A stretch of DNA of 64,000 nucleotides. Source: Saccharopolyspora gloriosae (GTDB lineage: Bacteria > Actinomycetota > Actinomycetes > Mycobacteriales > Pseudonocardiaceae). Positions 1 to 64,000 of the stretch are shown one piece after another. The position numbers and the translations under genes are program-made. Each line of letters begins with the position of its first letter. Positions within the stretch are counted from its first letter, which is position 1. The notes below the pieces were generated by a model. It ran no database searches and had not been told where the DNA came from. It was given only the letters and a program-made list of their open reading frames with translations. The stretch spans positions 1,798,001 to 1,862,000 of the forward strand of contig NZ_CP059557.1 in NCBI RefSeq assembly GCF_022828475.1, given 5' to 3'.

Positions 1-95
1 GGCCGGAAGGCGCCGAACGCGACTGACGCGCAGCATCACCGCGATGTTCGACGGGGCAGCACTGCGGACCGCGCTCCCGCGATTCGAAAAGCGGC

Positions 96-133
96 GGGCC
101 GCCCACCGGGGAGAGAGATCCGGTGGGCGGCCC
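96..133 (-). terminator. Hairpin terminator downstream of nrdB
   Basis: A perfect 14-bp inverted repeat (GGGCCGCCCACCGG at 96-109, its complement at 120-133) encloses a 10-base loop. It lies 18 bases beyond the nrdB stop codon on the minus strand. There is no long T run, which is common for terminators in GC-rich actinomycetes. Bases 1-95 hold no gene I can support. Confidence 0.75.
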
Positions 134-150
134 GTGCCGTGGTCGTTCGC

Positions 151-1224
151 TCAGTCCCAGGTGAGCGACGAGCCCGACTGGTACTCCGTCACGCGGGTTT
201 CGAAGAAGTTCTTCTCCTTCTTCAGGTCCATGGCCTCGGACATCCACGGGAACGGGTTCTCCGCTTCCGCGAACACCGGGGTCAGGCCCAGCTGGGCGCA
301 GCGGCGGTTGGTGATGAAGTGCATGTACTGCTCGCACAGTTCGGCGTTGATGCCGAGGATGCCGCGCGGCATGGTGTCGCGGCCGTAGGCGACCTCCAGG
401 CGGCACGCGTCGGCGAGCATTCCGCGCACCTCGGCTTGGAACTCCTCGCCCCACAGGTGCGGGTTCTCCAGCTTGATCTGGTTGATGCAGTCGATGCCGA
501 AGTTCAAGTGGATCGACTCGTCGCGCAGGATGTACTGGTACTGCTCGGCGATGCCGACCATCTTGTTCCGCCTGCCCAGCGACAGGATCTGCGCGAAACC
601 GGTGTAGAACCACATGCCTTCGAAGATCACGTAGAAGGCGATGAGGTCCCGCAGGAACGCCTGGTCGCGTTCCGGGCCGCCGGTGGCGAACTCGGGGTCC
701 TCCAGGTTCTGGGTGTGGCGCAGCGCCCACTCATCCTTCTCCGAGATCGACGGGATCTCCCGGTAGGCGTTGAACAGCTCCCCCTCGTCGAGGCCGAGGC
801 TCTCGCAGATGTACTGGAAGGTGTGCGTGTGCACGGCCTCCTCGAAGGCCTGGCGCAGCAGGTACTGGCGGCACTCCGGGTTCGTGATGTGCCGGTAGAC
901 CGCGAGCACGATGTTGTTGGCCACCAAGGACTCCGCCGTCGCGAAGAAACCCAGGTTGCGCTTGAGCATCAGCCGCTCGTCTTCGGTGAGCCCGTCGCGG
1001 GAACGCCACAGCGCGATGTCGGCGTGCATGGACACCTCGGTGGGCATCCAGTGGTTGTTGCAGCCCGCGAGGTACTTCTCCCAGGCCCAGCCGTACTTCA
1101 GCGGCAGCAGCTGGTTCACGTCGGCCTGCGCGTTGATCATCGCCTTGTCGGCGACGTTGATCCGGCCCGCGCCGCGGTCGATCTCGCCGAGGCCGGTGGC
1201 GTCGGAGGTGTGCAGGGAGGTCAT
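151..1224 (-). CDS. nrdB: Ribonucleotide reductase small subunit NrdB (class Ic-like R2)
   Basis: This 357-aa protein is the metal-cofactor subunit of class I ribonucleotide reductase and supplies the oxidant that starts NDP reduction in NrdA. The six expected metal ligands are visible: E98, E129, H132, E202, E236 and H239. The position four residues after H132, the radical tyrosine (Y122) in E. coli, is Phe here (F136, in VHTHTF), and the first ligand is Glu rather than Asp. Both are hallmarks of the Chlamydia-type class Ic R2 with a Mn/Fe cofactor, and the spacing between ligands equals the chlamydial spacing as I recall it. The ATG is preceded by GGAGA. The gene sits 31 bases downstream of nrdA in the same operon, so it is presumably under the same riboswitch. 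No nrdS-like third gene follows; a strong hairpin does. Confidence 0.95.
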
Positions 1225-1255
1225 CGGATCTCCAATGTCGTGGTGGTCGGGCCGG

Positions 1256-4078
1256 TCACTGGCAGGCTTCGCAGTCGGGGTCGTCGATCGCGCAGGCCTG
1301 CGGCTGTGCCGACGGTGCGGGGGAAGCCGGTGCGGCGGGGGAGACGGCGTTGAGCTTGCCGTCGGTCCCGCGCAACGTGGACTTCTCCACGTGCGTCGCG
1401 CTGCTGGACCGCAGGTAGTACGTCGTCTTGAGGCCCTTGCGCCACGCCAGCCGGTACAGCTCGTCGAGCTTGCGGCCGCTGGGCGCGGCCATGTACAGGT
1501 TCAGCGACTGCGCCTGGTCGATCCACTTCTGGCGCCGCGACGCCGCCTCCACCAGCCACTGCGGCTCGATCTCGAACGCCGTCGCGTACAGCGCCTTGAG
1601 CTCGGCGGGCACCCGGTCGATGGGGCCGAGGTCGCCGTCGAAGTACTTCAGGTCCTGCACCATCGCCTCGTCCCACACCTCGGCGGCCTTCAAGTCCCGC
1701 ACCAGGTCGGCGTTGAGCACGGTGAAGTCACCGGACATGTTCGACTTCACGTACAGGTTCCGGTACAGCGGTTCGATGGACTGGCCGACGCCGCAGATGT
1801 TGGAGATCGTCGCCGTCGGCGCGATGGCCAGCACGTTCGAGTTGCGCATCCCGTTGGAGCGAACCTGCTCCCGCAGCCCGTCCCAGTCCAAAGTGGACGA
1901 GTGGTCCAGTTCGACGCCGGTCTCGCGGGCCTGCTCCAGCAGTCGCAGCGAGTCGATCGGCAGCACACCCCGGCTCCACAGCGAACCCTCGAAGGACTCG
2001 TACCGGCCGCGCTCCGCCGCCAGGTCCGAGGACGCGGCGATGGCGTGGAAGCTGATGTGCTCCATGCTCAGGTCCGCGAACTCCACCGCGGCCTGCGAGG
2101 ACATCGGGATGCGCTGCGCGAACAACGCGTCCGAGAAGCCCATCAGGCCGAGACCGACCGGGCGGTGGCGCATGTTCGAAGTCCGCGCCTCCGGGATCGT
2201 GTAGAAGTTCACGTCGATCACGTTGTCCAGCATCCGCACCGCCGTGCGGGTCGTGCGGCGCAACCGCTCCACGTCCAGGCCATCGGCCGTCACGTGCTGG
2301 GCGAGGTTGATGGAGCCGAGGTTGCAGACCGCGACCTCGTCCTTGCTGGTGTTCAACGTGATTTCGGTGCACAGGTTCGAGGAGTGCACCACACCGGTGT
2401 GCTGCTGCGGGGAACGCAGGTTGCACGGGTCCTTGAAGGTGATCCACGGGTGACCGGTCTCGAACAGCATCGTCAGCATCCGCCGCCACAGGTCCACCGC
2501 GCGGACCTGGCGGAACACCTTCAGCTCACCGCGCTCGGCGGCCGCCTCGTACTGCCGGTAGCGCTCGGCGAACTCGGTGCCGTACAGGTCGTGCAGGTCG
2601 GGAACCTCGTCCGGGGAGAACAGCGTCCACGACTCGTCGGCCTCCACCCGGCGCAGGAACTCGTCCGGCACCCAGTTCGCCGTGTTCATGTCGTGCGTGC
2701 GCCGCCGGTCGTCGCCGGTGTTCTTGCGCAGGTCGAGGAACTCCTCGATGTCCACGTGCCAGGTCTCCAGGTACGCGCACACCGCGCCCTTGCGCTTGCC
2801 GCCCTGGTTGACGGCGACCGCCGTGTCGTTGGCGATCTTCAGGAACGGCACCACGCCCTGCGAACTGCCGTTGGTGCCCTTGATGTGCGCGCCGGTGCCC
2901 CGGACCGGAGTCCAGTCGTTGCCGAGACCACCCGCGTACTTCGACAGCAGCGCGTTGTTGCTGACGCCGTGGAAGATCCCGTGGAGATCATCGTCCACCG
3001 TGGTCAGGAAGCACGAGGACAGCTGCGGGCGGGTGGTGCCCGCGTTGAACAACGTCGGCGTCGAGCACATGAACTCGAACGAGGACAGCAGGTCGTAGAA
3101 CTCGATCGCCCGCGCCTCGCGGTCGTCCTCGCGCAGCGACAGGCCCATCGCGACCCGCATCAGGAACGCCTGCGGCAACTCGAACCGCACACCCTCCTCG
3201 TGCAGCAGGTAGCGGTCGTAGAGCGTCTGCAAACCGAGGAAGCCGAACGCGATGTCCCGGTCTGCGTCCAGCGCGGCCCCCAACCGGGCCAGGTCGAACT
3301 CGGCCAGCACCGGATCCAGCTGCTCCAGCTTGATGCCGCGGTGCACGTAGTCGGCGAAGTAACCGGCGTAGCGGTCCCGCATCTGCACCTGGTCGGCCTC
3401 GGCGGGCTCGTCCGCGACGAAGCTCAGCGCCTCCCTGCGCAGCTTGTCCAGCAGCAGCCTCGCCGTGACCAGCGAATAGTTCGGCTCGCTCTCGACGAAG
3501 GTGCGCGCTGCCATCGTCAGCGACTCGGCGAGTTCGGCGTAGCTGATGCCGTCGTAGACGTTGCGCCGGACTTCCCGCAGCACCTGCTCCGGGTCCACAT
3601 CGGACAGCTCGGAGCAGGCCTGTTCGACCACGGTCGACACGCGGTCCCAGTCCAGCGGAGTGCGGGTGCCGTCCGGCCCCGTCATCTCCAGCCGGGGCGC
3701 GGCCTGCTCGGGCTGCCCCGCCTCGCGGGCCTGCGCGTGCTGCTCCCGGTACAGCACGTAGGCGCGGGCCACGCCGTGGTGGCCGCCGCGCATCAACGCG
3801 AGCTCCACCATGTCCTGGATCTGCTCGATGTGCACCAGGCCTTCCGGGCCGGCATGCCGCAGCACTCCCTCGGCGGCCTGCTCGGTCAACTCCGCGACGA
3901 CCTGGTGCAACCTGGACGACGAAGCGGCCGAATCCCCCTCGGCCGCCAAGAACGCCTTCGTCAGCGCCACGGAGATCTTCGTTGCGTCCCAACCGGAAAC
4001 GGTGCCGTCGCGACGCAACACGCGGGCTCCCGCCGGTACCGCGGTCGCTGCTGACGGCCGGGTCGTGGACTCGGTCAC
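1256..4078 (-). CDS. nrdA: Ribonucleotide reductase large subunit NrdA (class I)
   Basis: This is the catalytic subunit (940 aa from the chosen start) that reduces ribonucleoside diphosphates with NrdB. An ATP-cone allosteric domain lies at about residues 18-118. The catalytic set is present: C356 (SSCF), the N568/C570/E572 motif (NLCTE), C585 (VCNLGSINL), and a C-terminal cysteine pair (DCEACQ) for re-reduction by thioredoxin or glutaredoxin. The reading frame stays open to a GTG at 4258, but that stretch overlaps the cobalamin riboswitch. The GTG at 4078 has a strong Shine-Dalgarno (GAGGAGAG) about six bases upstream and gives a normal N-terminus, so I use it. A class I enzyme under B12 control implies that the organism also has a B12-dependent class II enzyme elsewhere, as in Streptomyces. 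Confidence 0.95.
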
Positions 4079-4214
4079 TGGCTCTCTCCTCGCAAGCTCG
4101 GACACCTGCCCGGGACGGCTCGGAGCACGCGAGGATTTGCGATGCGCACGGCACCGCTCGTCCCGCGACCCTCCCGCGAGGCCCCGGACGGCGCGCACCC
4201 CTCGTGCGCGCACC

Positions 4215-4425
4215 GATGGCAGGTCTTCGGACTCACGGGCGCCCGGTGTGCTCGACACCGGACCTACTGGCCGTCGCTTCCCGGACGCCGAGCGTCCAGT
4301 GCTGCACCACCCGTGGAAGGTGGTGACGGCGGTCGTTCCCGTTCACCGCTGCGGGGCAGTCCCGGATTCGCACCGGGTTCCCTGTTGTCACACCGGGCTG
4401 ACCCGGTGAACCATCAGCGAGCGCC
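4215..4425 (-). promoter_or_regulatory. Cobalamin (adenosylcobalamin) riboswitch upstream of nrdAB
   Basis: Read on the minus strand, this leader has the conserved cobalamin aptamer core (GGGAACCCGGTGCGAATCC, then GGGACTGCCCCGCAGCGG) and a B12 box (AGTCCGAAGACCTGCC, plus-strand 4219-4234). About 140 bases separate the B12 box from the nrdA GTG. I see GC-rich repeats there but cannot assign the terminator or sequestering stem. In Streptomyces coelicolor a B12 riboswitch is known to shut off the class I nrdABS operon when B12 can support the class II enzyme; the same logic is likely here. The limits are approximate. Confidence 0.93.
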
Positions 4426-4441
4426 ACACTACATCTAGGGT
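4426..4441 (-). promoter_or_regulatory. Possible NrdR box
   Basis: The 16-mer ACACTACATCTAGGGT matches about 13 of 16 positions of the NrdR-box pattern (ACACWATATSTTGTGT, from memory). It lies just upstream of the riboswitch, where the nrdA promoter is expected; TAGTGT and TAGATG on the minus strand could be the -10. NrdR boxes usually come in pairs about 31 bp apart and I found no convincing partner, so this is tentative. Bases 4442-4636 otherwise hold only the presumed divergent promoters. Confidence 0.35.
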
Positions 4442-4636
4442 TCGTCGGTGATCCGAACCCCATCATCGTCGGCGTGGCGGGCGTCTTGTTGACGTCGCAC
4501 GTATCACCCTTTCGGGGACGGGCCATCCTGTGCGCCGCGAGATTCGGCAGGGGCGTGCTCCGGAATCGCTGGTGGTGACGGCTCCGGTTCGGCAGACTGC
4601 TGCGCGAGATCATCGGTCCCGGAAGGAAATCCGAAC

Positions 4637-6334
4637 ATGCGCGCCTCCCGCGTGCGACGCGGACTCGCCGTCGTCGCCACCGCCCTGGCCACCGTCGCGA
4701 CGGTCCCCGGCGCCGCCGCCGGGCAGGCGCCGCCCGCCACCACCGACGTGCGGCTGATCACCTTCAACGACCTGCACGGCAACCTCGAACCGCCCACCGG
4801 CTCCTCCGGTGAGGTCGAACTGCCGGACGGGACCGCCGTCGAAGCCGGGGGAGCGGCCTACCTCGCCGCGCACCTCGATCGGCTGCGCGCGCAGGCGCCG
4901 AACTCGCTGGTGCTCTCGGCGGGCGACAGCGTCGGCGCCTCGCCGGTGAACTCCGCGTTGTTCCACGACGAGCCGACCATCGACTTCCTCAACTCCCAGG
5001 ATGTGCGGGCGCACGTCGTCGGCAACCACGAGTTCGACGAGGGCTACCAGGAACTCCAGCGGTTGCAGACCGGTGGTTGCCACCCGGAGGACGGGTGCGA
5101 GTTCCGGGAGACCTTCGACGGGGCGGCGTTCCCGTTCCTCGGCGCGAACGTGTCCTTCGAGGACGGTTCACCGGCGCTGCTGCCGTTCACCGTGCAGCTC
5201 TCCGGCGGTGTGCCGATCGGCGTCATCGGCGCCACCCTGCAGGACCTGCCGAGCGTGGTGAGTCCCGACGCCGTCGCGGGGCTGCGATTCGACGAGGAGG
5301 TCGCCGCCATCGACCGCACCGCCGAAGCGCTCGACCGCTTCGGCATCAAAGCCCAGGTCGTGCTGCTGCACCAGGGCGACGAGGCCACCGGTGGCGGGCC
5401 GGATTCCTGCGAGGTCGAACCGGGCGGCCCGGCGAGCCGCATCGCCGCGGCGGCCTCGCCGAACGTCGACGCGGTGTTCTCCGCGCACAGCCACCAGCAG
5501 TACAACTGCACCGTGACCGACCCGGCGGGCCGGCCGCGTCCCCTCGTGCAAGGCGCGTCCTACGGCAGGTTGCTGTCGGTGCTCGATCTGAAGATCGACC
5601 GCGCCACTCGCGATGTGGTCGGGGAGCGGAGCTCGGCGCGCAACGAGATCGTCACCCGCGACATCGCGCCCGACCCGGAGACCGTCGCGCTGGTGGACGA
5701 GTCGCGGGAGAAGGCCGCGCCGATCGCGAACCGCTCCGTCGGGACGACCACCGGCGACCTGCTGAAAGCTCCCGCGCCGTCCGGGGAATCCACTCTCGGC
5801 AGCGTGATCGCGGACGCCCAGCTGGAGGCGACCGCGGGCGGCGGCGCGCAGCTCGCCCTCACCAACCCCGGCGGCGTCCGCGCCGACCTGCCGCACGCCT
5901 CCTCCCCGTCGGGGGAGGGCGACGGCGTGGTGACCTACGGCGAGGCGTTCGCGGTGCAGCCGTTCGGCAACATCATGCAGACCCTCACCCTCACCGGCGC
6001 GCAGCTCAAGAACGTGCTGGAGCAGCAGTGGACGCCGGAGGGCGCCACGATCCTGCAGGTGTCGGCCGGGGTGCACTACGAGTACTCGGAGTCGGCGCCC
6101 ATCGGCTCGAAGGTCTCGGGCCTCACGCTCGGCGGCGAACCGGTCAACCCGGACGCGCCGTACCGGGTCGCGGTGAACAACTTCCTCGCGGGCGGCGGCG
6201 ACGGCTTCACCGGCTTCACCGAAGGCACCGACGTCACCGGCGGCCCCCTCGACCTGGACGCCCTGCTCGCCTACTTCGCCGCCCACCCCGGAGTCGTCCC
6301 ACCGCCCCCGGACCGCATCACCGTCACCGGCTGA
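4637..6334 (+). CDS. Secreted 5'-nucleotidase / UDP-sugar hydrolase-like metallophosphoesterase
   Basis: This 565-aa exported enzyme of the UshA/YfkN type should release phosphate from nucleotides or cyclic nucleotides outside the cell. It starts with a classical signal peptide (basic residues, an Ala/Val-rich core, likely cleavage after PGAAA near residue 28). The dinuclear metal site is intact: D45 and H47 (FNDLHGN), D97 (SAGDS), N130-H131-E132 (GNHEFD), a later HQGD and SAHSH. The C-terminal substrate-specificity domain follows (TNPGGVRADL; VNNFLAGGGDGF). There is no cell-wall anchor, so it is probably free or loosely bound. The ATG is preceded by a GGAAGGAA ribosome site. It is transcribed away from nrdAB. 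I see nothing that links it to the PKS cluster. Confidence 0.93.
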   Translation: MRASRVRRGLAVVATALATVATVPGAAAGQAPPATTDVRLITFNDLHGNLEPPTGSSGEVELPDGTAVEAGGAAYLAAHLDRLRAQAPNSLVLSAGDSVGASPVNSALFHDEPTIDFLNSQDVRAHVVGNHEFDEGYQELQRLQTGGCHPEDGCEFRETFDGAAFPFLGANVSFEDGSPALLPFTVQLSGGVPIGVIGATLQDLPSVVSPDAVAGLRFDEEVAAIDRTAEALDRFGIKAQVVLLHQGDEATGGGPDSCEVEPGGPASRIAAAASPNVDAVFSAHSHQQYNCTVTDPAGRPRPLVQGASYGRLLSVLDLKIDRATRDVVGERSSARNEIVTRDIAPDPETVALVDESREKAAPIANRSVGTTTGDLLKAPAPSGESTLGSVIADAQLEATAGGGAQLALTNPGGVRADLPHASSPSGEGDGVVTYGEAFAVQPFGNIMQTLTLTGAQLKNVLEQQWTPEGATILQVSAGVHYEYSESAPIGSKVSGLTLGGEPVNPDAPYRVAVNNFLAGGGDGFTGFTEGTDVTGGPLDLDALLAYFAAHPGVVPPPPDRITVTG

Positions 6335-6350
6335 ACTGCGGCAACCCGTC

Positions 6351-6470
6351 GGCCGAAGGCCGTGCTTTGCGGCGAAGCCGTGCCTTGCGGCCGAAGGTCG
6401 TGCCTTGCGGCGCAGCCGTGCCTTGCGGCAGCGAAGCAAGCCGTGCCTTGCGGCCGAAGGCCGTGCTTGT
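6351..6470. repeat. Short tandem repeat, six degenerate units
   Basis: Six units of about 18-25 bases share the core CGTGCCTTGCGG, usually preceded by CGAAGC or CGAAGG. It lies directly after the nucleotidase stop codon in the 314-base gap before the XRE gene; the rest of that gap is the palindromic element at 6476-6612. Unit length varies and there are no unique spacers, so it is not a CRISPR array. Confidence 0.8.
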
Positions 6471-6475
6471 ATGCG

Positions 6476-6612
6476 CGTCAGCGCATAGCCCACGTCGAAA
6501 AGCCGACCACCCGCGGGTTCTCAGTTGGTCTCTCGTGAGGACAGCTTTTTCCCTCGTGGCGGAGCCACTTGGGAAAAAGATCCCGCAGCGAGAGACCAAC
6601 TGAGGTTCCGCC
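6476..6612 (-). repeat. Dispersed palindromic element, copy A
   Basis: The outer inverted repeat is 16 bp and perfect (CTCAGTTGGTCTCTCG at 6520-6535, its complement at 6589-6604). Inside is a nested TTTTTCCC/GGGAAAAA pair around a GTGGC-GGA-GCCAC stem. In reverse orientation the core lines up with copies B and D (GGGATCTT, CCACGAGGGAAAAAG, TCCTC). The arm sequence differs from the other copies, yet both arms changed together, so pairing is kept. It lies between convergent genes, where it could also act as a terminator. Confidence 0.8.
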
Positions 6613-6648
6613 ACCCGACCACCAAACCAAAACGAGCCGTGGAAGCCC

Positions 6649-8025
6649 CTACCGGCGCACTGCGCGGGGAGCTATCACCCCATCTATGCCCAGGGCGAGT
6701 TCCTCGGCGCAGTCGCTCCAGGGGTGGCGGGAGTCGGCGAGGGTCGCGCAGCGTTCTCGGAGGCCGGCGAGCCTGCCGCGCAGGCGGGCGCTGCGCACGC
6801 CGCCCGCGAGCAGCACCGCGCGGCGGCCGTGGCGGACCGCGGCGCCGTGGTCGCCGAGCGCGAACTTCGCCTCCGCCAGGCTCGCGAGCTCGAACACCGC
6901 GGAACGCACCTCACCCGGTGCGCGCGCTGCGACGGCGCGGGACAGGTGCAGTGCGGCGGATTCGTACTCGCCCATCGCGAGCTGTATCGAACCGGTCATG
7001 CCCAGCAGATCCGCGTCCCCGAACCAGCGGAACAGCGGGTAGTCGGAGTCGATCCGCGCCGCGCCGTGCAGGCCGCGGCCGTTGTCGAGCAGGCGGCGCA
7101 CCGAGTCGCCGCGCTCGCCCTGCGCGGCGGCCCACGCGGAATTGAGCTGCAGCACCGAACTCACCAGCGGCGACGATTCGGCCCGGATCGACCCGAGCTG
7201 GAACAACTTCAACGCCGAGTTCGCGTCGCCGAAGTGCAGCTCGGCGCGGCCGGCGGCGTACAGGGTCCGGGCGATCGCCAGCGGATCGCCGCCGTCGCGG
7301 CCGAAGTCCAGTGCCCGCCCGAAGTGCTCGTGTCCGCTGGCGAGCAGCCCGTTCTCCACGGCGGTCCAGCCCGCGGTGGCGTGCAACTTGCACAGGGTCG
7401 CCAGCAGTTGGGAGCGGACGGCCTCGGTCATCGAGGAGTCCAGCATCAGCTCGGCCTGCCTGCTCGCGGCGGCGATCGTGCCGTACTGCCCGACGCCGCC
7501 GTAGCGGTGATCGATCCTGCGCAGCGAGCCGATCAGCTCGCCCAGCGCGGCCAGGTCCGCCGCGCCGACCCGGCCGGGCGCGGTGCGCGGGACGTCGAAC
7601 TCGCGCATCTCGGCGGACAGCAGGTGGGCGGAGTCGGCGAGTTCCGTGCGGGCGCCGAGCACCAGGGAACCGGCGTAGGACAGGAACCTGCGGCGCTTGG
7701 CGGCCTCGTCCTCCTCGCGCGGCGGGACGTCGGCGCCGGGCTGCTCGGTGGTCGCGGGCGGTGCCTCGCCTGCCATGCCCATCCAGCCGCGCGGGATGCC
7801 GAGACCGGTCGCGATCCGGGACAGCAGCGCGTAGCTGCGCACCGCGCGGCCGTTGAGCACATCGCTGACCTCGCTCTGCGCTTGCCCGGTGAGCTGGGCG
7901 ATGCGGCTCTGCGAGACGCCGTGCGCGCGCAATGCCCGGTAGACGGTGCCGATGTCGCGCATCGCGAGGGCGTCGCGGACCTCCGCGCGCCGCCAGACCT
8001 CCGGCGGGATGTCCTCAGTTGACAC
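6649..8025 (-). CDS. XRE-family regulator with TPR-like C-terminal region
   Basis: The 458-aa protein has an N-terminal Cro/C1-type helix-turn-helix at about residues 37-60 (VSQSRIAQLTGQAQSEVSDVL). A long Ala/Leu-rich helical region follows that looks like tetratricopeptide repeats, for example an HFGRALDFG stretch and a final EYESAALHLSRAV segment. This layout is common in actinomycete regulators that sense peptides or small signals, but the ligand and targets are unknown. The start is GTG at 8025 with no good ribosome site. A TATGGT -10-like hexamer ends six bases before it, so a leaderless transcript is possible. An 8-bp palindrome overlaps the start and suggests autoregulation. Confidence 0.85.
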   Translation of the reverse strand: MSTEDIPPEVWRRAEVRDALAMRDIGTVYRALRAHGVSQSRIAQLTGQAQSEVSDVLNGRAVRSYALLSRIATGLGIPRGWMGMAGEAPPATTEQPGADVPPREEDEAAKRRRFLSYAGSLVLGARTELADSAHLLSAEMREFDVPRTAPGRVGAADLAALGELIGSLRRIDHRYGGVGQYGTIAAASRQAELMLDSSMTEAVRSQLLATLCKLHATAGWTAVENGLLASGHEHFGRALDFGRDGGDPLAIARTLYAAGRAELHFGDANSALKLFQLGSIRAESSPLVSSVLQLNSAWAAAQGERGDSVRRLLDNGRGLHGAARIDSDYPLFRWFGDADLLGMTGSIQLAMGEYESAALHLSRAVAARAPGEVRSAVFELASLAEAKFALGDHGAAVRHGRRAVLLAGGVRSARLRGRLAGLRERCATLADSRHPWSDCAEELALGIDGVIAPRAVRR

Positions 8026-8060
8026 TCGGCCACCATATACTGAATGTGATCAACTGAATG
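8015..8060. promoter_or_regulatory. Operator-like palindrome and direct repeat over the XRE gene start
   Basis: TCAGTTGA (8015-8022) and TCAACTGA (8050-8057) form a perfect 8-bp inverted repeat that spans the GTG of the XRE gene. ACTGAATG is also repeated directly at 8039-8046 and 8053-8060. The segment is AT-rich for this genome and sits in the short divergent gap between the XRE and DeoR genes, so it may control one or both. Confidence 0.5.
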
Positions 8061-8229
8061 CGGAGAGTGAAAAGATCACCGGATCGGATCTCCGCCGCCT
8101 CGCAACCCATGGGCGGCCCCGCGGATGCCAACCAAAGCAACAAGAAACCACATTTGAGCATTGTGCCCGCCTGCTCGGCGCCGGTAACCTCCGCCGGACC
8201 GGTGATCTCACAGCGGGAGCGAAGCGGGC

Positions 8230-8991
8230 ATGTACGCCGAGGAACGGCATTGGGCGATCTTGGAGCTCGCGCGCAAGGAAGGCCGGGTCGATGTCGCCTC
8301 GCTCGCGTCCCACTTCGACATGACCACCGAGACCGTGCGCCGCGACCTCACCGTGCTGGAGCGCCGTGGCGTGCTGCGCAGGGTGCACGGCGGCGCGATT
8401 CCGGTGGAGCGGCTGGGTTTCGAGCCGAACGTGCCCGCCAGGGACTCGGTGATGACCGCCGAGAAGAACCGCATCGCGAAGGCGGCGCTGGACCTCGTAC
8501 CGGATGAGGGCGCCGTCCTGCTCGACGCGGGCACCACGGTGGCCCGGATGGCGAACATCCTGCCCACGGACCGGGAACTGACCGTGGTCACGCACTCGCC
8601 GACGACGGCGCTGACGCTCTCCGGACGCGGCAACCTCACGTTGATGCTCATCGGCGGCAGGCTGCGCGGGCGCACGCTGGCGGCGGTGGACGGCTGGGCG
8701 CTGCACGCGCTCAGCGACATCTACGTGGACGTCGCGTTCATGGCCACCAACGGGCTGTCCCTGGAACGCGGGCTCACCACACCGGATTCGGCGGAGTCGA
8801 TGGTGAAGCGGGCGGCGATCTCGGCGGCCCGGCGCACCATCGTGCTGGCCGATCACACCAAGGTCGGAAATGATCATTTCGCGCGGTTCGGCGAGCTCGC
8901 CGACGTCGACACGTTCGTCACCGACGACGGCCTGGACGAGCAGGTCGCCGACGAGATCCGGCGCGCAGGCCCGCGCGTCGAGATGGTCTGA
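8230..8991 (+). CDS. DeoR/GlpR-family sugar-responsive repressor
   Basis: This 253-aa regulator has a DeoR winged helix-turn-helix at about residues 18-55 (VASLASHFDMTTETVRRDL, then RRVHGGA). A DeoR sensor domain with the usual phosphosugar-binding segments follows (LLDAGTT, GGRLRG, FMATNGLS, ADHTKVG). Such proteins typically sit beside fruK-fruA or other PTS operons and are relieved by a sugar phosphate. Here the likely target, the PfkB/PTS operon at 19077-23160, is about 10 kb away because four regulator genes lie between. The ATG is preceded by GCGGGAG. The assignment to that operon is inference from family habit and proximity. Confidence 0.9.
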   Translation: MYAEERHWAILELARKEGRVDVASLASHFDMTTETVRRDLTVLERRGVLRRVHGGAIPVERLGFEPNVPARDSVMTAEKNRIAKAALDLVPDEGAVLLDAGTTVARMANILPTDRELTVVTHSPTTALTLSGRGNLTLMLIGGRLRGRTLAAVDGWALHALSDIYVDVAFMATNGLSLERGLTTPDSAESMVKRAAISAARRTIVLADHTKVGNDHFARFGELADVDTFVTDDGLDEQVADEIRRAGPRVEMV

Positions 8992-9068
8992 GCCGGTGCG
9001 CGACGACGACATGTGCCGCGCGAGCACGGAAGTTCGTTCGTCCTGGGGCGGATCGGAAGGAGCCCCGC

Positions 9069-11881
9069 ATGGTGGCTGATCATCGGGTGCGGGTCGGCCT
9101 GCCGGGGCGGCTCGTCGGCCGTGACGACGAGCTCGACCGCATCGCGGAGGCGGCGCGGATCGCGGCGACCGGCGCGGGCCGGGCCGTCCTGCTGCGCGGA
9201 CCCGCGGGCATCGGCAAGACCGGCGTGCTGCGCAGCGCGCTGGATCGGCTCGACGGCCACGCCGCCCGCACGCTCACCGCGCGTTGCCCGGAAACCGGAT
9301 CCGGCCCTTACAGCGCGGTCCGCGCCCTGTTCGAACCGTTGCACGGGGCCGAGTTCGCGGGCAGTTCCCGGCTCGCGTTGCCCGCACTGGCCCCGGAACA
9401 GGCCACCGGGGACACCGCCAACGGCACCTACGCGGTGCTGCACGGCCTGCACTGGCTGGCCGCCGACCTCGCCGCCGAAGGCCTGCTGGTGCTGGCCGTC
9501 GACGACGTGCAGTGGTGCGACGAGAATTCGTTGCGTTTCCTGGCCTTTCTGCTGCGCCGGGCGGAGGATCTGCCGCTGCTGGTGCTGCTGACGCAGCGTT
9601 CCGACGGCGCCGCGCCCGAGGCGCTCGGTGAGATCGCCGGGATGCCGTTGTGCGAGACCTTGGAACTGCCCGCGCTGGATCCGGAAGCGGTCGCCGAGCT
9701 GCTCGCCTGCTCGCTGCCGGAGCCGCCCACGTCCGGGTTCGCCGCCCGCTGCGCGCAGGTGACCGGCGGCAACCCTTTCCTGCTCAACAGGGTGCTGCGC
9801 CGATTGCGCGAGGATCCGGCGGGGGCGCTGGGCGATGTGGAGCGGCTCGACGAGCTGGGCCGCACCGTGGTGCTGCGGTCCCTGCTGGACCGGCTCTCCG
9901 AACGCGGCATCGCGGTGGCCCGCGCGATCGCGATCCTGCCGGGCGAGCAGCCGGAGCTGATCGCGGCGCTGGCGGGCATCCACCAGCGGATGGCCGCGAC
10001 GGCACTGCGCGAACTGCGCGACCACGACCTGGTCGCCCCCGCGGGCGGCGCCGGGTTCGTGCACGACTTCGTCCGCCAGACGGTGCTGGAGCGCATCCCG
10101 CCCGCCGAGCTCGATCGGCTGCGGGAGCGGGCCGCGATGCTGCTCAACGACGTCGGGCGCCCGGCGGAGGAGGTCGCGGTGCTGCTGTTGCAGCTGCCGG
10201 ACGGTCCACTCCCGTGGATGGCCGAGGTGTTGCGCGACGCGGCGACCCGGGCGGAGCAGCGCGGTGCTCCCGGCATGGCGGCGCGCTGCCTGGAACGGGT
10301 GCTGATGCTGCACGACTCCGACGTCGCGGTGCTGACGCAGGCCGCGCGGGTGTCGGATCCGCCGACCGGGCTGCGACGGCTGGAGCGCGCGCTGGAGCTG
10401 ATCGACGATCCGCGCGCACGGGTTCCGGTGGCGGTGCAGTACGCTCTTTTCTCCTTGTCGGCGCAGAATTCGGTGCGCGCGTTCGAGGTCGTCTCGGCGG
10501 CGGTGGACGAGTTCGACGCGGTGCTCGGTGCGGACCTGAGCGACGCGGACCGGACCCTGCGGACGCTGGCCGAATCGGTGCTGCTGATCTCCGGGCTCGA
10601 TGAGAAGTCGACGCTGGTGCGGGTCGGCGCCCGGTTCCGCGACATGACTCCGCCCGCGGGCGACACCGGGGAGGAACGCCAGCTGCTGAGCATGCTGGCC
10701 GTGCTGGGAACCCTGCTCAACCGGCCTGCGGCTGAGGTGGCCGGGCAGGCGCGGCAGGTGCTCCGGATCAACGATCTGGAGCACGGCGGCTGGGCGTTCC
10801 TGGGTGCGGCGCTGCCGCTGTATCTGGCCGATGACAACGAGTCCGCGCTGGAGGCGCTGGGAACGCTGATAGAGCACACCCAGCGATCCGGCCAGGCGTG
10901 GACGTACTGCTTGGCCACCAGCACCCGCGCGATGGTGCACCACTGGACGGGCGACCTCACCGAGGCGCTGGCCGATGCGCAGTCCTGCCACGACGTGCTG
11001 GTGCAGGAGTCCTGGGCCGAGGCGATGACGATGCCGCAGATCGCGCTGGCCGGATCGTTGATCAGCCAGGGCGAGCCTGCCCGCGCGGAGGAGCTGCTGA
11101 ACGGGATCACCCGCCGCCGCTTCGAGGACTTTTCCGTGGAATACCACCAGTTCTTGATGGCCCGCGCGCACGCCCGCGAGGGCCTGGGTGATGCGGAGGG
11201 GGCGCTGGAGCAGTTGTTCCGGTGCGCGCGGAGTCTCCGGGAGGCGGGCATCGTGAATCCGGTGTTCGCGCCCTGGTGGTTCGACGCCGCGCGCCTGCTC
11301 GGTGATCTCGGCAGGCTCGATGAGGGCATGCGGGCGGCAGAGCACGGCGCGGCTTTGGCGCAGCAGTGGGGAACCCGCCGCGCTCAGGGCATGGCGCTGG
11401 CGGCGCGCGGGGCGGTGACGGCGGGCCGGGCTGCGGTGCCGGTGCTGTCCGAGGCGGTGCGGTTGCTCGCCGATTCGCCGGGGAAGCTGGAGCACGCGAA
11501 GGCGGAGCACCTGCTGGGGCGTGCGCTGTTGCGGGCCGGGGAGCCGGAGGGCGCGCGGGAACATTTGCGGTCGGCGCTGGATTTGTCGGTATTGCGCCGT
11601 GATCATGCTCAGGTCTCGGCGTCCTCGGCCGCGTTGCTGGCGGCGGGCGGGCGGTTGCGGCAGGGCACGGATTCGCCGGCGCACGCGCTCAGCGGCAGTG
11701 AGCGCCGGGTGGCGGCTCGCGCGGCGGAGGGGCGACGAACCGGGAGATCGCGGAGTCGTTGTTCCTCACGGTCCGGACCGTGGAGCTGCACTTGACCAGT
11801 GCTTATCGCAAGCTCGGCGTGCGTGGGAGAGCGGAGCTGGCGGGAGCGCTGGAAGCCGATCCGGCATTCGGGGTTTCTTGA
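9069..11881 (+). CDS. LAL-family LuxR regulator 1 (frameshifted in its HTH domain)
   Basis: This large ATP-binding LuxR regulator is about 937 aa if one base is restored. The N-terminal ATPase has a canonical Walker A (GPAGIGKT) and Walker B (LAVDDVQW), and a long helical middle follows. The reading frame as given stops at 11795 inside the DNA-binding domain. A one-base shift at the GGGG run 11729-11732 restores a perfect LuxR helix-turn-helix (TNREIAESLFLTVRTVELHL, then TSAYRKLGVRGRAELAGAL) that ends in TGA at 11879-11881. It is therefore either a recent pseudogene lacking DNA binding or a one-G sequencing loss. The start ATG has GGAAGGAG upstream. It corresponds by position and type to the NysRI-RIII activators of polyene clusters. 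Confidence 0.85.
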
Positions 11882-11996
11882 TCAATCGGCTGCCGGCGGG
11901 TTCTTCGGGAGACGAGGCCGGGCTTGTGCCTTTCCCTGAATCGATCGCGGGCGGCAAGATCGTCCCCGATGTCCTCTCATGTGGGAATCACTTTGC

Positions 11997-12024
11997 TTTA
12001 CACCCGAGAAAACTTCAGTAGTCA
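11997..12024 (+). promoter_or_regulatory. Weak sigma70-like promoter candidate
   Basis: TTTACA (11997-12002) and TAGTCA (12019-12024) are 16 bases apart in the AT-richest part of the 436-base gap between LAL1 and LAL2. They could drive LAL2 and LAL3. The rest of the gap holds one possible small reading frame (12094-12318) and nothing else I recognise. Confidence 0.25.
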
Positions 12025-12093
12025 CTCCAACGGGTGATACGCTGAGTGCCGATTCGGCCCTGGCTTCATCTTTTCGAGCTGCGGGAGGTTGGT

Positions 12094-12318
12094 ATGGTCG
12101 ATCTCCCTCCGATCGTCGTGAATCCTGGTGAGCGTTGTATCGGTTCACGAATCCCTGGTCATGGCAGTTCGCGTGGCGTGGTCACGCAAAGTGATGGGGC
12201 TCTTCGCGGGCTTCACTTGGGGTTGTTTCCGAATACCTTTCATGTTCGTCCGGTCGTTGTCCGAATCGGGGCGGATCGGCGGTTCGAGGGCACCATCGAG
12301 CCGGTCGGAGCGTGCTGA
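12094..12318 (+). CDS. Possible 74-aa leader ORF coupled to LAL2
   Basis: The ATG at 12094 has a good Shine-Dalgarno (GGGAGG, five-base spacing). The frame ends at TGA 12316-12318, overlapping the likely LAL2 ATG as TGATG, a classic coupling arrangement. I recognise no domain in the product. Against it, third-position GC is only about 60%, far below the real genes around it. If translated, it may act as a coupling leader rather than encode a functional protein. Confidence 0.25.
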   Translation: MVDLPPIVVNPGERCIGSRIPGHGSSRGVVTQSDGALRGLHLGLFPNTFHVRPVVVRIGADRRFEGTIEPVGAC

Positions 12319-14885
12319 TGGTCGCCGTCCACGACGCCCTTGATTCCCGGTCCGCGTTTCCCGGCGGACGCCACTTGGCGGGGCGGGACGCCGAGCTCGG
12401 CGTGCTGCGCGAACTCGTTGACGACCTGGGCCGCGGCCGATCCGGTGTGCTCACCATCAGCGGCGGCCCCGGAACCGGCCGCAGCGCACTGCTGGAGGCG
12501 ATGCTCGCGGAGGCCCGCGCGGCCGGTCTCAACACCGCGGCCGCGCAGAGCTCACCGCTGGAGACCGATTTGCCCTACAGCACGGTCGCCCAGCTGATCG
12601 CGCTGCTCTGCCCGCCCGAACAGCTCACCCGGATCAGCTCGGTGTGGGCCGAGGGTGCCGCCACCAACGCGCCGATTCCCTTTCTCCGCAAGCACTTCCT
12701 CGGCCTGGCCCGGGACCGGCCGCTGCTGTTCGCGGTCGACGACCACCAGTGGATCGACCCGTGGTCGCTGGCCTGGTGCCACGCGCTGAGCAGGCACCTG
12801 GACCAGGCGCCGATCCTGATGGTCCGCACCGTGCGGGACACCGCGCCCGAAACGCCGGGCGGCTCGCGGTGGGACGAGTCCGTGCCGGTGACTCCGCGCC
12901 GGGTCCGGCTCTCAGAACTGTCCACTTCGGACGTATCGGATCTGCTGTCCCGGTACGGACCCGTCGACGAGGAGTTCAGCACCGCCGCGACGGCGGCCAG
13001 CGCGGGCAACCCCGCGGTGCTGCGCGCGGTGCTCGCCGAGTTCGAGCGGGCAGGGCTGGGTTTCGAGGCCCGGCACGTGCCGAGGCTGCGAGTGCACGTC
13101 GCCGACGCCGTCGCCGACCTCGTCGGGCGGACCCAGCGCGGATTGCCCGCGGCGCACGTGGAGCTGCTGCGCGCGATCACCTTCTGCGGCGGCGAATTCG
13201 ACTTCGAACTCGCCTGTGCGCTCGCCGGCCTGCACGGGCGCGCGGCCGAGGAGACCCGCACCGCGCTGTGGCACCTCGGCCTGCTGTGCGAATCGGAGGA
13301 CGGCCCGCGCGTGTCCACTCCTTCGGTGGCCGCCGGGGTGCTCGCCGAGATGGAACCGGCCGCACGTGAGCAGCTGCACGCGCGGGCCGCCGAAATCGGG
13401 CACCGCGCCGCCATCGAACCGGCCGCACTGGCCGAACTCCTGCTCAGCGCCCCGCAAATGCGCAAGCGGTGGGTGGTGGAAACGCTCGTCGAGGCCAGTG
13501 AGCAGCACCGCAGGGAAGGCCGCTTCGAACGGGCCACCGAGCTGCTGCGGCGCGCGCTGCGCGAGCCCGTGCCGACCGCGTGCAGGCAGCGGCTGCTGGC
13601 GGAGCTCGCCGCGATCGAGGTCGCGCACGCGCCGGTCGCCAGCGACGGCCGGTTGCGCCAGGTGCTGACCGACGCCGCGGGCATCGGCGACGCCGGGCTG
13701 CTGGTGCGCGCGGCGGACCTGCTGGTCAGTCGCGGCGACGCGGAGACCGCGCGACGCGAACTCGCGATCGTCTGCGCCCGCACCCGGAATCCGGCGCTGG
13801 ACGCGTTGAGCCGGTTGGCCGACGAGGAGTGCGGGCCGGAACCGGAACTGCTCGCCACTCCGCTGCCGCCGCTGCCGGACGAGCCGGCCGACGCCGCGCA
13901 GGCCGGCGTGCTGGCTTGGCGGTACGCCCGGCTCGGCCGCCGCCCGGACCTGGTGCGCACGTTCGCGCGACAGGCGCTGTCGAGCCGGGACGCCGACGCG
14001 CCGCTGGGGCCGCGGATCGCGGCCTGCCGGGCACTGGCCTGCCGGGACGACTTGGAGGAGGCCGCCGCCGGACTCACCGCGGTGATCTCCGACGCGGGCC
14101 GTCGCGGAGCGCGCGCGGCCGCGGCGCACGCGTTCGTGCAGCGGGCGGTGCTCAGCGTCAAGGACGGCCGTTTTCCCGCCGCGGCGGCCGATCTGGCGGC
14201 GGCGGAACGGGAACTGCCGCTGCACTGCTGGCATCCGGCGATGCTGCCGCACTACCTGGCCACGAAGATCGCCGCGCTGCTGCGGCGGGAACAGGTCGCC
14301 GAGGCCGAACAGGTGGCCGCGACCGAGCTGCCGCCGGGCGCGGAACGCGGCATGGCGTTCGGATACCTGCTGCACGCGCGCGGCGAGCTGAAACTGGCCG
14401 CCGGCGACGCGGCGACCGCGCTGGGTTATTTCCAGGAGTGCGGCCGGATTCTGCGCGCCAAGGAGTGGCTGAACCCGGCGGTGCTGTCCTGGCGGATGCC
14501 CGCGGCGATCGCCCAGGGCAGGCTCGGTGAGGCCCGCGCCGCGACCCGGCTGGTCGGCGAGGAGCTCGAACTCGCCGAACGCTGGGGCCTGCCGGGCCTG
14601 CTGGAACCCGTGCACCGGGCCGCGTTGTCCGCGCTTGCCGTGGCCGGGTCGGACTCGTCGGGACCGGGTTCGGCCGGTGTTCCCGCGATGGGGGCCGCGC
14701 TGCCTGCGGCGCTGTCGGTTCCTGAACGCCGCGCCGCGAGCCTCGCCGCGCGCGGACTGTCCAACAAGGACATCGCGGAGGAGCTGGGCGTGACGGTGCG
14801 GACCGTGGAGCTGCGGCTGACGAAGTCCTACCGCAAGCTCGGCATCGACGGGCGGGCGCAGTTGCCCGCCGACCTGGGCGAGTGA
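12318..14885 (+). CDS. LAL-family LuxR regulator 2
   Basis: The 855-aa regulator has an N-terminal AAA-type ATPase region with a Walker A variant (GGPGTGRS, Arg replacing the catalytic Lys) and a Walker B (LLFAVDDHQW). A long helical central region leads to a C-terminal LuxR helix-turn-helix (LSNKDIAEELGVTVRTVELR, then KSYRKLGIDGRAQL). I prefer the ATG at 12318 (CGGAG seven bases upstream) over a GTG at 12312, which lies too close to the same site. Its stop overlaps the next LAL gene by four bases, so the two are co-translated. It is likely a pathway-specific activator of the polyene cluster. The K-to-R change questions whether it hydrolyses ATP. Confidence 0.9.
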   Translation: MVAVHDALDSRSAFPGGRHLAGRDAELGVLRELVDDLGRGRSGVLTISGGPGTGRSALLEAMLAEARAAGLNTAAAQSSPLETDLPYSTVAQLIALLCPPEQLTRISSVWAEGAATNAPIPFLRKHFLGLARDRPLLFAVDDHQWIDPWSLAWCHALSRHLDQAPILMVRTVRDTAPETPGGSRWDESVPVTPRRVRLSELSTSDVSDLLSRYGPVDEEFSTAATAASAGNPAVLRAVLAEFERAGLGFEARHVPRLRVHVADAVADLVGRTQRGLPAAHVELLRAITFCGGEFDFELACALAGLHGRAAEETRTALWHLGLLCESEDGPRVSTPSVAAGVLAEMEPAAREQLHARAAEIGHRAAIEPAALAELLLSAPQMRKRWVVETLVEASEQHRREGRFERATELLRRALREPVPTACRQRLLAELAAIEVAHAPVASDGRLRQVLTDAAGIGDAGLLVRAADLLVSRGDAETARRELAIVCARTRNPALDALSRLADEECGPEPELLATPLPPLPDEPADAAQAGVLAWRYARLGRRPDLVRTFARQALSSRDADAPLGPRIAACRALACRDDLEEAAAGLTAVISDAGRRGARAAAAHAFVQRAVLSVKDGRFPAAAADLAAAERELPLHCWHPAMLPHYLATKIAALLRREQVAEAEQVAATELPPGAERGMAFGYLLHARGELKLAAGDAATALGYFQECGRILRAKEWLNPAVLSWRMPAAIAQGRLGEARAATRLVGEELELAERWGLPGLLEPVHRAALSALAVAGSDSSGPGSAGVPAMGAALPAALSVPERRAASLAARGLSNKDIAEELGVTVRTVELRLTKSYRKLGIDGRAQLPADLGE

Positions 14886-17752
14886 GGTCTCCCCGGATGC
14901 TCGTCGAACGTGAGCCGGAACTCGCGGTGCTGGAATCGGCCGTGCGTACCGTCCGGCGGGGCACCGGCGCGCTCGTGCTCATCGACGGCGCCGCGGGCAG
15001 CGGCCGATCGGTGTTGCTGAACCGGCTGCGGGAACTGGCCGCCGCCGAAGGCGCGCACGTGCTCGGTGCCAGTGGTGTCGCCAGTGAACGGTCTTTCCGT
15101 TTCGGGCTCGCGCGGCGGCTGCTGCACGGCCTGTCGGAGCTCGCACGAGAGCCCGAATCCGACGCCGACGAGCATCGATCAGGGGCGGCCCCGGTCGCGG
15201 CGCTGCCGCCCGCGGACGAAGATCCCGGCCCCGATCCCGCCACCGTTCCGGTCTCGGTGCTGCACGCCCTGCACGCGCTGCTGGTCAGCACCAGCTCGCG
15301 CCGCGCGGTGGTGCTGGCGGTCGACGACCTGCACTGGGCGGATGACGCGTCGTTGCGCTGCCTGGCCTACCTCATCGCACGGCTGCGCGGGATGCGGGTG
15401 TTGATCGCGGTCGTGCTCGACCCCGACGGCGGGCGCGCTCGGACCGCGCTCACCCGCGAAATCATTTCGGCGGCCGACCACCGGGTGCGGCCGGGTCCGC
15501 TGTCGGTGGCGGCGGTCGGCGCGCTCGTCCGGGACCGGCTCGAGGCCGAACCGGAGGCGAACTCCGAAGTGTTCGCCGCGGTGTGCCACGAACTCACCGG
15601 CGGCCACCCGCGCGACCTGGTGAGCTTGCTCGACCAGGCCGCCGCGCGGGGACTGCGGGCCGGGCCGGGAGCGCTGCCGTTGCTGCGCGCCCTCGCCGAA
15701 GGCGATCGCAGGCGTCGGCTGGTGCGGGCGTTGTCCACGGCGGAACCCGCCGCCGACGTGGCCCGAGCCGTCGTCGTCCTCGGCGAACACGCGGACCCCG
15801 CACTGGTGCAACGCCTGTCCGGGCTGACGCCGAGCCGCTACGAGCAGGCGCTGCGGGTGCTGGAACCGTGGTTCCGGGTGCATCCGGACCGGATCGAAGT
15901 GGCCGTTCCCGCCGAACGCGGTGGCCTGGCGGCGGAAATGCTGGCCGAGGACGTGATCGCCGCGATCGACGAGTCGATGGCCGAGAGCGACAACACGCGG
16001 CTGCACCTGCGGGCGGCGGCGCTGCTGCACGGCCACGGCTATCCGCCGGAGCCGGTGGGGGACCAGTTGCTGCTGGTCAACTCCTCGCTGTCGAGCTGGG
16101 GCGTGCAGCGGCTGCGGGAAGCCGCCTACACCGTGCTGCCTCGATCACCGGAGGCAGCCGCCCGCTACCTGCGGCGAGCCCTGCTGGACCTCGACTCGGG
16201 CGGGATGGGCCGGGCGAGGCTGCTCGCGGAACTCGGCTCGGTCGAATTGGGTTTCGACCTGCCCGCCGCGATCCGTCACATCACCCAATCGGTGCCGCAG
16301 CTTCGGGAGACCCGCGACCGGGCCGGTGTGCTGGGGCGGCTCCCGTTGACCGTGACGGGCTCGGTGCCGCAGGTTGCGGAGATGGTCCGGGTCGTCGCGG
16401 CCGAACACGGACCGGCGGAGGCACTGGAAGGACCGGACCGGGATCTGGCGCTGCGGTTGGAGGCGCGGACCCGCCACCTCGCGCTCGACGATCCGCAATC
16501 GCACGCCGACGTGGCCGAGCGGATGGCCGAACTGGACGCCCGGCGGCGAGCGCCCGGCGGCGCGGAGCGGGAACTGCGGGTGGTGCTGCTGTCCGCGATG
16601 GCGCTCACGGGTGCACCGCGGGCGGCCGAAGTGGCGGCGATGGCGCGGGAGCTGCTGGCGCAGGAACCGGCGAACTCCAGCGCGGAGACGCATTCGGTGC
16701 TGCGCTACCTGCCCGCGGTGCTGCTGGCGGCGGGCGCACCGGAAGGACTGGAGTCGTGGCTGGCGCTGGCCGCCGACCACGCCCGCCGCCAGCGGGCCAT
16801 TGGCATGGAGGCGCTGGTGGCGGCGCAACGCGGCCTGGTGCTGCTGGACGCGGGCCAGCTCGAACAGGCCAGGCGGAGCGCGGTGCGGGCGTTGGACCTC
16901 GCCGAGCCGGACCTGCCCGAGGCGATGGCGGCGCCGGTGTTCGTGACGGGCGGGGTGGCCCGCAGGCTGCGGGACCGGGAGCTGTGCGAGCGGGTGCTGC
17001 GCCTGCCGCACTCACCGGACGATCTGCGGGCGATGGCGACCCGGCGGCTGGTGCAGAGCAGCATGGCGCTCGACGACGGAGACCCGCGATCGGCGCTGAC
17101 GCACCTGCTCGACTGCGGCCGACGGCTGGAACAGGCCGGGTGGTACGGCCCGGCGCCGTATTCGTGGCGGCCGACGGCGGCGCTGCTGCGCCACCGGCTC
17201 GGCGACGTCCGGGCCGCGATGGAACTGGCCGAGGAGGAGCACGCGCGCGCCCGGGATTGGGGAGCGGCGGCTTCGCTGGGCAGGGCGTTGCGGGTGCGGG
17301 CGGTGCTGACCGGCGGCGGCCGCGGCGTGGAGATGCTGCGGGAGGCCGTGCAGGTGCTGCGTCCGGCGGCGGACCGCCTGGAACTGGCGAGCGCGCTGGT
17401 CGCGCTCGGCGAGGCGCTGCGCGAGCGCGATCCGGTGGAGTCCGACCTGCTGCTGGCGGAGGGCGGCAGGCTCGCGGCCCGCTGCGGTGCTCCGCGGCTG
17501 CCGGGGGTTCCGGGCGCCGCGAACCCGGACCGCGCGATCGGATCAACGGAGTCGCCGGCGTCCTTGACCCGGGGCGAGGAGTCGGTGGCGGAATTGGCCG
17601 CGCTGGGCCGCACCAATCAGGAGATCGCGAACGAACTCCGGGTGACCAGGCGCGCGGTCGAAAAACATCTCACCGCGGCTTACCGAAAATTGGGAATCGA
17701 AGGACGCGCGGATTTGGCGGGCGCATTGCGCCCGGAATGGCTGCGGGGCTGA
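14882..17752 (+). CDS. LAL-family LuxR regulator 3
   Basis: The 956-aa regulator starts at a GTG that overlaps the LAL2 stop (GTGA); an ATG at 14897 is an alternative. Walker A is GAAGSGRS, again Arg for Lys. Walker B is VVLAVDDLHW. The C-terminal LuxR helix-turn-helix is complete (TNQEIANELRVTRRAVEKHL, then AAYRKLGIEGRADLAGAL). In length and layout it resembles NysRI-RIII and AmphRI-RIII. It forms an operon with LAL2. The codons near the 3' end (AAAAATTGGG type) are slightly AT-richer than the rest. Confidence 0.9.
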   Translation: MRSPRMLVEREPELAVLESAVRTVRRGTGALVLIDGAAGSGRSVLLNRLRELAAAEGAHVLGASGVASERSFRFGLARRLLHGLSELAREPESDADEHRSGAAPVAALPPADEDPGPDPATVPVSVLHALHALLVSTSSRRAVVLAVDDLHWADDASLRCLAYLIARLRGMRVLIAVVLDPDGGRARTALTREIISAADHRVRPGPLSVAAVGALVRDRLEAEPEANSEVFAAVCHELTGGHPRDLVSLLDQAAARGLRAGPGALPLLRALAEGDRRRRLVRALSTAEPAADVARAVVVLGEHADPALVQRLSGLTPSRYEQALRVLEPWFRVHPDRIEVAVPAERGGLAAEMLAEDVIAAIDESMAESDNTRLHLRAAALLHGHGYPPEPVGDQLLLVNSSLSSWGVQRLREAAYTVLPRSPEAAARYLRRALLDLDSGGMGRARLLAELGSVELGFDLPAAIRHITQSVPQLRETRDRAGVLGRLPLTVTGSVPQVAEMVRVVAAEHGPAEALEGPDRDLALRLEARTRHLALDDPQSHADVAERMAELDARRRAPGGAERELRVVLLSAMALTGAPRAAEVAAMARELLAQEPANSSAETHSVLRYLPAVLLAAGAPEGLESWLALAADHARRQRAIGMEALVAAQRGLVLLDAGQLEQARRSAVRALDLAEPDLPEAMAAPVFVTGGVARRLRDRELCERVLRLPHSPDDLRAMATRRLVQSSMALDDGDPRSALTHLLDCGRRLEQAGWYGPAPYSWRPTAALLRHRLGDVRAAMELAEEEHARARDWGAAASLGRALRVRAVLTGGGRGVEMLREAVQVLRPAADRLELASALVALGEALRERDPVESDLLLAEGGRLAARCGAPRLPGVPGAANPDRAIGSTESPASLTRGEESVAELAALGRTNQEIANELRVTRRAVEKHLTAAYRKLGIEGRADLAGALRPEWLRG

Positions 17753-17918
17753 GCGGAGTTCGGTCCCGCGCGGTACCACCGGCCGTGTGCGTTGGGTGAT
17801 CATGGTGGTCACGGTTGGTCGCATCGTGCGGGCAATGCTGGCCGGGAATGTCTCCCCGCCTTGGCGCGATGTTGGTTCGTGTCCGGCCCTGTGGCGGCCG
17901 ACATGGCTCCGGACCGTA

Positions 17919-18017
17919 CCCGAACCACCCCGCATGGTGCGGTACGGTTCGGTACCGTAAAGACGAAATGCCTGGTGGAAGGGCACCGAACCGAAGAGGT
18001 CCGCACCGAACCGAACC
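17919..18017. repeat. Clustered ACCGAACC motifs in both orientations
   Basis: ACCGAACC occurs at 17985-17992, 18005-18012 and 18010-18017, and inverted at 17946-17953 inside GGTACGGTTCGGTACC (17941-17956). A near copy is at 17919-17926. All lie within 100 bases in the 426-base gap between LAL3 and the PAS-LuxR gene, just upstream of a promoter-like segment. This may be an operator array for an unknown regulator. Bases 17753-17918 show nothing else. Confidence 0.5.
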
Positions 18018-18062
18018 AGGACCGGACTTGACCGCAGGCTTAAGGGCGGCCCGGGAGCGCTG

Positions 18063-18092
18063 TTGACTTGCTTGGTTTTAGATCCATAGTCT
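18063..18092 (+). promoter_or_regulatory. Promoter candidate for the PAS-LuxR gene
   Basis: TTGACT (18063-18068) and TAGTCT (18087-18092) are separated by 18 bases in a distinctly AT-rich tract (18063-18150). The spacing and hexamers fit a housekeeping-type actinobacterial promoter. The ACCGAACC cluster lies just upstream. Confidence 0.5.
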
Positions 18093-18178
18093 GATGATGT
18101 CGTTGAATTCTGGTAATGCTTTCGAATAAATGATGTACCTGCGTTTCTCGCCAGCCAGAGAGGAATGGTCGAATTCCG

Positions 18179-18865
18179 ATGACATCCAGTGGCACCATGC
18201 GAGCGCGAGCCACACCTGCCGGCGTGACGGAAGAATCCGATGACGATTACCGGGACATTTTCCGGTCGTTGTTCGAGCAATCCGGCATGTGCATGGCGAA
18301 CCTTGATTCGAGTATGCGCGTCCTGGAGGCGAACCGGTACTTCTTCAAGCAGTTCGGCCGCGGCGCGGCCGACGTGCGTGGGCGCAGCTTCTACGACTTC
18401 CTGCACCCCAGCGTGCGCGGCAAGTTCCAGTACCACTTCGGCAGGCTCACCGAGGGGCGCAACCCGAGGTTCGTCGAGCACGCGGTCGCCATCGGCGCGA
18501 AGGACGCGCTGTTCGGCGGTGAGCTGACCGGGATCGCGGTGTCCGGCAAATCCGGCCGCGTCGAGGGCGTCATGGTGCTGCTGCAGCCCGACGACGCGCA
18601 GCGCTCCGCGATGGTCGGCAGCAAGGAGAAGCTGCTCAGCGAGGTCGACGCCCGGATCCTGGAAGGGGTCGCGGCGGGTGAGTCCACGGTGCAGCTGGCC
18701 GCGAAGCTCTACCTCAGCCGGGGCGGTGTCGAGTACCACGTGACGACGTTGCTGCGGAAGCTCAAGGTCACCAACCGCCCGGCCCTGGTCTCGAAGGGCT
18801 ACTCGATGGGCATCCTCGGGGTCGGCCAGTGGCCGCCGCGAGTGCTCCCGGAATACGTGAAGTGA
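18179..18865 (+). CDS. PAS-LuxR regulator (PimM/NysRIV/AmphRIV type)
   Basis: The 228-aa protein has an N-terminal PAS sensor (about residues 24-125: LFEQSGMCMANLDSSMRVL, RSFYDFLHPSVRG) and a C-terminal LuxR helix-turn-helix (about 150-210: LAAKLYLSRGGVEYHVTTLL). This two-domain architecture and size are nearly diagnostic of polyene macrolide clusters, where PimM-like activators bind a 16-bp palindrome before PKS and accessory genes. The start is uncertain. ATG 18179 is far (14 bases) from the AGAGAGGA site, and a five-codon frame (ATG 18165) ends on it as ATGA. GTG 18224 is another option. It stands alone between LAL3 and the sugar operon. Confidence 0.93.
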   Translation: MTSSGTMRARATPAGVTEESDDDYRDIFRSLFEQSGMCMANLDSSMRVLEANRYFFKQFGRGAADVRGRSFYDFLHPSVRGKFQYHFGRLTEGRNPRFVEHAVAIGAKDALFGGELTGIAVSGKSGRVEGVMVLLQPDDAQRSAMVGSKEKLLSEVDARILEGVAAGESTVQLAAKLYLSRGGVEYHVTTLLRKLKVTNRPALVSKGYSMGILGVGQWPPRVLPEYVK

Positions 18866-18868
18866 TCG

Positions 18869-18892
18869 GCGACGCCCCGCCGGGGCGGTCGC
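18869..18892 (+). terminator. Short GC hairpin after the PAS-LuxR gene
   Basis: GCGACGCCCCG and GGGGCGGTCGC can pair, with one bulge, four bases after the PAS-LuxR stop. There is no T run. It would separate the regulator from the sugar operon that follows. Confidence 0.45.
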
Positions 18893-19076
18893 CCGGTGGC
18901 GGCCCACGCCGCGTTTTCCTCTGATCGCCCGGTCCGGTCGGAGTCTTTCGGGAAATCCCGAGATTCACTGTGCATCGGTTGTCCGGCAGGCGATCCGGCT
19001 GCAAGGTCGATCTTCCGGTGTCGGCGGGCGCTGAGCAGCCGCACCGGTGTTCATCTACTCGGGGAGGGCTGTGCGC

Positions 19077-20018
19077 GTGATCGTCACCGTCACGGCGAAC
19101 CCCAGCCTGGACCGCACCGTGCAGGTGCGTGAACTCGTCCGCGGCGGCTTGAACCGGGCCTCGTCGATCCGGGTCGACCCCGGGGGCAAAGGCATCAACG
19201 TCGCCCGTGCGCTGGCCCTGCACGGTGTCGACGTGCGAGCGGTCGTCGCCGCGGGCGGCATCGAGGGCGAACAACTCGTCGCGCTGCTCGCGGGCATCGG
19301 CATCAACGTCGTGCGGGTGCCCGCCGTCGGTCCGGTCCGCATCAACATGAGCGTCGTCGAGCCGGACGCCACCGTCACCAAGTTCAACGAACCCGGCGCG
19401 CTGCTCGAGGCCGGTGACGCCCGCGCGTTGTCGGAGGCGGTGCTGCAGGGCGCCGGCGGAGCGCACCGGGTCGTCATCGCGGGCAGCCTGCCGCCCGGAG
19501 TGGACAGCGCCTACTACGCCGAGCTGGTCCGCGCGGTCGGCTCGCTCGGGGTGCCGGTGGTCGTCGACACGAGCGGACCCGCGCTGCGCAAGGCGGTGCA
19601 GGCCGGTCCGGCTCTGGTGAAGCCCAACCTCCGGGAACTGGAGCAGACCGTAGGTCACCCCATTACAACGATCGGTGACGTCGCGGACGCCGCCGACGAG
19701 CTCCTGGACCTCGGGGCGGGAACCGTGCTGGCCAGCCTGGGTACCGACGGAGCCCTGCTACGCGGCCACGACGGCGACGGCCACGCCGAAGCGCCCGTGA
19801 CGGCGCAGAACACCGTCGGCGCCGGGGACGCTTTACTCGCCGGATATCTTTCCGAAGGCTGCGGAGGTCTGCCCGCGCTGGTCACCGCGGTGGCCTGCGG
19901 CGCGGCAGCGGCCTCGCTGCCGGGTAGCGCCATGCCGCAACCGCACGACCTGCGCCCGGACCTGGTGCGCGTCGCGTCCCAGGTGCCCTGGGGCCGGCGG
20001 CTGCAACGGGATCCCTGA
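19077..20018 (+). CDS. PfkB-family sugar-phosphate kinase (1-phosphofructokinase/tagatose-6-P kinase like)
   Basis: This 313-aa ribokinase-fold kinase should phosphorylate the ketose phosphate made by the PTS and dehydrogenase encoded downstream. It shows the FruK/LacC subfamily start (TVTANPSLDRTV), the GGKGINVARAL substrate motif (from residue 36) and the catalytic GAGD (D251). I choose GTG 19077, eight bases after GGGGAGGG. A GTG at 19071 is too close to that site. A rare TTA leucine codon lies at 19833-19835, inside the GAGD motif, so translation may depend on the bldA tRNA. It is the first gene of a five-gene sugar operon. FruK versus tagatose-6-phosphate kinase cannot be decided by eye. 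Confidence 0.87.
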   Translation: MIVTVTANPSLDRTVQVRELVRGGLNRASSIRVDPGGKGINVARALALHGVDVRAVVAAGGIEGEQLVALLAGIGINVVRVPAVGPVRINMSVVEPDATVTKFNEPGALLEAGDARALSEAVLQGAGGAHRVVIAGSLPPGVDSAYYAELVRAVGSLGVPVVVDTSGPALRKAVQAGPALVKPNLRELEQTVGHPITTIGDVADAADELLDLGAGTVLASLGTDGALLRGHDGDGHAEAPVTAQNTVGAGDALLAGYLSEGCGGLPALVTAVACGAAAASLPGSAMPQPHDLRPDLVRVASQVPWGRRLQRDP

Positions 20019-20083
20019 GCGCGGAAAGGCGGTCGGCGAGGCAGAGGGACAACGGCGTCGGCGAGGTACGGGAAGTGACAACC

Positions 20084-21175
20084 ATGTCAGGGACGGTCAC
20101 CGAAGATTCGAGATCGAAGGCGCAGGCGCAGCGGGCTCGCGTCGTAGTGCAACGTTTCGGCGGGCAGCTGGCCGGCATGGTCATGCCCAACATCGGCGCG
20201 TTCATCGCCTGGGGGCTGATCAGCGCCCTGTTCATCCCGTCCGGCTGGTGGCCGAACGCGCAGCTGGCGCAGCTCAAAGAGCCGATGATCACGCTGCTGC
20301 TGCCGGTGCTGATCGGCTACACCGGCGGTCGCCAAGTGCACGGGCAGCGCGGGGCGGTGGTCGGCGCGGTCGCCACGATCGGCATCGCGATCGGCGCCGA
20401 GATCCCGATGTTCCTGGGGGCGATGATCGTCGGCCCGCTGGCGGGCTGGGTGCTGCGACGCTTCGACGGCACCGTCGGGAAGCGGGTGGCTCCGGCGTTC
20501 AAGATGCTGGTGGACAACTTCGCCTCCGGGATCATCGGCGGGATCTTCGCGGTGCTGGGGCTGCTGGCCATCGGGCCGCTGATCGAGAGCGTCACCGTGG
20601 CGATCGGCCACGGCGTGCAGGCCCTGCTGCACCTGCACCTGCTGCCGCTGGTGGCGATCATCGTGGAACCGGCGAAGGTGCTGTTCCTCAACAACGCCGT
20701 CAACCACGGGGTGCTCGGCCCGCTGGGCGTGTCGGAGGCGCTGGAGCACGGCAAGGCCATCGAGTTCCTGGTCGAACCGAACCCCGGTCCCGGTTTCGGC
20801 GTGCTGCTGGCGATCACCGTGTTCGGGTCGTCCGCGATGCGCGCGACCGCCCCGGGGGCGCTGGTCATCCAGTTCCTCGGCGGTATCCACGAGATCTACT
20901 TCCCGTACGTGCTGGCCGCGCCGAAGTTGCTGCTGGCGACCATTGCGGGCAGCGCGACGGGCCTGTTCGTGTTCAGCGTGACCGGCGCCGGGCTGGTCGC
21001 CACGCCCTCGCCGGGCAGCGTGGTGGCGCTGCTGGCGGTGACGCCGAAGGGCGGCTACCTCGGCGTGATAGCCGGGATAGCGGCATCGGCGGTGGTCGCG
21101 TTCCTGGTGGCCTCGGTGGTGCTGAAGGTCGGCAGGCGCGAGGACGGCGTCGAGACCGGCGGAGCGGTCCGATGA
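20084..21175 (+). CDS. mtlA: PTS mannitol-type permease EIIC
   Basis: The 363-aa integral membrane permease of the mannitol PTS family imports and phosphorylates a hexitol with EIIB and EIIA. Eight or so hydrophobic segments can be seen. Family signatures are GGIHEIYFPYVL, VNHGVLGPLG and the N-terminal MVMPNIGAFIAWGLISALF. It is a stand-alone EIIC; in many bacteria EIIC and EIIB are fused as MtlA. ATG 20084 has GGGAAG eight bases upstream. A GTG at 20075 overlaps that site. The gene ends in an ATGA overlap with a possible longer EIIB start. No EI or HPr gene is in the window, so general PTS proteins must be encoded elsewhere. Confidence 0.92.
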   Translation: MSGTVTEDSRSKAQAQRARVVVQRFGGQLAGMVMPNIGAFIAWGLISALFIPSGWWPNAQLAQLKEPMITLLLPVLIGYTGGRQVHGQRGAVVGAVATIGIAIGAEIPMFLGAMIVGPLAGWVLRRFDGTVGKRVAPAFKMLVDNFASGIIGGIFAVLGLLAIGPLIESVTVAIGHGVQALLHLHLLPLVAIIVEPAKVLFLNNAVNHGVLGPLGVSEALEHGKAIEFLVEPNPGPGFGVLLAITVFGSSAMRATAPGALVIQFLGGIHEIYFPYVLAAPKLLLATIAGSATGLFVFSVTGAGLVATPSPGSVVALLAVTPKGGYLGVIAGIAASAVVAFLVASVVLKVGRREDGVETGGAVR

Positions 21176-21318
21176 GCGCCGGGTCGGCGGCGTCGCGCTG
21201 GTTGCGCGCGATCGGTTTCGCCCAGCGCCGAGTCCGTGGATCGCACGACGAGCTGCGGGAGGAGCCGGTGCCACCGAGCGAGGTCGAGCAGGCACGGCGA
21301 ACGGGAGAGGAGCACTCG

Positions 21319-21648
21319 ATGGGCACGATCGAAGGTGCTGCGGTGCAGAAGGTCGTGATCGCCTGTGACGCGGGCATGGGCAGCAGCGCCATGGTCGCCG
21401 CGCAGCTCGCGGGCAGGCTCAAGCCCTACGACGTGCAGGTCTCGCACGCCTCCGTCGGCGACATCCCCGACGACGCGGACCTGATCCTCTGCCAGGAGAC
21501 GCTGCTGGAGCGGGCGCGGCGGGAGGACACCGGTTCCGCGGTCATCCTCGGTTTCCGCAGCTTCCTAGGCGACCCGGTCTTCGACGTGGTCGAGCAGGCA
21601 GTGCGCGAAGGCGGCGTGCTCGGTGAAGGCGGCAACCTTGGTGGTTGA
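21319..21648 (+). CDS. PTS mannitol-type EIIB
   Basis: The 109-aa cytoplasmic phosphotransfer domain has its active-site Cys at residue 16 in VVIACDAGMGSSA, the typical EIIB-Mtl loop. The ATG at 21319 has a very strong Shine-Dalgarno (GGAGAGGAG, about seven-base spacing) and gives a normal-sized EIIB. The same frame also opens at ATG 21172, which overlaps the EIIC stop and would add a 49-residue basic, polar N-terminal extension with no recognised domain. Either start is possible. The 3' end overlaps the EIIA start. Confidence 0.88.
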   Translation: MGTIEGAAVQKVVIACDAGMGSSAMVAAQLAGRLKPYDVQVSHASVGDIPDDADLILCQETLLERARREDTGSAVILGFRSFLGDPVFDVVEQAVREGGVLGEGGNLGG

Positions 21649-22123
21649 GGCTCGCCCGCCTCGTCCGCTGGCGGTGCGGCTCGGCCGGACCGCCGCGGGA
21701 TGCGCCGACGCCATCGACCAGTGCGGCCGGCTGCTCGTCGAGTTGGGTGCGGTCGACGGACCGTACGTCGCGGCGATGCACGAACGGGAACGTTCCCTGA
21801 CCACGCACCTCGGCGAAGGGGTGGCGATTCCGCACGGCACCACCGCCTCCCGCCGGTTCGTGCGGCGCACCGCGCTGGTCGTGGTGCAGTTCCCCGGCGG
21901 TGTGCGCTGGAGCGACGGGGCGACGGTCCGGTTGTGCGTGGCGATCGCGGCGGGCTCGTCGCAGCCCGATGGTTCCCCGGATCCGGCGGGCGCACAGCAC
22001 CTGGGGGTGCTGGCGGCGCTGGCGAAGGTCCTGATGGATCCGGTGCGGGCGCGCGAACTGCGCGAGGCGCCGGACGAGGCGACGGTCGATCGGCTGTTGC
22101 GGTCCGCTGAGGAGGACAGGTGA
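21623..22123 (+). CDS. PTS mannitol/fructose-type EIIA
   Basis: The 166-aa cytoplasmic EIIA domain accepts phosphate from HPr on His71 in GEGVAIPHGT and passes it to EIIB. The body (LLVELGAVDGPYVAAMHERE) fits the EIIA-Mtl/Fru family. The GTG at 21623 overlaps the EIIB gene by 26 bases; in-frame TTG 21638 and GTG 21641 are alternatives. Its stop overlaps the next start (GTGA at 22120). A complete three-protein transporter as separate genes is unusual but coherent. Confidence 0.88.
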   Translation: MKAATLVVEARPPRPLAVRLGRTAAGCADAIDQCGRLLVELGAVDGPYVAAMHERERSLTTHLGEGVAIPHGTTASRRFVRRTALVVVQFPGGVRWSDGATVRLCVAIAAGSSQPDGSPDPAGAQHLGVLAALAKVLMDPVRARELREAPDEATVDRLLRSAEEDR

Positions 22124-23160
22124 AGGTCGCACGTTTCTACGCCCCCGGTGACATCCGCATCGAACAGGCACCGGAACCGGAGGCCGGTCCGGGTGAGCTG
22201 AAGCTGCGGGTGCGCAACTGCTCGACCTGCGGCACCGACCTGAAGATCATGCGCCACGGCCACCACCACATCGATCCGCCGCGCGTCATCGGCCACGAGA
22301 TCGCCGGGGAGGTGGTCGCCGTCGGCGAGGGCGCTCAGGGCTTCGCGCCGGGTGATCGGGTGCAGGTGATCGCGGCGATCCCGTGCGGCGACTGCGGATT
22401 CTGCAAGCGGGGCGATCAGACCGTGTGCCCGAACCAGCGCTCGATGGGCTACCACTACGACGGTGGTTTCGCCGAGTACCTCATCGTCCCGGAGCAGGTG
22501 CTGCGCGTGGACGGAGTGAACAAGCTGCCCGAGGGGCTGGACTTCGCCGACGCCTCGGTGGCCGAACCCCTCGCATGCGTCCTCAATGGACAGGAGCTGG
22601 CCGGGGTGGGGCCGGGTGACGTGGTGGTGATCATCGGGTCCGGGCCGATCGGCTGCCTGCACACCAGGTTGGCGCGGGCGCGCGGCGCGGCGGCGGTGTA
22701 CCTCGTGGAGCTCAACGCCGAACGCCTGGAACGCGCCGCCGGGCTGGTGCGCCCGGACGCGGTGATCCATGCCGCCGAACACGACCCGGTGGCCGAGGTG
22801 CTGCGCCTGACCGACGGCATCGGTGCGGACGTGGTGATCACCGCGGCCGCCTCGGGCGAGGCTCAGGAACAGGCGCTGCGGATGGCGTCCCGGCGCGGCC
22901 GGATCAGTTTTTTCGGCGGTTTACCCAAGGATTCCCCGATCATCGACTGCGATTCCAACGCGGTGCACTACCGTGAGCTCATGATCGTCGGGGCGAACGG
23001 CTCCACCCCGGAGCACAACCGGCGAGCGCTGCGGCTGATCGCCTCCGGCGAGGTTCCGGTGCACGACCTCATCACCCACCGGCTGCCGCTGGAGGACGTG
23101 CTGGACGCGATCCACACGGTCAGCACCGGCGCGGCGATCAAGGTGACCATCGAGCAGTGA
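22120..23160 (+). CDS. Zinc-dependent MDR polyol(-phosphate) dehydrogenase
   Basis: This 346-aa medium-chain dehydrogenase belongs with sorbitol and galactitol-1-phosphate dehydrogenases. Catalytic zinc residues are C37 (CSTCGTD) and H59-E60 (IGHE). The structural zinc cysteines C89, C92, C95 and C103 are all present. The nucleotide loop reads GSGPIGC. The GTG overlaps the EIIA stop. After a PTS for hexitols, the likely step is oxidation of the hexitol phosphate to a ketose phosphate that the PfkB kinase then uses, as in galactitol operons. A rare TTA codon sits at 22921-22923. The exact substrate is unknown. Confidence 0.9.
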   Translation: MKVARFYAPGDIRIEQAPEPEAGPGELKLRVRNCSTCGTDLKIMRHGHHHIDPPRVIGHEIAGEVVAVGEGAQGFAPGDRVQVIAAIPCGDCGFCKRGDQTVCPNQRSMGYHYDGGFAEYLIVPEQVLRVDGVNKLPEGLDFADASVAEPLACVLNGQELAGVGPGDVVVIIGSGPIGCLHTRLARARGAAAVYLVELNAERLERAAGLVRPDAVIHAAEHDPVAEVLRLTDGIGADVVITAAASGEAQEQALRMASRRGRISFFGGLPKDSPIIDCDSNAVHYRELMIVGANGSTPEHNRRALRLIASGEVPVHDLITHRLPLEDVLDAIHTVSTGAAIKVTIEQ

Positions 23161-23235
23161 ACGGCTGCCGAGGCCCCGCGTTCTGGTGTTCCGGTCCGGC
23201 GAGGTCTCGGCCGCTGACGGGAGGAGAACGGCGTC

Positions 23236-25878
23236 GTGCTGCGGGAACGGGAGAGCGAGACCGCGCTGCTGTGCGAGTCCCTCGAGCAGGCGCGGCACGG
23301 CAGCGGTGGTCTGCTGGTGTTCTCCGGCCCGTTCGGCATCGGACGCTCGGCGCTGCTGGCGGCGGCCGCGGCGGTCGCGCGGGAGCAGGGCGTGCGGGTG
23401 CTGCGAGCGGTCGCCACCATCGCGGAACGCGACATCCCGTTCGGCGTGCTGACGCAATTCTCCTGCTGCACCGCCGAATCCGAAGTGGGGCAGGACTTCG
23501 CCACGATGCGCGCCGGACTGCTCACCTCCGGTGAGCCGGCGCTGCTGCTCGTCGACGATCTGCAGTGCGCCGACGTGGAGTCGCTGCGCTGGATCGACCG
23601 GTTGTGCGGCTCGGTGGCGGACTCGCGGGTGCTGGTGGTCGCCGCGCACCGCAGCGGGCAGGCCGCCACCGACCCGGAGACCTTCGCGCGAGTGCTCGGC
23701 CGCGCCGCGCGCCGCCGCGAGCTGCCCGCGCTGAGCGCCGAAGGGACGGGAGCGGTCGTGCGGGACGTGTTCGGCGTGTCCGGCGATGCCGGGTTCGTCG
23801 CCGCCTGCCACCGGATGTCGCACGGCAGGCCGCTGCTGCTCCAGGCCATCGCGTGCGGATTGCGGGACAGCGGCAAACGTTGCGCGGAGTCCGATGTGGA
23901 CTCCGCGTGGTCGGTGCGGCCGTCGGTGGTGGCCGAGCGGGCGGGCGCGGTGCTCAGCGCGCAGCCCGAACCGGTGCTGGCCACCGCGCGGGCGGTGGCC
24001 CTGCTCGACGCCGCGAACCCGGACCGGATCGCCGAACTGGCCGAGCTCGACTCCGACGAGTGCGCGGCCACCATCGGCACGCTCGTCGAACTGGGCGTGC
24101 TCACCGATTCCGAACGGCCCCGCTTCGCGCACCCGGTGATCAGCGGTGCGGTGGAAGGCGGGCTGGCCCCCGCGGACCTGAGCGAGTGGCACCGCAGGGC
24201 GGCTCGGCTGCTGCAGACCGACCAGCGGCCCGTGGAGATCGTGGCCGAACACCTGCTGGCCTCGGACGCGTCCCAGGGCGAGTGGACCACCGGCGTGCTG
24301 CACGCCGCCGGACGGCGCGCACTGGACCGGGGCGACGTGCCCGCGGCGATCCGCTGCCTGCGGCGCGCGCTGCTGGCCTGCCCGACGGCGGGCGCCGAAC
24401 GTTCCGTGCTGCTGGCCGACTTGGCGGAAGCGGAACGATCCAGCGCGCCGGTCGCCGCGATGCGCCACCTCTCGCAGGCGCTGCCGAAGTTCGCCTCGTC
24501 CGAGCAGCGCGCGGCGGCGCTGGCGGAAGTGCCGCCGATGCTGCTGGCGGTGGCGCCGCCGTCGATGCTCGCCGCGTTCGAGCAGTACCGCGCGCACGAG
24601 GAACTGGAACCGGCCGTGGCACTGGCCATCGACACCCGGGTGCGCGCGGCCCGGTTCGACGATCCCGGCTGGTGCGCGGACACCCGAGAACGATTCGACG
24701 CGCTCAACCCGGACGACGAGGTGGCTCCGGAGCGGGTCGCGGTGCTGCTCTACGCGGCCACCCTCACCGGGTCCGATGTGGACGCGGTGCTGCCGTGGGC
24801 GCGGCGGGCGCTCGCCTGCGGCGCTGAACCGGGACAGGCGCTCGGCGCCGTTGTGCTCGCGGCGCGCGCACTGGCGCTGGCCGACGAGGTCGGCGACGCC
24901 GTGCAGTGGACGACCGAGCTGACGTCCGCACTGGCAGGACACGGCGAGCGCGCCGCGGAACGCCTCGTCATCGACTCCGAACGGGCCGCAGCCCTGGTCC
25001 GGTCCTGCCGGTACGCGGAAGCGGTGGCGTTGGCGGAGAGCACGCTGCGCCGCTGCGACCCGGCGCTGGTGTCGGTGGTGTCCCGGTGCTTCGAGACGCT
25101 GGCGACGGTGGTGCTGGATTCCGCGGACACCGGTGCGGCGGCGCGGGTGCTGGCCCGGCACCGGGATTGGGATCAGGCGGTGCCGGTGTGGGTGCGGGAA
25201 CTGAGCGACGCCGCGCTGGCGGTGGGCGTGCAGGACACCGGCGCGGCGCTGGAGCACCTGCTCGAATGCGGGCGCGAACGGGAACGGCTGGGCTGGTCCA
25301 ACCCGTGCCAGCTGCCGTGGCGCAGCTGGGCGGCACTGCTCTACCACCGCGTGCAGCGCGCGGAACCCGCCGCGGAACTGATCGCCGAGGAATACCGGCG
25401 GGCGGTGGCCTGGGGTGCTCCCAGCGGCGTCGGCCGCGCGCTGCGCGTGTGGGGCGCGGTCACCGACGGGGACGCGGGCGTGGAACTGCTCCGCCGGGCC
25501 ATCGAGGTGCTGCACGGCGCCGCCTGCACGTTGGAGCTGGCGAAGGCGCACTTGATGCTGGGGCGCAGGCTGCTCGGTTCGGACCGGCTCGAAGCGGGCG
25601 CGCAGCTGCACGCGGGCGATGAGCTGGCGGCGTCCTGCGGGGTGCCGAGGCTGCGCTCGAAGGACGAGATCGCGGGCGAGGGCGGCGGGGCGCAAGCCGA
25701 GCTCACCCGCGCGGAACTGCGCATCGCCCGGCTGGTGGCCGGCGGTCTGGGGAACCAGCAGATCGCCACGGAGCTGGGCGTGAGCTCCCGTGCGGTGGAG
25801 AAGCACCTGACGAAGGTCTACCGCAAGCTCGGCGTAGCGGGCCGCTCAGGCCTGGCCGAGGCACTCGACCTGGGCTGA
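23236..25878 (+). CDS. LAL-family LuxR regulator 4
   Basis: The 880-aa regulator has Walker A GPFGIGRS (Arg for Lys), Walker B ALLLVDDLQC, a long helical middle and a complete C-terminal LuxR helix-turn-helix (LGNQQIATELGVSSRAVEKH, then KVYRKLGVAGRSGLAEAL). GTG 23236 follows GGGAGGAG by about nine bases. It lies 75 bases after the dehydrogenase with only a weak hairpin between, so it may be read through from the sugar operon. By family and position next to the thioesterase and PKS genes it is a likely polyene activator. Confidence 0.9.
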   Translation: MLRERESETALLCESLEQARHGSGGLLVFSGPFGIGRSALLAAAAAVAREQGVRVLRAVATIAERDIPFGVLTQFSCCTAESEVGQDFATMRAGLLTSGEPALLLVDDLQCADVESLRWIDRLCGSVADSRVLVVAAHRSGQAATDPETFARVLGRAARRRELPALSAEGTGAVVRDVFGVSGDAGFVAACHRMSHGRPLLLQAIACGLRDSGKRCAESDVDSAWSVRPSVVAERAGAVLSAQPEPVLATARAVALLDAANPDRIAELAELDSDECAATIGTLVELGVLTDSERPRFAHPVISGAVEGGLAPADLSEWHRRAARLLQTDQRPVEIVAEHLLASDASQGEWTTGVLHAAGRRALDRGDVPAAIRCLRRALLACPTAGAERSVLLADLAEAERSSAPVAAMRHLSQALPKFASSEQRAAALAEVPPMLLAVAPPSMLAAFEQYRAHEELEPAVALAIDTRVRAARFDDPGWCADTRERFDALNPDDEVAPERVAVLLYAATLTGSDVDAVLPWARRALACGAEPGQALGAVVLAARALALADEVGDAVQWTTELTSALAGHGERAAERLVIDSERAAALVRSCRYAEAVALAESTLRRCDPALVSVVSRCFETLATVVLDSADTGAAARVLARHRDWDQAVPVWVRELSDAALAVGVQDTGAALEHLLECGRERERLGWSNPCQLPWRSWAALLYHRVQRAEPAAELIAEEYRRAVAWGAPSGVGRALRVWGAVTDGDAGVELLRRAIEVLHGAACTLELAKAHLMLGRRLLGSDRLEAGAQLHAGDELAASCGVPRLRSKDEIAGEGGGAQAELTRAELRIARLVAGGLGNQQIATELGVSSRAVEKHLTKVYRKLGVAGRSGLAEALDLG

Positions 25879-25912
25879 TGTCCTCGGAACGGCCTGCTCG
25901 TGTGTCCGGGTT

Positions 25913-26066
25913 GCGGAACCTCAGCGGCTTCCTCGCTGCGGGATCTTCTCCCGAGTGGCGCTCCGCCACGAGGGAAAAAGCCGTCCTCGCGAGGAAGCCG
26001 CTGAGGACCTGCCGGTGGTCCTCATGCTTGGGTGGTCGCTGCTCATCGGCTTCGCCGCTGACAGGA
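25913..26066 (+). repeat. Dispersed palindromic element, copy B
   Basis: Perfect 16-bp arms CTCAGCGGCTTCCTCG (25920-25935) and complement (25990-26005) enclose a GTGGCG-CTC-CGCCAC hairpin and AGGGAAAAAG. A conserved tail follows (CCGGTGG, later CTGCTCATCGGCTTCGCCG and CTGACAGGAC). It starts about 35 bases after the LAL4 stop in the 374-base gap before the thioesterase 3' end. Confidence 0.85.
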
Positions 26067-26132
26067 CGACAGGCAATGCCGGAAGATCAATTCAGCGGGC
26101 TTCGGCTCTCCCGGCTCGTCCTATCCGATTGA

Positions 26133-26181
26133 GGTGAATGTCGCCTCCGACCGGTAAGACCGGTCGAAAGGAGACATCACC
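26133..26181. terminator. Bidirectional hairpin between LAL4 and thioesterase
   Basis: An imperfect long inverted repeat is centred on GACCGGTAAGACCGGTC, with flanking GGTGA.TGTC and GACATCACC arms. It lies between the convergent ends of LAL4 and the thioesterase gene, so a shared terminator is the simplest reading. Confidence 0.6.
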
Positions 26182-26252
26182 TGATCCCTGTCGTGGAGTC
26201 AATGGCCTGCTTTGGCCGGTGGAATTCGGCGAAGGGGCGTCTGCCTCACCGG

Positions 26253-27002
26253 TTACCGGAGGGCGGTGAGTTCTTCGGTGAGTTCCGTGTTGACGGCGGC
26301 TGCTTGGTCGACGAGGTAGAAGTGGCCGCCGCGGAAGGTGCGGAGGCGGAACGCGCCGGTGGTGTGCTCCTTCCAGCGCATCGACTCGTCTACTGTGGAC
26401 TTCGGGTCCTCGTCGCCGATGAGGACCGTGATCGGGCAGTCCACCACGCGGTCCCGGCGCGGCGGGTAGGTCTCGACCGCGCGGTAGTCGTTGCGGATCG
26501 CGGGCAGCGACATGCGCACGATCTCCTCGTCCTCCAGCGCGGAGGTGGCGCCGTTGAGCGTGCGCACGTCGGCGAGCAGCCCCTCGTCGTCGAGCAGGTG
26601 CACCTGTTCGTCGCGGACGGTGCCGGGAGCGCGACGCCCGGAGGCGACCAGAGCTCGCGGCGGCATCCCGGCGCCGTGCTCCAGCCGGTGCGCCACCTCG
26701 AAACCGAGCAGCGCGCCCATGCTGTGGCCGAAGAACACCGTCGGCAGCTCGGGTTCCGCCGCCAGCACCGTTGTGATCGCTTCGGCGTACTCGTCGATGC
26801 TCGTGGGCAGCGGCTCCCGATGCCGGTCCTGCCTGCCGGGGTACTGCAGCACCACGACGTCGGCGCCGGAGGAGTGCGCGGTCGCGACCGGCCGGTAGAA
26901 GGCGGCCGACCCGCCCGCGTGCGGGAAGCACACCAGCCGCACCGCGGCCTCCGGTGCGGGCCGGTAGCGACGAAGCCACTTGCCGGGGTCGAGGTCGATC
27001 AC
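26253..27002 (-). CDS. Type II thioesterase (PKS editing)
   Basis: The 249-aa alpha/beta hydrolase clears stalled or decarboxylated acyl groups from PKS carrier proteins. The catalytic triad is visible: S94 (GHSMG), an Asp in LIGDEDP (D197 or D199) and H227 (GGHFYL). The N-terminal VCFPHAGGSAAFYRP is typical of the family (NysE, AmphE, PimI). GTG 27002 follows GAGGAGAA. It is divergent from the GDP-mannose dehydratase gene across a 402-base regulatory gap and is likely under the same pathway regulators. Confidence 0.95.
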   Translation of the reverse strand: MIDLDPGKWLRRYRPAPEAAVRLVCFPHAGGSAAFYRPVATAHSSGADVVVLQYPGRQDRHREPLPTSIDEYAEAITTVLAAEPELPTVFFGHSMGALLGFEVAHRLEHGAGMPPRALVASGRRAPGTVRDEQVHLLDDEGLLADVRTLNGATSALEDEEIVRMSLPAIRNDYRAVETYPPRRDRVVDCPITVLIGDEDPKSTVDESMRWKEHTTGAFRLRTFRGGHFYLVDQAAAVNTELTEELTALR

Positions 27003-27084
27003 GAGTTCTCCTCTGCGCAGTGCGGGTTCGGTCCCGCGACCAGGGGACGGCTGCTGCGCCGATCAGTACAGCAGCCGGAGCACC

Positions 27085-27100
27085 GGGGAATTCCTAGTCC
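27085..27100 (-). promoter_or_regulatory. Degenerate PAS-LuxR box before the thioesterase
   Basis: On the minus strand this reads CTAGGAATTCCCCGG, a version of the PimM-type operator (CTVGGGAWWTCCCBAG, from memory) with one base missing in the left half. It lies 83 bases upstream of the thioesterase start. Weak on its own, it is supported by a better site in the same gap. Confidence 0.3.
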
Positions 27101-27200
27101 GGGCGGCGGAAATCTGGTGATCGCCCCAGAGCTCGCTTCGAATCGATCCGCACCGGGGCGTTCCCGGGGAACGAGCCGGGACGGTGTTGGTCGCGAAGGA

Positions 27201-27216
27201 CTCGTCGAATCCCTAG
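27201..27216 (+). promoter_or_regulatory. PAS-LuxR (PimM-type) operator candidate before gmd
   Basis: CTCGTCGAATCCCTAG matches 13 of 16 positions of CTVGGGAWWTCCCBAG. The right half (AATCCCTAG) is exact. It sits just upstream of a TTGACA hexamer at 27233 that could be the -35 of the gmd promoter, the placement expected for an activator site. Confidence 0.45.
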
Positions 27217-27232
27217 GGTGTGCTGCTTTTCT

Positions 27233-27262
27233 TTGACACCGCGCGCGACCGGCTGCCAGCGT
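27233..27262 (+). promoter_or_regulatory. Promoter candidate for the GDP-mannose dehydratase gene
   Basis: TTGACA (27233-27238) is an exact consensus -35. CAGCGT (27257-27262), 18 bases on, is a poor -10, as expected for a promoter that needs an activator. The start codon is 143 bases downstream. The remaining sequence of the 402-base gap is GC-rich with no other feature seen. Confidence 0.35.
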
Positions 27263-27404
27263 CGGAGCCGGGCCGAGCCGGGCGTTCTCCCCGGCGGTCG
27301 CCCTCGACCTGTGCTGGTAACCGGCGCGCGGCCGCGCGCCTTCCCGCGGCCGTCCACGCGGTCGGCACGGGCGGTTCGTTGTCAGTGGTGGAAGGGGAAA
27401 GCAC

Positions 27405-28439
27405 ATGTCCAGGCGAGCGCTGATCACCGGGATCACCGGGCAGGACGGCTCCTATCTGGCCGAGCACCTGCTCGCCCAGGGATACCAGGTGTGGGGCCTG
27501 ATCCGCGGCCAGGCGAACCCCCGCAAGTCCCGCGTCAGCAGGCTGGCCGCCGATCTGTCCTTCGTGGACGGTGACCTGATGGATCAGGGAAGTCTCGTCT
27601 CGGCGGTGGATTTGGTTCAGCCGCACGAGGTCTACAACCTGGGCGCCATCTCGTTCGTGCCGATGTCCTGGCAGCAGGCGGAACTGGTCACCGAGGTCAA
27701 CGGCATGGGCGTGCTGCGCATGCTGGAGGCGATCCGCATCGTCAGCGGCCTGCACGGTTCCAGCGGCGCCGCGGGATCGGACGGCATCCGGTTCTACCAG
27801 GCGTCGTCCTCGGAGATGTTCGGCAAGGTCGCCGAAACGCCGCAGAGCGAGACCACCACGTTCCACCCGCGCAGCCCGTACGGCGTCGCCAAGACCTACG
27901 GGCACTACATCACGCAGAACTACCGGGAGTCCTACGGCGTGTGGGGCGTGTCGGGAATCCTGTTCAACCACGAATCTCCGCGTCGTGGCGCGGAATTCGT
28001 CACGCGCAAGATCTCGCTGGCCGTCGCGCAGATCAAGCTCGGACTTCAGGACAAGTTGTACCTGGGGAACCTGGACGCGGTGCGGGACTGGGGTTTCGCC
28101 GGCGACTACGTGCGCGCGATGCACCTGATGCTGCAACAGGACCGGCCCGCGGACTACGTCGTGGGGACCGGGCGCATGCACTCGGTGCGGGAGGCGGTGC
28201 GGATCGCGTTCGAGGCGGCCGACTTGAACTGGGAGGACTACGTCGCGATCGATCCGACGCTGGTGCGCCCGGCGGAGGTGGAGACGTTGTGCGCGGACTC
28301 CTCGCACGCCCGCCGCGAACTCGGCTGGGTGCCCGCGGTCGATTTCACCGAGCTGATGACGATGATGGTCGAGTCCGACATCCGCCAGGCCTCCCGCGAA
28401 CGCGACTACGCGGAAGTGCTCTCGGCTTCCAGCTGGTAG
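27405..28439 (+). CDS. gmd: GDP-mannose 4,6-dehydratase (mycosamine pathway)
   Basis: The 344-aa short-chain dehydrogenase-fold enzyme converts GDP-mannose to GDP-4-keto-6-deoxymannose. The NADP loop is GITGQDGS (residues 9-16) and the active-site YxxxK is Y159/K163 (SPYGVAKTYGHY). SSSEMFGKV and LFNHESPRRG are specific to GMD. The ATG has a GGAAGGGG site. In nystatin, amphotericin and pimaricin clusters the orthologue (NysDIII, AmphDIII, PimJ) opens the D-mycosamine pathway and sits beside the hexamodular PKS gene, exactly as here. A role in cell-surface sugars is possible but less likely. Confidence 0.95.
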   Translation: MSRRALITGITGQDGSYLAEHLLAQGYQVWGLIRGQANPRKSRVSRLAADLSFVDGDLMDQGSLVSAVDLVQPHEVYNLGAISFVPMSWQQAELVTEVNGMGVLRMLEAIRIVSGLHGSSGAAGSDGIRFYQASSSEMFGKVAETPQSETTTFHPRSPYGVAKTYGHYITQNYRESYGVWGVSGILFNHESPRRGAEFVTRKISLAVAQIKLGLQDKLYLGNLDAVRDWGFAGDYVRAMHLMLQQDRPADYVVGTGRMHSVREAVRIAFEAADLNWEDYVAIDPTLVRPAEVETLCADSSHARRELGWVPAVDFTELMTMMVESDIRQASRERDYAEVLSASSW

Positions 28440-28472
28440 TGGAGTTCCCGGCGCATGTCGTCGTTCGTTCTG

Positions 28473-28631
28473 TGTCCTGTCAGCGGTGAAGCCGCTGATC
28501 GGTGACCAGCTTGAGCAAGCCGGCCACCGGTGGTTCTCAGCGGCTTCCTCGCGATGACGGCGATTTCGCCCGTGGCGCGGGGCCGCTCGCGAAATCGATC
28601 TTGCAGCGAGGAAGCCGCTGAGCTTCCGCCA
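28473..28631 (-). repeat. Dispersed palindromic element, copy C
   Basis: Perfect 16-bp arms (28536-28551 and 28607-28622) have the same sequence as copy B, in reverse orientation. The conserved GTCCTGTCAGCGGTGAAGCC tail is now at the left end and CCACCGGTGG lies next to the left arm. The inner core has diverged to CGATTTCG..CGAAATCG but still pairs. It fills most of the 345-base gap between gmd and the giant PKS gene. Confidence 0.85.
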
Positions 28632-28664
28632 TCCCGGACACCGACGCAGGTCATTCCGGGCGGA

Positions 28665-28680
28665 CTAAGGATTTTCCTGC
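28665..28680 (+). promoter_or_regulatory. Possible PAS-LuxR operator before the giant PKS gene
   Basis: CTAAGGATTTTCCTGC matches 12 of 16 positions of the PimM-type operator and lies about 105 bases before the PKS start. Polyene PAS-LuxR activators are known to bind before PKS genes, which makes the location sensible. Degenerate, so tentative. Confidence 0.35.
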
Positions 28681-28784
28681 CGTGCAGTGGTGAAACTGGG
28701 CGCATGTCGTGCTGGGCGGAACTTCGCGCGTGCTCGGTCACCGGAGCGCGTCTCGTGGATGCGGCCGCCTGAGATGGGGTGGAG

Positions 28785-31700
28785 ATGGACAACGAACAGA
28801 AGCTCCGGGACTACCTTAAGCGCGCGAGCGCCGACCTGAAGCGGTCCCGCGCTCGGGTGCAGGAGCTGGAGGACGCGGCCCGCGAACCCATCGCCATCGT
28901 CGGCATGAGCTGTCGCTATCCCGGTGGCGTCGCCGGTCCGGAGGACCTGTGGCGGATGGTCGCCGAGGGACGCGACGGCATCTCCGGTTTCCCGGCCGAC
29001 CGCGGCTGGGAGCTCGACGAGCTGGACACCTCCACCCGGTCCGGCGGATTCCTGCACGACGCGGGCGAATTCGACGCGGACTTCTTCGGCATCTCCCCGC
29101 GCGAGGCGCTGGCGATGGACCCGCAGCAGCGAGTGCTGCTGGAGGCCACCTGGGAGGCATTCGAGCGCGCGGGCGTCGACCCGGCTTCGGTCCGGGGCAG
29201 TCGCACCGGCGTGTTCATGGGCGCCATGGCGCAGGACTACCGCGTCGGCCCGGCCGACGATGTCGAGGGCTTCCAGCTCACCGGCAACAGCGGCAGCGTC
29301 CTGTCCGGCCGGATCTCCTACACCTTCGGCGCCGTCGGCCCGGCCGTCACCGTCGACACGGCCTGCTCGTCCTCGTTGGTGGCGCTGCACTTGGCCGCGC
29401 ATTCGCTGCGTTCCGGGGAGTGCTCGCTGGCGTTGGCGGGCGGGGTCACCGTCATGTCCAGCCCGGCGACGTTCCTGGAATTCTCCCGCCAGGGCGGGCT
29501 TTCGACGGACGGACGTTGCCGCTCCTTCGCCGAGTCGGCCGCGGGCACCGGTTGGGCCGAAGGCGCCGGCGTGCTGGTGCTGGAACGCCTGTCCGACGCC
29601 CGGCGCAACGGGCACGAGGTGCTGGCGGTGGTGCGCGGCAGCGCGGTGAACCAGGACGGCGCGTCGAACGGCCTGACCGCGCCGAACGGTCCTTCGCAGC
29701 AGCGCGTGATTCAGCAGGCGCTGGTGAACGCACGCCTCGCACCGTCCGAAGTGGACGTGGTCGAGGCGCACGGCACCGGTACCGTGCTCGGCGATCCGGT
29801 CGAGGCGCAGGCGCTGCTGGCCACCTACGGCAAGGACCGCGAGCAGCCGTTGTGGCTGGGTTCGGTGAAGTCCAACATCAGCCACACGCAGGCCGCCGCC
29901 GGTGTCGCGGGCGTCATCAAGATGGTGCTGGCGATGCGGCACGGGCTGCTGCCGAAGACGCTGCACGTGGACGAGCCGTCCTCGCACGTGGACTGGAATT
30001 CCGGGTCGGTGCGGCTGCTCACCGAGCACACGCCGTGGCCGGAGGCGCAGCGGCCGCGCCGCGCCGGCATCTCCTCGTTCGGTATCAGCGGCACCAACGC
30101 GCACACGATCATCGAGCAGGCTCCCGAGCAGGAACCGGCGGCGGAGCCGGTGGTGCCCGCCGGTGCCGTGCCGATCGCGTTGTCGGCCAGAACCGGCGAA
30201 GCACTGCGGGAACAGGCCGCACGACTGCTGTCCTCACTGGACTCCGCTGAGCATGAGCCGCTGGACGTGGCGCTGTCGGCGGCCACCCGTTCCGGCCTGG
30301 AGCATCGGGCGATCGTCACCGCCGCTGATCGCGACGAGCTGCGCGCGGGGCTGCGCGCGCTGACCGAGGACGCCGAACCGGCCGGAGTCGTCCGTGGTTC
30401 GGCCCGGTCGGCGGGCAAGCTGGCGTTCCTGTTCACCGGCCAGGGCGCGCAACGCCTCGGCATGGGGCAGGAGCTGCACGCCCGCTTCCCGGTGTTCGCC
30501 GAGGCCCTGGACGCGGTGCTCGCCGAGCTCGACGTTCACCTGGACCGCCCGCTGCGGGAGGTGCTGTTCGCCGAACCGGACACCGCCGAGGCCGCACTGC
30601 TGGACGAGACCGGCTACGCGCAGCCCGCGCTGTTCGCGATCGAGGTCGCGCTGTTCCGCCTCACCGAATCCTGGGGACTGCGACCCGATCACTTGGCGGG
30701 CCACTCCATCGGTGAGATCACCGCCGCGCACGTGGCCGGGGTGTTCTCGCTCGCCGACGCGTGCGCGCTGGTGTGCGCGCGGGGCCGCCTGATGCAGGCG
30801 TTGCCGCGCGGCGGCGCGATGATCTCCTTGCAGGCCACCGAGTCCGAGGTCGCGCCGCTGCTGACCGAGCGGGTGTCGCTGGCGGCGATCAACGGACCGG
30901 AGTCCGTCGTGATCTCCGGTGCCGACCACGAGGCGACGGCGATCGGCGAGCACTTCGAGCAGCTGGGCCGCAAGGCGAAGCGGCTCACGGTGAGCCACGC
31001 CTTCCACTCGCCGCTGATGGATCCGATGCTCGACGAGTTCCGCGCCGTGGTGGCCGCACTGGCACCGCGGGAACCGCTGCTGCCCATCGTGTCCACGGTG
31101 ACCGGCGAACCCGCCACCGTGCAGGAGCTGACCTCCGCCGAGCACTGGGTGGAGCACGTGCGCCGTCCCGTGCGGTTCGGCGACGCCGTGCGCAGGCTCG
31201 GCGAACACGGCGTGGGCTCGTTCCTGGAGCTGGGACCGGACGGGGTGCTCAGCGCCATGGTCCCCGGCAACCTCAACGCCCGGCCGGACGCCGTGATCAG
31301 CCCGTTGCTGCGCGGGAACCGGCCGGAGGTCGCGGCGGTCACCCGGGCGCTCGCCGAGCTGTACGTGCACGGCACCGCACCGGATTGGCCGGAGTTCTTC
31401 GCCGCCACCGGGGCGCGGCGGGTGCAGCTGCCCACCTACGCCTTCCAGCGGCGCCGGTTCTGGCCGAAGGGACCGCGCGCCGACGGCGACGTCCGCTCCG
31501 CCGGGCTCGGCGCGGCGCACCACCCGCTGCTGGCGGCGGCGGTGGCGCTGGCGAACTCGGACGGCGTGCTGCTCACCGGCAGGCTCTCGGTGCGTTCGCA
31601 CCCGTGGCTGGCCGAACACGCCGTCGGCGGCACGATCCTGTTGCCCGGCACCGCTTTCGTCGAACTCGCGTTGCGCGCCGGGGACGAGACGGGCTGCGAC

Positions 31701-34700
31701 CGCGTGGACGAGCTCACGCTGGCCGCGCCGCTCGTGCTGCCCGAGCACGGCGCGGTCCAGGTGCAGGTGTGGCTCGGCGGCCCCGACGAGACGGGGCGCC
31801 GCGAGCTGAGCCTGTACTCCCGTCCCGACGGTGCCGACGAGCAGCCGTGGACGCGGCACGCCACCGGGGTGCTCACCGCCGCCGAGCAGGAGGAACCCGC
31901 GGACTTCGGCCCGGAGTGGCCGCCCGCCGGTGCGCAGCGGGTGGAGCTGGACGGGCACTACGAACGGCTCGCCGCCGACGGTTTCGGCTACGGCCCGGTG
32001 TTCCAGGGCCTGCGGGCGGCCTGGCGGCGCGGTGACGAGGTGTTCGCCGAGGTGGCGCTGCCGGAGTCGGCGCGGGCCGACGCGGGCGCGTTCGGCGTGC
32101 ACCCGGCGCTGCTCGACGCGACGCTGCACGCCGCCGCGTTCACCGGGCTCGGCGAGCACAACCGGGGCGGGCTGCCGTTCTCCTGGGAGGGCGTGACGTT
32201 GCACGCCACCGGTGCGTCCACCGTGCGGGTGCGGCTGAGCCGCGCCGGGGACGACGCGGTGTCGCTGGTGGTCGCGGATCCGTCCGGGGCGCCGGTCGCC
32301 TCGGTGGACTCGCTGGTGCTGCGGCCGGTCGCCGAGCAGCGCCTGGACGCCCCGGAGCGGGACGCGTTGTTCCGGCTGGACTGGAACCCCGTGTCGACGC
32401 GCGCGGCGGTGCCGGATTCGATCGCGGTGCTGGAGCTGATCGGGACGGCCGACGGACTGCTCGGCGGTGCGGCTGCGGCGAGGGATCTCGTTTCGGTGCC
32501 GGACGGCGCCGAGGTCGTGGTGGTGCCCGTCGGCCGGGCGGGAACGCCCACGCCGGAAGCGGTGCACGAGGTGGCCGCGCGGGCGCTGGAACTCGCCCGG
32601 TCCTGGCTCGAACACGACCGGCTCGCCGAGGCGCGCATGGTCTTCGTGACGCGAGGAGCCCGCGCCGGAACCGACCTGGCCGCCGCGGCGGTGTGGGGCC
32701 TGATCCGCACGGCGCAGGCCGAGACGCCGGGCCGGTTCGGGCTGATCGACCTCGGTGACGCCGACTCGGGCGCACTGCTGGAGCAGGCGCTCGGACTCGC
32801 CGATGAACCGCAGTTGTCCATTCAGGACGGACGAGTGCTCGTCGCGCGCGTCGGTCGCGCTACGGCTCGGGAAACCGTTGCACCGCAATGGGATCCGGCG
32901 GGCACCGTGCTCATCACCGGTGGCACCAGCGGTCTCGGCGCCCTGTTCGCCCGGCATCTCGTCGCCGAGCACGGCGTGCGGCACCTGGTGCTGAGCAGCC
33001 GTCGCGGCCCGGCCTCCGACGGCATCGACGCGCTGGTGACCGAGCTCGCCGAACACGGCGCCGACGTGCGCGTGGCGGCCTGCGACGCCGCCGATCGCGA
33101 CTCCCTCGCCGAGCTGCTGGCCGACGTTCCCACCGAGCACCCGCTGACCGCCGTGATCCACACGGCCGGAGTGCTCGACGACGGCGTGCTCGGATCGTTG
33201 ACGCCGCAGCGGCTCGACGCGGTGCTGCGGCCGAAGGTCGACGCCGCGTGGCACCTGCACGAACTGACCCGCGAGCACGACCTCGCCGCGTTCATCACGT
33301 TCTCCTCGCTGGCCGGCGCGGTCGGAGCCGCCGGGCAGGCGAACTACTCGGCGGCGAACGCGTTCCTCGACGCGCTGGCCGCACACCGGCGTGCGCAGGG
33401 GCTTCCGGCGGTGTCGCTGGCCTGGGGGCCGTGGGCGTCCACCGGCGGCATGACGGGCGCGCTCAGCGAAACCGACCTGCGCCGGCTCGCCACCGCGGGG
33501 ACCCCGCCGCTGGACCCGGAGCAGGGCATCGCGTTGTTCGACGCGGCCCTGAGCACCGGCGAGGCGGTGCTGCTGCCGGTCCGGCTCGACCTGCCGGTGC
33601 TGCGCTCGCGCGGCGCCGTCCCGGCGTTCCTGCGCGGCCTCATCCGCACCCCGGCGCGGCGTTCGGCGCGCACCGCCTCGGGCAAGGCGGCGAGCCTGGT
33701 GCAGCGGCTCACCGGGCTGGGCGCGGCGGAACGCGCCGAAGCCGTGCTGGAACTGGTGCGCAGCCAGGTCGCCGCGGTGCTCGGGCACGGCGGTGCGGCC
33801 GACATCGACCCGGAGCGCGCGTTCCAGGACCTCGGGTTCGACTCGCTGACCGCGGTGGAGCTGCGCAACCGGCTGGCCACCGCCACCGGCCTGCGCACCT
33901 CGGCGACCGTCGTGTTCGACTACCCGACGGCGCGGGCGCTCGCCGCGCACGTGCGGGACGAACTGCTCGGTTCCGAGTCCGAATCCGACGACACCGCCGG
34001 TGCTGCGGTGTCCGGCGATCCGATCGTGATCGTCGGCATGGCCTGCCGCTATCCCGGCGGAGTGGCCTCGCCGGAGGACTTGTGGCGACTGGTGTCCGAG
34101 GGCGCCGACGCGATCACCGGGTTCCCGGTGAACCGGGGCTGGGACCTCGACGCGCTCTACGACGCCGACCCGGACCGGCCCGGCACCTCCTACACCCGCT
34201 CCGGCGGATTCCTGCACGACGCGGCCGAATTCGACCCGTCGTTCTTCGGCATGAGCCCCCGCGAGGCGCTGTCCACCGACCCGCAGCAGCGCCTGCTGCT
34301 GGAGTCCTCCTGGGAGGCCGTCGAGCGCGCCGGGATCGACCCGAGTTCGTTGCGCGGCAGCCGGACCGGCGTGTTCGCCGGGGTGATGTACAACGACTAC
34401 AGCGCCGTGCTCGCGGGCGGCGACTTCGAAGGCCACCAGGGCAGCGGCACCTCGCCGAGCATCGCGTCCGGCCGGGTGTCGTACACGCTGGGCCTGGAAG
34501 GCCCCGCCGTCACCGTCGACACCGCGTGCTCGTCCTCGCTGGTGGCGATGCACTGGGCGATGCAGGCGCTGCGGGCCGGGGAGTGCTCGTTGGCGCTCGC
34601 CGGTGGCGTCACCGTGATGTCGACGCCCGCCTCGTTGATCGAGTTCTCCCGGCAGCGGGGGTTGTCGACGGAGGGGCGCTGCAAGGCGTTCTCCGACGAC

Positions 34701-37700
34701 GCCGACGGAGTCGGCTGGGCCGAGGGCGTCGGAATGCTGGTGCTGGAGCGGCTTTCGGACGCTCGGCGCAACGGGCACGAGGTGCTGGCGGTGGTGCGCG
34801 GCAGCGCGGTGAACCAGGACGGCGCGTCGAACGGCCTGACCGCGCCGAACGGTCCTTCGCAGCAGCGCGTGATCCGGCAGGCGCTCGCCGCCGCCGATCT
34901 GTCCACTTCGGACGTCGATGTCGTGGAGGCGCACGGCACCGGCACCTCGCTGGGCGACCCGATCGAGGCGCAGGCGCTGGTCGCCACTTACGGGCAGGAG
35001 CGGGAGAATCCGCTGCTGCTGGGCGCGATCAAGTCCAACATCGGCCACACCCAGGCCGCCGCGGGCGTCGCCGGTGTGATCAAAATGGTGCAGGCGATGC
35101 GGCACGGCGTGCTGCCCCGCACCCTGCACGCCGACACACCGTCCGGGCACGTGGACTGGGACTCGGGCGCGGTCGAACTGCTGACCGCCGAGACCTCCTG
35201 GCCGGAGTCCGATCACCCGCGTCGCGCCGGGGTGTCGTCGTTCGGCATCAGCGGCACCAACGCGCACCTGATCCTGGAACAGCCGGAACCCGTCGAGTCG
35301 CCCGAGCGTCCGGCCCGGCCGGAGTCCGTGGTGGCCTGGCCGCTGGCCGCGAAGACGCGCGCCGCCCTGCGTTCGCAGGCCGCGCGCCTGGTGTCCGCGC
35401 TGGAGGCCGACCCCGAACGCGACCCGCGCGACGTCGGGTTCTCCCTGGCCACGACCCGCACCGGATTCGAGCAGCGCGCCGCCGTGCTCGGCTCGGACCG
35501 GGCGAGCCTGCTGTCCGCGCTGCGGTCGCTGGCGGCCGACCGGCCCGATCCCGCCGTGGTGTCGGGGGAGACCGGCGAAGCGGGCAAGCCCGCGGTGTTG
35601 TTCACCGGCCAGGGCAGCCAGCGCCCCGGAATGGGAGCCGAGCTCTACGCCCGGTATCCCGTGTTCGCGACCGCGCTGGACGCGGTGCTCGCGCACTTCG
35701 ACGCGGATTTCGACCGCCCGGTGCGGGACGTGCTGTTCGCGGCGCCCGACACTGCCGAAGCCGCCCTGCTGGACGACACCGGCTACGCGCAGCCCGCGCT
35801 GTTCGCGCTGGAAGTGGCGCTGTACCGGCTCGTCGAGTCGCACGGCGCGGTGCCCGCGCAGCTCGCCGGGCACTCCATCGGTGAGCTCGTCGCCGCGCAC
35901 GTCGCGGGTGTGCTGTCGCTGCCCGACGCGTGCGCGCTGGTGTCCGCGCGCGCCCGGCTGATGCGGGCGTTGCCCGCCGGTGGCGCCATGATCGCCGTGC
36001 GGGCCACCGAGGACGAGGTCGCGCCGCTGCTGACCGAGCGGGTGTCGATCGCGGCGGTGAACGGGCCGAACGCGCTCGTGCTCTCCGGTGCCGAGGACGA
36101 GGTCGCCGCGCTCGCGGACCGCTTCGCGGATCGCAAGACCAAGCGACTCACCGTGAGCCACGCGTTCCACTCCCCGCTGATGGAACCGATGCTCGCCGAG
36201 TTCCGCGAGGTCGCGGCCGGGCTCACCTACCACGCCCCGGCGATCCCGCTGGTGTCGAACGTGACCGGCGCGTTCGCCGGTGACGAGGTGCGCACGCCCG
36301 AGTACTGGGTCGGGCACGTCCGCGCCACCGTCCGGTTCGCCGACGGCGTGCGCGCCATGGCCGACGCGGGCGCCCGCACCTTCCTGGAGCTCGGCCCGGA
36401 CGGGGTGCTCAGCGCGATGGCGCAGGACGTCCTCGGCGACGAGGCCGAGCCGGTGCCCGCGCTGCGCGCCGACCGCGCCGAGGAACTTTCCGTGACGACG
36501 GCGCTGGCGAGGCTGCACGTGCGCGGCGTGCCGGTGGACTGGGCCGCGGTGTACCCGGACGCGCGGCGCGTGGACCTGCCCACCTACGCCTTCCAACGCG
36601 AGCGGTATTGGCCGGAGACCACCGTCGTCGCGCCCGTCGGCGACCCGGCGGACGAGCGGCTGTGGGCGGCGGTGGATCGCGGCGCCGCCGACGAGCTCGT
36701 CGAGCTGCTGGGCCTGGAGGACTCCCAGCACGCCTCGCTGTACGCGTTGCTGCCGGCACTGGCCTCGTGGCGCCAGGGCAGGCACGAGAAGGCGCTGCTG
36801 GATTCGTGGCGTTACCGGGTGGACTGGCGTCCGCTGAGCACGCCCGCGCCCGCCGTGCTGAGCGGCACCTGGCTGCTGGTGAGCACCACCGAGACGGCGT
36901 CCGACGACGTGGCGGAAGCGGTGCGGGCGCACGGCGCGCAGGTTCGTGAACTGGTGCTCGACGCCGACTGCGCGGATCGGGAGGTGCTGGCGGCGCGGCT
37001 CGGCGCGGCGGAGGGCATCGCCGGTGTGGTGTCGCTGCTGGCCGCCGACGAGCGGCCCAGCGGTGCGCTCACCACCGGTCTCGCGCTGAACGCCGCTGTG
37101 GTGCGGGCACTGGGTGATCTCGGCCTCGACGCTCCACTGTGGATGATCACCAGGGGTGCGGTGTCCACCGGTGCGGACGATCCGGTCGCACACCCGGCGC
37201 AGGCCGCCACCTGGGGACTCGGCCGCGTGGTCGCGCTGGAGCACTCCCGGCGCTGGGGCGGGCTCGCCGACCTGCCCGAGGCGCTGGATCGGCAAGCCGC
37301 CACCCGGTTGGCCTGCGCTTTCGCCGGAATCGGCGATGAGGACCAGGTGGCCGTGCGCGCCTCCGGGGTCTTCGGGCGCAGGTTGCTGCACCACCCGATC
37401 GCGGAGCCCGCGGGCGAGTTCGCGCCGTCCGGGACGGTGCTCATCACCGGCGGCACCGGCGCCCTCGGCGCCGAGATCGCCCGCTCGCTGGCGGAAGCCG
37501 GGGCGGACCGGCTGGTGCTCACCAGCCGCCGCGGCCCGGACGCGCCAGGAGCCGCCGAACTCGCCGACGGGCTCCGCGAACTGGGCGCCGAAGTGCACCT
37601 GGCCGCCTGCGACGTCGCCGACCGCGACTCCCTCGCCGCACTGCTCGCCGACATCCCCGACGAGCAGCCGCTGACCGGCGTGGTGCACGCGGCGGGCATC

Positions 37701-40700
37701 GGGCAGGCCAACCCCCTGGACACCACCGGGCTCGACGAGTTCGCGAACGTCGTGTCCGCGAAGGTCGCCGGTGCGGCGAATCTCGACGCGCTGCTCGGTG
37801 ACCGCGACCTCGACTTCTTCGTGCTGCTGACCTCGATCGCCGGGATCTGGGGCAGCGGCGGGCAGAGCGCCTACGCGGCGGCGAACGCGCAACTCGACGC
37901 GCTGGCCGAGCACCGCAGGGCGCGCGGCCGCACCGCCACCGCGCTCGCCTGGGGGCCGTGGGCCGAGGCGGGCATGGCCACCGACGAGGCCATGTCGGAA
38001 ACCCTGCGCCGGACCGGACTCGGCATGCTGGAGCCCGGCTCCGCGCTCGCCGAGCTGCGCCGCGCCATCACCCACCACGACGTGGTGACGACCGTCGCCG
38101 ACGTGGACTGGGCGCGCTACCACCCGATCTTCACCGTGGCCCGGCCCAGCGCACTGCTGTCCGAACTGGCCGAGGTGCGCGCCCTGGAACAGCCCGCCAC
38201 CGAAGGGGGCGGCGAGTTCGCCGCCCGGTTGCGCGGCCTCGACGAGGACGAGCAGCTGCGGCTGCTGCTGGAGCTGGTGCGCGGGGAGGCCGCCGTCGTG
38301 CTCGGGCACTCCGGTGCGGAGGCGGTGCCGGAGCGCCGCGCGTTCCGCGACATCGGCTTCGACTCGCTCACCGCCGTCGAACTGCGCAAGCGCATCGCGG
38401 GCGCCACCGGTCTCGCGCTGCCCAGCACGATGGCCTTCGACTACCCCAGCGCGCAGGCGCTCGCCGCGTACCTGCGCACCGAACTGCTCGGCAGTGCGGG
38501 CGGCGCCGCGCAGGTCTCGGCGGCCGCCGCCGACAGCGGGGAGGCCATCGCCATCGTCGGCATGGCCTGCCGATTCCCCGGTGGCGCGGACACTCCGGAA
38601 CGCTTCTGGGAGCTGATCGCCGACGGCGTCGACGCGATCTCGGAGTTCCCCGTGGATCGCGGCTGGGACGCCGACCGGCTCTACGACCCGGACCCCGACC
38701 GGCCCGGAACGACCTACTCCACGCAGGGCGGATTCCTGCACGACGCGGGCGAATTCGATCCGGCGTTCTTCGGGATCTCCCCGCGCGAGGCGCTGTCCAT
38801 GGATCCGCAGCAACGGTTGCTGCTGGAAACGGCCTGGGAGTCCTTCGAGCGCGCGGGCATCGACCCCGGCACGCTGCACGGCAGCCGGACCGGTACTTAC
38901 ATCGGGTCGAGCTTCCAGGACTACGGCAGCGGCTCCGCCGAGGGCTCCGAAGGGCACATGGTCACCGGGACCAGCCCGAGCGTGCTCTCCGGTCGGCTGT
39001 CCTACCTGTTCGGGCTGGAAGGTCCCGCGGTCACCGTGGACACCGCGTGCTCGTCCTCGCTGGTGGCGCTGCACCTGGCGTGCCAGTCGCTGCGCAACGG
39101 CGAGAGCGACCTCGCGCTCGCCGGCGGTGCGACGGTGATGGCGGATCCGGCGGCGTTCATCGCGTTCAGCAGCCAGCGGGCGCTGGCCCAGGACGGGCGC
39201 TGCAAGGCGTTCTCCGACGCGGCCGATGGCATGACGCTGTCCGAGGGCGTGGGCCTGCTGCTGGTGGAACGGCTCTCCGACGCGCGGCGCAACGGGCACG
39301 AGGTGCTCGCGGTGGTGCGCGGCAGCGCGGTGAACCAGGACGGCGCCTCCAACGGGCTGAGCGCGCCGAACGGCCCCTCGCAGCAACGCGTCATCCAGCA
39401 GGCGCTCGCCAACGCCGATCTGTCCACATCGGACGTTCAGGTGGTGGAGGCGCACGGCACCGGTACCTCGCTCGGCGACCCGATCGAGGCGCAAGCGTTG
39501 CAGAACACCTACGGCCGCGACCGCGACCCGGCCGCCCCGCTGCTGCTGGGCTCGGTGAAGTCCAACCTGGGCCACACCCAGTCCGCTTCCGGCGTGGTCA
39601 GCGTGATCAAGATGGTGCTGGCGATGCGGCACGGCGTGCTGCCGCGCACGCTGCATGCCGAGCGGCCGTCCTCGCACATCGACTGGTCGCCGGGCACCGT
39701 GTCGCTGCTGCACGAGAACACCGCGTGGCCGAGCACCGGCGGGCCGCGCCGGGCGGGCGTGTCCTCGTTCGGCATCAGCGGCACCAACGTGCACACCGTG
39801 CTGGAACAGGCGCCCGCGCCGGAGATCGAGCAGCCGGTGATCGAGCCGGTGATCGAGCCGGTGCCCGCCGGGCCGGTGCCGTGGGTGCTGTCCGCGCGCA
39901 CCGCGCCCGCACTGCGCGCTCAGGCGGCCCGTCTTGCGTCCGAAGTGGACGGACTGCGCGCTGTGGACGTGGCGCATTCGCTGCTCACCTCCCGCGCGTT
40001 GTTCGAGCACCGCGCGGTGTTCGTCGGTGACGGCACCGAGCTGCGCGACGGACTCGCCGAGTTCGCCGAAGGTCGCCCCACCGCCGGAGTCGCGCAGGGC
40101 ACGGCCACGGCAGGCGGCAAGACGGTGTTCGTGTTCCCCGGTCAGGGATCGCAGTGGGCCGGCATGGGCGCGCGGCTGCTCGACGAGTCCCCGGTTTTCG
40201 CCGCGCGGCTCGCCGAGTGCGCCGCCGCGCTGGAGCCGTTCGTCGACTGGTCGCTGCTCGACGTGCTGCGCGAAACCGAAGGTGCGCCCTCGCTGGAACG
40301 CGTCGACGTGGTGCAACCCGCCTCGTTCGCCGTGATGGTGTCGCTGGCCGCGCTGTGGGAGCACCACGGCGTGCGCCCCGACGCCGTCGTCGGGCACTCC
40401 CAGGGGGAGATCGCCGCCGCCTGCGTCTCCGGCGCGCTGTCGTTGCCGGACGCTGCGCGGGTCGTGGCGCTGCGCAGCCAGAACATCGCCCGCAGCCTCG
40501 CCGGAGCGGGCGGCATGCTCTCGATCGCGCTGCCCGCCGCCGAAGTGCAGGACCGGATCGGTGAGGGCGTGTCGATCGCCGCGATCAACGGCCCCGGTTC
40601 GGTCGTCGTCTCCGGTGATCCCGCCGCCCTGGACGCGCTGCACGAGCGGCTCACCGCCGAGGAGGTCCGAGCCCGGCGGGTCGCCGTGGACTACGCCTCG

Positions 40701-43700
40701 CACTCCGCGCACGTCGAAGCGCTCGAAGCGGAACTGCTCGACGCGCTCGCACCGGTGCGCCCCGTCGGCTCGGTGGTGCCGTTCTTCTCCACCGTCACCG
40801 GGGACTGGCTCGACACCACCGGCATGGACGCCGCGTACTGGTACCGCAACCTGCGCCGCACCGTCGGTTTCGAACCGGCCGTGCGCGCCCTCGCCGAGCA
40901 GCAGCACGGCGTGTTCGTCGAGGTCAGCTCGCACCCGGTGCTGAGCTTCAGCGTGCAGGAAACCGTGGAGCAGGCGGGGATTCCCGCCGTCACCGGCGCC
41001 ACGCTGCGCCGAGACCAGGGCGGCCTGGACCGGTTCCTGCTCTCCGCCGGTGAACTGTTCGCCCACGGCGTCGCCGTGGACTGGGCGCCGGTGCTCGACG
41101 ACACCGGGGCGCGGCGGGTGGACCTGCCGACCTACGCCTTCCAGCACGAGCACCTGTGGGCGCTGCCCACTGCCCCGCGGCTCGCCGCGACCGCGGCCGA
41201 TGCGGCGGAGGCCGAGTTCTGGGACGCCGTCGAGCAGCAGGACCTCGGTTCGCTGACCGACCGGCTCGACGTGGACGAGGACTCCCTGGCGGCGGTGCTG
41301 CCCGCGCTGTCGTCCTGGCGCCGCAGCCGCACCGAATCCTCCACAGTGGACTCGTGGCGGTATCGGGTCAGCTGGAAACCGTTGAGCGGCAGCGGAAACG
41401 CCGCGCTCGCCGGGACCTGGCTCGTGGTCACCACCGAGGGCGTGGACGATTCGGGCGTCACCGACGCGCTCACCGCGCACGGCGCGACGGTGCGCCGGGT
41501 CGAACTGGACGAGTCCTGCCTCGACCGGGACACGGCGGCCGAGCGCCTCACCGGCGACGACGAGCCGGCCGGCGTGGTGTCGCTGCTGGCACCGGCCGAA
41601 CGGCCCAGCACCGCGCACCCCGAACTCGCGCTGGGCCTCGCGCTGAACGTGAGCCTGATCCAAGCGCTCGACGGGACCGACGCCCCGCTGTGGGCGCTGA
41701 CCCGCGGCGCCGTCGCCACCACCCGCGCCGAGCAGGTCGTGAACCCGATCCAGGCGCAGGTGCACGGCCTCGGCTGGACGGCCGCGCTGGAGCATCCGCA
41801 GCGCTGGGGAGGCGTCGTCGACCTGCCCGCCGAGCTCGACGACAGGGCCGGTCAGCGGCTCGCGTCCGTGCTCGCGGGATCGGACGAGGACCAGCTCGCG
41901 ATCCGCGCCTCCGGCGTGTTCGCCCGCCGCGTCGTGCGCGCCCCGGCGGGCGACCGCGCGCCCGCGAAGGACTGGAGCCCGCGCGGCACCACCCTGATCA
42001 CCGGCGGCACCGGCACCCTCGCCCCGCACCTCGCGCGTTGGCTGGCGAAGCAGGGCGCCGAGCACCTGGTGCTCACCAGCCGTCGCGGCGCCGACGCGCC
42101 CGGCGCGGCCGAACTGCTCGCCGAACTCGCCGAACTGGGCGCTCGCGCCGAGATGCTGCCCTGCGACCTCGGCGACCGCGGGTCCGTCCGGAACCTGTTG
42201 GCACGGCTCGAATCCGACGGCCGCACCGTGCGCACCGTGCTGCACACGGCGGCGTTCATCGGCCTGCAAGCGATCAACGAGGTCACTCCGGAGTCCTTCG
42301 CCGACGTGATCCGGGCGAAGGTCGTCGGCGCGCAGCACCTCGACGAACTGCTGCCCGCCGAGCTCGACGCGTTCGTGCTGTTCTCCTCCACCGCCGGAAT
42401 GTGGGGCAGCGGGCAGCACGCCGCCTACGTCGCGGGCAACGCCTACCTGGCCGCGCTGGCCGAGAACCGCCGGGCGCGCGGCCTTCCCGCCACCTCGATC
42501 TCCTGGGCATCTGGGCCGACGACCAGAAGCTCGGCCGCGTCGACCCCGACGCGATCCGCCGTAGCGGCCTCGTGTTCATGTCGCCGGAGCTGGCGCTGGC
42601 CGGGCTGCGCGGCGCACTGGACCACGACGACACCGCGCTCGCGGTGGCCGACGTGGACTGGGAGCGCTACTACCCGGTGTTCGCCGCCGCCCGGCCCACC
42701 GCATTGTTCGGCGAGATCCCCGAGGTCCGCGGCATCGTGCGGCAGCAGGCCGAGCAGACCGGCACCGTGGCGGGCGGCGAGTTCGCCGCGCGAATCCGTG
42801 CGCTGCCCGCCGCCGAGCAGAGCCGGCTGCTGCTGGACCTGGTGCGTTCCGAGGCGGCGACCGCGCTCGGGCACACCTCTTCCGACGCGCTCGGGGAGCA
42901 ACGCGCGTTCCGCGACGTCGGGTTCGACTCGGTGACCGCCGTCGACCTGCGCAACCGGATCGCCGCCGCCACCGGGCTCACGTTGCCGACCACGATGGTC
43001 TTCGACCACCCGAACCCGCTGTCGCTGGTGGAGTTCCTGCGGGCCGAGATCGCCGGTGCCACCGGCACCTCGGCGACGACGGCGGTGCGGCCGGTGGGCG
43101 ACGAGCCGATCGCGATCGTCGGCATGAGCTGCCGCTACCCGGGCGGGGTGAGCTCGCCGGAGCAGCTGTGGGACCTGGTGGCACAGGGCGCGGACGTGAT
43201 CTCCGGGTTCCCCGCCGATCGCGGCTGGGACGCCGAGGGGATCTACGACCCCGACCCGGACCGGCAGGGCAAGACCTACTCCACGCAGGGCGGATTCCTG
43301 CACGACGTGGCCGATTTCGACGCGGAGTTCTTCGGCATCTCCCCGCGCGAGGCCCTGTCCATGGACCCGCAGCAGCGGCTGCTGCTGGAGACCGCGTGGG
43401 AGTCCTTCGAGCGGGCGGGCATCGACCCGGCCACCTTGCGGGGCAGCCTCACCGGGGCGTTCATCGGCGCGAGCTACCAGGACTACAACGCGCACGCCGC
43501 CGACGGGTCCGAAGGCCACATGATCACCGGGGCGCTCTCCAGCGTCCTGTCCGGGCGGGTGAGCTACCTGTTCGGGCTGGAAGGCCCGGCGGTCACGTTG
43601 GACACGGCGTGCTCGTCCTCGCTGGTGGCGCTGCACCTGGCGTGCCAGTCGCTGCGCAACGGGAGAGCTCGCTGGCGCTGGCCGGTGGCGTGTCGGTGAT

Positions 43701-46700
43701 GTCCACGCCGAGCGCGTTCATCGGTTTCAGCCGCCAGCGCGCGATGGCCGTCGACGGTCGCTGCAAGGCGTACTCCGAGGCCGCCGACGGCATGAGCCTC
43801 GCCGAGGGAATCGGCTTGGTGCTGGTGGAACGCTTGTCCGACGCCCGCCGCAACGGGCATCCGGTGCTGGCTGTGGTGCGCGGTTCGGCGATCAACCAGG
43901 ACGGTGCTTCCAACGGGCTGACCGCGCCGAACGGGCCGTCGCAGCAGCGCGTCATCCGCGCCGCGCTGGCCAACGCGGGCGTCGCGCCCGCCGAGGTCGA
44001 CGTGCTGGAGGGCCACGGCACCGGTACCGCGCTGGGCGACCCGATCGAGGCGCAGGCGCTGCTGGCGACCTACGGGCAGGAGCGGGCGAATCCGCTGCTG
44101 CTGGGGTCGATCAAGTCCAACATCGGCCACACCCAGATGGCCTCCGGCGTGGCCAGCGTGATCAAGATGGTGCAGGCGCTGCGGCACGGCACCGTCCCGC
44201 GAACGCTGCACGTCGACGAGCCGTCCTCGCACGTGGACTGGGCGTCAGGCGCGATCGAGCTGCTGGGCGAGCAGGTTCCGTGGCCCGAGTCGGACCGGCC
44301 GCGCCGCGCCGCGGTGTCCTCGTTCGGGCTCAGCGGCACCAACGCGCACACCATCCTCGAACAGGCCCCGCCGGTCGAGGAACCGGCGCACACGCCGGAG
44401 GCGGGCATCGTGCCCGCAGTCCTGTCCGGCCGCAGCGAGTCCGCGCTGCGTGCGCAGGCCGCACGGCTGCTGTCCCATGTGGACGAGAACGAGTTCGCGC
44501 TGCCCGATCTCGCGTTCTCCCTCGCCGACGGACGCGGCCGGTTCGAGCACCGGGCGGCGGTGATCGCCGAGGACCCGGCGGAGCTGCGGCGCGGCCTGAC
44601 GGCGCTGCGCGACGGCAACCCCGCCGGGAACCTGGTGCGCGGCAAGGCGTCCGGAGACCTGCGCACCGCGTTCCTGTTCACCGGTCAGGGCAGCCAGCGC
44701 CCCGGCATGGGCCGGGAGCTCTACGCCCGGTTCCCCGTGTTCGCCGACGCGCTCGACGCGGTGCTGGCGCACCTGGACGCCGAGCTCGACACCCCGCTGC
44801 GCGAGGTCCTGTTCGCCGAACCGGACACCGCCGAGGCCGCCCTGCTCGACACCACCGCCTACACCCAGCCCGCGTTGTTCGCGCTGGAAGTGGCGCTGTT
44901 CCGGCTCGTCGAATCGTGGGGGCAGCGCCCGGACTACCTGGCCGGGCACTCCATCGGGGAGCTCGCCGCCGCGCACGTCGCCGGGGTGTTGTCGCTGCCC
45001 GACGCGTGCGCGCTCGTGGCCGCCCGGGGCCGCCTGATGCAGGCGTTGCCCGAAGGCGGCGCCATGATCTCGGTGCAGGCCACCGAGCACGAGGTCACGC
45101 CGCTGCTGACCGGGCGGGTGTCGCTCGCCGCGATCAACGGGCCGGAGTCCGTGGTCGTCTCCGGCGATGCGGACGAGGCGACCGCGATCGCCGAGCACTT
45201 CGAGCAGTTGGGCCGCAAGGCGAAGCGGCTCACGGTGAGCCACGCGTTCCACTCGCCGCTGATGGATCCGATGCTCGACGAGTTCCGCCGAGTGGCCGAC
45301 GGCATCACCTTCCACTACCCGGCCATCCCCATCGTGTCCACTTTGACCGGTGAGCTCGCCACCGCCGAGCAGCTCGGCAGCGCCGACTACTGGGTCGCGC
45401 ACGTGCGCGGCGCGGTGCGCTTCGCCGACGGTGCCCGGTGGCTGGCCGAGGCCGGCGTGCGCACGTTCCTCGAACTCGGGCCGGACGGCGTGCTCTCCGG
45501 CATGGCGCGCGAGTCCGTCACCGAGGACGCGGTGCTGCAGCCCGCGCTGCGCCGGGACCGCGACGACACCGAGGCGATCACCACTGCGCTGGCTCGTCTG
45601 CACGTCACGGGGCTGCGGGTCGACTGGAACGGCTACTTCGCCGACACCGGCGCCCGGCGGGTGGACCTGCCGACGTACGCCTTCCAGCACAAGCGGTTCT
45701 GGCCCGAACCCGCCGCCGAGCAGGTGGCGGCCGACCCGGTGGACGCCGAGTTCTGGTCCGCCGTGGACCGCGCCGACACCGACGCGCTGAGCTCCACGCT
45801 GGACCTGGACGGCGACACCGTGCAGGCGATGGTGCCCGCGCTGTCGGCGTGGCGCCGCAAGCGCCACGAGTCCGCCACCGTCGATTCCTGGCGGTACCGC
45901 ACCGCCTGGCGCCCCGTGCGCCCCGAGCACTCCGCGCCCGCCGGGCCGTGGCTGGTGTTGACCCCGCAGGGTTGCGAGGCCGAACCCACCGCCCGAGTGC
46001 TGGCCGCGCTGGGCGCGGACGCGGTGCGGGTCGAGGTGCATCGCGCCGACCGCGCCGAGCTGGCGTGGCGGCTGCGCACCGAGGCCGCCGATGCCGGATT
46101 CCCGGAAAGCGGGGCCGGATTCGCCGGAGTGGTCTCGCTGCTCGCCTGGGACTCCGAAGCGCACGAATCGGACGTGCCCGCCGGGCTGCTGCTGACCGCG
46201 ACCGCCGTGCAGGCGCTCGCGGACGCCGAAATCGATGCTCCATTGTGGACCATCACGAGCGGCGCGGTCTCCGTCGGCCGTTCCGAGGCGGGCGCCGACC
46301 CGGCGCAGGCCGCGCTGTGGGGCTTCGGCCGCGTCGTCGCGCTGGAACGGCCCGCCCGCTGGGGCGGCCTGATCGACGTCGACGGCGACGCCTTCGACCG
46401 GCTCCCCACCGTCCTCGGCGGCACCGAGGACCAAGTGGCCCTGCGCCGATCGGGAGTGTTCGCGCGCCGCCTGGTGCCCGCGCCCATCGCCGCCGAGGAC
46501 GAGAAACCGTTCACCACCAACGGAACCGTGCTCATCACCGGCGGCACCGGTGCTCTCGGCGGTCAGGTCGCGCGGCTGTTCGCGCGGGCCGGTGCCGAGC
46601 ACCTGGTGCTGTTGAGCCGACGCGGCCTGGAAGCGCCCGGCGCGGCGGAGCTGCGCGCGGAACTCGCCGGACACGGCGCGCGGGTCACCATCGCGGCCTG

Positions 46701-49700
46701 CGACGCCGCCGATCGGGGCGCGCTCGCCACCGTGCTCGACGGGATCCCCGCCGAACACCCGCTGCGCACCGTGATCCACACCGCCGGAGTCGTCGAGGAC
46801 GGCGTGCTCGACGCGCTGACCCCCGACCGGTTCACCGCGGTGTGGCGCTCGAAGGTCGTCGCCGCACGGCACCTCGACGAGCTCACCGCCGACGCGGAGC
46901 TCGACGCGTTCGTGCTGTTCTCCTCCACCGCGGGCACCTTCGGCGCCGCCGGTCAGGGCAACTACGCGGCCGCCAACACCGCGCTCGACGCGCTCGCCGA
47001 GTCCCGCCGCGCCACCGGCCGGGCGGCCACCTCGATCGCCTGGGGACCGTGGGCCGAGGCCGGGATGGCCGACGCCGCCGTGCGGAGCCGGGTGCGCCGA
47101 GGCGGGTTCGACCCGATGGACCCGGAACGGGCGATCACCGCGCTGCGCCGGTCGCTGGAGCAGGACGACACGACGCTCGCCGTAGCCGACATCGATTGGG
47201 AGCGGTTCGCCGCCGCGTTCACCTCGGCGCGCGCGCTGATCTCCGAGATCCCGCAGGTCCGCGCGCTCGCGCAGACCGAGATCGCCGCACCGGACGAGCA
47301 GGGGCTGCGGTCGCGGCTCGCGGAACTGCCCGACGCCGAACGCGGGCAGGTGGTGCTGGACCTGCTGCTCGGCCAGGTCGCCGCGGTGCTCGGGCATTCC
47401 GACGCCACCGAAGTGGCCGCCGACCGGGCGTTCCAGGACCTCGGGTTCGACTCGCTGACCACGGTGGAACTGCGCAACGCGATCACCGCCGCGACCGGGC
47501 TGGCGCTGCCCTCGACGCTGGTCTACGACCACCCGACTCCGTTGGCGCTGCGGGACTTCCTGCTCGCGGAACTGCTCGGCTCACTGCCCGCGGCCGGTCC
47601 CGTCGTGGCCGTCCGCGCGGCCGACGACGACCCGATCGCCGTGGTCGGCATCGGCTGCCGGTTCCCCGGCGGCGTCCGCTCACCGGAGGACCTGTGGGCG
47701 CTGCTGGCCGACGGCACCGACGCGATCAGCGCGTTCCCCACGGATCGAGGCTGGGACCTCGACGCGCTCGCCGCCGGTGACTCGGCCACTCGCGACGGCG
47801 GATTCCTGGACGGCGTGGCCGATTTCGACGCGCCGTTCTTCGGGATCTCGCCGCGCGAGGCGCTGGCGATGGACCCGCAGCAGCGGCTGCTGCTGGAGAC
47901 CACCTGGGAATCCCTGGAGCGCGCCGGGATCAACCCCGACCGGCTGCGGGGCAGCGACACGGGCGTGTTCGTCGGCACCAACGGCCAGGACTACCCGCAG
48001 CTGCTGCGCGACGCGGCCGCCGACGTGGCGGGCCACGTCGCCACCGGCAACACCGCCAGCGTCATGTCCGGCAGGCTCTCCTACACCCTCGGGCTCGAAG
48101 GCCCCGCCGTCACGGTCGACACCGCCTGCTCGTCCTCGCTGGTCGCGCTGCACTGGGCGGCGGGCGCGCTGCGCTCCGGCGAGTGCTCGCTGGCGCTGGC
48201 CGGTGGCGTGTCGGTGATGTCCGGGCCGGACTCGTTCGTCGAGTTCAGCACCCAGAGCGGGCTGGCCCCCGATGGGCGCTGCAAGGCGTTCTCGGCCGAC
48301 GCCGACGGCACGGCCTGGGCCGAGGGCGTCGGAATCCTCGTGCTGGAACGGCTTTCCGACGCGGTGCGCCACGGCCACGAAGTGTGGGGCGTGGTGCGCG
48401 GCGGCGCGGTCAACCAGGACGGCGCCTCCAACGGGCTCACCGCGCCGAACGGACCGTCGCAGCAGCGGGTGATCCGCCAGGCGCTCGCCGACGCCGGGCT
48501 GACCACCGCCGACGTGGACGCCGTCGAGGCGCACGGCACCGGCACCACCCTCGGCGACCCGATCGAAGCCGGTGCGCTGCTGGCCACCTACGGCCGCGAC
48601 CGGCGGGAACCGCTGCGGCTCGGGGCGATCAAGTCGAACCTGGGCCACACCCAGGCCGCCGCCGGTGTCGCCGGGGTGGTGAAGATGCTGCTGGCGATGC
48701 GCCACGGGCTGCTGCCGAAGACGCTGCACGCCGACACCGCCACCACGCACGTCGACTGGAGTTCCGGCGGAGTGGAACTGCTCGCCGAGGCGCAGCGGTG
48801 GCCGGAGCCGGGACGCCCGCTGCGGGCCGGGGTGTCCGCGTTCGGCGTCAGCGGCACCAACGCGCACGTGATCCTCGAGCAGGCTCCGGCGCTCGGCGCC
48901 GAACGCCCGGCGCCGCGAGTGCGCCCGCGGGTGGTGCCGTGGCCGGTGTCCGCCCGTTCGAAGGCCGCGCTGGACGAGCAGCTCCAGCGACTCGCCACCG
49001 CCGCCGACGAGTCCATTGTGGATGTCGGGTATTCGCTGGCCACCGGTCGTGCCGCACTGCGTCACCGAGCCGTGCTGCTGGCCGGTCCGGACGGGACGAC
49101 CGAGGTAGCCAGGGGCACCGAGCAGGGCGGTCGCACCGCATTCCTGTTCTCCGGGCAGGGCAGCCAGCGCGCCGAGATGGGCCGCGAGCTCTACGACCGG
49201 TTCCCGGTGTTCGCGGCGGCGCTGGACGAGGTGCTGGCTCACCTGGACCTCGAACTGGACCGCCCGCTGCGCGAGGTCCTGTTCGCCGAAGCGGGCAGCG
49301 CCGAAGCCGCCCTGCTGGACCAGACCGTTTGCACCCAGCCCGCGCTGTTCGCGATCGAGGTCGCGCTGTTCCGCCTCGTCGAATCCTGGGGCGTGGTACC
49401 GGATCACGTCGCGGGCCACTCCATCGGCGAGGTCGCCGCCGCGCACGTCGCCGGAGTCCTGTCGCTGCCCGACGCGGCGAAGCTGGTGGCCGCGCGAGCG
49501 GGCCTGATGCAGGCGCTGCCCGAAGGCGGGGCGATGATCTCGGTGCAGGCCACCGAGGACGAGGTCCTCGCGGAGCTGACGGGCGAGGTGGCGATCGCCG
49601 CCATCAACGGCCCGGAGGCCGTCGTCGTCTCCGGCGCCGCCGGCGCCGCGCGCCGCATCGGCGAGCACTTCGCCGAACAGGGCCGCAAGGTCCGCGAGCT

Positions 49701-52700
49701 GGCGGTGAGCCACGCGTTCCACTCGCCGCTGATGGACCCGATGCTCGACGACTTCTACCGCGTCGCCGCCGAGCTCACCTACCACCCGCCGACGATCCCC
49801 GTCGTGTCGAACCTGACCGGCGCGGTCGCCGACGCGGCGGAGCTCTGCTCGCCGGAGTACTGGGTGCGCCACGTGCGCCGCCCGGTCCGGTTCGCCGACG
49901 GCGTGCGCGCCCTGCGCGACGCCGGAGTGAGCCGGTACGTGGAACTCGGCCCGGACGGAGTGCTCGCCGCCATGGCGCAGCAGGTGCTCACCGGCGAGCC
50001 GGTGGTGGCCGCGCTGCGCAAGGACCGGGGCGAGGAAGTCGCGCTCACGACCGCGCTGGCCAGGCTGCACGTCCACGGCACGCCGATCGACTGGGAGGCG
50101 TACTTCGCCGGCACCGAGGCCCGGCGCGTCGAGCTGCCGACCTACCCGTTCCAGCGGGAGCGGTTCTGGCCGGAGCCGTCGAAGCGGGCCGCCGCCGGAG
50201 ACCCGGTGGACACCGAGTTCTGGGACGCCGTCGAGCGGGAGGACCTGGAATCGCTGTCGGGCGCCTTGGACCTCGACGGCGCCGCGCTGGCCGCGCTCTC
50301 GGCGTGGCGCCGCGACCGCCGCGACCAGTCCGTTGTGGACGGATGGCGCCACACGATCACCTGGAAGCCGATCGGTACCGCCCGGGCGACCGGCCCGTGG
50401 CTGGTGCTTGCCCCGGCGGGGGAGCGCGGCACCGACTGGAACGCGGCCGTGCTCGCGGCGCTGCCCGGCGCCGACGTCGTGGAGGTCGGCGACGACCTCG
50501 ACGAACTCGGCGACCGCTACGCGGCGGCCGTGGCACTGCCCGGCACCGACCCGGAGGCGCTGCTGCGCACCCTGGCCGAAGCGGGCGTGACCGCACCGCT
50601 GTGGAGCCTCACCCGGGGTGCCGTGGCCGTCGGCCGTGCGGAGATCCCGGACGCCGAGGCCGCCCCGTTGTGGGGCCGGGGCCGAGTCACCGCCCTGGAC
50701 CACCCGCAGAGCTGGGGCGGCCTGGTCGACCTGCCCGAAGCGGTCGATCCGCGTGCCGCCGACCGGCTGGCCGGAGTGCTCGCCGGGACCGAGGACCAGG
50801 TCGCGATCCGCGCCTCCGGCGCCTACGGGCGCAGGCTGGTGCCCGCACCGGCGACCGGTGATCCGTGGCGCCCGCGCGGCACGGTGCTGGTCACCGGTGG
50901 CGGCGAACCCGCCGACCGGATCTGCCGCTGGCTCGCCGCCAACGGCGCCGAGCACCTGATCCGCACCACCGAGGACCCGGACGCGACGGTCCTGGGCTGC
51001 GACCTCGCGGACCGCGACGCACTGGCCACGGCGCTCGCGGACGTGCCGATCACCGCCGTGATCCACACCGGGCCGGTCGAGCACGCGGAGAACCTGGCCG
51101 CGCTGCTGGCCAACCGGGGCCTGGACGTGTTCGCGCTGATGTCCTCGATCGCCACGACCTGGGGTGTGCGCGGGCAGGAGGACGTCGCCGCCGACGGCGC
51201 CCGCCTGGAGGCGCTCGCGACGCGGTGGCGCGCGCGGGGATTGCCCGCGCTGGTCGTCGCCTGGAGCGCATGGGAGTCCACTGAGGACTCGGGCGCGGCG
51301 CACCGCCGCGTCAACGGCCTGCCCGCGCTCGCCCCGGACCTGGCCGTCACCGCGCTCGGCCACGCCCTCGGCGGCACGGAGATCTCGCTGGTCATCGCCG
51401 ACGTGCGTTGGGAGAAGTTCGCCCCGGCGGTCACCTCGACCCGGGCCAGCGCGCTGTTCGACGAGATTCCTGCGGCGGTGCAGGACAACGAGACCACCGG
51501 CACCTCCTCGCTGCGCGACGAACTGCTCGCGCTGCGGGAAGGGGATCGCGCCGAACACGTCCTCGACGTCGTGCGCTCCGCCGCCGCCGACGTGCTCGGC
51601 TACGGCGACGCCGAGGCGGTCGAGGCCGACCTCGCGTTCCGCGACCTCGGGTTCGACTCGCTGACCGCCGTGGACCTGCGCAACGCGCTCAGCGCCGCGA
51701 CCGGCCGGACGCTGCCCGCGACGCTCGTGTTCGACCACCCCACGCCGAACGCGCTCGCCGCGCACCTGCTCGCCGAGCTCACCGGCACCGCCGCCGTCGC
51801 GGACGCGCCGACGCGGGCGGGCGACGTGGACGACCCGATCGCCATCGTCGGCATGAGCTGCCGCTACCCCGGCGGCGTCCGCTCGCCGGAAGACCTGTGG
51901 CGACTGCTGATCAACGAGACCGACGCCATCGGCGCCGCGCCCACCGACCGGGGCTGGGACCTCTCGACGATGGCCACGAAGGAAGGCGGCTTCCTCTACG
52001 ACGTCGCCGATTTCGACCCCGGCTTCTTCGGCATCTCGCCGCGCGAGGCGATGGTGATGGACCCGCAGCAACGCATCGTGCTCGAAGCGGCCTGGGAGGC
52101 GTGGGAACGCGCCGGCATCGACCCGGCCGAGCTGCGCGGCACCGACGCGGGCGTGTTCGTCGGCGGTGGAACCGGCGACTACCGGCCGCCTGCCGGGCAG
52201 GTCGGGCACGCGCAGACCGCGCAGTCCGCGAGCCTCATCTCCGGCCGCCTCGCCTACACCCTCGGCCTGGAAGGGCCTGCGGTCACCGTGGACACGGCGT
52301 GCTCGTCTTCGCTGGTGGCGCTGCACCAGGCGGTGCAGGCGCTGCGGTCCGGGGAGTGCTCGGTGGCGCTCGCGGGCGGTGTGACGGTGATGTCCACGCC
52401 GGTGGGCTTCGTCGAATTCGGCGAGATGGGCGCGTTGTCGCCGGACGGGCGTTGCCGCGCGTTCGCCGAGGCCGCCGACGGCACCGGCTGGTCCGAGGGC
52501 GTCGGCATGCTCGTGGTGGAACGGCTCTCCGACGCGCAGCGCAACGGGCACGACGTGCTCGCGGTGCTGCGCGGCTCGGCGGTGAACTCCGACGGCGCCT
52601 CCAACGGCCTCACCGCGCCGAACGGGCTCTCCCAGCAACGGGTGATCCGCAAGGCACTGGCCGGATCAGGGCTCGAAGCCTCCGATGTGGACGCCGTGGA

Positions 52701-55700
52701 GGCGCACGGCACCGGGACCTCGCTGGGCGACCCGATCGAGGCGCAGGCGCTGCTGGCGACCTACGGGCGGGAGCGGGAGCACCCGCTGCTGCTGGGGTCG
52801 GTGAAGTCCAACATCGGCCACAGCCAGTCCGCCTCCGGCGTCGCCGGGGTGATCAAGACGGTGCTGGCGATGCGGCACGGCACGCTGCCGCGAACGCTGC
52901 ACGTGGACCGGCCGTCCACGCACGTCGACTGGTCGGCGGGAGCGGTGGAACTGCTCACCGAAACGACGGAGTGGCCCGGCACCGGCCGCCCGCGCCGTGC
53001 GGCCGTGTCGTCGTTCGGCGCCAGCGGCACCAACGCGCACGTGGTACTCGAACAGGCTCCCGCCGTCGAACGCGGCCCGGAGCCGTCCGAACCGGTGTCC
53101 GCGCTGCCCGTGGTGCTCTCCGGCCGCACGCCGGAAGCGTTGCGGGCACAGGCGAAACGCCTCGCCGACACCGACGCCGACCTTACCGACCTGGCGTTCT
53201 CGCTGGCCACCACTCGCTCGCATTTCGAGCACCGGGCCGCGGTGCTCGCCGCGGACCGCGCCGAGCTGCTCGCCGGGCTCACCGCGCTCGCCGACGGCGG
53301 GGGAGTGGGCAACCTGGTGCGGGGTACCGCGGCGAAGCCGGGCAAGCTGGCACTGCTGTTCTCCGGGCAGGGCAGCCAGCGCGCCGGGATGGGCCGGGAG
53401 CTGCACGCCCGGTTCCCGGTGTTCGCGACCGCTCTGGACGAGGTGCTGGCGCACTTCGACCTCGAACTGGACCGGCCGCTGCGGGAGGTCATGTTCGCCG
53501 AACCGGGCACGCCCGAAGCGGCGCTGCTCGACGAGACCGGTTGCACCCAGCCCGCGCTGTTCGCCTTCGAAGTCGCGCTGTTCCGCCTCGTGGAATCCTG
53601 GGGCGTGCGGCCGGACTTCCTCACCGGGCACTCCATCGGCGAGCTCGCCGCCGCGCACGTGGCGGGCGTGTTCTCGCTGCCGGACGCGGTGAAGCTCGTC
53701 GCGGCACGGGCGAGCCTGATGCAGGCACTGCCCTCGGGCGGCGCGATGATCTCGGTGCAGGCCACCGAGAACGAGGTCACGCCGCTGCTGACCGACCGCG
53801 TCTCGCTCGCCGCCATCAACGGCCCGGACTCCGTGGTGCTCGCCGGTGACGAGGACGGCGTGCGGGACGTCGCGGACCGGTTCGCGGCGGACGGCCGCAA
53901 GACTAGGCGTTTGCGGGTCAGCCATGCGTTTCACTCACCCCTGATGGACGCCATGCTGGAGGACTTCGGCCGCATCGCCAGGGACGTCGACTACGACGCC
54001 CCGGCGATCCCCGTCGTGTCCAACCTGACCGGCGAGCTCGCCACCGCCGAGCAGCTGTGCGACCCCGCCTACTGGGTGGATCACGTGCGCCACGCCGTGC
54101 GGTTCGCCGACGGGGTGCGCACCCTCGACGGCCGGGGCGTCCGGACGTACTGCGAAATCGGCCCGGACGCGGTGCTGTCCGCGCTGGTCACGGGCACGCT
54201 GAACGACGCGGAAGTCGTTCCAGCGCAACGCAAGGACCGCGCCGAGGCGGACGCGCTCGTCACGGCCGTCGCCCGGCTGCACGTCACCGGGAAGTCGCCG
54301 CGCTGGGCGGACTTCTTCGACGGCACCGGTGCCCGCCGGATCGACCTGCCGACCTACGCGTTCCAGCACGACCGGTTCTGGCCGGAACCCGAGGCGCCCG
54401 CGGCGGGCGTCGCGGCGGCACGGGACGAGGAGTTCTGGAACGCCGTGGCGGACGCCGACTTCGACTCGCTGGCCGACACGTTGAACGTGCCCGGCGAGGC
54501 CCTGTCGGAGGTGCTGCCCGCGCTGTCCGGCTGGCGCAGGCAGCACCAGGACCAGGCCACTGTGGACTCCTGGCGGCACCGCTTCGGCTGGAAGCCGCTC
54601 ACCGGGGTTTCCGCGCGGCCGTCGGGAACCTGGCTCGCCGTGCTGCCCGAAGGCGGCGGTCGGTGGTCGGACGAACTGCTCGACTCGCTCGGCGACGTGA
54701 CCCGCGTCGAGCTCGCGGGAGCGGACCGGGCCGGCTGGGCCGAGCGGTTGCGGGGACACGTGGTCACCGGTGTCGTCTCACTGCTCGCGACCACCGACAC
54801 CGGCAACACCGTGCCCGACGGGCCGGGACTGACCGCGACCCTGTTGCAAGCGCTCGGTGACGCGGGAATCGACGCACCACTGTGGACGGTCACCTGCGGT
54901 GCCGTCGCCACCGGTGGCTCCGAGGCGCCCGCCAACCCCGCGCAGGCGGGTGTGTGGGGACTCGGCCGGGTCGCCGCGCTCGAATACCCGGCCCGCTGGG
55001 GCGGCCTGATCGACCTGCCCGCCGAGCTCGACGAGGCGGTGACCACCCGGTTCGGCGCCGTGCTCGCCGGACACGACGGCGAGGACCAGGTCGCGGTGCG
55101 TTCCGGTGCCGCGTTCGGACGGCGGCTGCTGCCCGCGCCGGAACGGCCCGCGAAGCAGTGGGAACCGACCGGCACGGTGCTGATCACCGGTGGCACCGGC
55201 GCCCTGGGCGCGCAGGTAGCGCGCCGTCTCGCCGAAACCGGCGCGCGGCACCTGGTGCTGCTCAGCCGCAGCGGAATCGACGCGCCCGGCGCCAAGGAAC
55301 TGCGCGACGACCTCGCCGAACTCGGTGCCGGCACGGCGATCGAGGCCTGCGACGTCGCCGACCGCGCGGCGCTCGAAGCGGTGCTCGCCGACATCCCCGC
55401 CGAGCACCCGCTGACCGGTGTGGTGCACGCGGCGGGCGTGCTCGACGACGGCGTGCTCGACGGGCTCACCCCCGACCGGTTCACCGCCGTGCTGCGCACC
55501 AAGGTGACGGCCGCGCTGCTGCTCGACGAACTCACCCGCGAACACGAGCCTGCTGCGTTCGTGCTGTTCTCCTCGGCCTCGGCCGCGGTGGGCAACGCCG
55601 GTCAGGCCAACTACGCGGCGGCGAACGCGGTGCTCGACGCACTCGCCGAGCAACGCCACGCCCACGGCCTGCCCGCGACCTCCATCGCCTGGGGCGCGTG

Positions 55701-56463
55701 GGGCGGCGAGGGCATGGCCGCCGGGCAGGACGCCGGACCCGGCGCCCAGCGCGGAGGCGTGGACGCCATGCGTCCCGACCTGGCGCTGCGGGCGTTCAGC
55801 GCACTCGCCGCGGGGGACGAACCGGCACCGCTGGTCGCCGCGGTGAGCGACCGGTTCGCCCCGGCCTTCACCGCCGCCCGGCCCAGCCCGCTGCTGCGCG
55901 AACTCCCCGGCCGCACCGAGACCGTCGCGGCTCCGGTCACCACCGGGTCGTTGCGGGACGAACTCGCCGAGCTGCCCCCGGCACGACGGCGGGACGTGCT
56001 GCTGGACCTGGTGCGGGAGCACAGCGCCGAGATCCTCGGCCACGCCGGAGTCGACGCCGTCGGCCCCGAGCGGGCGTTCCGCGATCTCGGGTTCGACTCG
56101 CTGGCCGCCGTGGAGCTGCGCAACCGGCTCGGCACCGCGAGCGGGCTGAGCCTGGGAGCGACGCTCGTGTTCGACCACCCGACGCCGGCCGACCTCGCCG
56201 AGCACCTGCTCGCCGAACTCGGCATCGGCGAGGGCGACGGGGACGCCGGGGACGACGAGGACGCGCGCATCCGGCGGCTGCTGGCCACCGTGCCGCTGAC
56301 CCGGCTGCGGGACTCGGGCGTGCTCGATTCGCTGTTGAGCCTCACCGAGCAGCAGCACGACTCGGGCGGCGACGACGACTCGATCGACGACATGGCACTG
56401 GACGACCTGGTGCAGGCGGCGCTGGACGGCGCCGCGAGCCCCACCGACGTCGAGACCGACTGA
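28785..56463 (+). CDS. Giant six-module type I PKS, NysI/AmphI-like (two frameshifts)
   Basis: Restoring one G at 42505-42507 and one at 43661-43663 gives a single frame of about 9,226 aa. As given, frames end at about 42935 and 43699 inside conserved domains. The start is ATG 28785 ([20 protein letters not shown], a docking coiled coil); GTG 28779 is possible. Modules in order: KS-AT-DH-KR-ACP, KS-AT-KR-ACP, KS-AT(methylmalonyl)-KR-ACP, KS-AT-KR-ACP, KS-AT-KR(dead)-ACP, KS-AT-KR-ACP, then a C-terminal acidic docking region. All KS have the DTACSSS cysteine. This layout and size match NysI (9,477 aa) and AmphI, modules 9-14, and to a lesser degree PimS2. It should build the C11-C21 part of a polyene: last double bond, polyols, an exocyclic methyl that becomes the carboxyl, and the hemiketal ketone. 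The next PKS starts 11 bases after the stop. Confidence 0.93.
28884..33990 (+). other. PKS1 module 1: KS-AT(malonyl)-DH-KR(B)-ACP
   Basis: The KS Cys lies near 29364. The later KS His motif reads NISHTQ, not the usual NIGHTQ. The AT has GHSIG (about 30700) and HAFH (about 30998), so malonyl-CoA. The DH has [10 protein letters not shown] near 31617 and [10 protein letters not shown]. The KR has TGGTSGLG and an LDD (VLDDGVL), so B-type, and intact Ser/Tyr/Asn. The ACP serine is in DLGFDSL (about 33845). Product: a trans double bond, equivalent to nystatin module 9. Confidence 0.88.
29601..29710 (+). repeat. 110-bp identical KS segment, copy 1
   Basis: These 110 bases in the KS of module 1 are identical, including silent positions, to 34764-34873 in the KS of module 2. 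The equivalent KS stretches in modules 3-6 differ at several silent sites. This looks like recent gene conversion. Confidence 0.85.
34011..38480 (+). other. PKS1 module 2: KS-AT(malonyl)-KR(A)-ACP
   Basis: The AT has GHSIG (about 35870) and HAFH (about 36160). The KR (37434 on) has no LDD motif and has a Trp in [10 protein letters not shown] with the YAAAN tyrosine, so it is an active A-type. No DH is present. Product: a hydroxyl, equivalent to module 10, whose oxygen carries mycosamine in nystatin. The ACP motif is DIGFDSL. Confidence 0.85.
34764..34873 (+). repeat. 110-bp identical KS segment, copy 2
   Basis: Second copy of the perfect 110-base match, in the KS of module 2 (see 29601-29710). 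It covers the [20 protein letters not shown] region. Confidence 0.85.
38535..43050 (+). other. PKS1 module 3: KS-AT(methylmalonyl)-KR(A)-ACP
   Basis: The AT differs from all others in the window: GHSQG (40391-40405) and YASH (40691-40702), the methylmalonyl-CoA signature. The KR (41985 on) lacks LDD and has STAGMWGSG with YVAGN, so A-type. The first PKS frameshift (42505-42507) falls at the end of this KR. Product: a methyl branch plus hydroxyl, equivalent to module 11 at C16/C17 of nystatin. Confidence 0.88.
43100..47580 (+). other. PKS1 module 4: KS-AT(malonyl)-KR(B)-ACP
   Basis: The KS Cys is at 43609-43611. The second frameshift (43661-43663) lies about 50 bases after it. The AT has GHSIG and HAFH (malonyl). 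The KR has VVEDGVL (a B-type variant) with intact YAAAN. Product: a hydroxyl, equivalent to module 12. The ACP motif DLGFDSL is at about 47440-47460. Confidence 0.85.
47628..51800 (+). other. PKS1 module 5: KS-AT(malonyl)-KR(inactive)-ACP
   Basis: The AT has GHSIG and HAFH. The KR is degenerate. The NADPH loop reads [10 protein letters not shown] instead of TGGTGALG, the catalytic Tyr and Asn are lost (GQEDVAADG instead of GQxxYAAAN), and the domain is shortened. The keto group should be kept, as in nystatin module 13, giving the C13 ketone that closes to the hemiketal. Confidence 0.88.
51832..56240 (+). other. PKS1 module 6: KS-AT(malonyl)-KR(B)-ACP
   Basis: The AT has GHSIG (about 53628) and HAFH (about 53924). 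The KR has TGGTGALG (55178 on), VLDDGVL and an intact YAAAN tyrosine (B-type). The ACP motif is DLGFDSL near 56090. An acidic C-terminal docking tail ([18 protein letters not shown]) follows to 56463 and would contact the coiled coil of the next PKS. Equivalent to nystatin module 14. Confidence 0.85.
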
Positions 56464-56474
56464 CGGAGTTGATG

Positions 56475-59400
56475 ATGACCTCTGGGGATCGTGACCCGGC
56501 GGACCGGCAGGCGCAGGTCGAGAAGGCGCTTCGCGCGTCGATGAAGGAAGCGGAGCGGCTGCGCAAGCAGAACCAGCGGCTCACCGAGCAGCGCTGCGAG
56601 CCGGTGGCGATCGTCTCCATGGGCTGCCGGTTCCCCGGCAAGGTCGCGTCACCGGAGGACCTGTGGGATCTGGTCGCCGCCGGTGGGGACGTGATCGGTG
56701 AGTTCCCCACCGACCGGGGCTGGGACCTGGGCGCTCTGCGGGACGCGGGGGTCGACGAACGCGGCAACTCCGTGAGCAGGCGCGGCGGATTCCTCGACGG
56801 GATCGCGGAATTCGACCCCGGTTTCTTCGGGATCTCGCCGCGCGAGGCGATGTCGATGGACCCGCAGCAGCGGCTGCTGCTGGAGGTGTCCTGGGAGGCG
56901 ATCGAACGCGCCGGGATCGACGCCACCGGGTTGCGCGGCAGCCGCACCGGCGTGTTCGTCGGCACCAACGGCCAGGACTACGCCTACCTGCTGGTGCGTT
57001 CGCTGTCCGACGCGGACGGCAACGTGGGCACCGGCATCGCGGCCAGTGCCACCTCGGGGCGGCTGTCCTACGAGCTGGGTCTGGAAGGACCTGCGGTCAC
57101 CGTGGACACGGCGTGCTCGTCCTCGCTGGTGGCGCTGCACCAGGCGGCGCACGCGCTGCGCGCGGGGGAGTGCTCGCTGGCGTTGGCCGGTGGCGTCAAC
57201 GTCATGTGCACGCCCGGTTCGCTGCTGGAGTTCAGCAGGCAGGGCGGACTGGCCACCGACGGGCGGTGCAAGCCGTTCTCCGACGCCGCCGACGGCACCG
57301 GCTGGTCCGAGGGCGTCGGGATGCTCGTGCTGGAACGGCTGTCCGACGCGCGGCGCAACGGGCATCCGGTGCTCGCGGTGGTGCGTGGTTCGGCGGTGAA
57401 CTCCGACGGCGCCTCCAACGGGTTCACCGCGCCCAGCGGGCGCGCGCAGCAACGGGTGATCCGGCAGGCACTGTCCGCCGCCGACCTGTCCACTTCGGAC
57501 ATCGACGTGGTGGAGGCGCACGGCACCGGGACTTCGCTGGGCGACCCGATCGAGGCGAGCAGCCTGCTGGCGACCTACGGCAAGGACCGGGAGGAGCCGC
57601 TGCGGCTGGGCTCGATCAAGTCCAACCTCGGCCACACCCAGGCCGCCGCCGGGGTCGCCGGAGTGATCAAGATGGTGCTGGCCATGCGGCACGGCGTGCT
57701 GCCGCGCAGCCTGCACTGCGACCCGCCGTCCTCGCACGTGGACTGGTCCTCGGGTGCGGTGTCGCTGCTGGCGGACACCGAGCGGTGGCCCGACACGGGC
57801 AGGCCGCGCCGCGCGGCGGTGTCCTCGTTCGGCGTGAGCGGCACCAACGCGCACACCATCCTCGAACAGGCACCCGACGAGGCGGCAGCCGAGCGCGGGC
57901 CGGAATCCGGTGCGGTGCCGTGGATCCTCACCGGCCGCACCGAGCAGGCCCTGCGCGACCAGGTCGTTGAACTGCTCGCCCGCGTCGACGCCGATCCCGA
58001 CGCCCGACCGGACGACGTGGCGTTCTCGCTGGCCACTTCCCGGGCTGCTTTTGAGCACCGGCTCGCCGTCGTCGGCACCGACCGGCGCGGCCTGCGCGAC
58101 GGGCTGGCGGGCTGGCTCGCCGACGGCGTCGCGCCGGGACTGGTGCGCCACACCGTGGAGCGGGCCGCGAAGCTCGGCGTGCTGTTCTCCGGGCAAGGCG
58201 CGCAGCGTGCCGGTGCGGGCCGCGAGCTCGCAGCGGAGTTCCCGGCGTTCGCCGAGGCGCTCGACGCGGTGCTCGCCGAACTGGACCCGCACCTGGATCG
58301 CCCGCTGCGCGAGCTGCTGTTCGCGGAGCCCGGCAGCCCCGAAGCGGCATTGCTGAACCAGACCGGCCACACCCAGCCCGCGCTGTTCGCGATCGAGGTC
58401 GCGCTGTACCGGCTGCTCGAATCCTGGGGCGTGACAACCGGATTCGTCGCAGGCCACTCGATCGGCGAGATCACCGCGGCGCACGTCGCCGGGGTGTTCT
58501 CGCTGCCGGACGCGGCCGCGCTCGTCGCCGCCAGGGGCCGTCTGATGCAGGCGCTGCCCGAAGGCGGGGCGATGGCCGCGGTGCGCGCCACCGAAGCCGA
58601 GATCACGCCGCTGCTGACCGAGCAGGTCGCGGTGGCGGCCGTGAACGCCCCCGGTTCACTGGTCATCTCCGGAGTCGAGGCCGAGGTCGACGAGATCGCC
58701 CGTCAGCTGGCCGAGCAGGGCCGCAAGACCACCCGGCTCACCGTCAGCCACGCGTTCCACTCGCCGCTGATGGACCCGATGCTCAACGAATTCCGTGCGG
58801 TGGTGCGGGGATTGTCGTTCGGCAGGCCGCAGCTTCCGGTGGTGTCGAACCTGACCGGGCGGCTCGCCACCGCCGAGGAACTCGCCTCGCCGGAGTACTG
58901 GGTCCGCCACGTGCGCGAATCGGTGCGGTTCGCCGACGGCGTGCGCGCACTGGCCGCCGACGGCGCCACGGTGTTCCTGGAACTCGGCCCGGACAGCGCG
59001 CTGTGCTCGATGGCGCAGGAATCGCTGGAGCCCGACGCTCCGGTGATCCCGATGCTGCGTCGCGACCGGGACGACCGCACGGCCGTCGTCACCGCGCTCA
59101 CCCGGCTGCACACCGCCGGGATCAAGGTCGATTGGACGGCGTTGTTCGCCGCCACCGCCGCCCGCCGCATCGACCTGCCCACCTACGCCTTCCAGCATGA
59201 ACGGTTCTGGCCGGAGACCGCGCAGCAGGCAGGGGACGCGACCGGGCTCGGGCTCGCCGGAGCCGAACACCCGCTGCTGGGCGCCTCGGCGGAACTCGCC
59301 GACGGCGCCGGGGTGCTGTTCACCGGCAGGTTGTCGGTGGCCACGCACCCGTGGCTGGCCGATCACGTGGTCAGCGGACAGGTGTTCTTCCCCGGCACCG

Positions 59401-62400
59401 GATTCCTCGAACTGGCCGTGCGCGCCGCCGACCAGGTCGGCTGCGACCAAGTGGAGGACCTGACGCTGGCCGCGCCGCTGGTGCTGCCCGAACACGGCGC
59501 AGTGCAGGTGCAGCTGCACGTCGCGGCCGCCGACGACTCCGGGCGCCGCGAACTGCGCCTGTACTCCCGTCCCGAACAGCGCGGTGCGGGGCGCGCAGAG
59601 GAACCGGCCGCGCCCTGGACGCAGCACGCGGCGGGCACGCTGGTGGAACCCGAACGCGTGCTCGATTTCGACGCCACTGCCTGGCCGCCCGCCGGATCGT
59701 CCGAAGTGGACATCACCGACCTGTACGACGACTACGCCGCCACCGGACTCACCTACGGCCCGGCCTTCCGAGGGCTGCGAGCGGTGTGGCGGCGAGAGGG
59801 CGAGTACTTCGCGGAAGTCCTTTTGCCGCAACAGGTTCGGGACGCCGAGTCCTACGGACTGCACCCCGCCCTGCTGGACTCGGTGCTGCACGCGACGGTG
59901 TTCGCGGTCTCCGAAGGCGACGGGCGTGGGCTGTTGCCGTTCTCCTGGAGCGGCGCCTCGCTGCACGCGTCCGGCGCTTCGGCGCTGCGGGTGCGGATCA
60001 CCAGGAACGGCAAGGACTCCGTCGAGCTGGTCGCCGCCGATCCGCAGGGCATTCCGGTGCTGTCGGTGGATTCCCTCGTGCTGGCCGAGGCCCGACCCGC
60101 TCCGGCCGCCGCACGGGACGAGCTGAACTCGCTGTTCCACGTCGACTGGGTGCCGAACCAGGCCGAACCCGCCGAGCGCGACTGGGCGGTGCTGGGACCG
60201 GACCCGTTCGGCCTCGGCGTCGGCGCGGTCGCGGATTCGCTCGACGAACTGCCCGAGCCGGTGCCCGAGTTCGTGGCCGTCCCGCTGACCGGTGCCGCCG
60301 ACGACGTTCCCGGCGCCGTGCGCGACCTGAACCGGCGGGTGCTGGAGCTTGTGCAGCGATGGGTCGCCGAGGACCGTTTCGCCGCGTCACAACTGGTGTT
60401 CGTCACCCGCGACGGCACTGACGACTTGGCGGCGAACTCCGCGTGGGGACTGGTGCGTTCCGCGCAATCCGAGCACCCCGGCCGGTTCCTGCTGCTCGAC
60501 CTCGACGACACCGACCCGGCCGATGCGCTGGCACTCGTCCCGAGCCTGCCCGGCCAGGACGAACCCCAGGCCGTCGTGCGCGACGGCGCGCTGCGCGTGG
60601 CACGGCTGGCGCAGCTGGCCACCGCCGAGTCCCTGGTGCCGCCGGCGGGCGGACCGTGGCACCTCGACAGCCTGCGCAAGGGCAGCCTGGACGAACTCAC
60701 CTTGGCCCCGTTCCCGCAGGCCGCCGAGCCGCTGACCGGCCGGGACGTGCGGGTGCGGATCGAGGCCGCCGGGGTGAACTTCCGCGACGTGCTCAACGCG
60801 CTCGGCATGTACCCTGGGGAGTCCGGTCCGTTCGGCTCGGAGGCCGCCGGGGTGGTCGTCGAGACCGGACCGGACGCGACCGAGCTGCGGCCCGGCGATC
60901 GGGTGATGGGCATGCTGTTCGGCGGATTCGGTCCACAAGGGACGATCGACGAGCGGTTCCTCACCCTGGTACCGGAAGGCTGGTCCTGGGAGACGGCGGC
61001 CTCGGTGCCGCTGGTGTTCCTCACCGCCTACCACGGCCTGGTCGACCTGGCCGGAGTGCGACCCGGCGAGAAGGTGCTCGTGCACGCCGGCGCGGGCGGC
61101 GTCGGCATGGCCGCGATCCAGCTCGCCCGGCACCTGGGCGCCGAAGTGTTCGCGACCGCGAGCGAAGGCAAGCAGGACACGTTGCGCTCGCTCGGGGTGG
61201 CCGAGGACCACATCGCCTCCTCCCGCGACACCGGCTTCGAGCGGGAGTTCGCGGCGGTCGCCGGTGGCGTCGACGTGGTGCTCAACGCGCTGTCCGGTGA
61301 GTTCGTCGACGCCTCGCTGCGGCTGCTGCCCAGCGGCGGCCGGTTCATCGAGATGGGCAAGACCGACGTGCGCGCGGACGTGCCGGACGTCGATTACCAC
61401 TCGTTCGACCTCGGCCTGGTCGCCCCGGATCGAATCCAGCGGATGCTGGGAGAGCTGACCGAGCTGTTCGCGGCGGAGGCGCTGCGCCCGTTGCCGGTGC
61501 GGTCCTGGGACGTGCGGCGGGCACCGGAGGCGTTCCGGCACATGAGCCTCGCCCGGCACATCGGCAAGATCGTCCTGACGATGCCCCGGCAGTGGGACCC
61601 GGACGGCACGGTGCTCATCACCGGCGGCACCGGCGGGCTCGGCGCCGAACTCGCCCGCCACCTGGTCGCCGACGGCCGCACCCGGCACCTGCTGCTCGCG
61701 AGCCGACGCGGCCCGGACGCGCCCGGTGCGGCCGAACTGCGCGCCGAACTCACCGCGCACGGCGCCGAAGTCGCCATCGCGACCTGCGACGTCGCCGACC
61801 GGGAGGCCGCCCGCGCGTTGTTGGCGGATCTGGCCCGTCCGCTGACCGCCGTGGTGCACACCGCGGGCATCCTCGACGACGGTGTCGTCGGCTCCCTCAC
61901 CCCGGAACGGCTGGACGCCGTGCTGCGGCCCAAAGTGGACGGTGCCTGGAACCTGCACGAACTCACCGCCGAGCTGGACCTGGCCGCGTTCGCCGTGTAC
62001 TCCTCGGTGTCCGGGGTGCTGGGCAGCGCCGGGCAGGCCAACTACGCGGCGGGCAACGTGTTCCTCGACGCCCTCGCCCGGCATCGCCGATCTCGCGGCC
62101 TGCCCGCGGTGTCGCTGGTGTGGGGAGCGTGGGAGCAGGGCGTCGGCATGACCGCCGGACTCGACGACCGGGACCTGCGCCGCATCGGCGACAACGGGAT
62201 GCCGCCACTGCCGATCGCCCGCGGGCTCGCCCTGTTCGACACCGCGATCGGCGCCGACGAACCTCTCGTGGTGCCGCTGGGCATGGCTTCCGGAGCCGGC
62301 CGTGCGCAGACCGAGGTGCCCGCGATGCTGCGCGGCCTGCTCCGCTCCTCGCGGCGCACCGCCGGAGCCGGTGCGGTCGAAGACCAGGCGGGAGTGGCCG

Positions 62401-62915
62401 ACCGGCTCGCCGGGATGGGTGGTGCGGAACGCGAGCAGACGCTGGTGCGGCTGGTCCGGGACGCCTCCGCGACGGTGCTCGGCCACGGCTCGGCCGACGC
62501 GATCGGTGCGGAACGCGAGTTCCGCCAGATCGGCTTCGACTCGCTCACCGCCGTCGAGCTGCGCAACCGGCTGACAGCGGCGACGGGCGTCCGGCTGCCC
62601 TCCACGCTGATCTTCGACCACCCGACGCCGCTGGCCGTGGCCCGGCTGCTGGCTGAGGACTTCGGCGGCTCGGACGGCCCGGACGGTGCGGCGCTGCTCG
62701 CCGAGCTGGACCGCGTCGAACACGCCCTCGCAGCTGAGGACACCTCCGCCGAGGTCCGCGACGAGCTCACCGGGCGGCTGCGCGGCCTGCTGGATCGCTA
62801 CGGCACGGCCCACGAGGCCACCGGCGAGCCCGCCGTGGGTGACCGCATTCAGGACGCCACCGCCGACGACCTGCTCACCTTCATCGACAACGAACTCGGC
62901 AGGCGCACTACTTAG
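56475..62915 (+). CDS. Single-module type I PKS: KS-AT-DH-ER-KR-ACP
   Basis: The 2,146-aa synthase carries out one fully reducing extension. An N-terminal docking coiled coil ([20 protein letters not shown]) is followed by KS (Cys near 57115), AT (GHSIG near 58451, HAFH near 58748: malonyl), DH ([20 protein letters not shown]), ER (about 60700-61590, NADPH loop [13 protein letters not shown]), KR ([16 protein letters not shown]-type) and ACP (IGFDSL). All domains look active, so the product is a methylene. This corresponds to module 15 of nystatin, which is part of the trimodular NysJ; here it is a separate protein. ATG 56475 has CGGAG six bases upstream and starts 11 bases after the PKS1 stop. 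The frame is open further upstream, but that overlaps PKS1 in another frame. Confidence 0.93.
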
Positions 62916-62952
62916 GAGTCTTTCGCAATGGTTCGCGCAGCGGGTCGCTCAG

Positions 62953-63120
62953 CGGAACCTCAGGGGCTTCCTCGCCGCGCCCCTGGCCGGTGCAGCGGTT
63001 CTTTCCCGAGTGGCTCCGCCATCAGGGAAAAAGCCGTCCTCGCGAGGAAGCCGCTGAGAACCCGCCGGTGATCGAGCTGCCCGAGTAGGGCACTGCTCAT
63101 CGGCTGCGTCGCTGACAAGA
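62953..63120 (+). repeat. Dispersed palindromic element, copy D
   Basis: Arms CTCAGGGGCTTCCTCG (62959-62974) and CGAGGAAGCCGCTGAG (63043-63058) pair with one mismatch. The core AGTGGCTCCGCCATCAGGG and the tail CTGCTCATCGGC..GCTGACAAGAC match copy B. It lies in the 286-base gap between two PKS genes that would normally be co-transcribed, an unusual site for a long hairpin. Confidence 0.85.
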
Positions 63121-63201
63121 CACGGATCACGAACATCCTGCACTGAAGCTGCCCCTGCGCGGCCCACTCCGCAGGAACTCGATCAAGGGAGGACCCCGAG
63201 G

Positions 63202-64000
63202 ATGCCTGACGAAAGCACACTCGTGGATTACCTGAAGTGGGTCACCGCGGATCTGCACGAGACGCGGCAACGCCTCCAGGACGCGGAGTCCGGCAAGCAC
63301 GAGCCGGTCGCGATCGTCGGGATGGCCTGCCGGTTCCCCGGCGCCGATTCGCCGGAACGACTCTGGGACCTGCTGTCCGGGGGAGAGGACGCGATCACCG
63401 GTTTCCCGACGGACCGGGGCTGGGACCTCGACGCTCTCGGCGATGGGCGCAGCGCCACCGCCGAAGGCGGATTCCTGCCCGGCGCGGCCGAATTCGACCC
63501 GGGCTTCTTCGACATCTCGCCGCGCGAAGCGGTCGCGATGGACCCGCAGCAGCGCCAAGCCCTGGAAGTGTCCTGGGAAGCCCTGGAGCGCGCCGGGATC
63601 GACCCGAAGACCGTGCGCGGCAGCCGCACCGGGGTGTTCGTCGGCACCACGGGGCAGGACTACATCCACCTGATGCTCGCCTCCAGCGAGGACCTCGAAG
63701 GTCACGCCTCCACCGGGATGGCGGCGAGCGTGCTGTCCGGCAGGTTGTCGTTCGCGCTCGGGCTGGAAGGGCCGTCGCTGACGGTGGACACCGCGTGCTC
63801 CTCCTCGCTGGTCGCACTGCACCTGGCCGCGCAGTCGCTGCGATCAGGGGAGTGCTCGATGGCCCTCGCGGGTGGCGTCACGGTGATGACGACCTCGGCG
63901 AACTTCTCCTCGTTCAGCAGGCAGGGCGGGCTCGCCCCCGACGGGCGGTGCAAGGCGTTCTCGGCGGACGCGGACGGCACGGCCTGGTCCGAAGGCGTCG
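63202..64000 (+). CDS. Third type I PKS, N-terminal part (KS), cut by window end
   Basis: The frame is open from ATG 63202 (GGGAGG about eight bases upstream) to the end of the window, 266 codons. An N-terminal docking segment ([20 protein letters not shown]) leads into a KS ([29 protein letters not shown], active-site [19 protein letters not shown]). The contents beyond the KS are unknown. By position it should hold the modules equivalent to nystatin 16 onward. A Met-to-Ser or other KS loss is not seen. Confidence 0.93.

Follow-up and report, generated by a model that had tools for sequence, protein, structure and literature searches.

The stretch of DNA analysed here, referred to as the window, comprises 64,000 nucleotides from Saccharopolyspora gloriosae and contains four copies of a palindromic repeat, which we call copies A to D (Table 1). 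An initial annotation had placed four copies here, and covariance-model matches confirmed all of them. As had been described, each copy lies between called genes, and both orientations are represented. When up to 3 mismatches are allowed, 12 occurrences of the arm motif are found in the window compared with 1.93 expected, and none of 100 shuffles reached 12.

The joint change of both arms in copy A was borne out: its arm reads CTCAGTTGGTCTCTCG, whereas that of copies B and C reads CTCAGCGGCTTCCTCG, and each is matched by a perfect complement. The arm pairing, perfect in these three copies, has one mismatch in copy D (left arm CTCAGGGGCTTCCTCG), where about 15 bp are also inserted 3' of the left arm. 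Other parts of the proposed layout needed adjustment. The tail ending in GCTGACAGGAC is absent from copy A, which has a different tail with GACGTGGGCTATGCGC and then CGGCTTCGCCG-type hairpins, the inner GGGAAAAAG reads GCGAAATCG in copy C, and the CCGGTGG box is exact in copies B and C but in neither of the others, copy D ending with GCTGACAAGAC.

Table 1. Copies A to D and their parts. Copy coordinates are the limits of matches to the covariance model R1; the E-values of R1 and of a second model, R2, are rough.
Feature	Position	Strand	Context or evidence
Copy A, core and start of tail	6460..6622	-	R1 match, 151.9 bits; sense, behind the gene at 6649-8025 (-), stop TAG at 6649-6651
Copy A, arm CTCAGTTGGTCTCTCG (+ reading), variable block TTGGTCT	6520..6535	-
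Copy A, partner arm CGAGAGACCAACTGAG (+ reading)	6589..6604	-
Copy A, type II tail, array of small CGGCTTCGCCG-like hairpins	~6339..6500 (approximate limits)	-	Sequence inspection
Copy B, type I element	25902..26072	+	R1 match, 180 bits; sense, behind the LuxR-type gene at 23236-25878 (+), stop TGA
Copy B, arm CTCAGCGGCTTCCTCG	25920..25935	+
Copy B, partner arm CGAGGAAGCCGCTGAG	25990..26005	+
Copy B, second hairpin CATCGGCTTCGCCGCTGA, before CAGGAC	26044..26061	+	Inspection; conserved hairpin columns 175-188 of the alignment
Copy C, type I element	28469..28640	-	R1 match, 156.1 bits; antisense, behind the gene at 27405-28439 (+), codirectional-antisense class
Copy C, arm, CTCAGCGGCTTCCTCG as + reading	28536..28551	-
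Copy C, partner arm, CGAGGAAGCCGCTGAG as + reading	28607..28622	-
Copy D, type I element	62941..63126	+	R1 match, 138.9 bits; sense, behind a reading frame whose stop, TAG, ends at 62915
Copy D, arm CTCAGGGGCTTCCTCG, one mismatch to partner	62959..62974	+
Copy D, partner arm CGAGGAAGCCGCTGAG	63043..63058	+

Size and distribution of the family

A search of the genome and its relatives recovered many further copies, which removes the objection that the four might stand alone. In the S. gloriosae genome (G000), all of the 150 scored candidates matched, giving at least 150 copies. A scan of its contigs in at least 120 stretches yielded about 105 copies in 1.664 Mb. Here, 181 model matches were condensed by hand to 107 rows, since a palindrome is matched on the opposite strand as well, and the number is given as approximate because one copy straddled the boundary of two stretches (L250/L251) and was split, and because a single row was weak, at 29 bits.

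The family was present in 41 of 150 genomes of the same bacterial family, while 109 had no match, in a survey with stricter filters in which 22 candidates were scored per genome. Among 296 genomes of the phylum, surveyed with stricter filters and 11 scored candidates per genome, only the S. gloriosae genome gave matches. The repeat belongs to a single actinobacterial family, the Pseudonocardiaceae going by the named members, and S. spinosa was among the species with a copy. The element is about 170 to 350 bp long including the tail, and the model length is 170. The GGGTAG before the hairpin varies, with GGGTGG and CTCAG as variants. The set from named species and several of the other copy sets were found by exact patterns, so that GCGGAACCTC.G and C.GAG.ACC are invariant partly by construction in alignments A3 (69 of 73 listed sequences) and A4 (63 of those 69).

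The initial annotation had considered the family possibly undescribed, in line with which neither Rfam nor the literature searched contained a match. At gathering thresholds, Rfam gave no match over the four copies, and in four loci there were sub-threshold matches only. With well over a hundred mobile hairpin repeats, the cores of which appear to have been overwritten repeatedly, the family represents an unusual kind of bacterial intergenic repeat, and apparently an undescribed one.

Position behind stop codons

The element is found immediately downstream of stop codons and usually in sense orientation, which makes it the 3' flank of the gene that hosts it. Among 104 copies, classified after 3 rows below 41 bits had been dropped, 52 were located between convergent genes, 35 between codirectional genes in sense, 13 between codirectional genes in antisense and 4 between divergent genes, compared with 123 convergent, 353 codirectional and 184 divergent gaps of at least 150 bp; these neighbour and gap numbers are approximate, because the genes were called with a home-made codon-usage script. 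The excess of sense over antisense among codirectional copies (35:13) was significant at p=0.002, and in none of the 104 copies did overlap with a called gene exceed 40 bp.

A stop codon was located 18 to 48 nt before GCGGAACC in 66 of 86 sense copies, compared with about 9% under uniform insertion. The left end of the element was set 33 nt before GCGGAACC, and this range corresponds to a left end within 15 nt of the stop. Among 84 copies from named species, 20 were at contig edges and were left unclassified; a stop was found at 25 to 60 nt in 39 of 52 copies from these species. In five other genera, 6 of 7 loci were in sense behind a stop, and the seventh was behind tRNA-His. It was also noted that the shared homology on the left ended no more than 10 nt from the stop in 39 of 52 copies behind stops.

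All three kinds of stop codon precede copies, and the share of TGA resembled that of the respective genomes (0.92 versus 0.88 in G000, 0.93 versus 0.91 in its relative G001 and 0.78 versus 0.87 in the named species), leaving a TGA sequence as insertion target unsupported. The base preceding the stop was T in 13 of 49 G000 cases compared with 7% of all genes, which a pure landmark reading leaves unexplained and which counts against the explanation favoured below. One could imagine that integration follows a cue from the end of translation or transcription, be it any stop codon or a terminator, rather than a target sequence, and that the hairpin, which carries the identity of the element, is continually rewritten inside fixed sites so that each species acquires arm blocks of its own. 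If true, the shell of such a mobile element would be inherited while its core is exchanged. We regard this as doubtful.

Turnover of copies and of their cores

The element is present or absent between congeners. When 32 sites in G000 were searched for in G001, a relative with 89% identity, 28 could be mapped, of which 16 were shared and 12 had no match; in the opposite direction 28 of 29 sites were mapped back, 17 of them shared and 11 without a match, where a site without a match is one with no model match and need not be empty. The copy A site was matched in G000 only and had no match in G001 to G005; among the same number of genomes, six, a second site was likewise matched in G000 only and another in G001 and G002 only. 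Copy B, on the other hand, is also found at the orthologous site of G001 and G003. Presence and absence were rechecked at three sites with a second model, and gain was the simpler reading at the three sites that were followed further. Part of the polymorphism may be loss, since two unmatched sites, which correspond to G000 copies near 0.607 Mb and 0.702 Mb, apparently hold shortened remnants. Together, these data support an element that is mobile and non-autonomous.

The adjoining gene ends differed in composition. Across 11 polymorphic sites, GC3 in the last 20 codons was 0.841 where the site was filled and 0.932 where it was unfilled, and it was lower in the filled ortholog at 9 sites and higher at 1; the test took 11 of 23 polymorphic and 20 of 33 shared entries. 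No such loss was seen in the named-species set. AT-rich gene ends are not favoured as an attractor, because the unfilled orthologs are not AT-rich.

At the 16 sites shared by G000 and G001, a single species pair, the ends of the element are inherited with the site, whereas the hairpin core of about 95 bp bears no trace of that ancestry. The left flanks were more alike than in random pairs (0 of 2,000 permutations as high), as were the right flanks (p=0.001), whereas the cores were not (0.832 versus 0.831, p=0.42). None of the 16 pairs had identical 7-nt arm blocks, the arm-block distance being 3.88 at shared sites and 3.78 in random pairs, and 3 of the 16 pairs had opposite orientations. The disagreement of the arm blocks and the inverted pairs would be expected if the shared sites were re-used targets, into which the element had inserted repeatedly and independently, rather than inherited copies. 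The resemblance of both flanks of the element argues against this, and we consider it improbable. The pattern instead suggests gene conversion of the core, although some of the turnover could stem from new insertions at those gene ends.

The arms remain paired despite these changes. In 65 G000 copies that fitted an exact pattern, which itself requires the outer arm letters, the 7-nt blocks were identical in both arms in 56 and differed at a single position in 9, in agreement with the kept pairing that had been proposed. Across the 63 sequences in A4, 92.3% of cells were paired compared with 78.2% in shuffles, and double changes numbered 341 compared with 112; the controls comprised both shuffles and slid controls.

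Covariation of this strength, the sense orientation and the narrow spacing behind stops agree with the structured RNA family put forward in the initial annotation. Such a family could be a conserved cis-acting 3' UTR RNA (a terminator, an RNase III substrate or an mRNA-stabilising hairpin), in which the pairs are under selection in the sense RNA and the usefulness of the copies drives their spread. In two genomes of a single genus a copy lies behind gatB, and this, together with the TTC- or TTCG-loop hairpins seen in the tails on inspection of the sequences, points the same way. The basal stem (A4 columns 15-21 with 134-140) is largely G-U, with 52 of 63 sequences having G-U at pair 17-138, and a further conserved G-U is located at pair 56-106 (58 of 62). 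Both are consistent with RNA, even though the halves of the basal stem are at the same time direct repeats of each other.

The core stems, to which the comparison of G-U with A-C mismatches was confined, did not show a clear excess of G-U on the sense strand. Distinct contexts across species gave 25 G-U and 40 A-C mismatches (p=0.08; raw counts 28 and 64), and the G000 copies gave 65 and 48 (p=0.13; raw counts 77 and 54), which leaves selection on the sense RNA unsupported as the cause of arm pairing in these stems. Moreover, cores at shared sites that are as dissimilar as those at random sites are unlike the outcome of stepwise compensatory evolution. A cis-acting RNA is a minority reading, which we consider rather unlikely.

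Proposed mechanism and relation to known repeats

The initial annotation had alternatively suggested a non-autonomous mobile element (MITE). Mobility agrees with the presence and absence between congeners, but a MITE in the strict sense is not clearly supported, as terminal repeats were inconsistent and no mobilising enzyme was found. Terminal inverted repeats exceeded 20 shuffles in 15 of 76 copies from named species, where about 4 are expected by chance, and in 0 of 25 copies from G001. An origin as a classical MITE, with a DDE transposase encoded elsewhere as its mobiliser and with purifying selection alone keeping it near stops, would fit the long terminal inverted repeats of certain copies from S. 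rosea and S. hirsuta and the GGGAAACCTCA at both ends of one shortened G001 copy, the sole candidate for a target duplication (the other polymorphic sites were inspected by eye). The terminal sequences, where found, are species-specific while the core is common, the reverse of a MITE, and the proportion of copies near a stop exceeds the uniform expectation. We therefore hold this origin to be unlikely. The likeness to MITEs lies in a small, non-autonomous, inverted-repeat element that is present or absent between relatives; the differences are that its ends vary while its core is conserved, and that no parent transposon was found. Candidate transposases or other autonomous neighbour genes in low-copy genomes were sought by gene length at seven loci, where none was obvious and only gatB was identified.

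So far, no transposase, recombinase or target duplication has been tied to the element. The Y1 transposase domain PF01797 had no match in G000, compared with matches in 5 of 14 control genomes, and mobilisation by a RAYT or IS200 transposase in the own genome was rejected on this basis. Integron attC sites are conserved in structure more than in sequence, lie directly behind a gene in fixed orientation and have matched variable arms, all of which resemble the element. The element differs from them in being scattered over the chromosome on both strands, and no integron integrase was above the cut-off (TIGR02249, best 79 bits versus 265; none of the 14 control genomes passed it, so that they provided no positive control).

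REP and BIME elements, which go with RAYT transposases, are described in PMC3733652 as palindromic, largely intergenic, non-autonomous, present in high copy number and linked to RNA hairpins, and the element shares these properties. REPs are 20 to 40 bp long; the element is much longer, has no conserved GTAG or CGTC tag, and is distinguished by its narrow spacing behind stops and a variable but matched 7-bp arm block, in a genome without a Y1 transposase. Mycobacterial interspersed repetitive units (MIRU) are likewise apparently mobile repeats that settle at gene junctions, but, according to PMC12548453, they insert at start codons with a coupled ORF, whereas the landmark of the element is a stop codon and its structure a large hairpin.

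We lean towards a non-autonomous mobile 3'-end hairpin repeat that works in a REP- or MITE-like manner and has a core homogenised by gene conversion, a reading that we rate at just short of even. The core, being a long inverted repeat, would form an extruded hairpin or cruciform that a nuclease of the SbcCD type cuts. SbcCD cuts palindromes, and SbcD is encoded in the S. gloriosae genome. Repair of the break from one of the many other copies would amount to gene conversion, and this, combined with correction of the palindrome within a copy, could keep the arms complementary while arm blocks are swapped. Conversion may also account for the loss of GC3 in the adjoining gene ends. At the RNA level, a hairpin that ends transcription or protects the mRNA would make a position behind the stop harmless or useful.

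If this reading is right, each genome of these antibiotic-producing actinomycetes has many genes followed by a mobile 3' hairpin with the potential to terminate or protect their transcripts. The family would also offer many natural replicates for the study of gene conversion in palindromes, end-of-gene targeting and local GC decay. It further cautions against inferring selection on RNA from every "compensatory" change in a bacterial repeat; tests of the wobble strand and of shared sites help to tell such selection from other causes.

Layout and abundance of the repeat family

The initial annotation described 4 copies of a palindromic intergenic element in the window, and these were recovered where it had placed them by sequence reading and with a covariance model. 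The arm motif had 12 matches in the window, far more than the 1.93 expected by chance. In one orientation, the core reads GCGG-AAC-CTCAG-[7-nt block]-CTCGC-TGC-GGGATC-[inner stem]-GCTGTCC-TC-GCGAG-[complement of the block]-CTGAG-AAC-CCGC, and it is followed on its 3' side by either of 2 tails. The type I tail in copies B, C, and D is a second hairpin, CATCGGCTTCGCCGCTGACARGAC, and copy A has a type II tail, in which GACGTGGGCTATGCGC is accompanied by arrayed mini-hairpins of the CGGCTTCGCCG type.

Small hairpins with TTC or TTCG loops (CGGCTTCGCCG, CGGCCTTCGGCCG) formed arrays behind many copies, as in copy A and in type II tails elsewhere, and array length varied between species at shared sites, where both genomes contain a copy. 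Some copies had a longer left part with 138 to 171 bp in common and GGGTTTTAGAGCCTTCCCCGGCTTGGCGTGTGG-like units, as though the element had taken upstream sequence with it. An alternative left flank of the CCTCACAAGACACAACAGGTAGCGGAACC type was common to loci L006 and L020 and to copies in L220, L232, and L251, the cores of which differed. The 4 ASpks RNA matches in the window may be a mere reflection of conserved coding sequence.

Repeat copies and RNA matches
Feature	Sequence	Position	Strand	Context
Copy A	window	6460-6622	-	type II tail
Small-hairpin array	window	6339-6500		
Copy B	window	25902-26072	+	type I tail
Copy C	window	28469-28640	-	type I tail
Copy D	window	62941-63126	+	type I tail
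Longer left part	G000 (own genome), region A	near 126488, 327026		
Longer left part	G001 (relative)	near 187427, 278308		
ASpks RNA	window	29802-29870, 34965-35033, 44047-44115, 52738-52806	-	antisense to long polyketide synthase-like reading frames
Cobalamin riboswitch (91.3 bits)	window	4201-4430	-	ahead of called gene 1256-4021 (-)

A covariance-model search, as suggested in the initial annotation, yielded further copies in the genome and its relatives. The first model, built from 33 copies, matched at least 150 copies in the 6.88 Mb single-contig genome (150 of 150 scored places). It gave 107 matches, counted as about 105 copies, in 4 stretches of 400 kb (32, 32, 32, and 7) and the window (4). 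The family was thin in the stretch with 7 matches (2.82 to 3.22 Mb, L241 to L260), which amounted to about 5 copies and included one copy cut in 2 and one weak match. With a second model, built from 63 sequences that came from 19 genomes (17 named), the family was identified in all 6 genomes of the genus, with matches numbering at least 150 in 2 of them and 149, 131, 37, and 32 in the others. Across the bacterial family, 41 of 150 genomes, representing 13 of 46 genera, had matches, in some cases only one to three. In the phylum sample, where few candidates were scored per genome, the own genome was the only one of 296 with a match. Among the named loci compared, those of Saccharopolyspora sp. 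NFXS83 were closest, with 92% to 93% identity over 3 to 8 kb. Two genomes belonging to one genus each had a single match, located directly behind gatB in L371 (identified with Pfam) and behind a gene with matching layout in L372, a site that was possibly kept by vertical descent.

Gain, loss, and placement at gene ends

We compared G000 with G001 over 400 kb, at a nucleotide identity of 89%. A total of 28 of 32 sites in G000 were mapped to G001, 16 with a copy in both and 12 without a match in G001, and 28 of 29 copies in G001 were mapped to G000, 17 shared and 11 without a match. Element loss occurs too, since remnants were apparently left at 2 unmatched sites, as judged by sequence reading. 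Gain is the simpler reading at 3 sites compared across 6 genomes (G000 to G005) without a species tree. A match was present in G000 alone at the copy A site and at site 2, and in G001 and G002 alone at site 1, where the other 4 genomes had 3 to 21 nt between convergent stops. The copy B site contained a copy with changed arms in G001 and G003, apparently a rearranged remnant in G002, and no match in G004 and G005; copy B is older.

None of the 104 copies with called neighbours extended more than 40 bp into a called gene. They were located between convergent genes (52), between codirectional genes in sense (35) or antisense (13) to the gene ahead, or between divergent genes (4); of the gaps of 150 bp or longer in that DNA, 123 were convergent, 353 codirectional, and 184 divergent. 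The stop codon was located 18 to 48 nt ahead of GCGGAACC in 66 of 86 sense copies; with the left end set 33 nt ahead of GCGGAACC, these left ends were at most 15 nt from the stop, as against about 9% expected under uniform insertion. Spacing was alike in copies from named species, with a median of 42.5 nt and 39 of 52 within 25 to 60 nt. Homology between copies within a genome stopped at most 10 nt from the stop codon in 39 of 52 near-stop sense copies; in 15 copies with a farther stop, it ended within 22 nt of the stop in 3 and not in 12. Several farther-stop copies were preceded by what reads as a terminator-like hairpin, and one by a gene for tRNA-His, the identity of which was confirmed. 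The landmark for insertion seems to be the gene end rather than the letters TGA, because stop-codon usage ahead of copies resembled that of all genes. However, the base preceding the stop was T in 13 of 49 cases in G000, compared with 7% in all genes, a bias that a gene-end landmark does not explain by itself.

Genes ending ahead of the element had less GC at third codon positions (GC3) near their ends: in the last 5 codons, GC3 was 0.65 versus 0.84 at transcription-unit ends in G000, and 0.63 versus 0.88 in G001. At 11 sites polymorphic between these genomes (L181 to L200 and L321 to L340), GC3 over the last approximately 20 codons was 0.841 where the site was filled and 0.932 where it was unfilled, the filled end being lower in 9 cases and higher in 1, whereas gene ends at shared sites were low in both genomes (0.745 and 0.760). 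Thus, the decay seems to come after the arrival of the element, a claim that is limited because the named-species set had no such loss (0.85 versus 0.88). The convergent gene on the far side was more weakly affected, with GC3 reduced at codons -6 to -20 but not at the last 5.

Inherited flanks, proposed core exchange, and arm pairing

At the 16 shared sites, similarity exceeded that of random pairings in the left 45 nt of the element (0.767 versus 0.691; 0 of 2,000 permutations as high) and in the right 110 nt (0.685 versus 0.616, p=0.001), but not in the 95-nt core (0.832 versus 0.831, p=0.42). No shared site had an identical 7-nt block in the 2 genomes (0 of 16), the block distance equalled random (3.88 versus 3.78), and in 3 of the 16 pairs the 2 copies faced in opposite directions. 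The data are most simply read as inheritance of most shared insertions, with their hairpins replaced by sequence from other copies. We infer that such replacement would result if the long palindrome were extruded, an SbcCD-type nuclease cut it, and an ectopic copy served as the repair template; SbcD is encoded in the genome.

Arm pairing was kept in further copies, as in those first described: the blocks of both arms were identical in 56 of 65 pattern-defined copies in G000 and differed once in 9. Pairing extended to 92.3% of cells in the alignment of 63 sequences, compared with 78.2% in shuffles and 39% to 47% when slid, with 341 versus 112 double changes. The commonest blocks in G000 were TTGGTCT (15), CTGTCTT (11), TGAGCCT (9), CGGCTTC (8), and CGGCCTT (7), and the partly different leading blocks in G001 were CGTCCTT (5), CCGGTCT (3), and CGGCTTC (3); within the 400-kb pair, 4 blocks were found in both genomes, 7 in G000 only, and 11 in G001 only.

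Selection on pairs in a sense RNA predicts more G-U than A-C. Counted by distinct context, the core stems contained 25 G-U versus 40 A-C across species (p=0.08; raw 28 versus 64) and 65 versus 48 among copies in G000 (p=0.13; raw 77 versus 54), and did not clearly show this excess. The basal stem (columns 15 to 21 with 134 to 140), which was left out of the test, paired in 91.2% of cells, largely by G-U. This counts against a DNA-level reading of the arms, but may be a by-product, since the same sequence (GGCGGTGC or GGTGGTC) is directly repeated on its 2 sides. On balance, arm pairing is better explained at the DNA level, or by both strands being in use.

Relation to known repeats

No Y1 transposase and no integron integrase over the cut-off were identified in the genome, and Rfam gave no match over the element copies. 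Some copies in S. rosea and S. hirsuta had clear terminal inverted repeats, but in G001 copies none exceeded shuffles. The literature searched, which reached few subscription papers, contained no description of the family. The observation in the initial annotation was confirmed, and its interpretation as a MITE or a structured RNA was supported in part. The family resembles REP/MITE repeats in the way it works, but RAYT-linked REPs are excluded by their defining tests, and classification as a MITE is so far not established. It is distinguished from such repeats by its location behind stop codons and its exchanged core.
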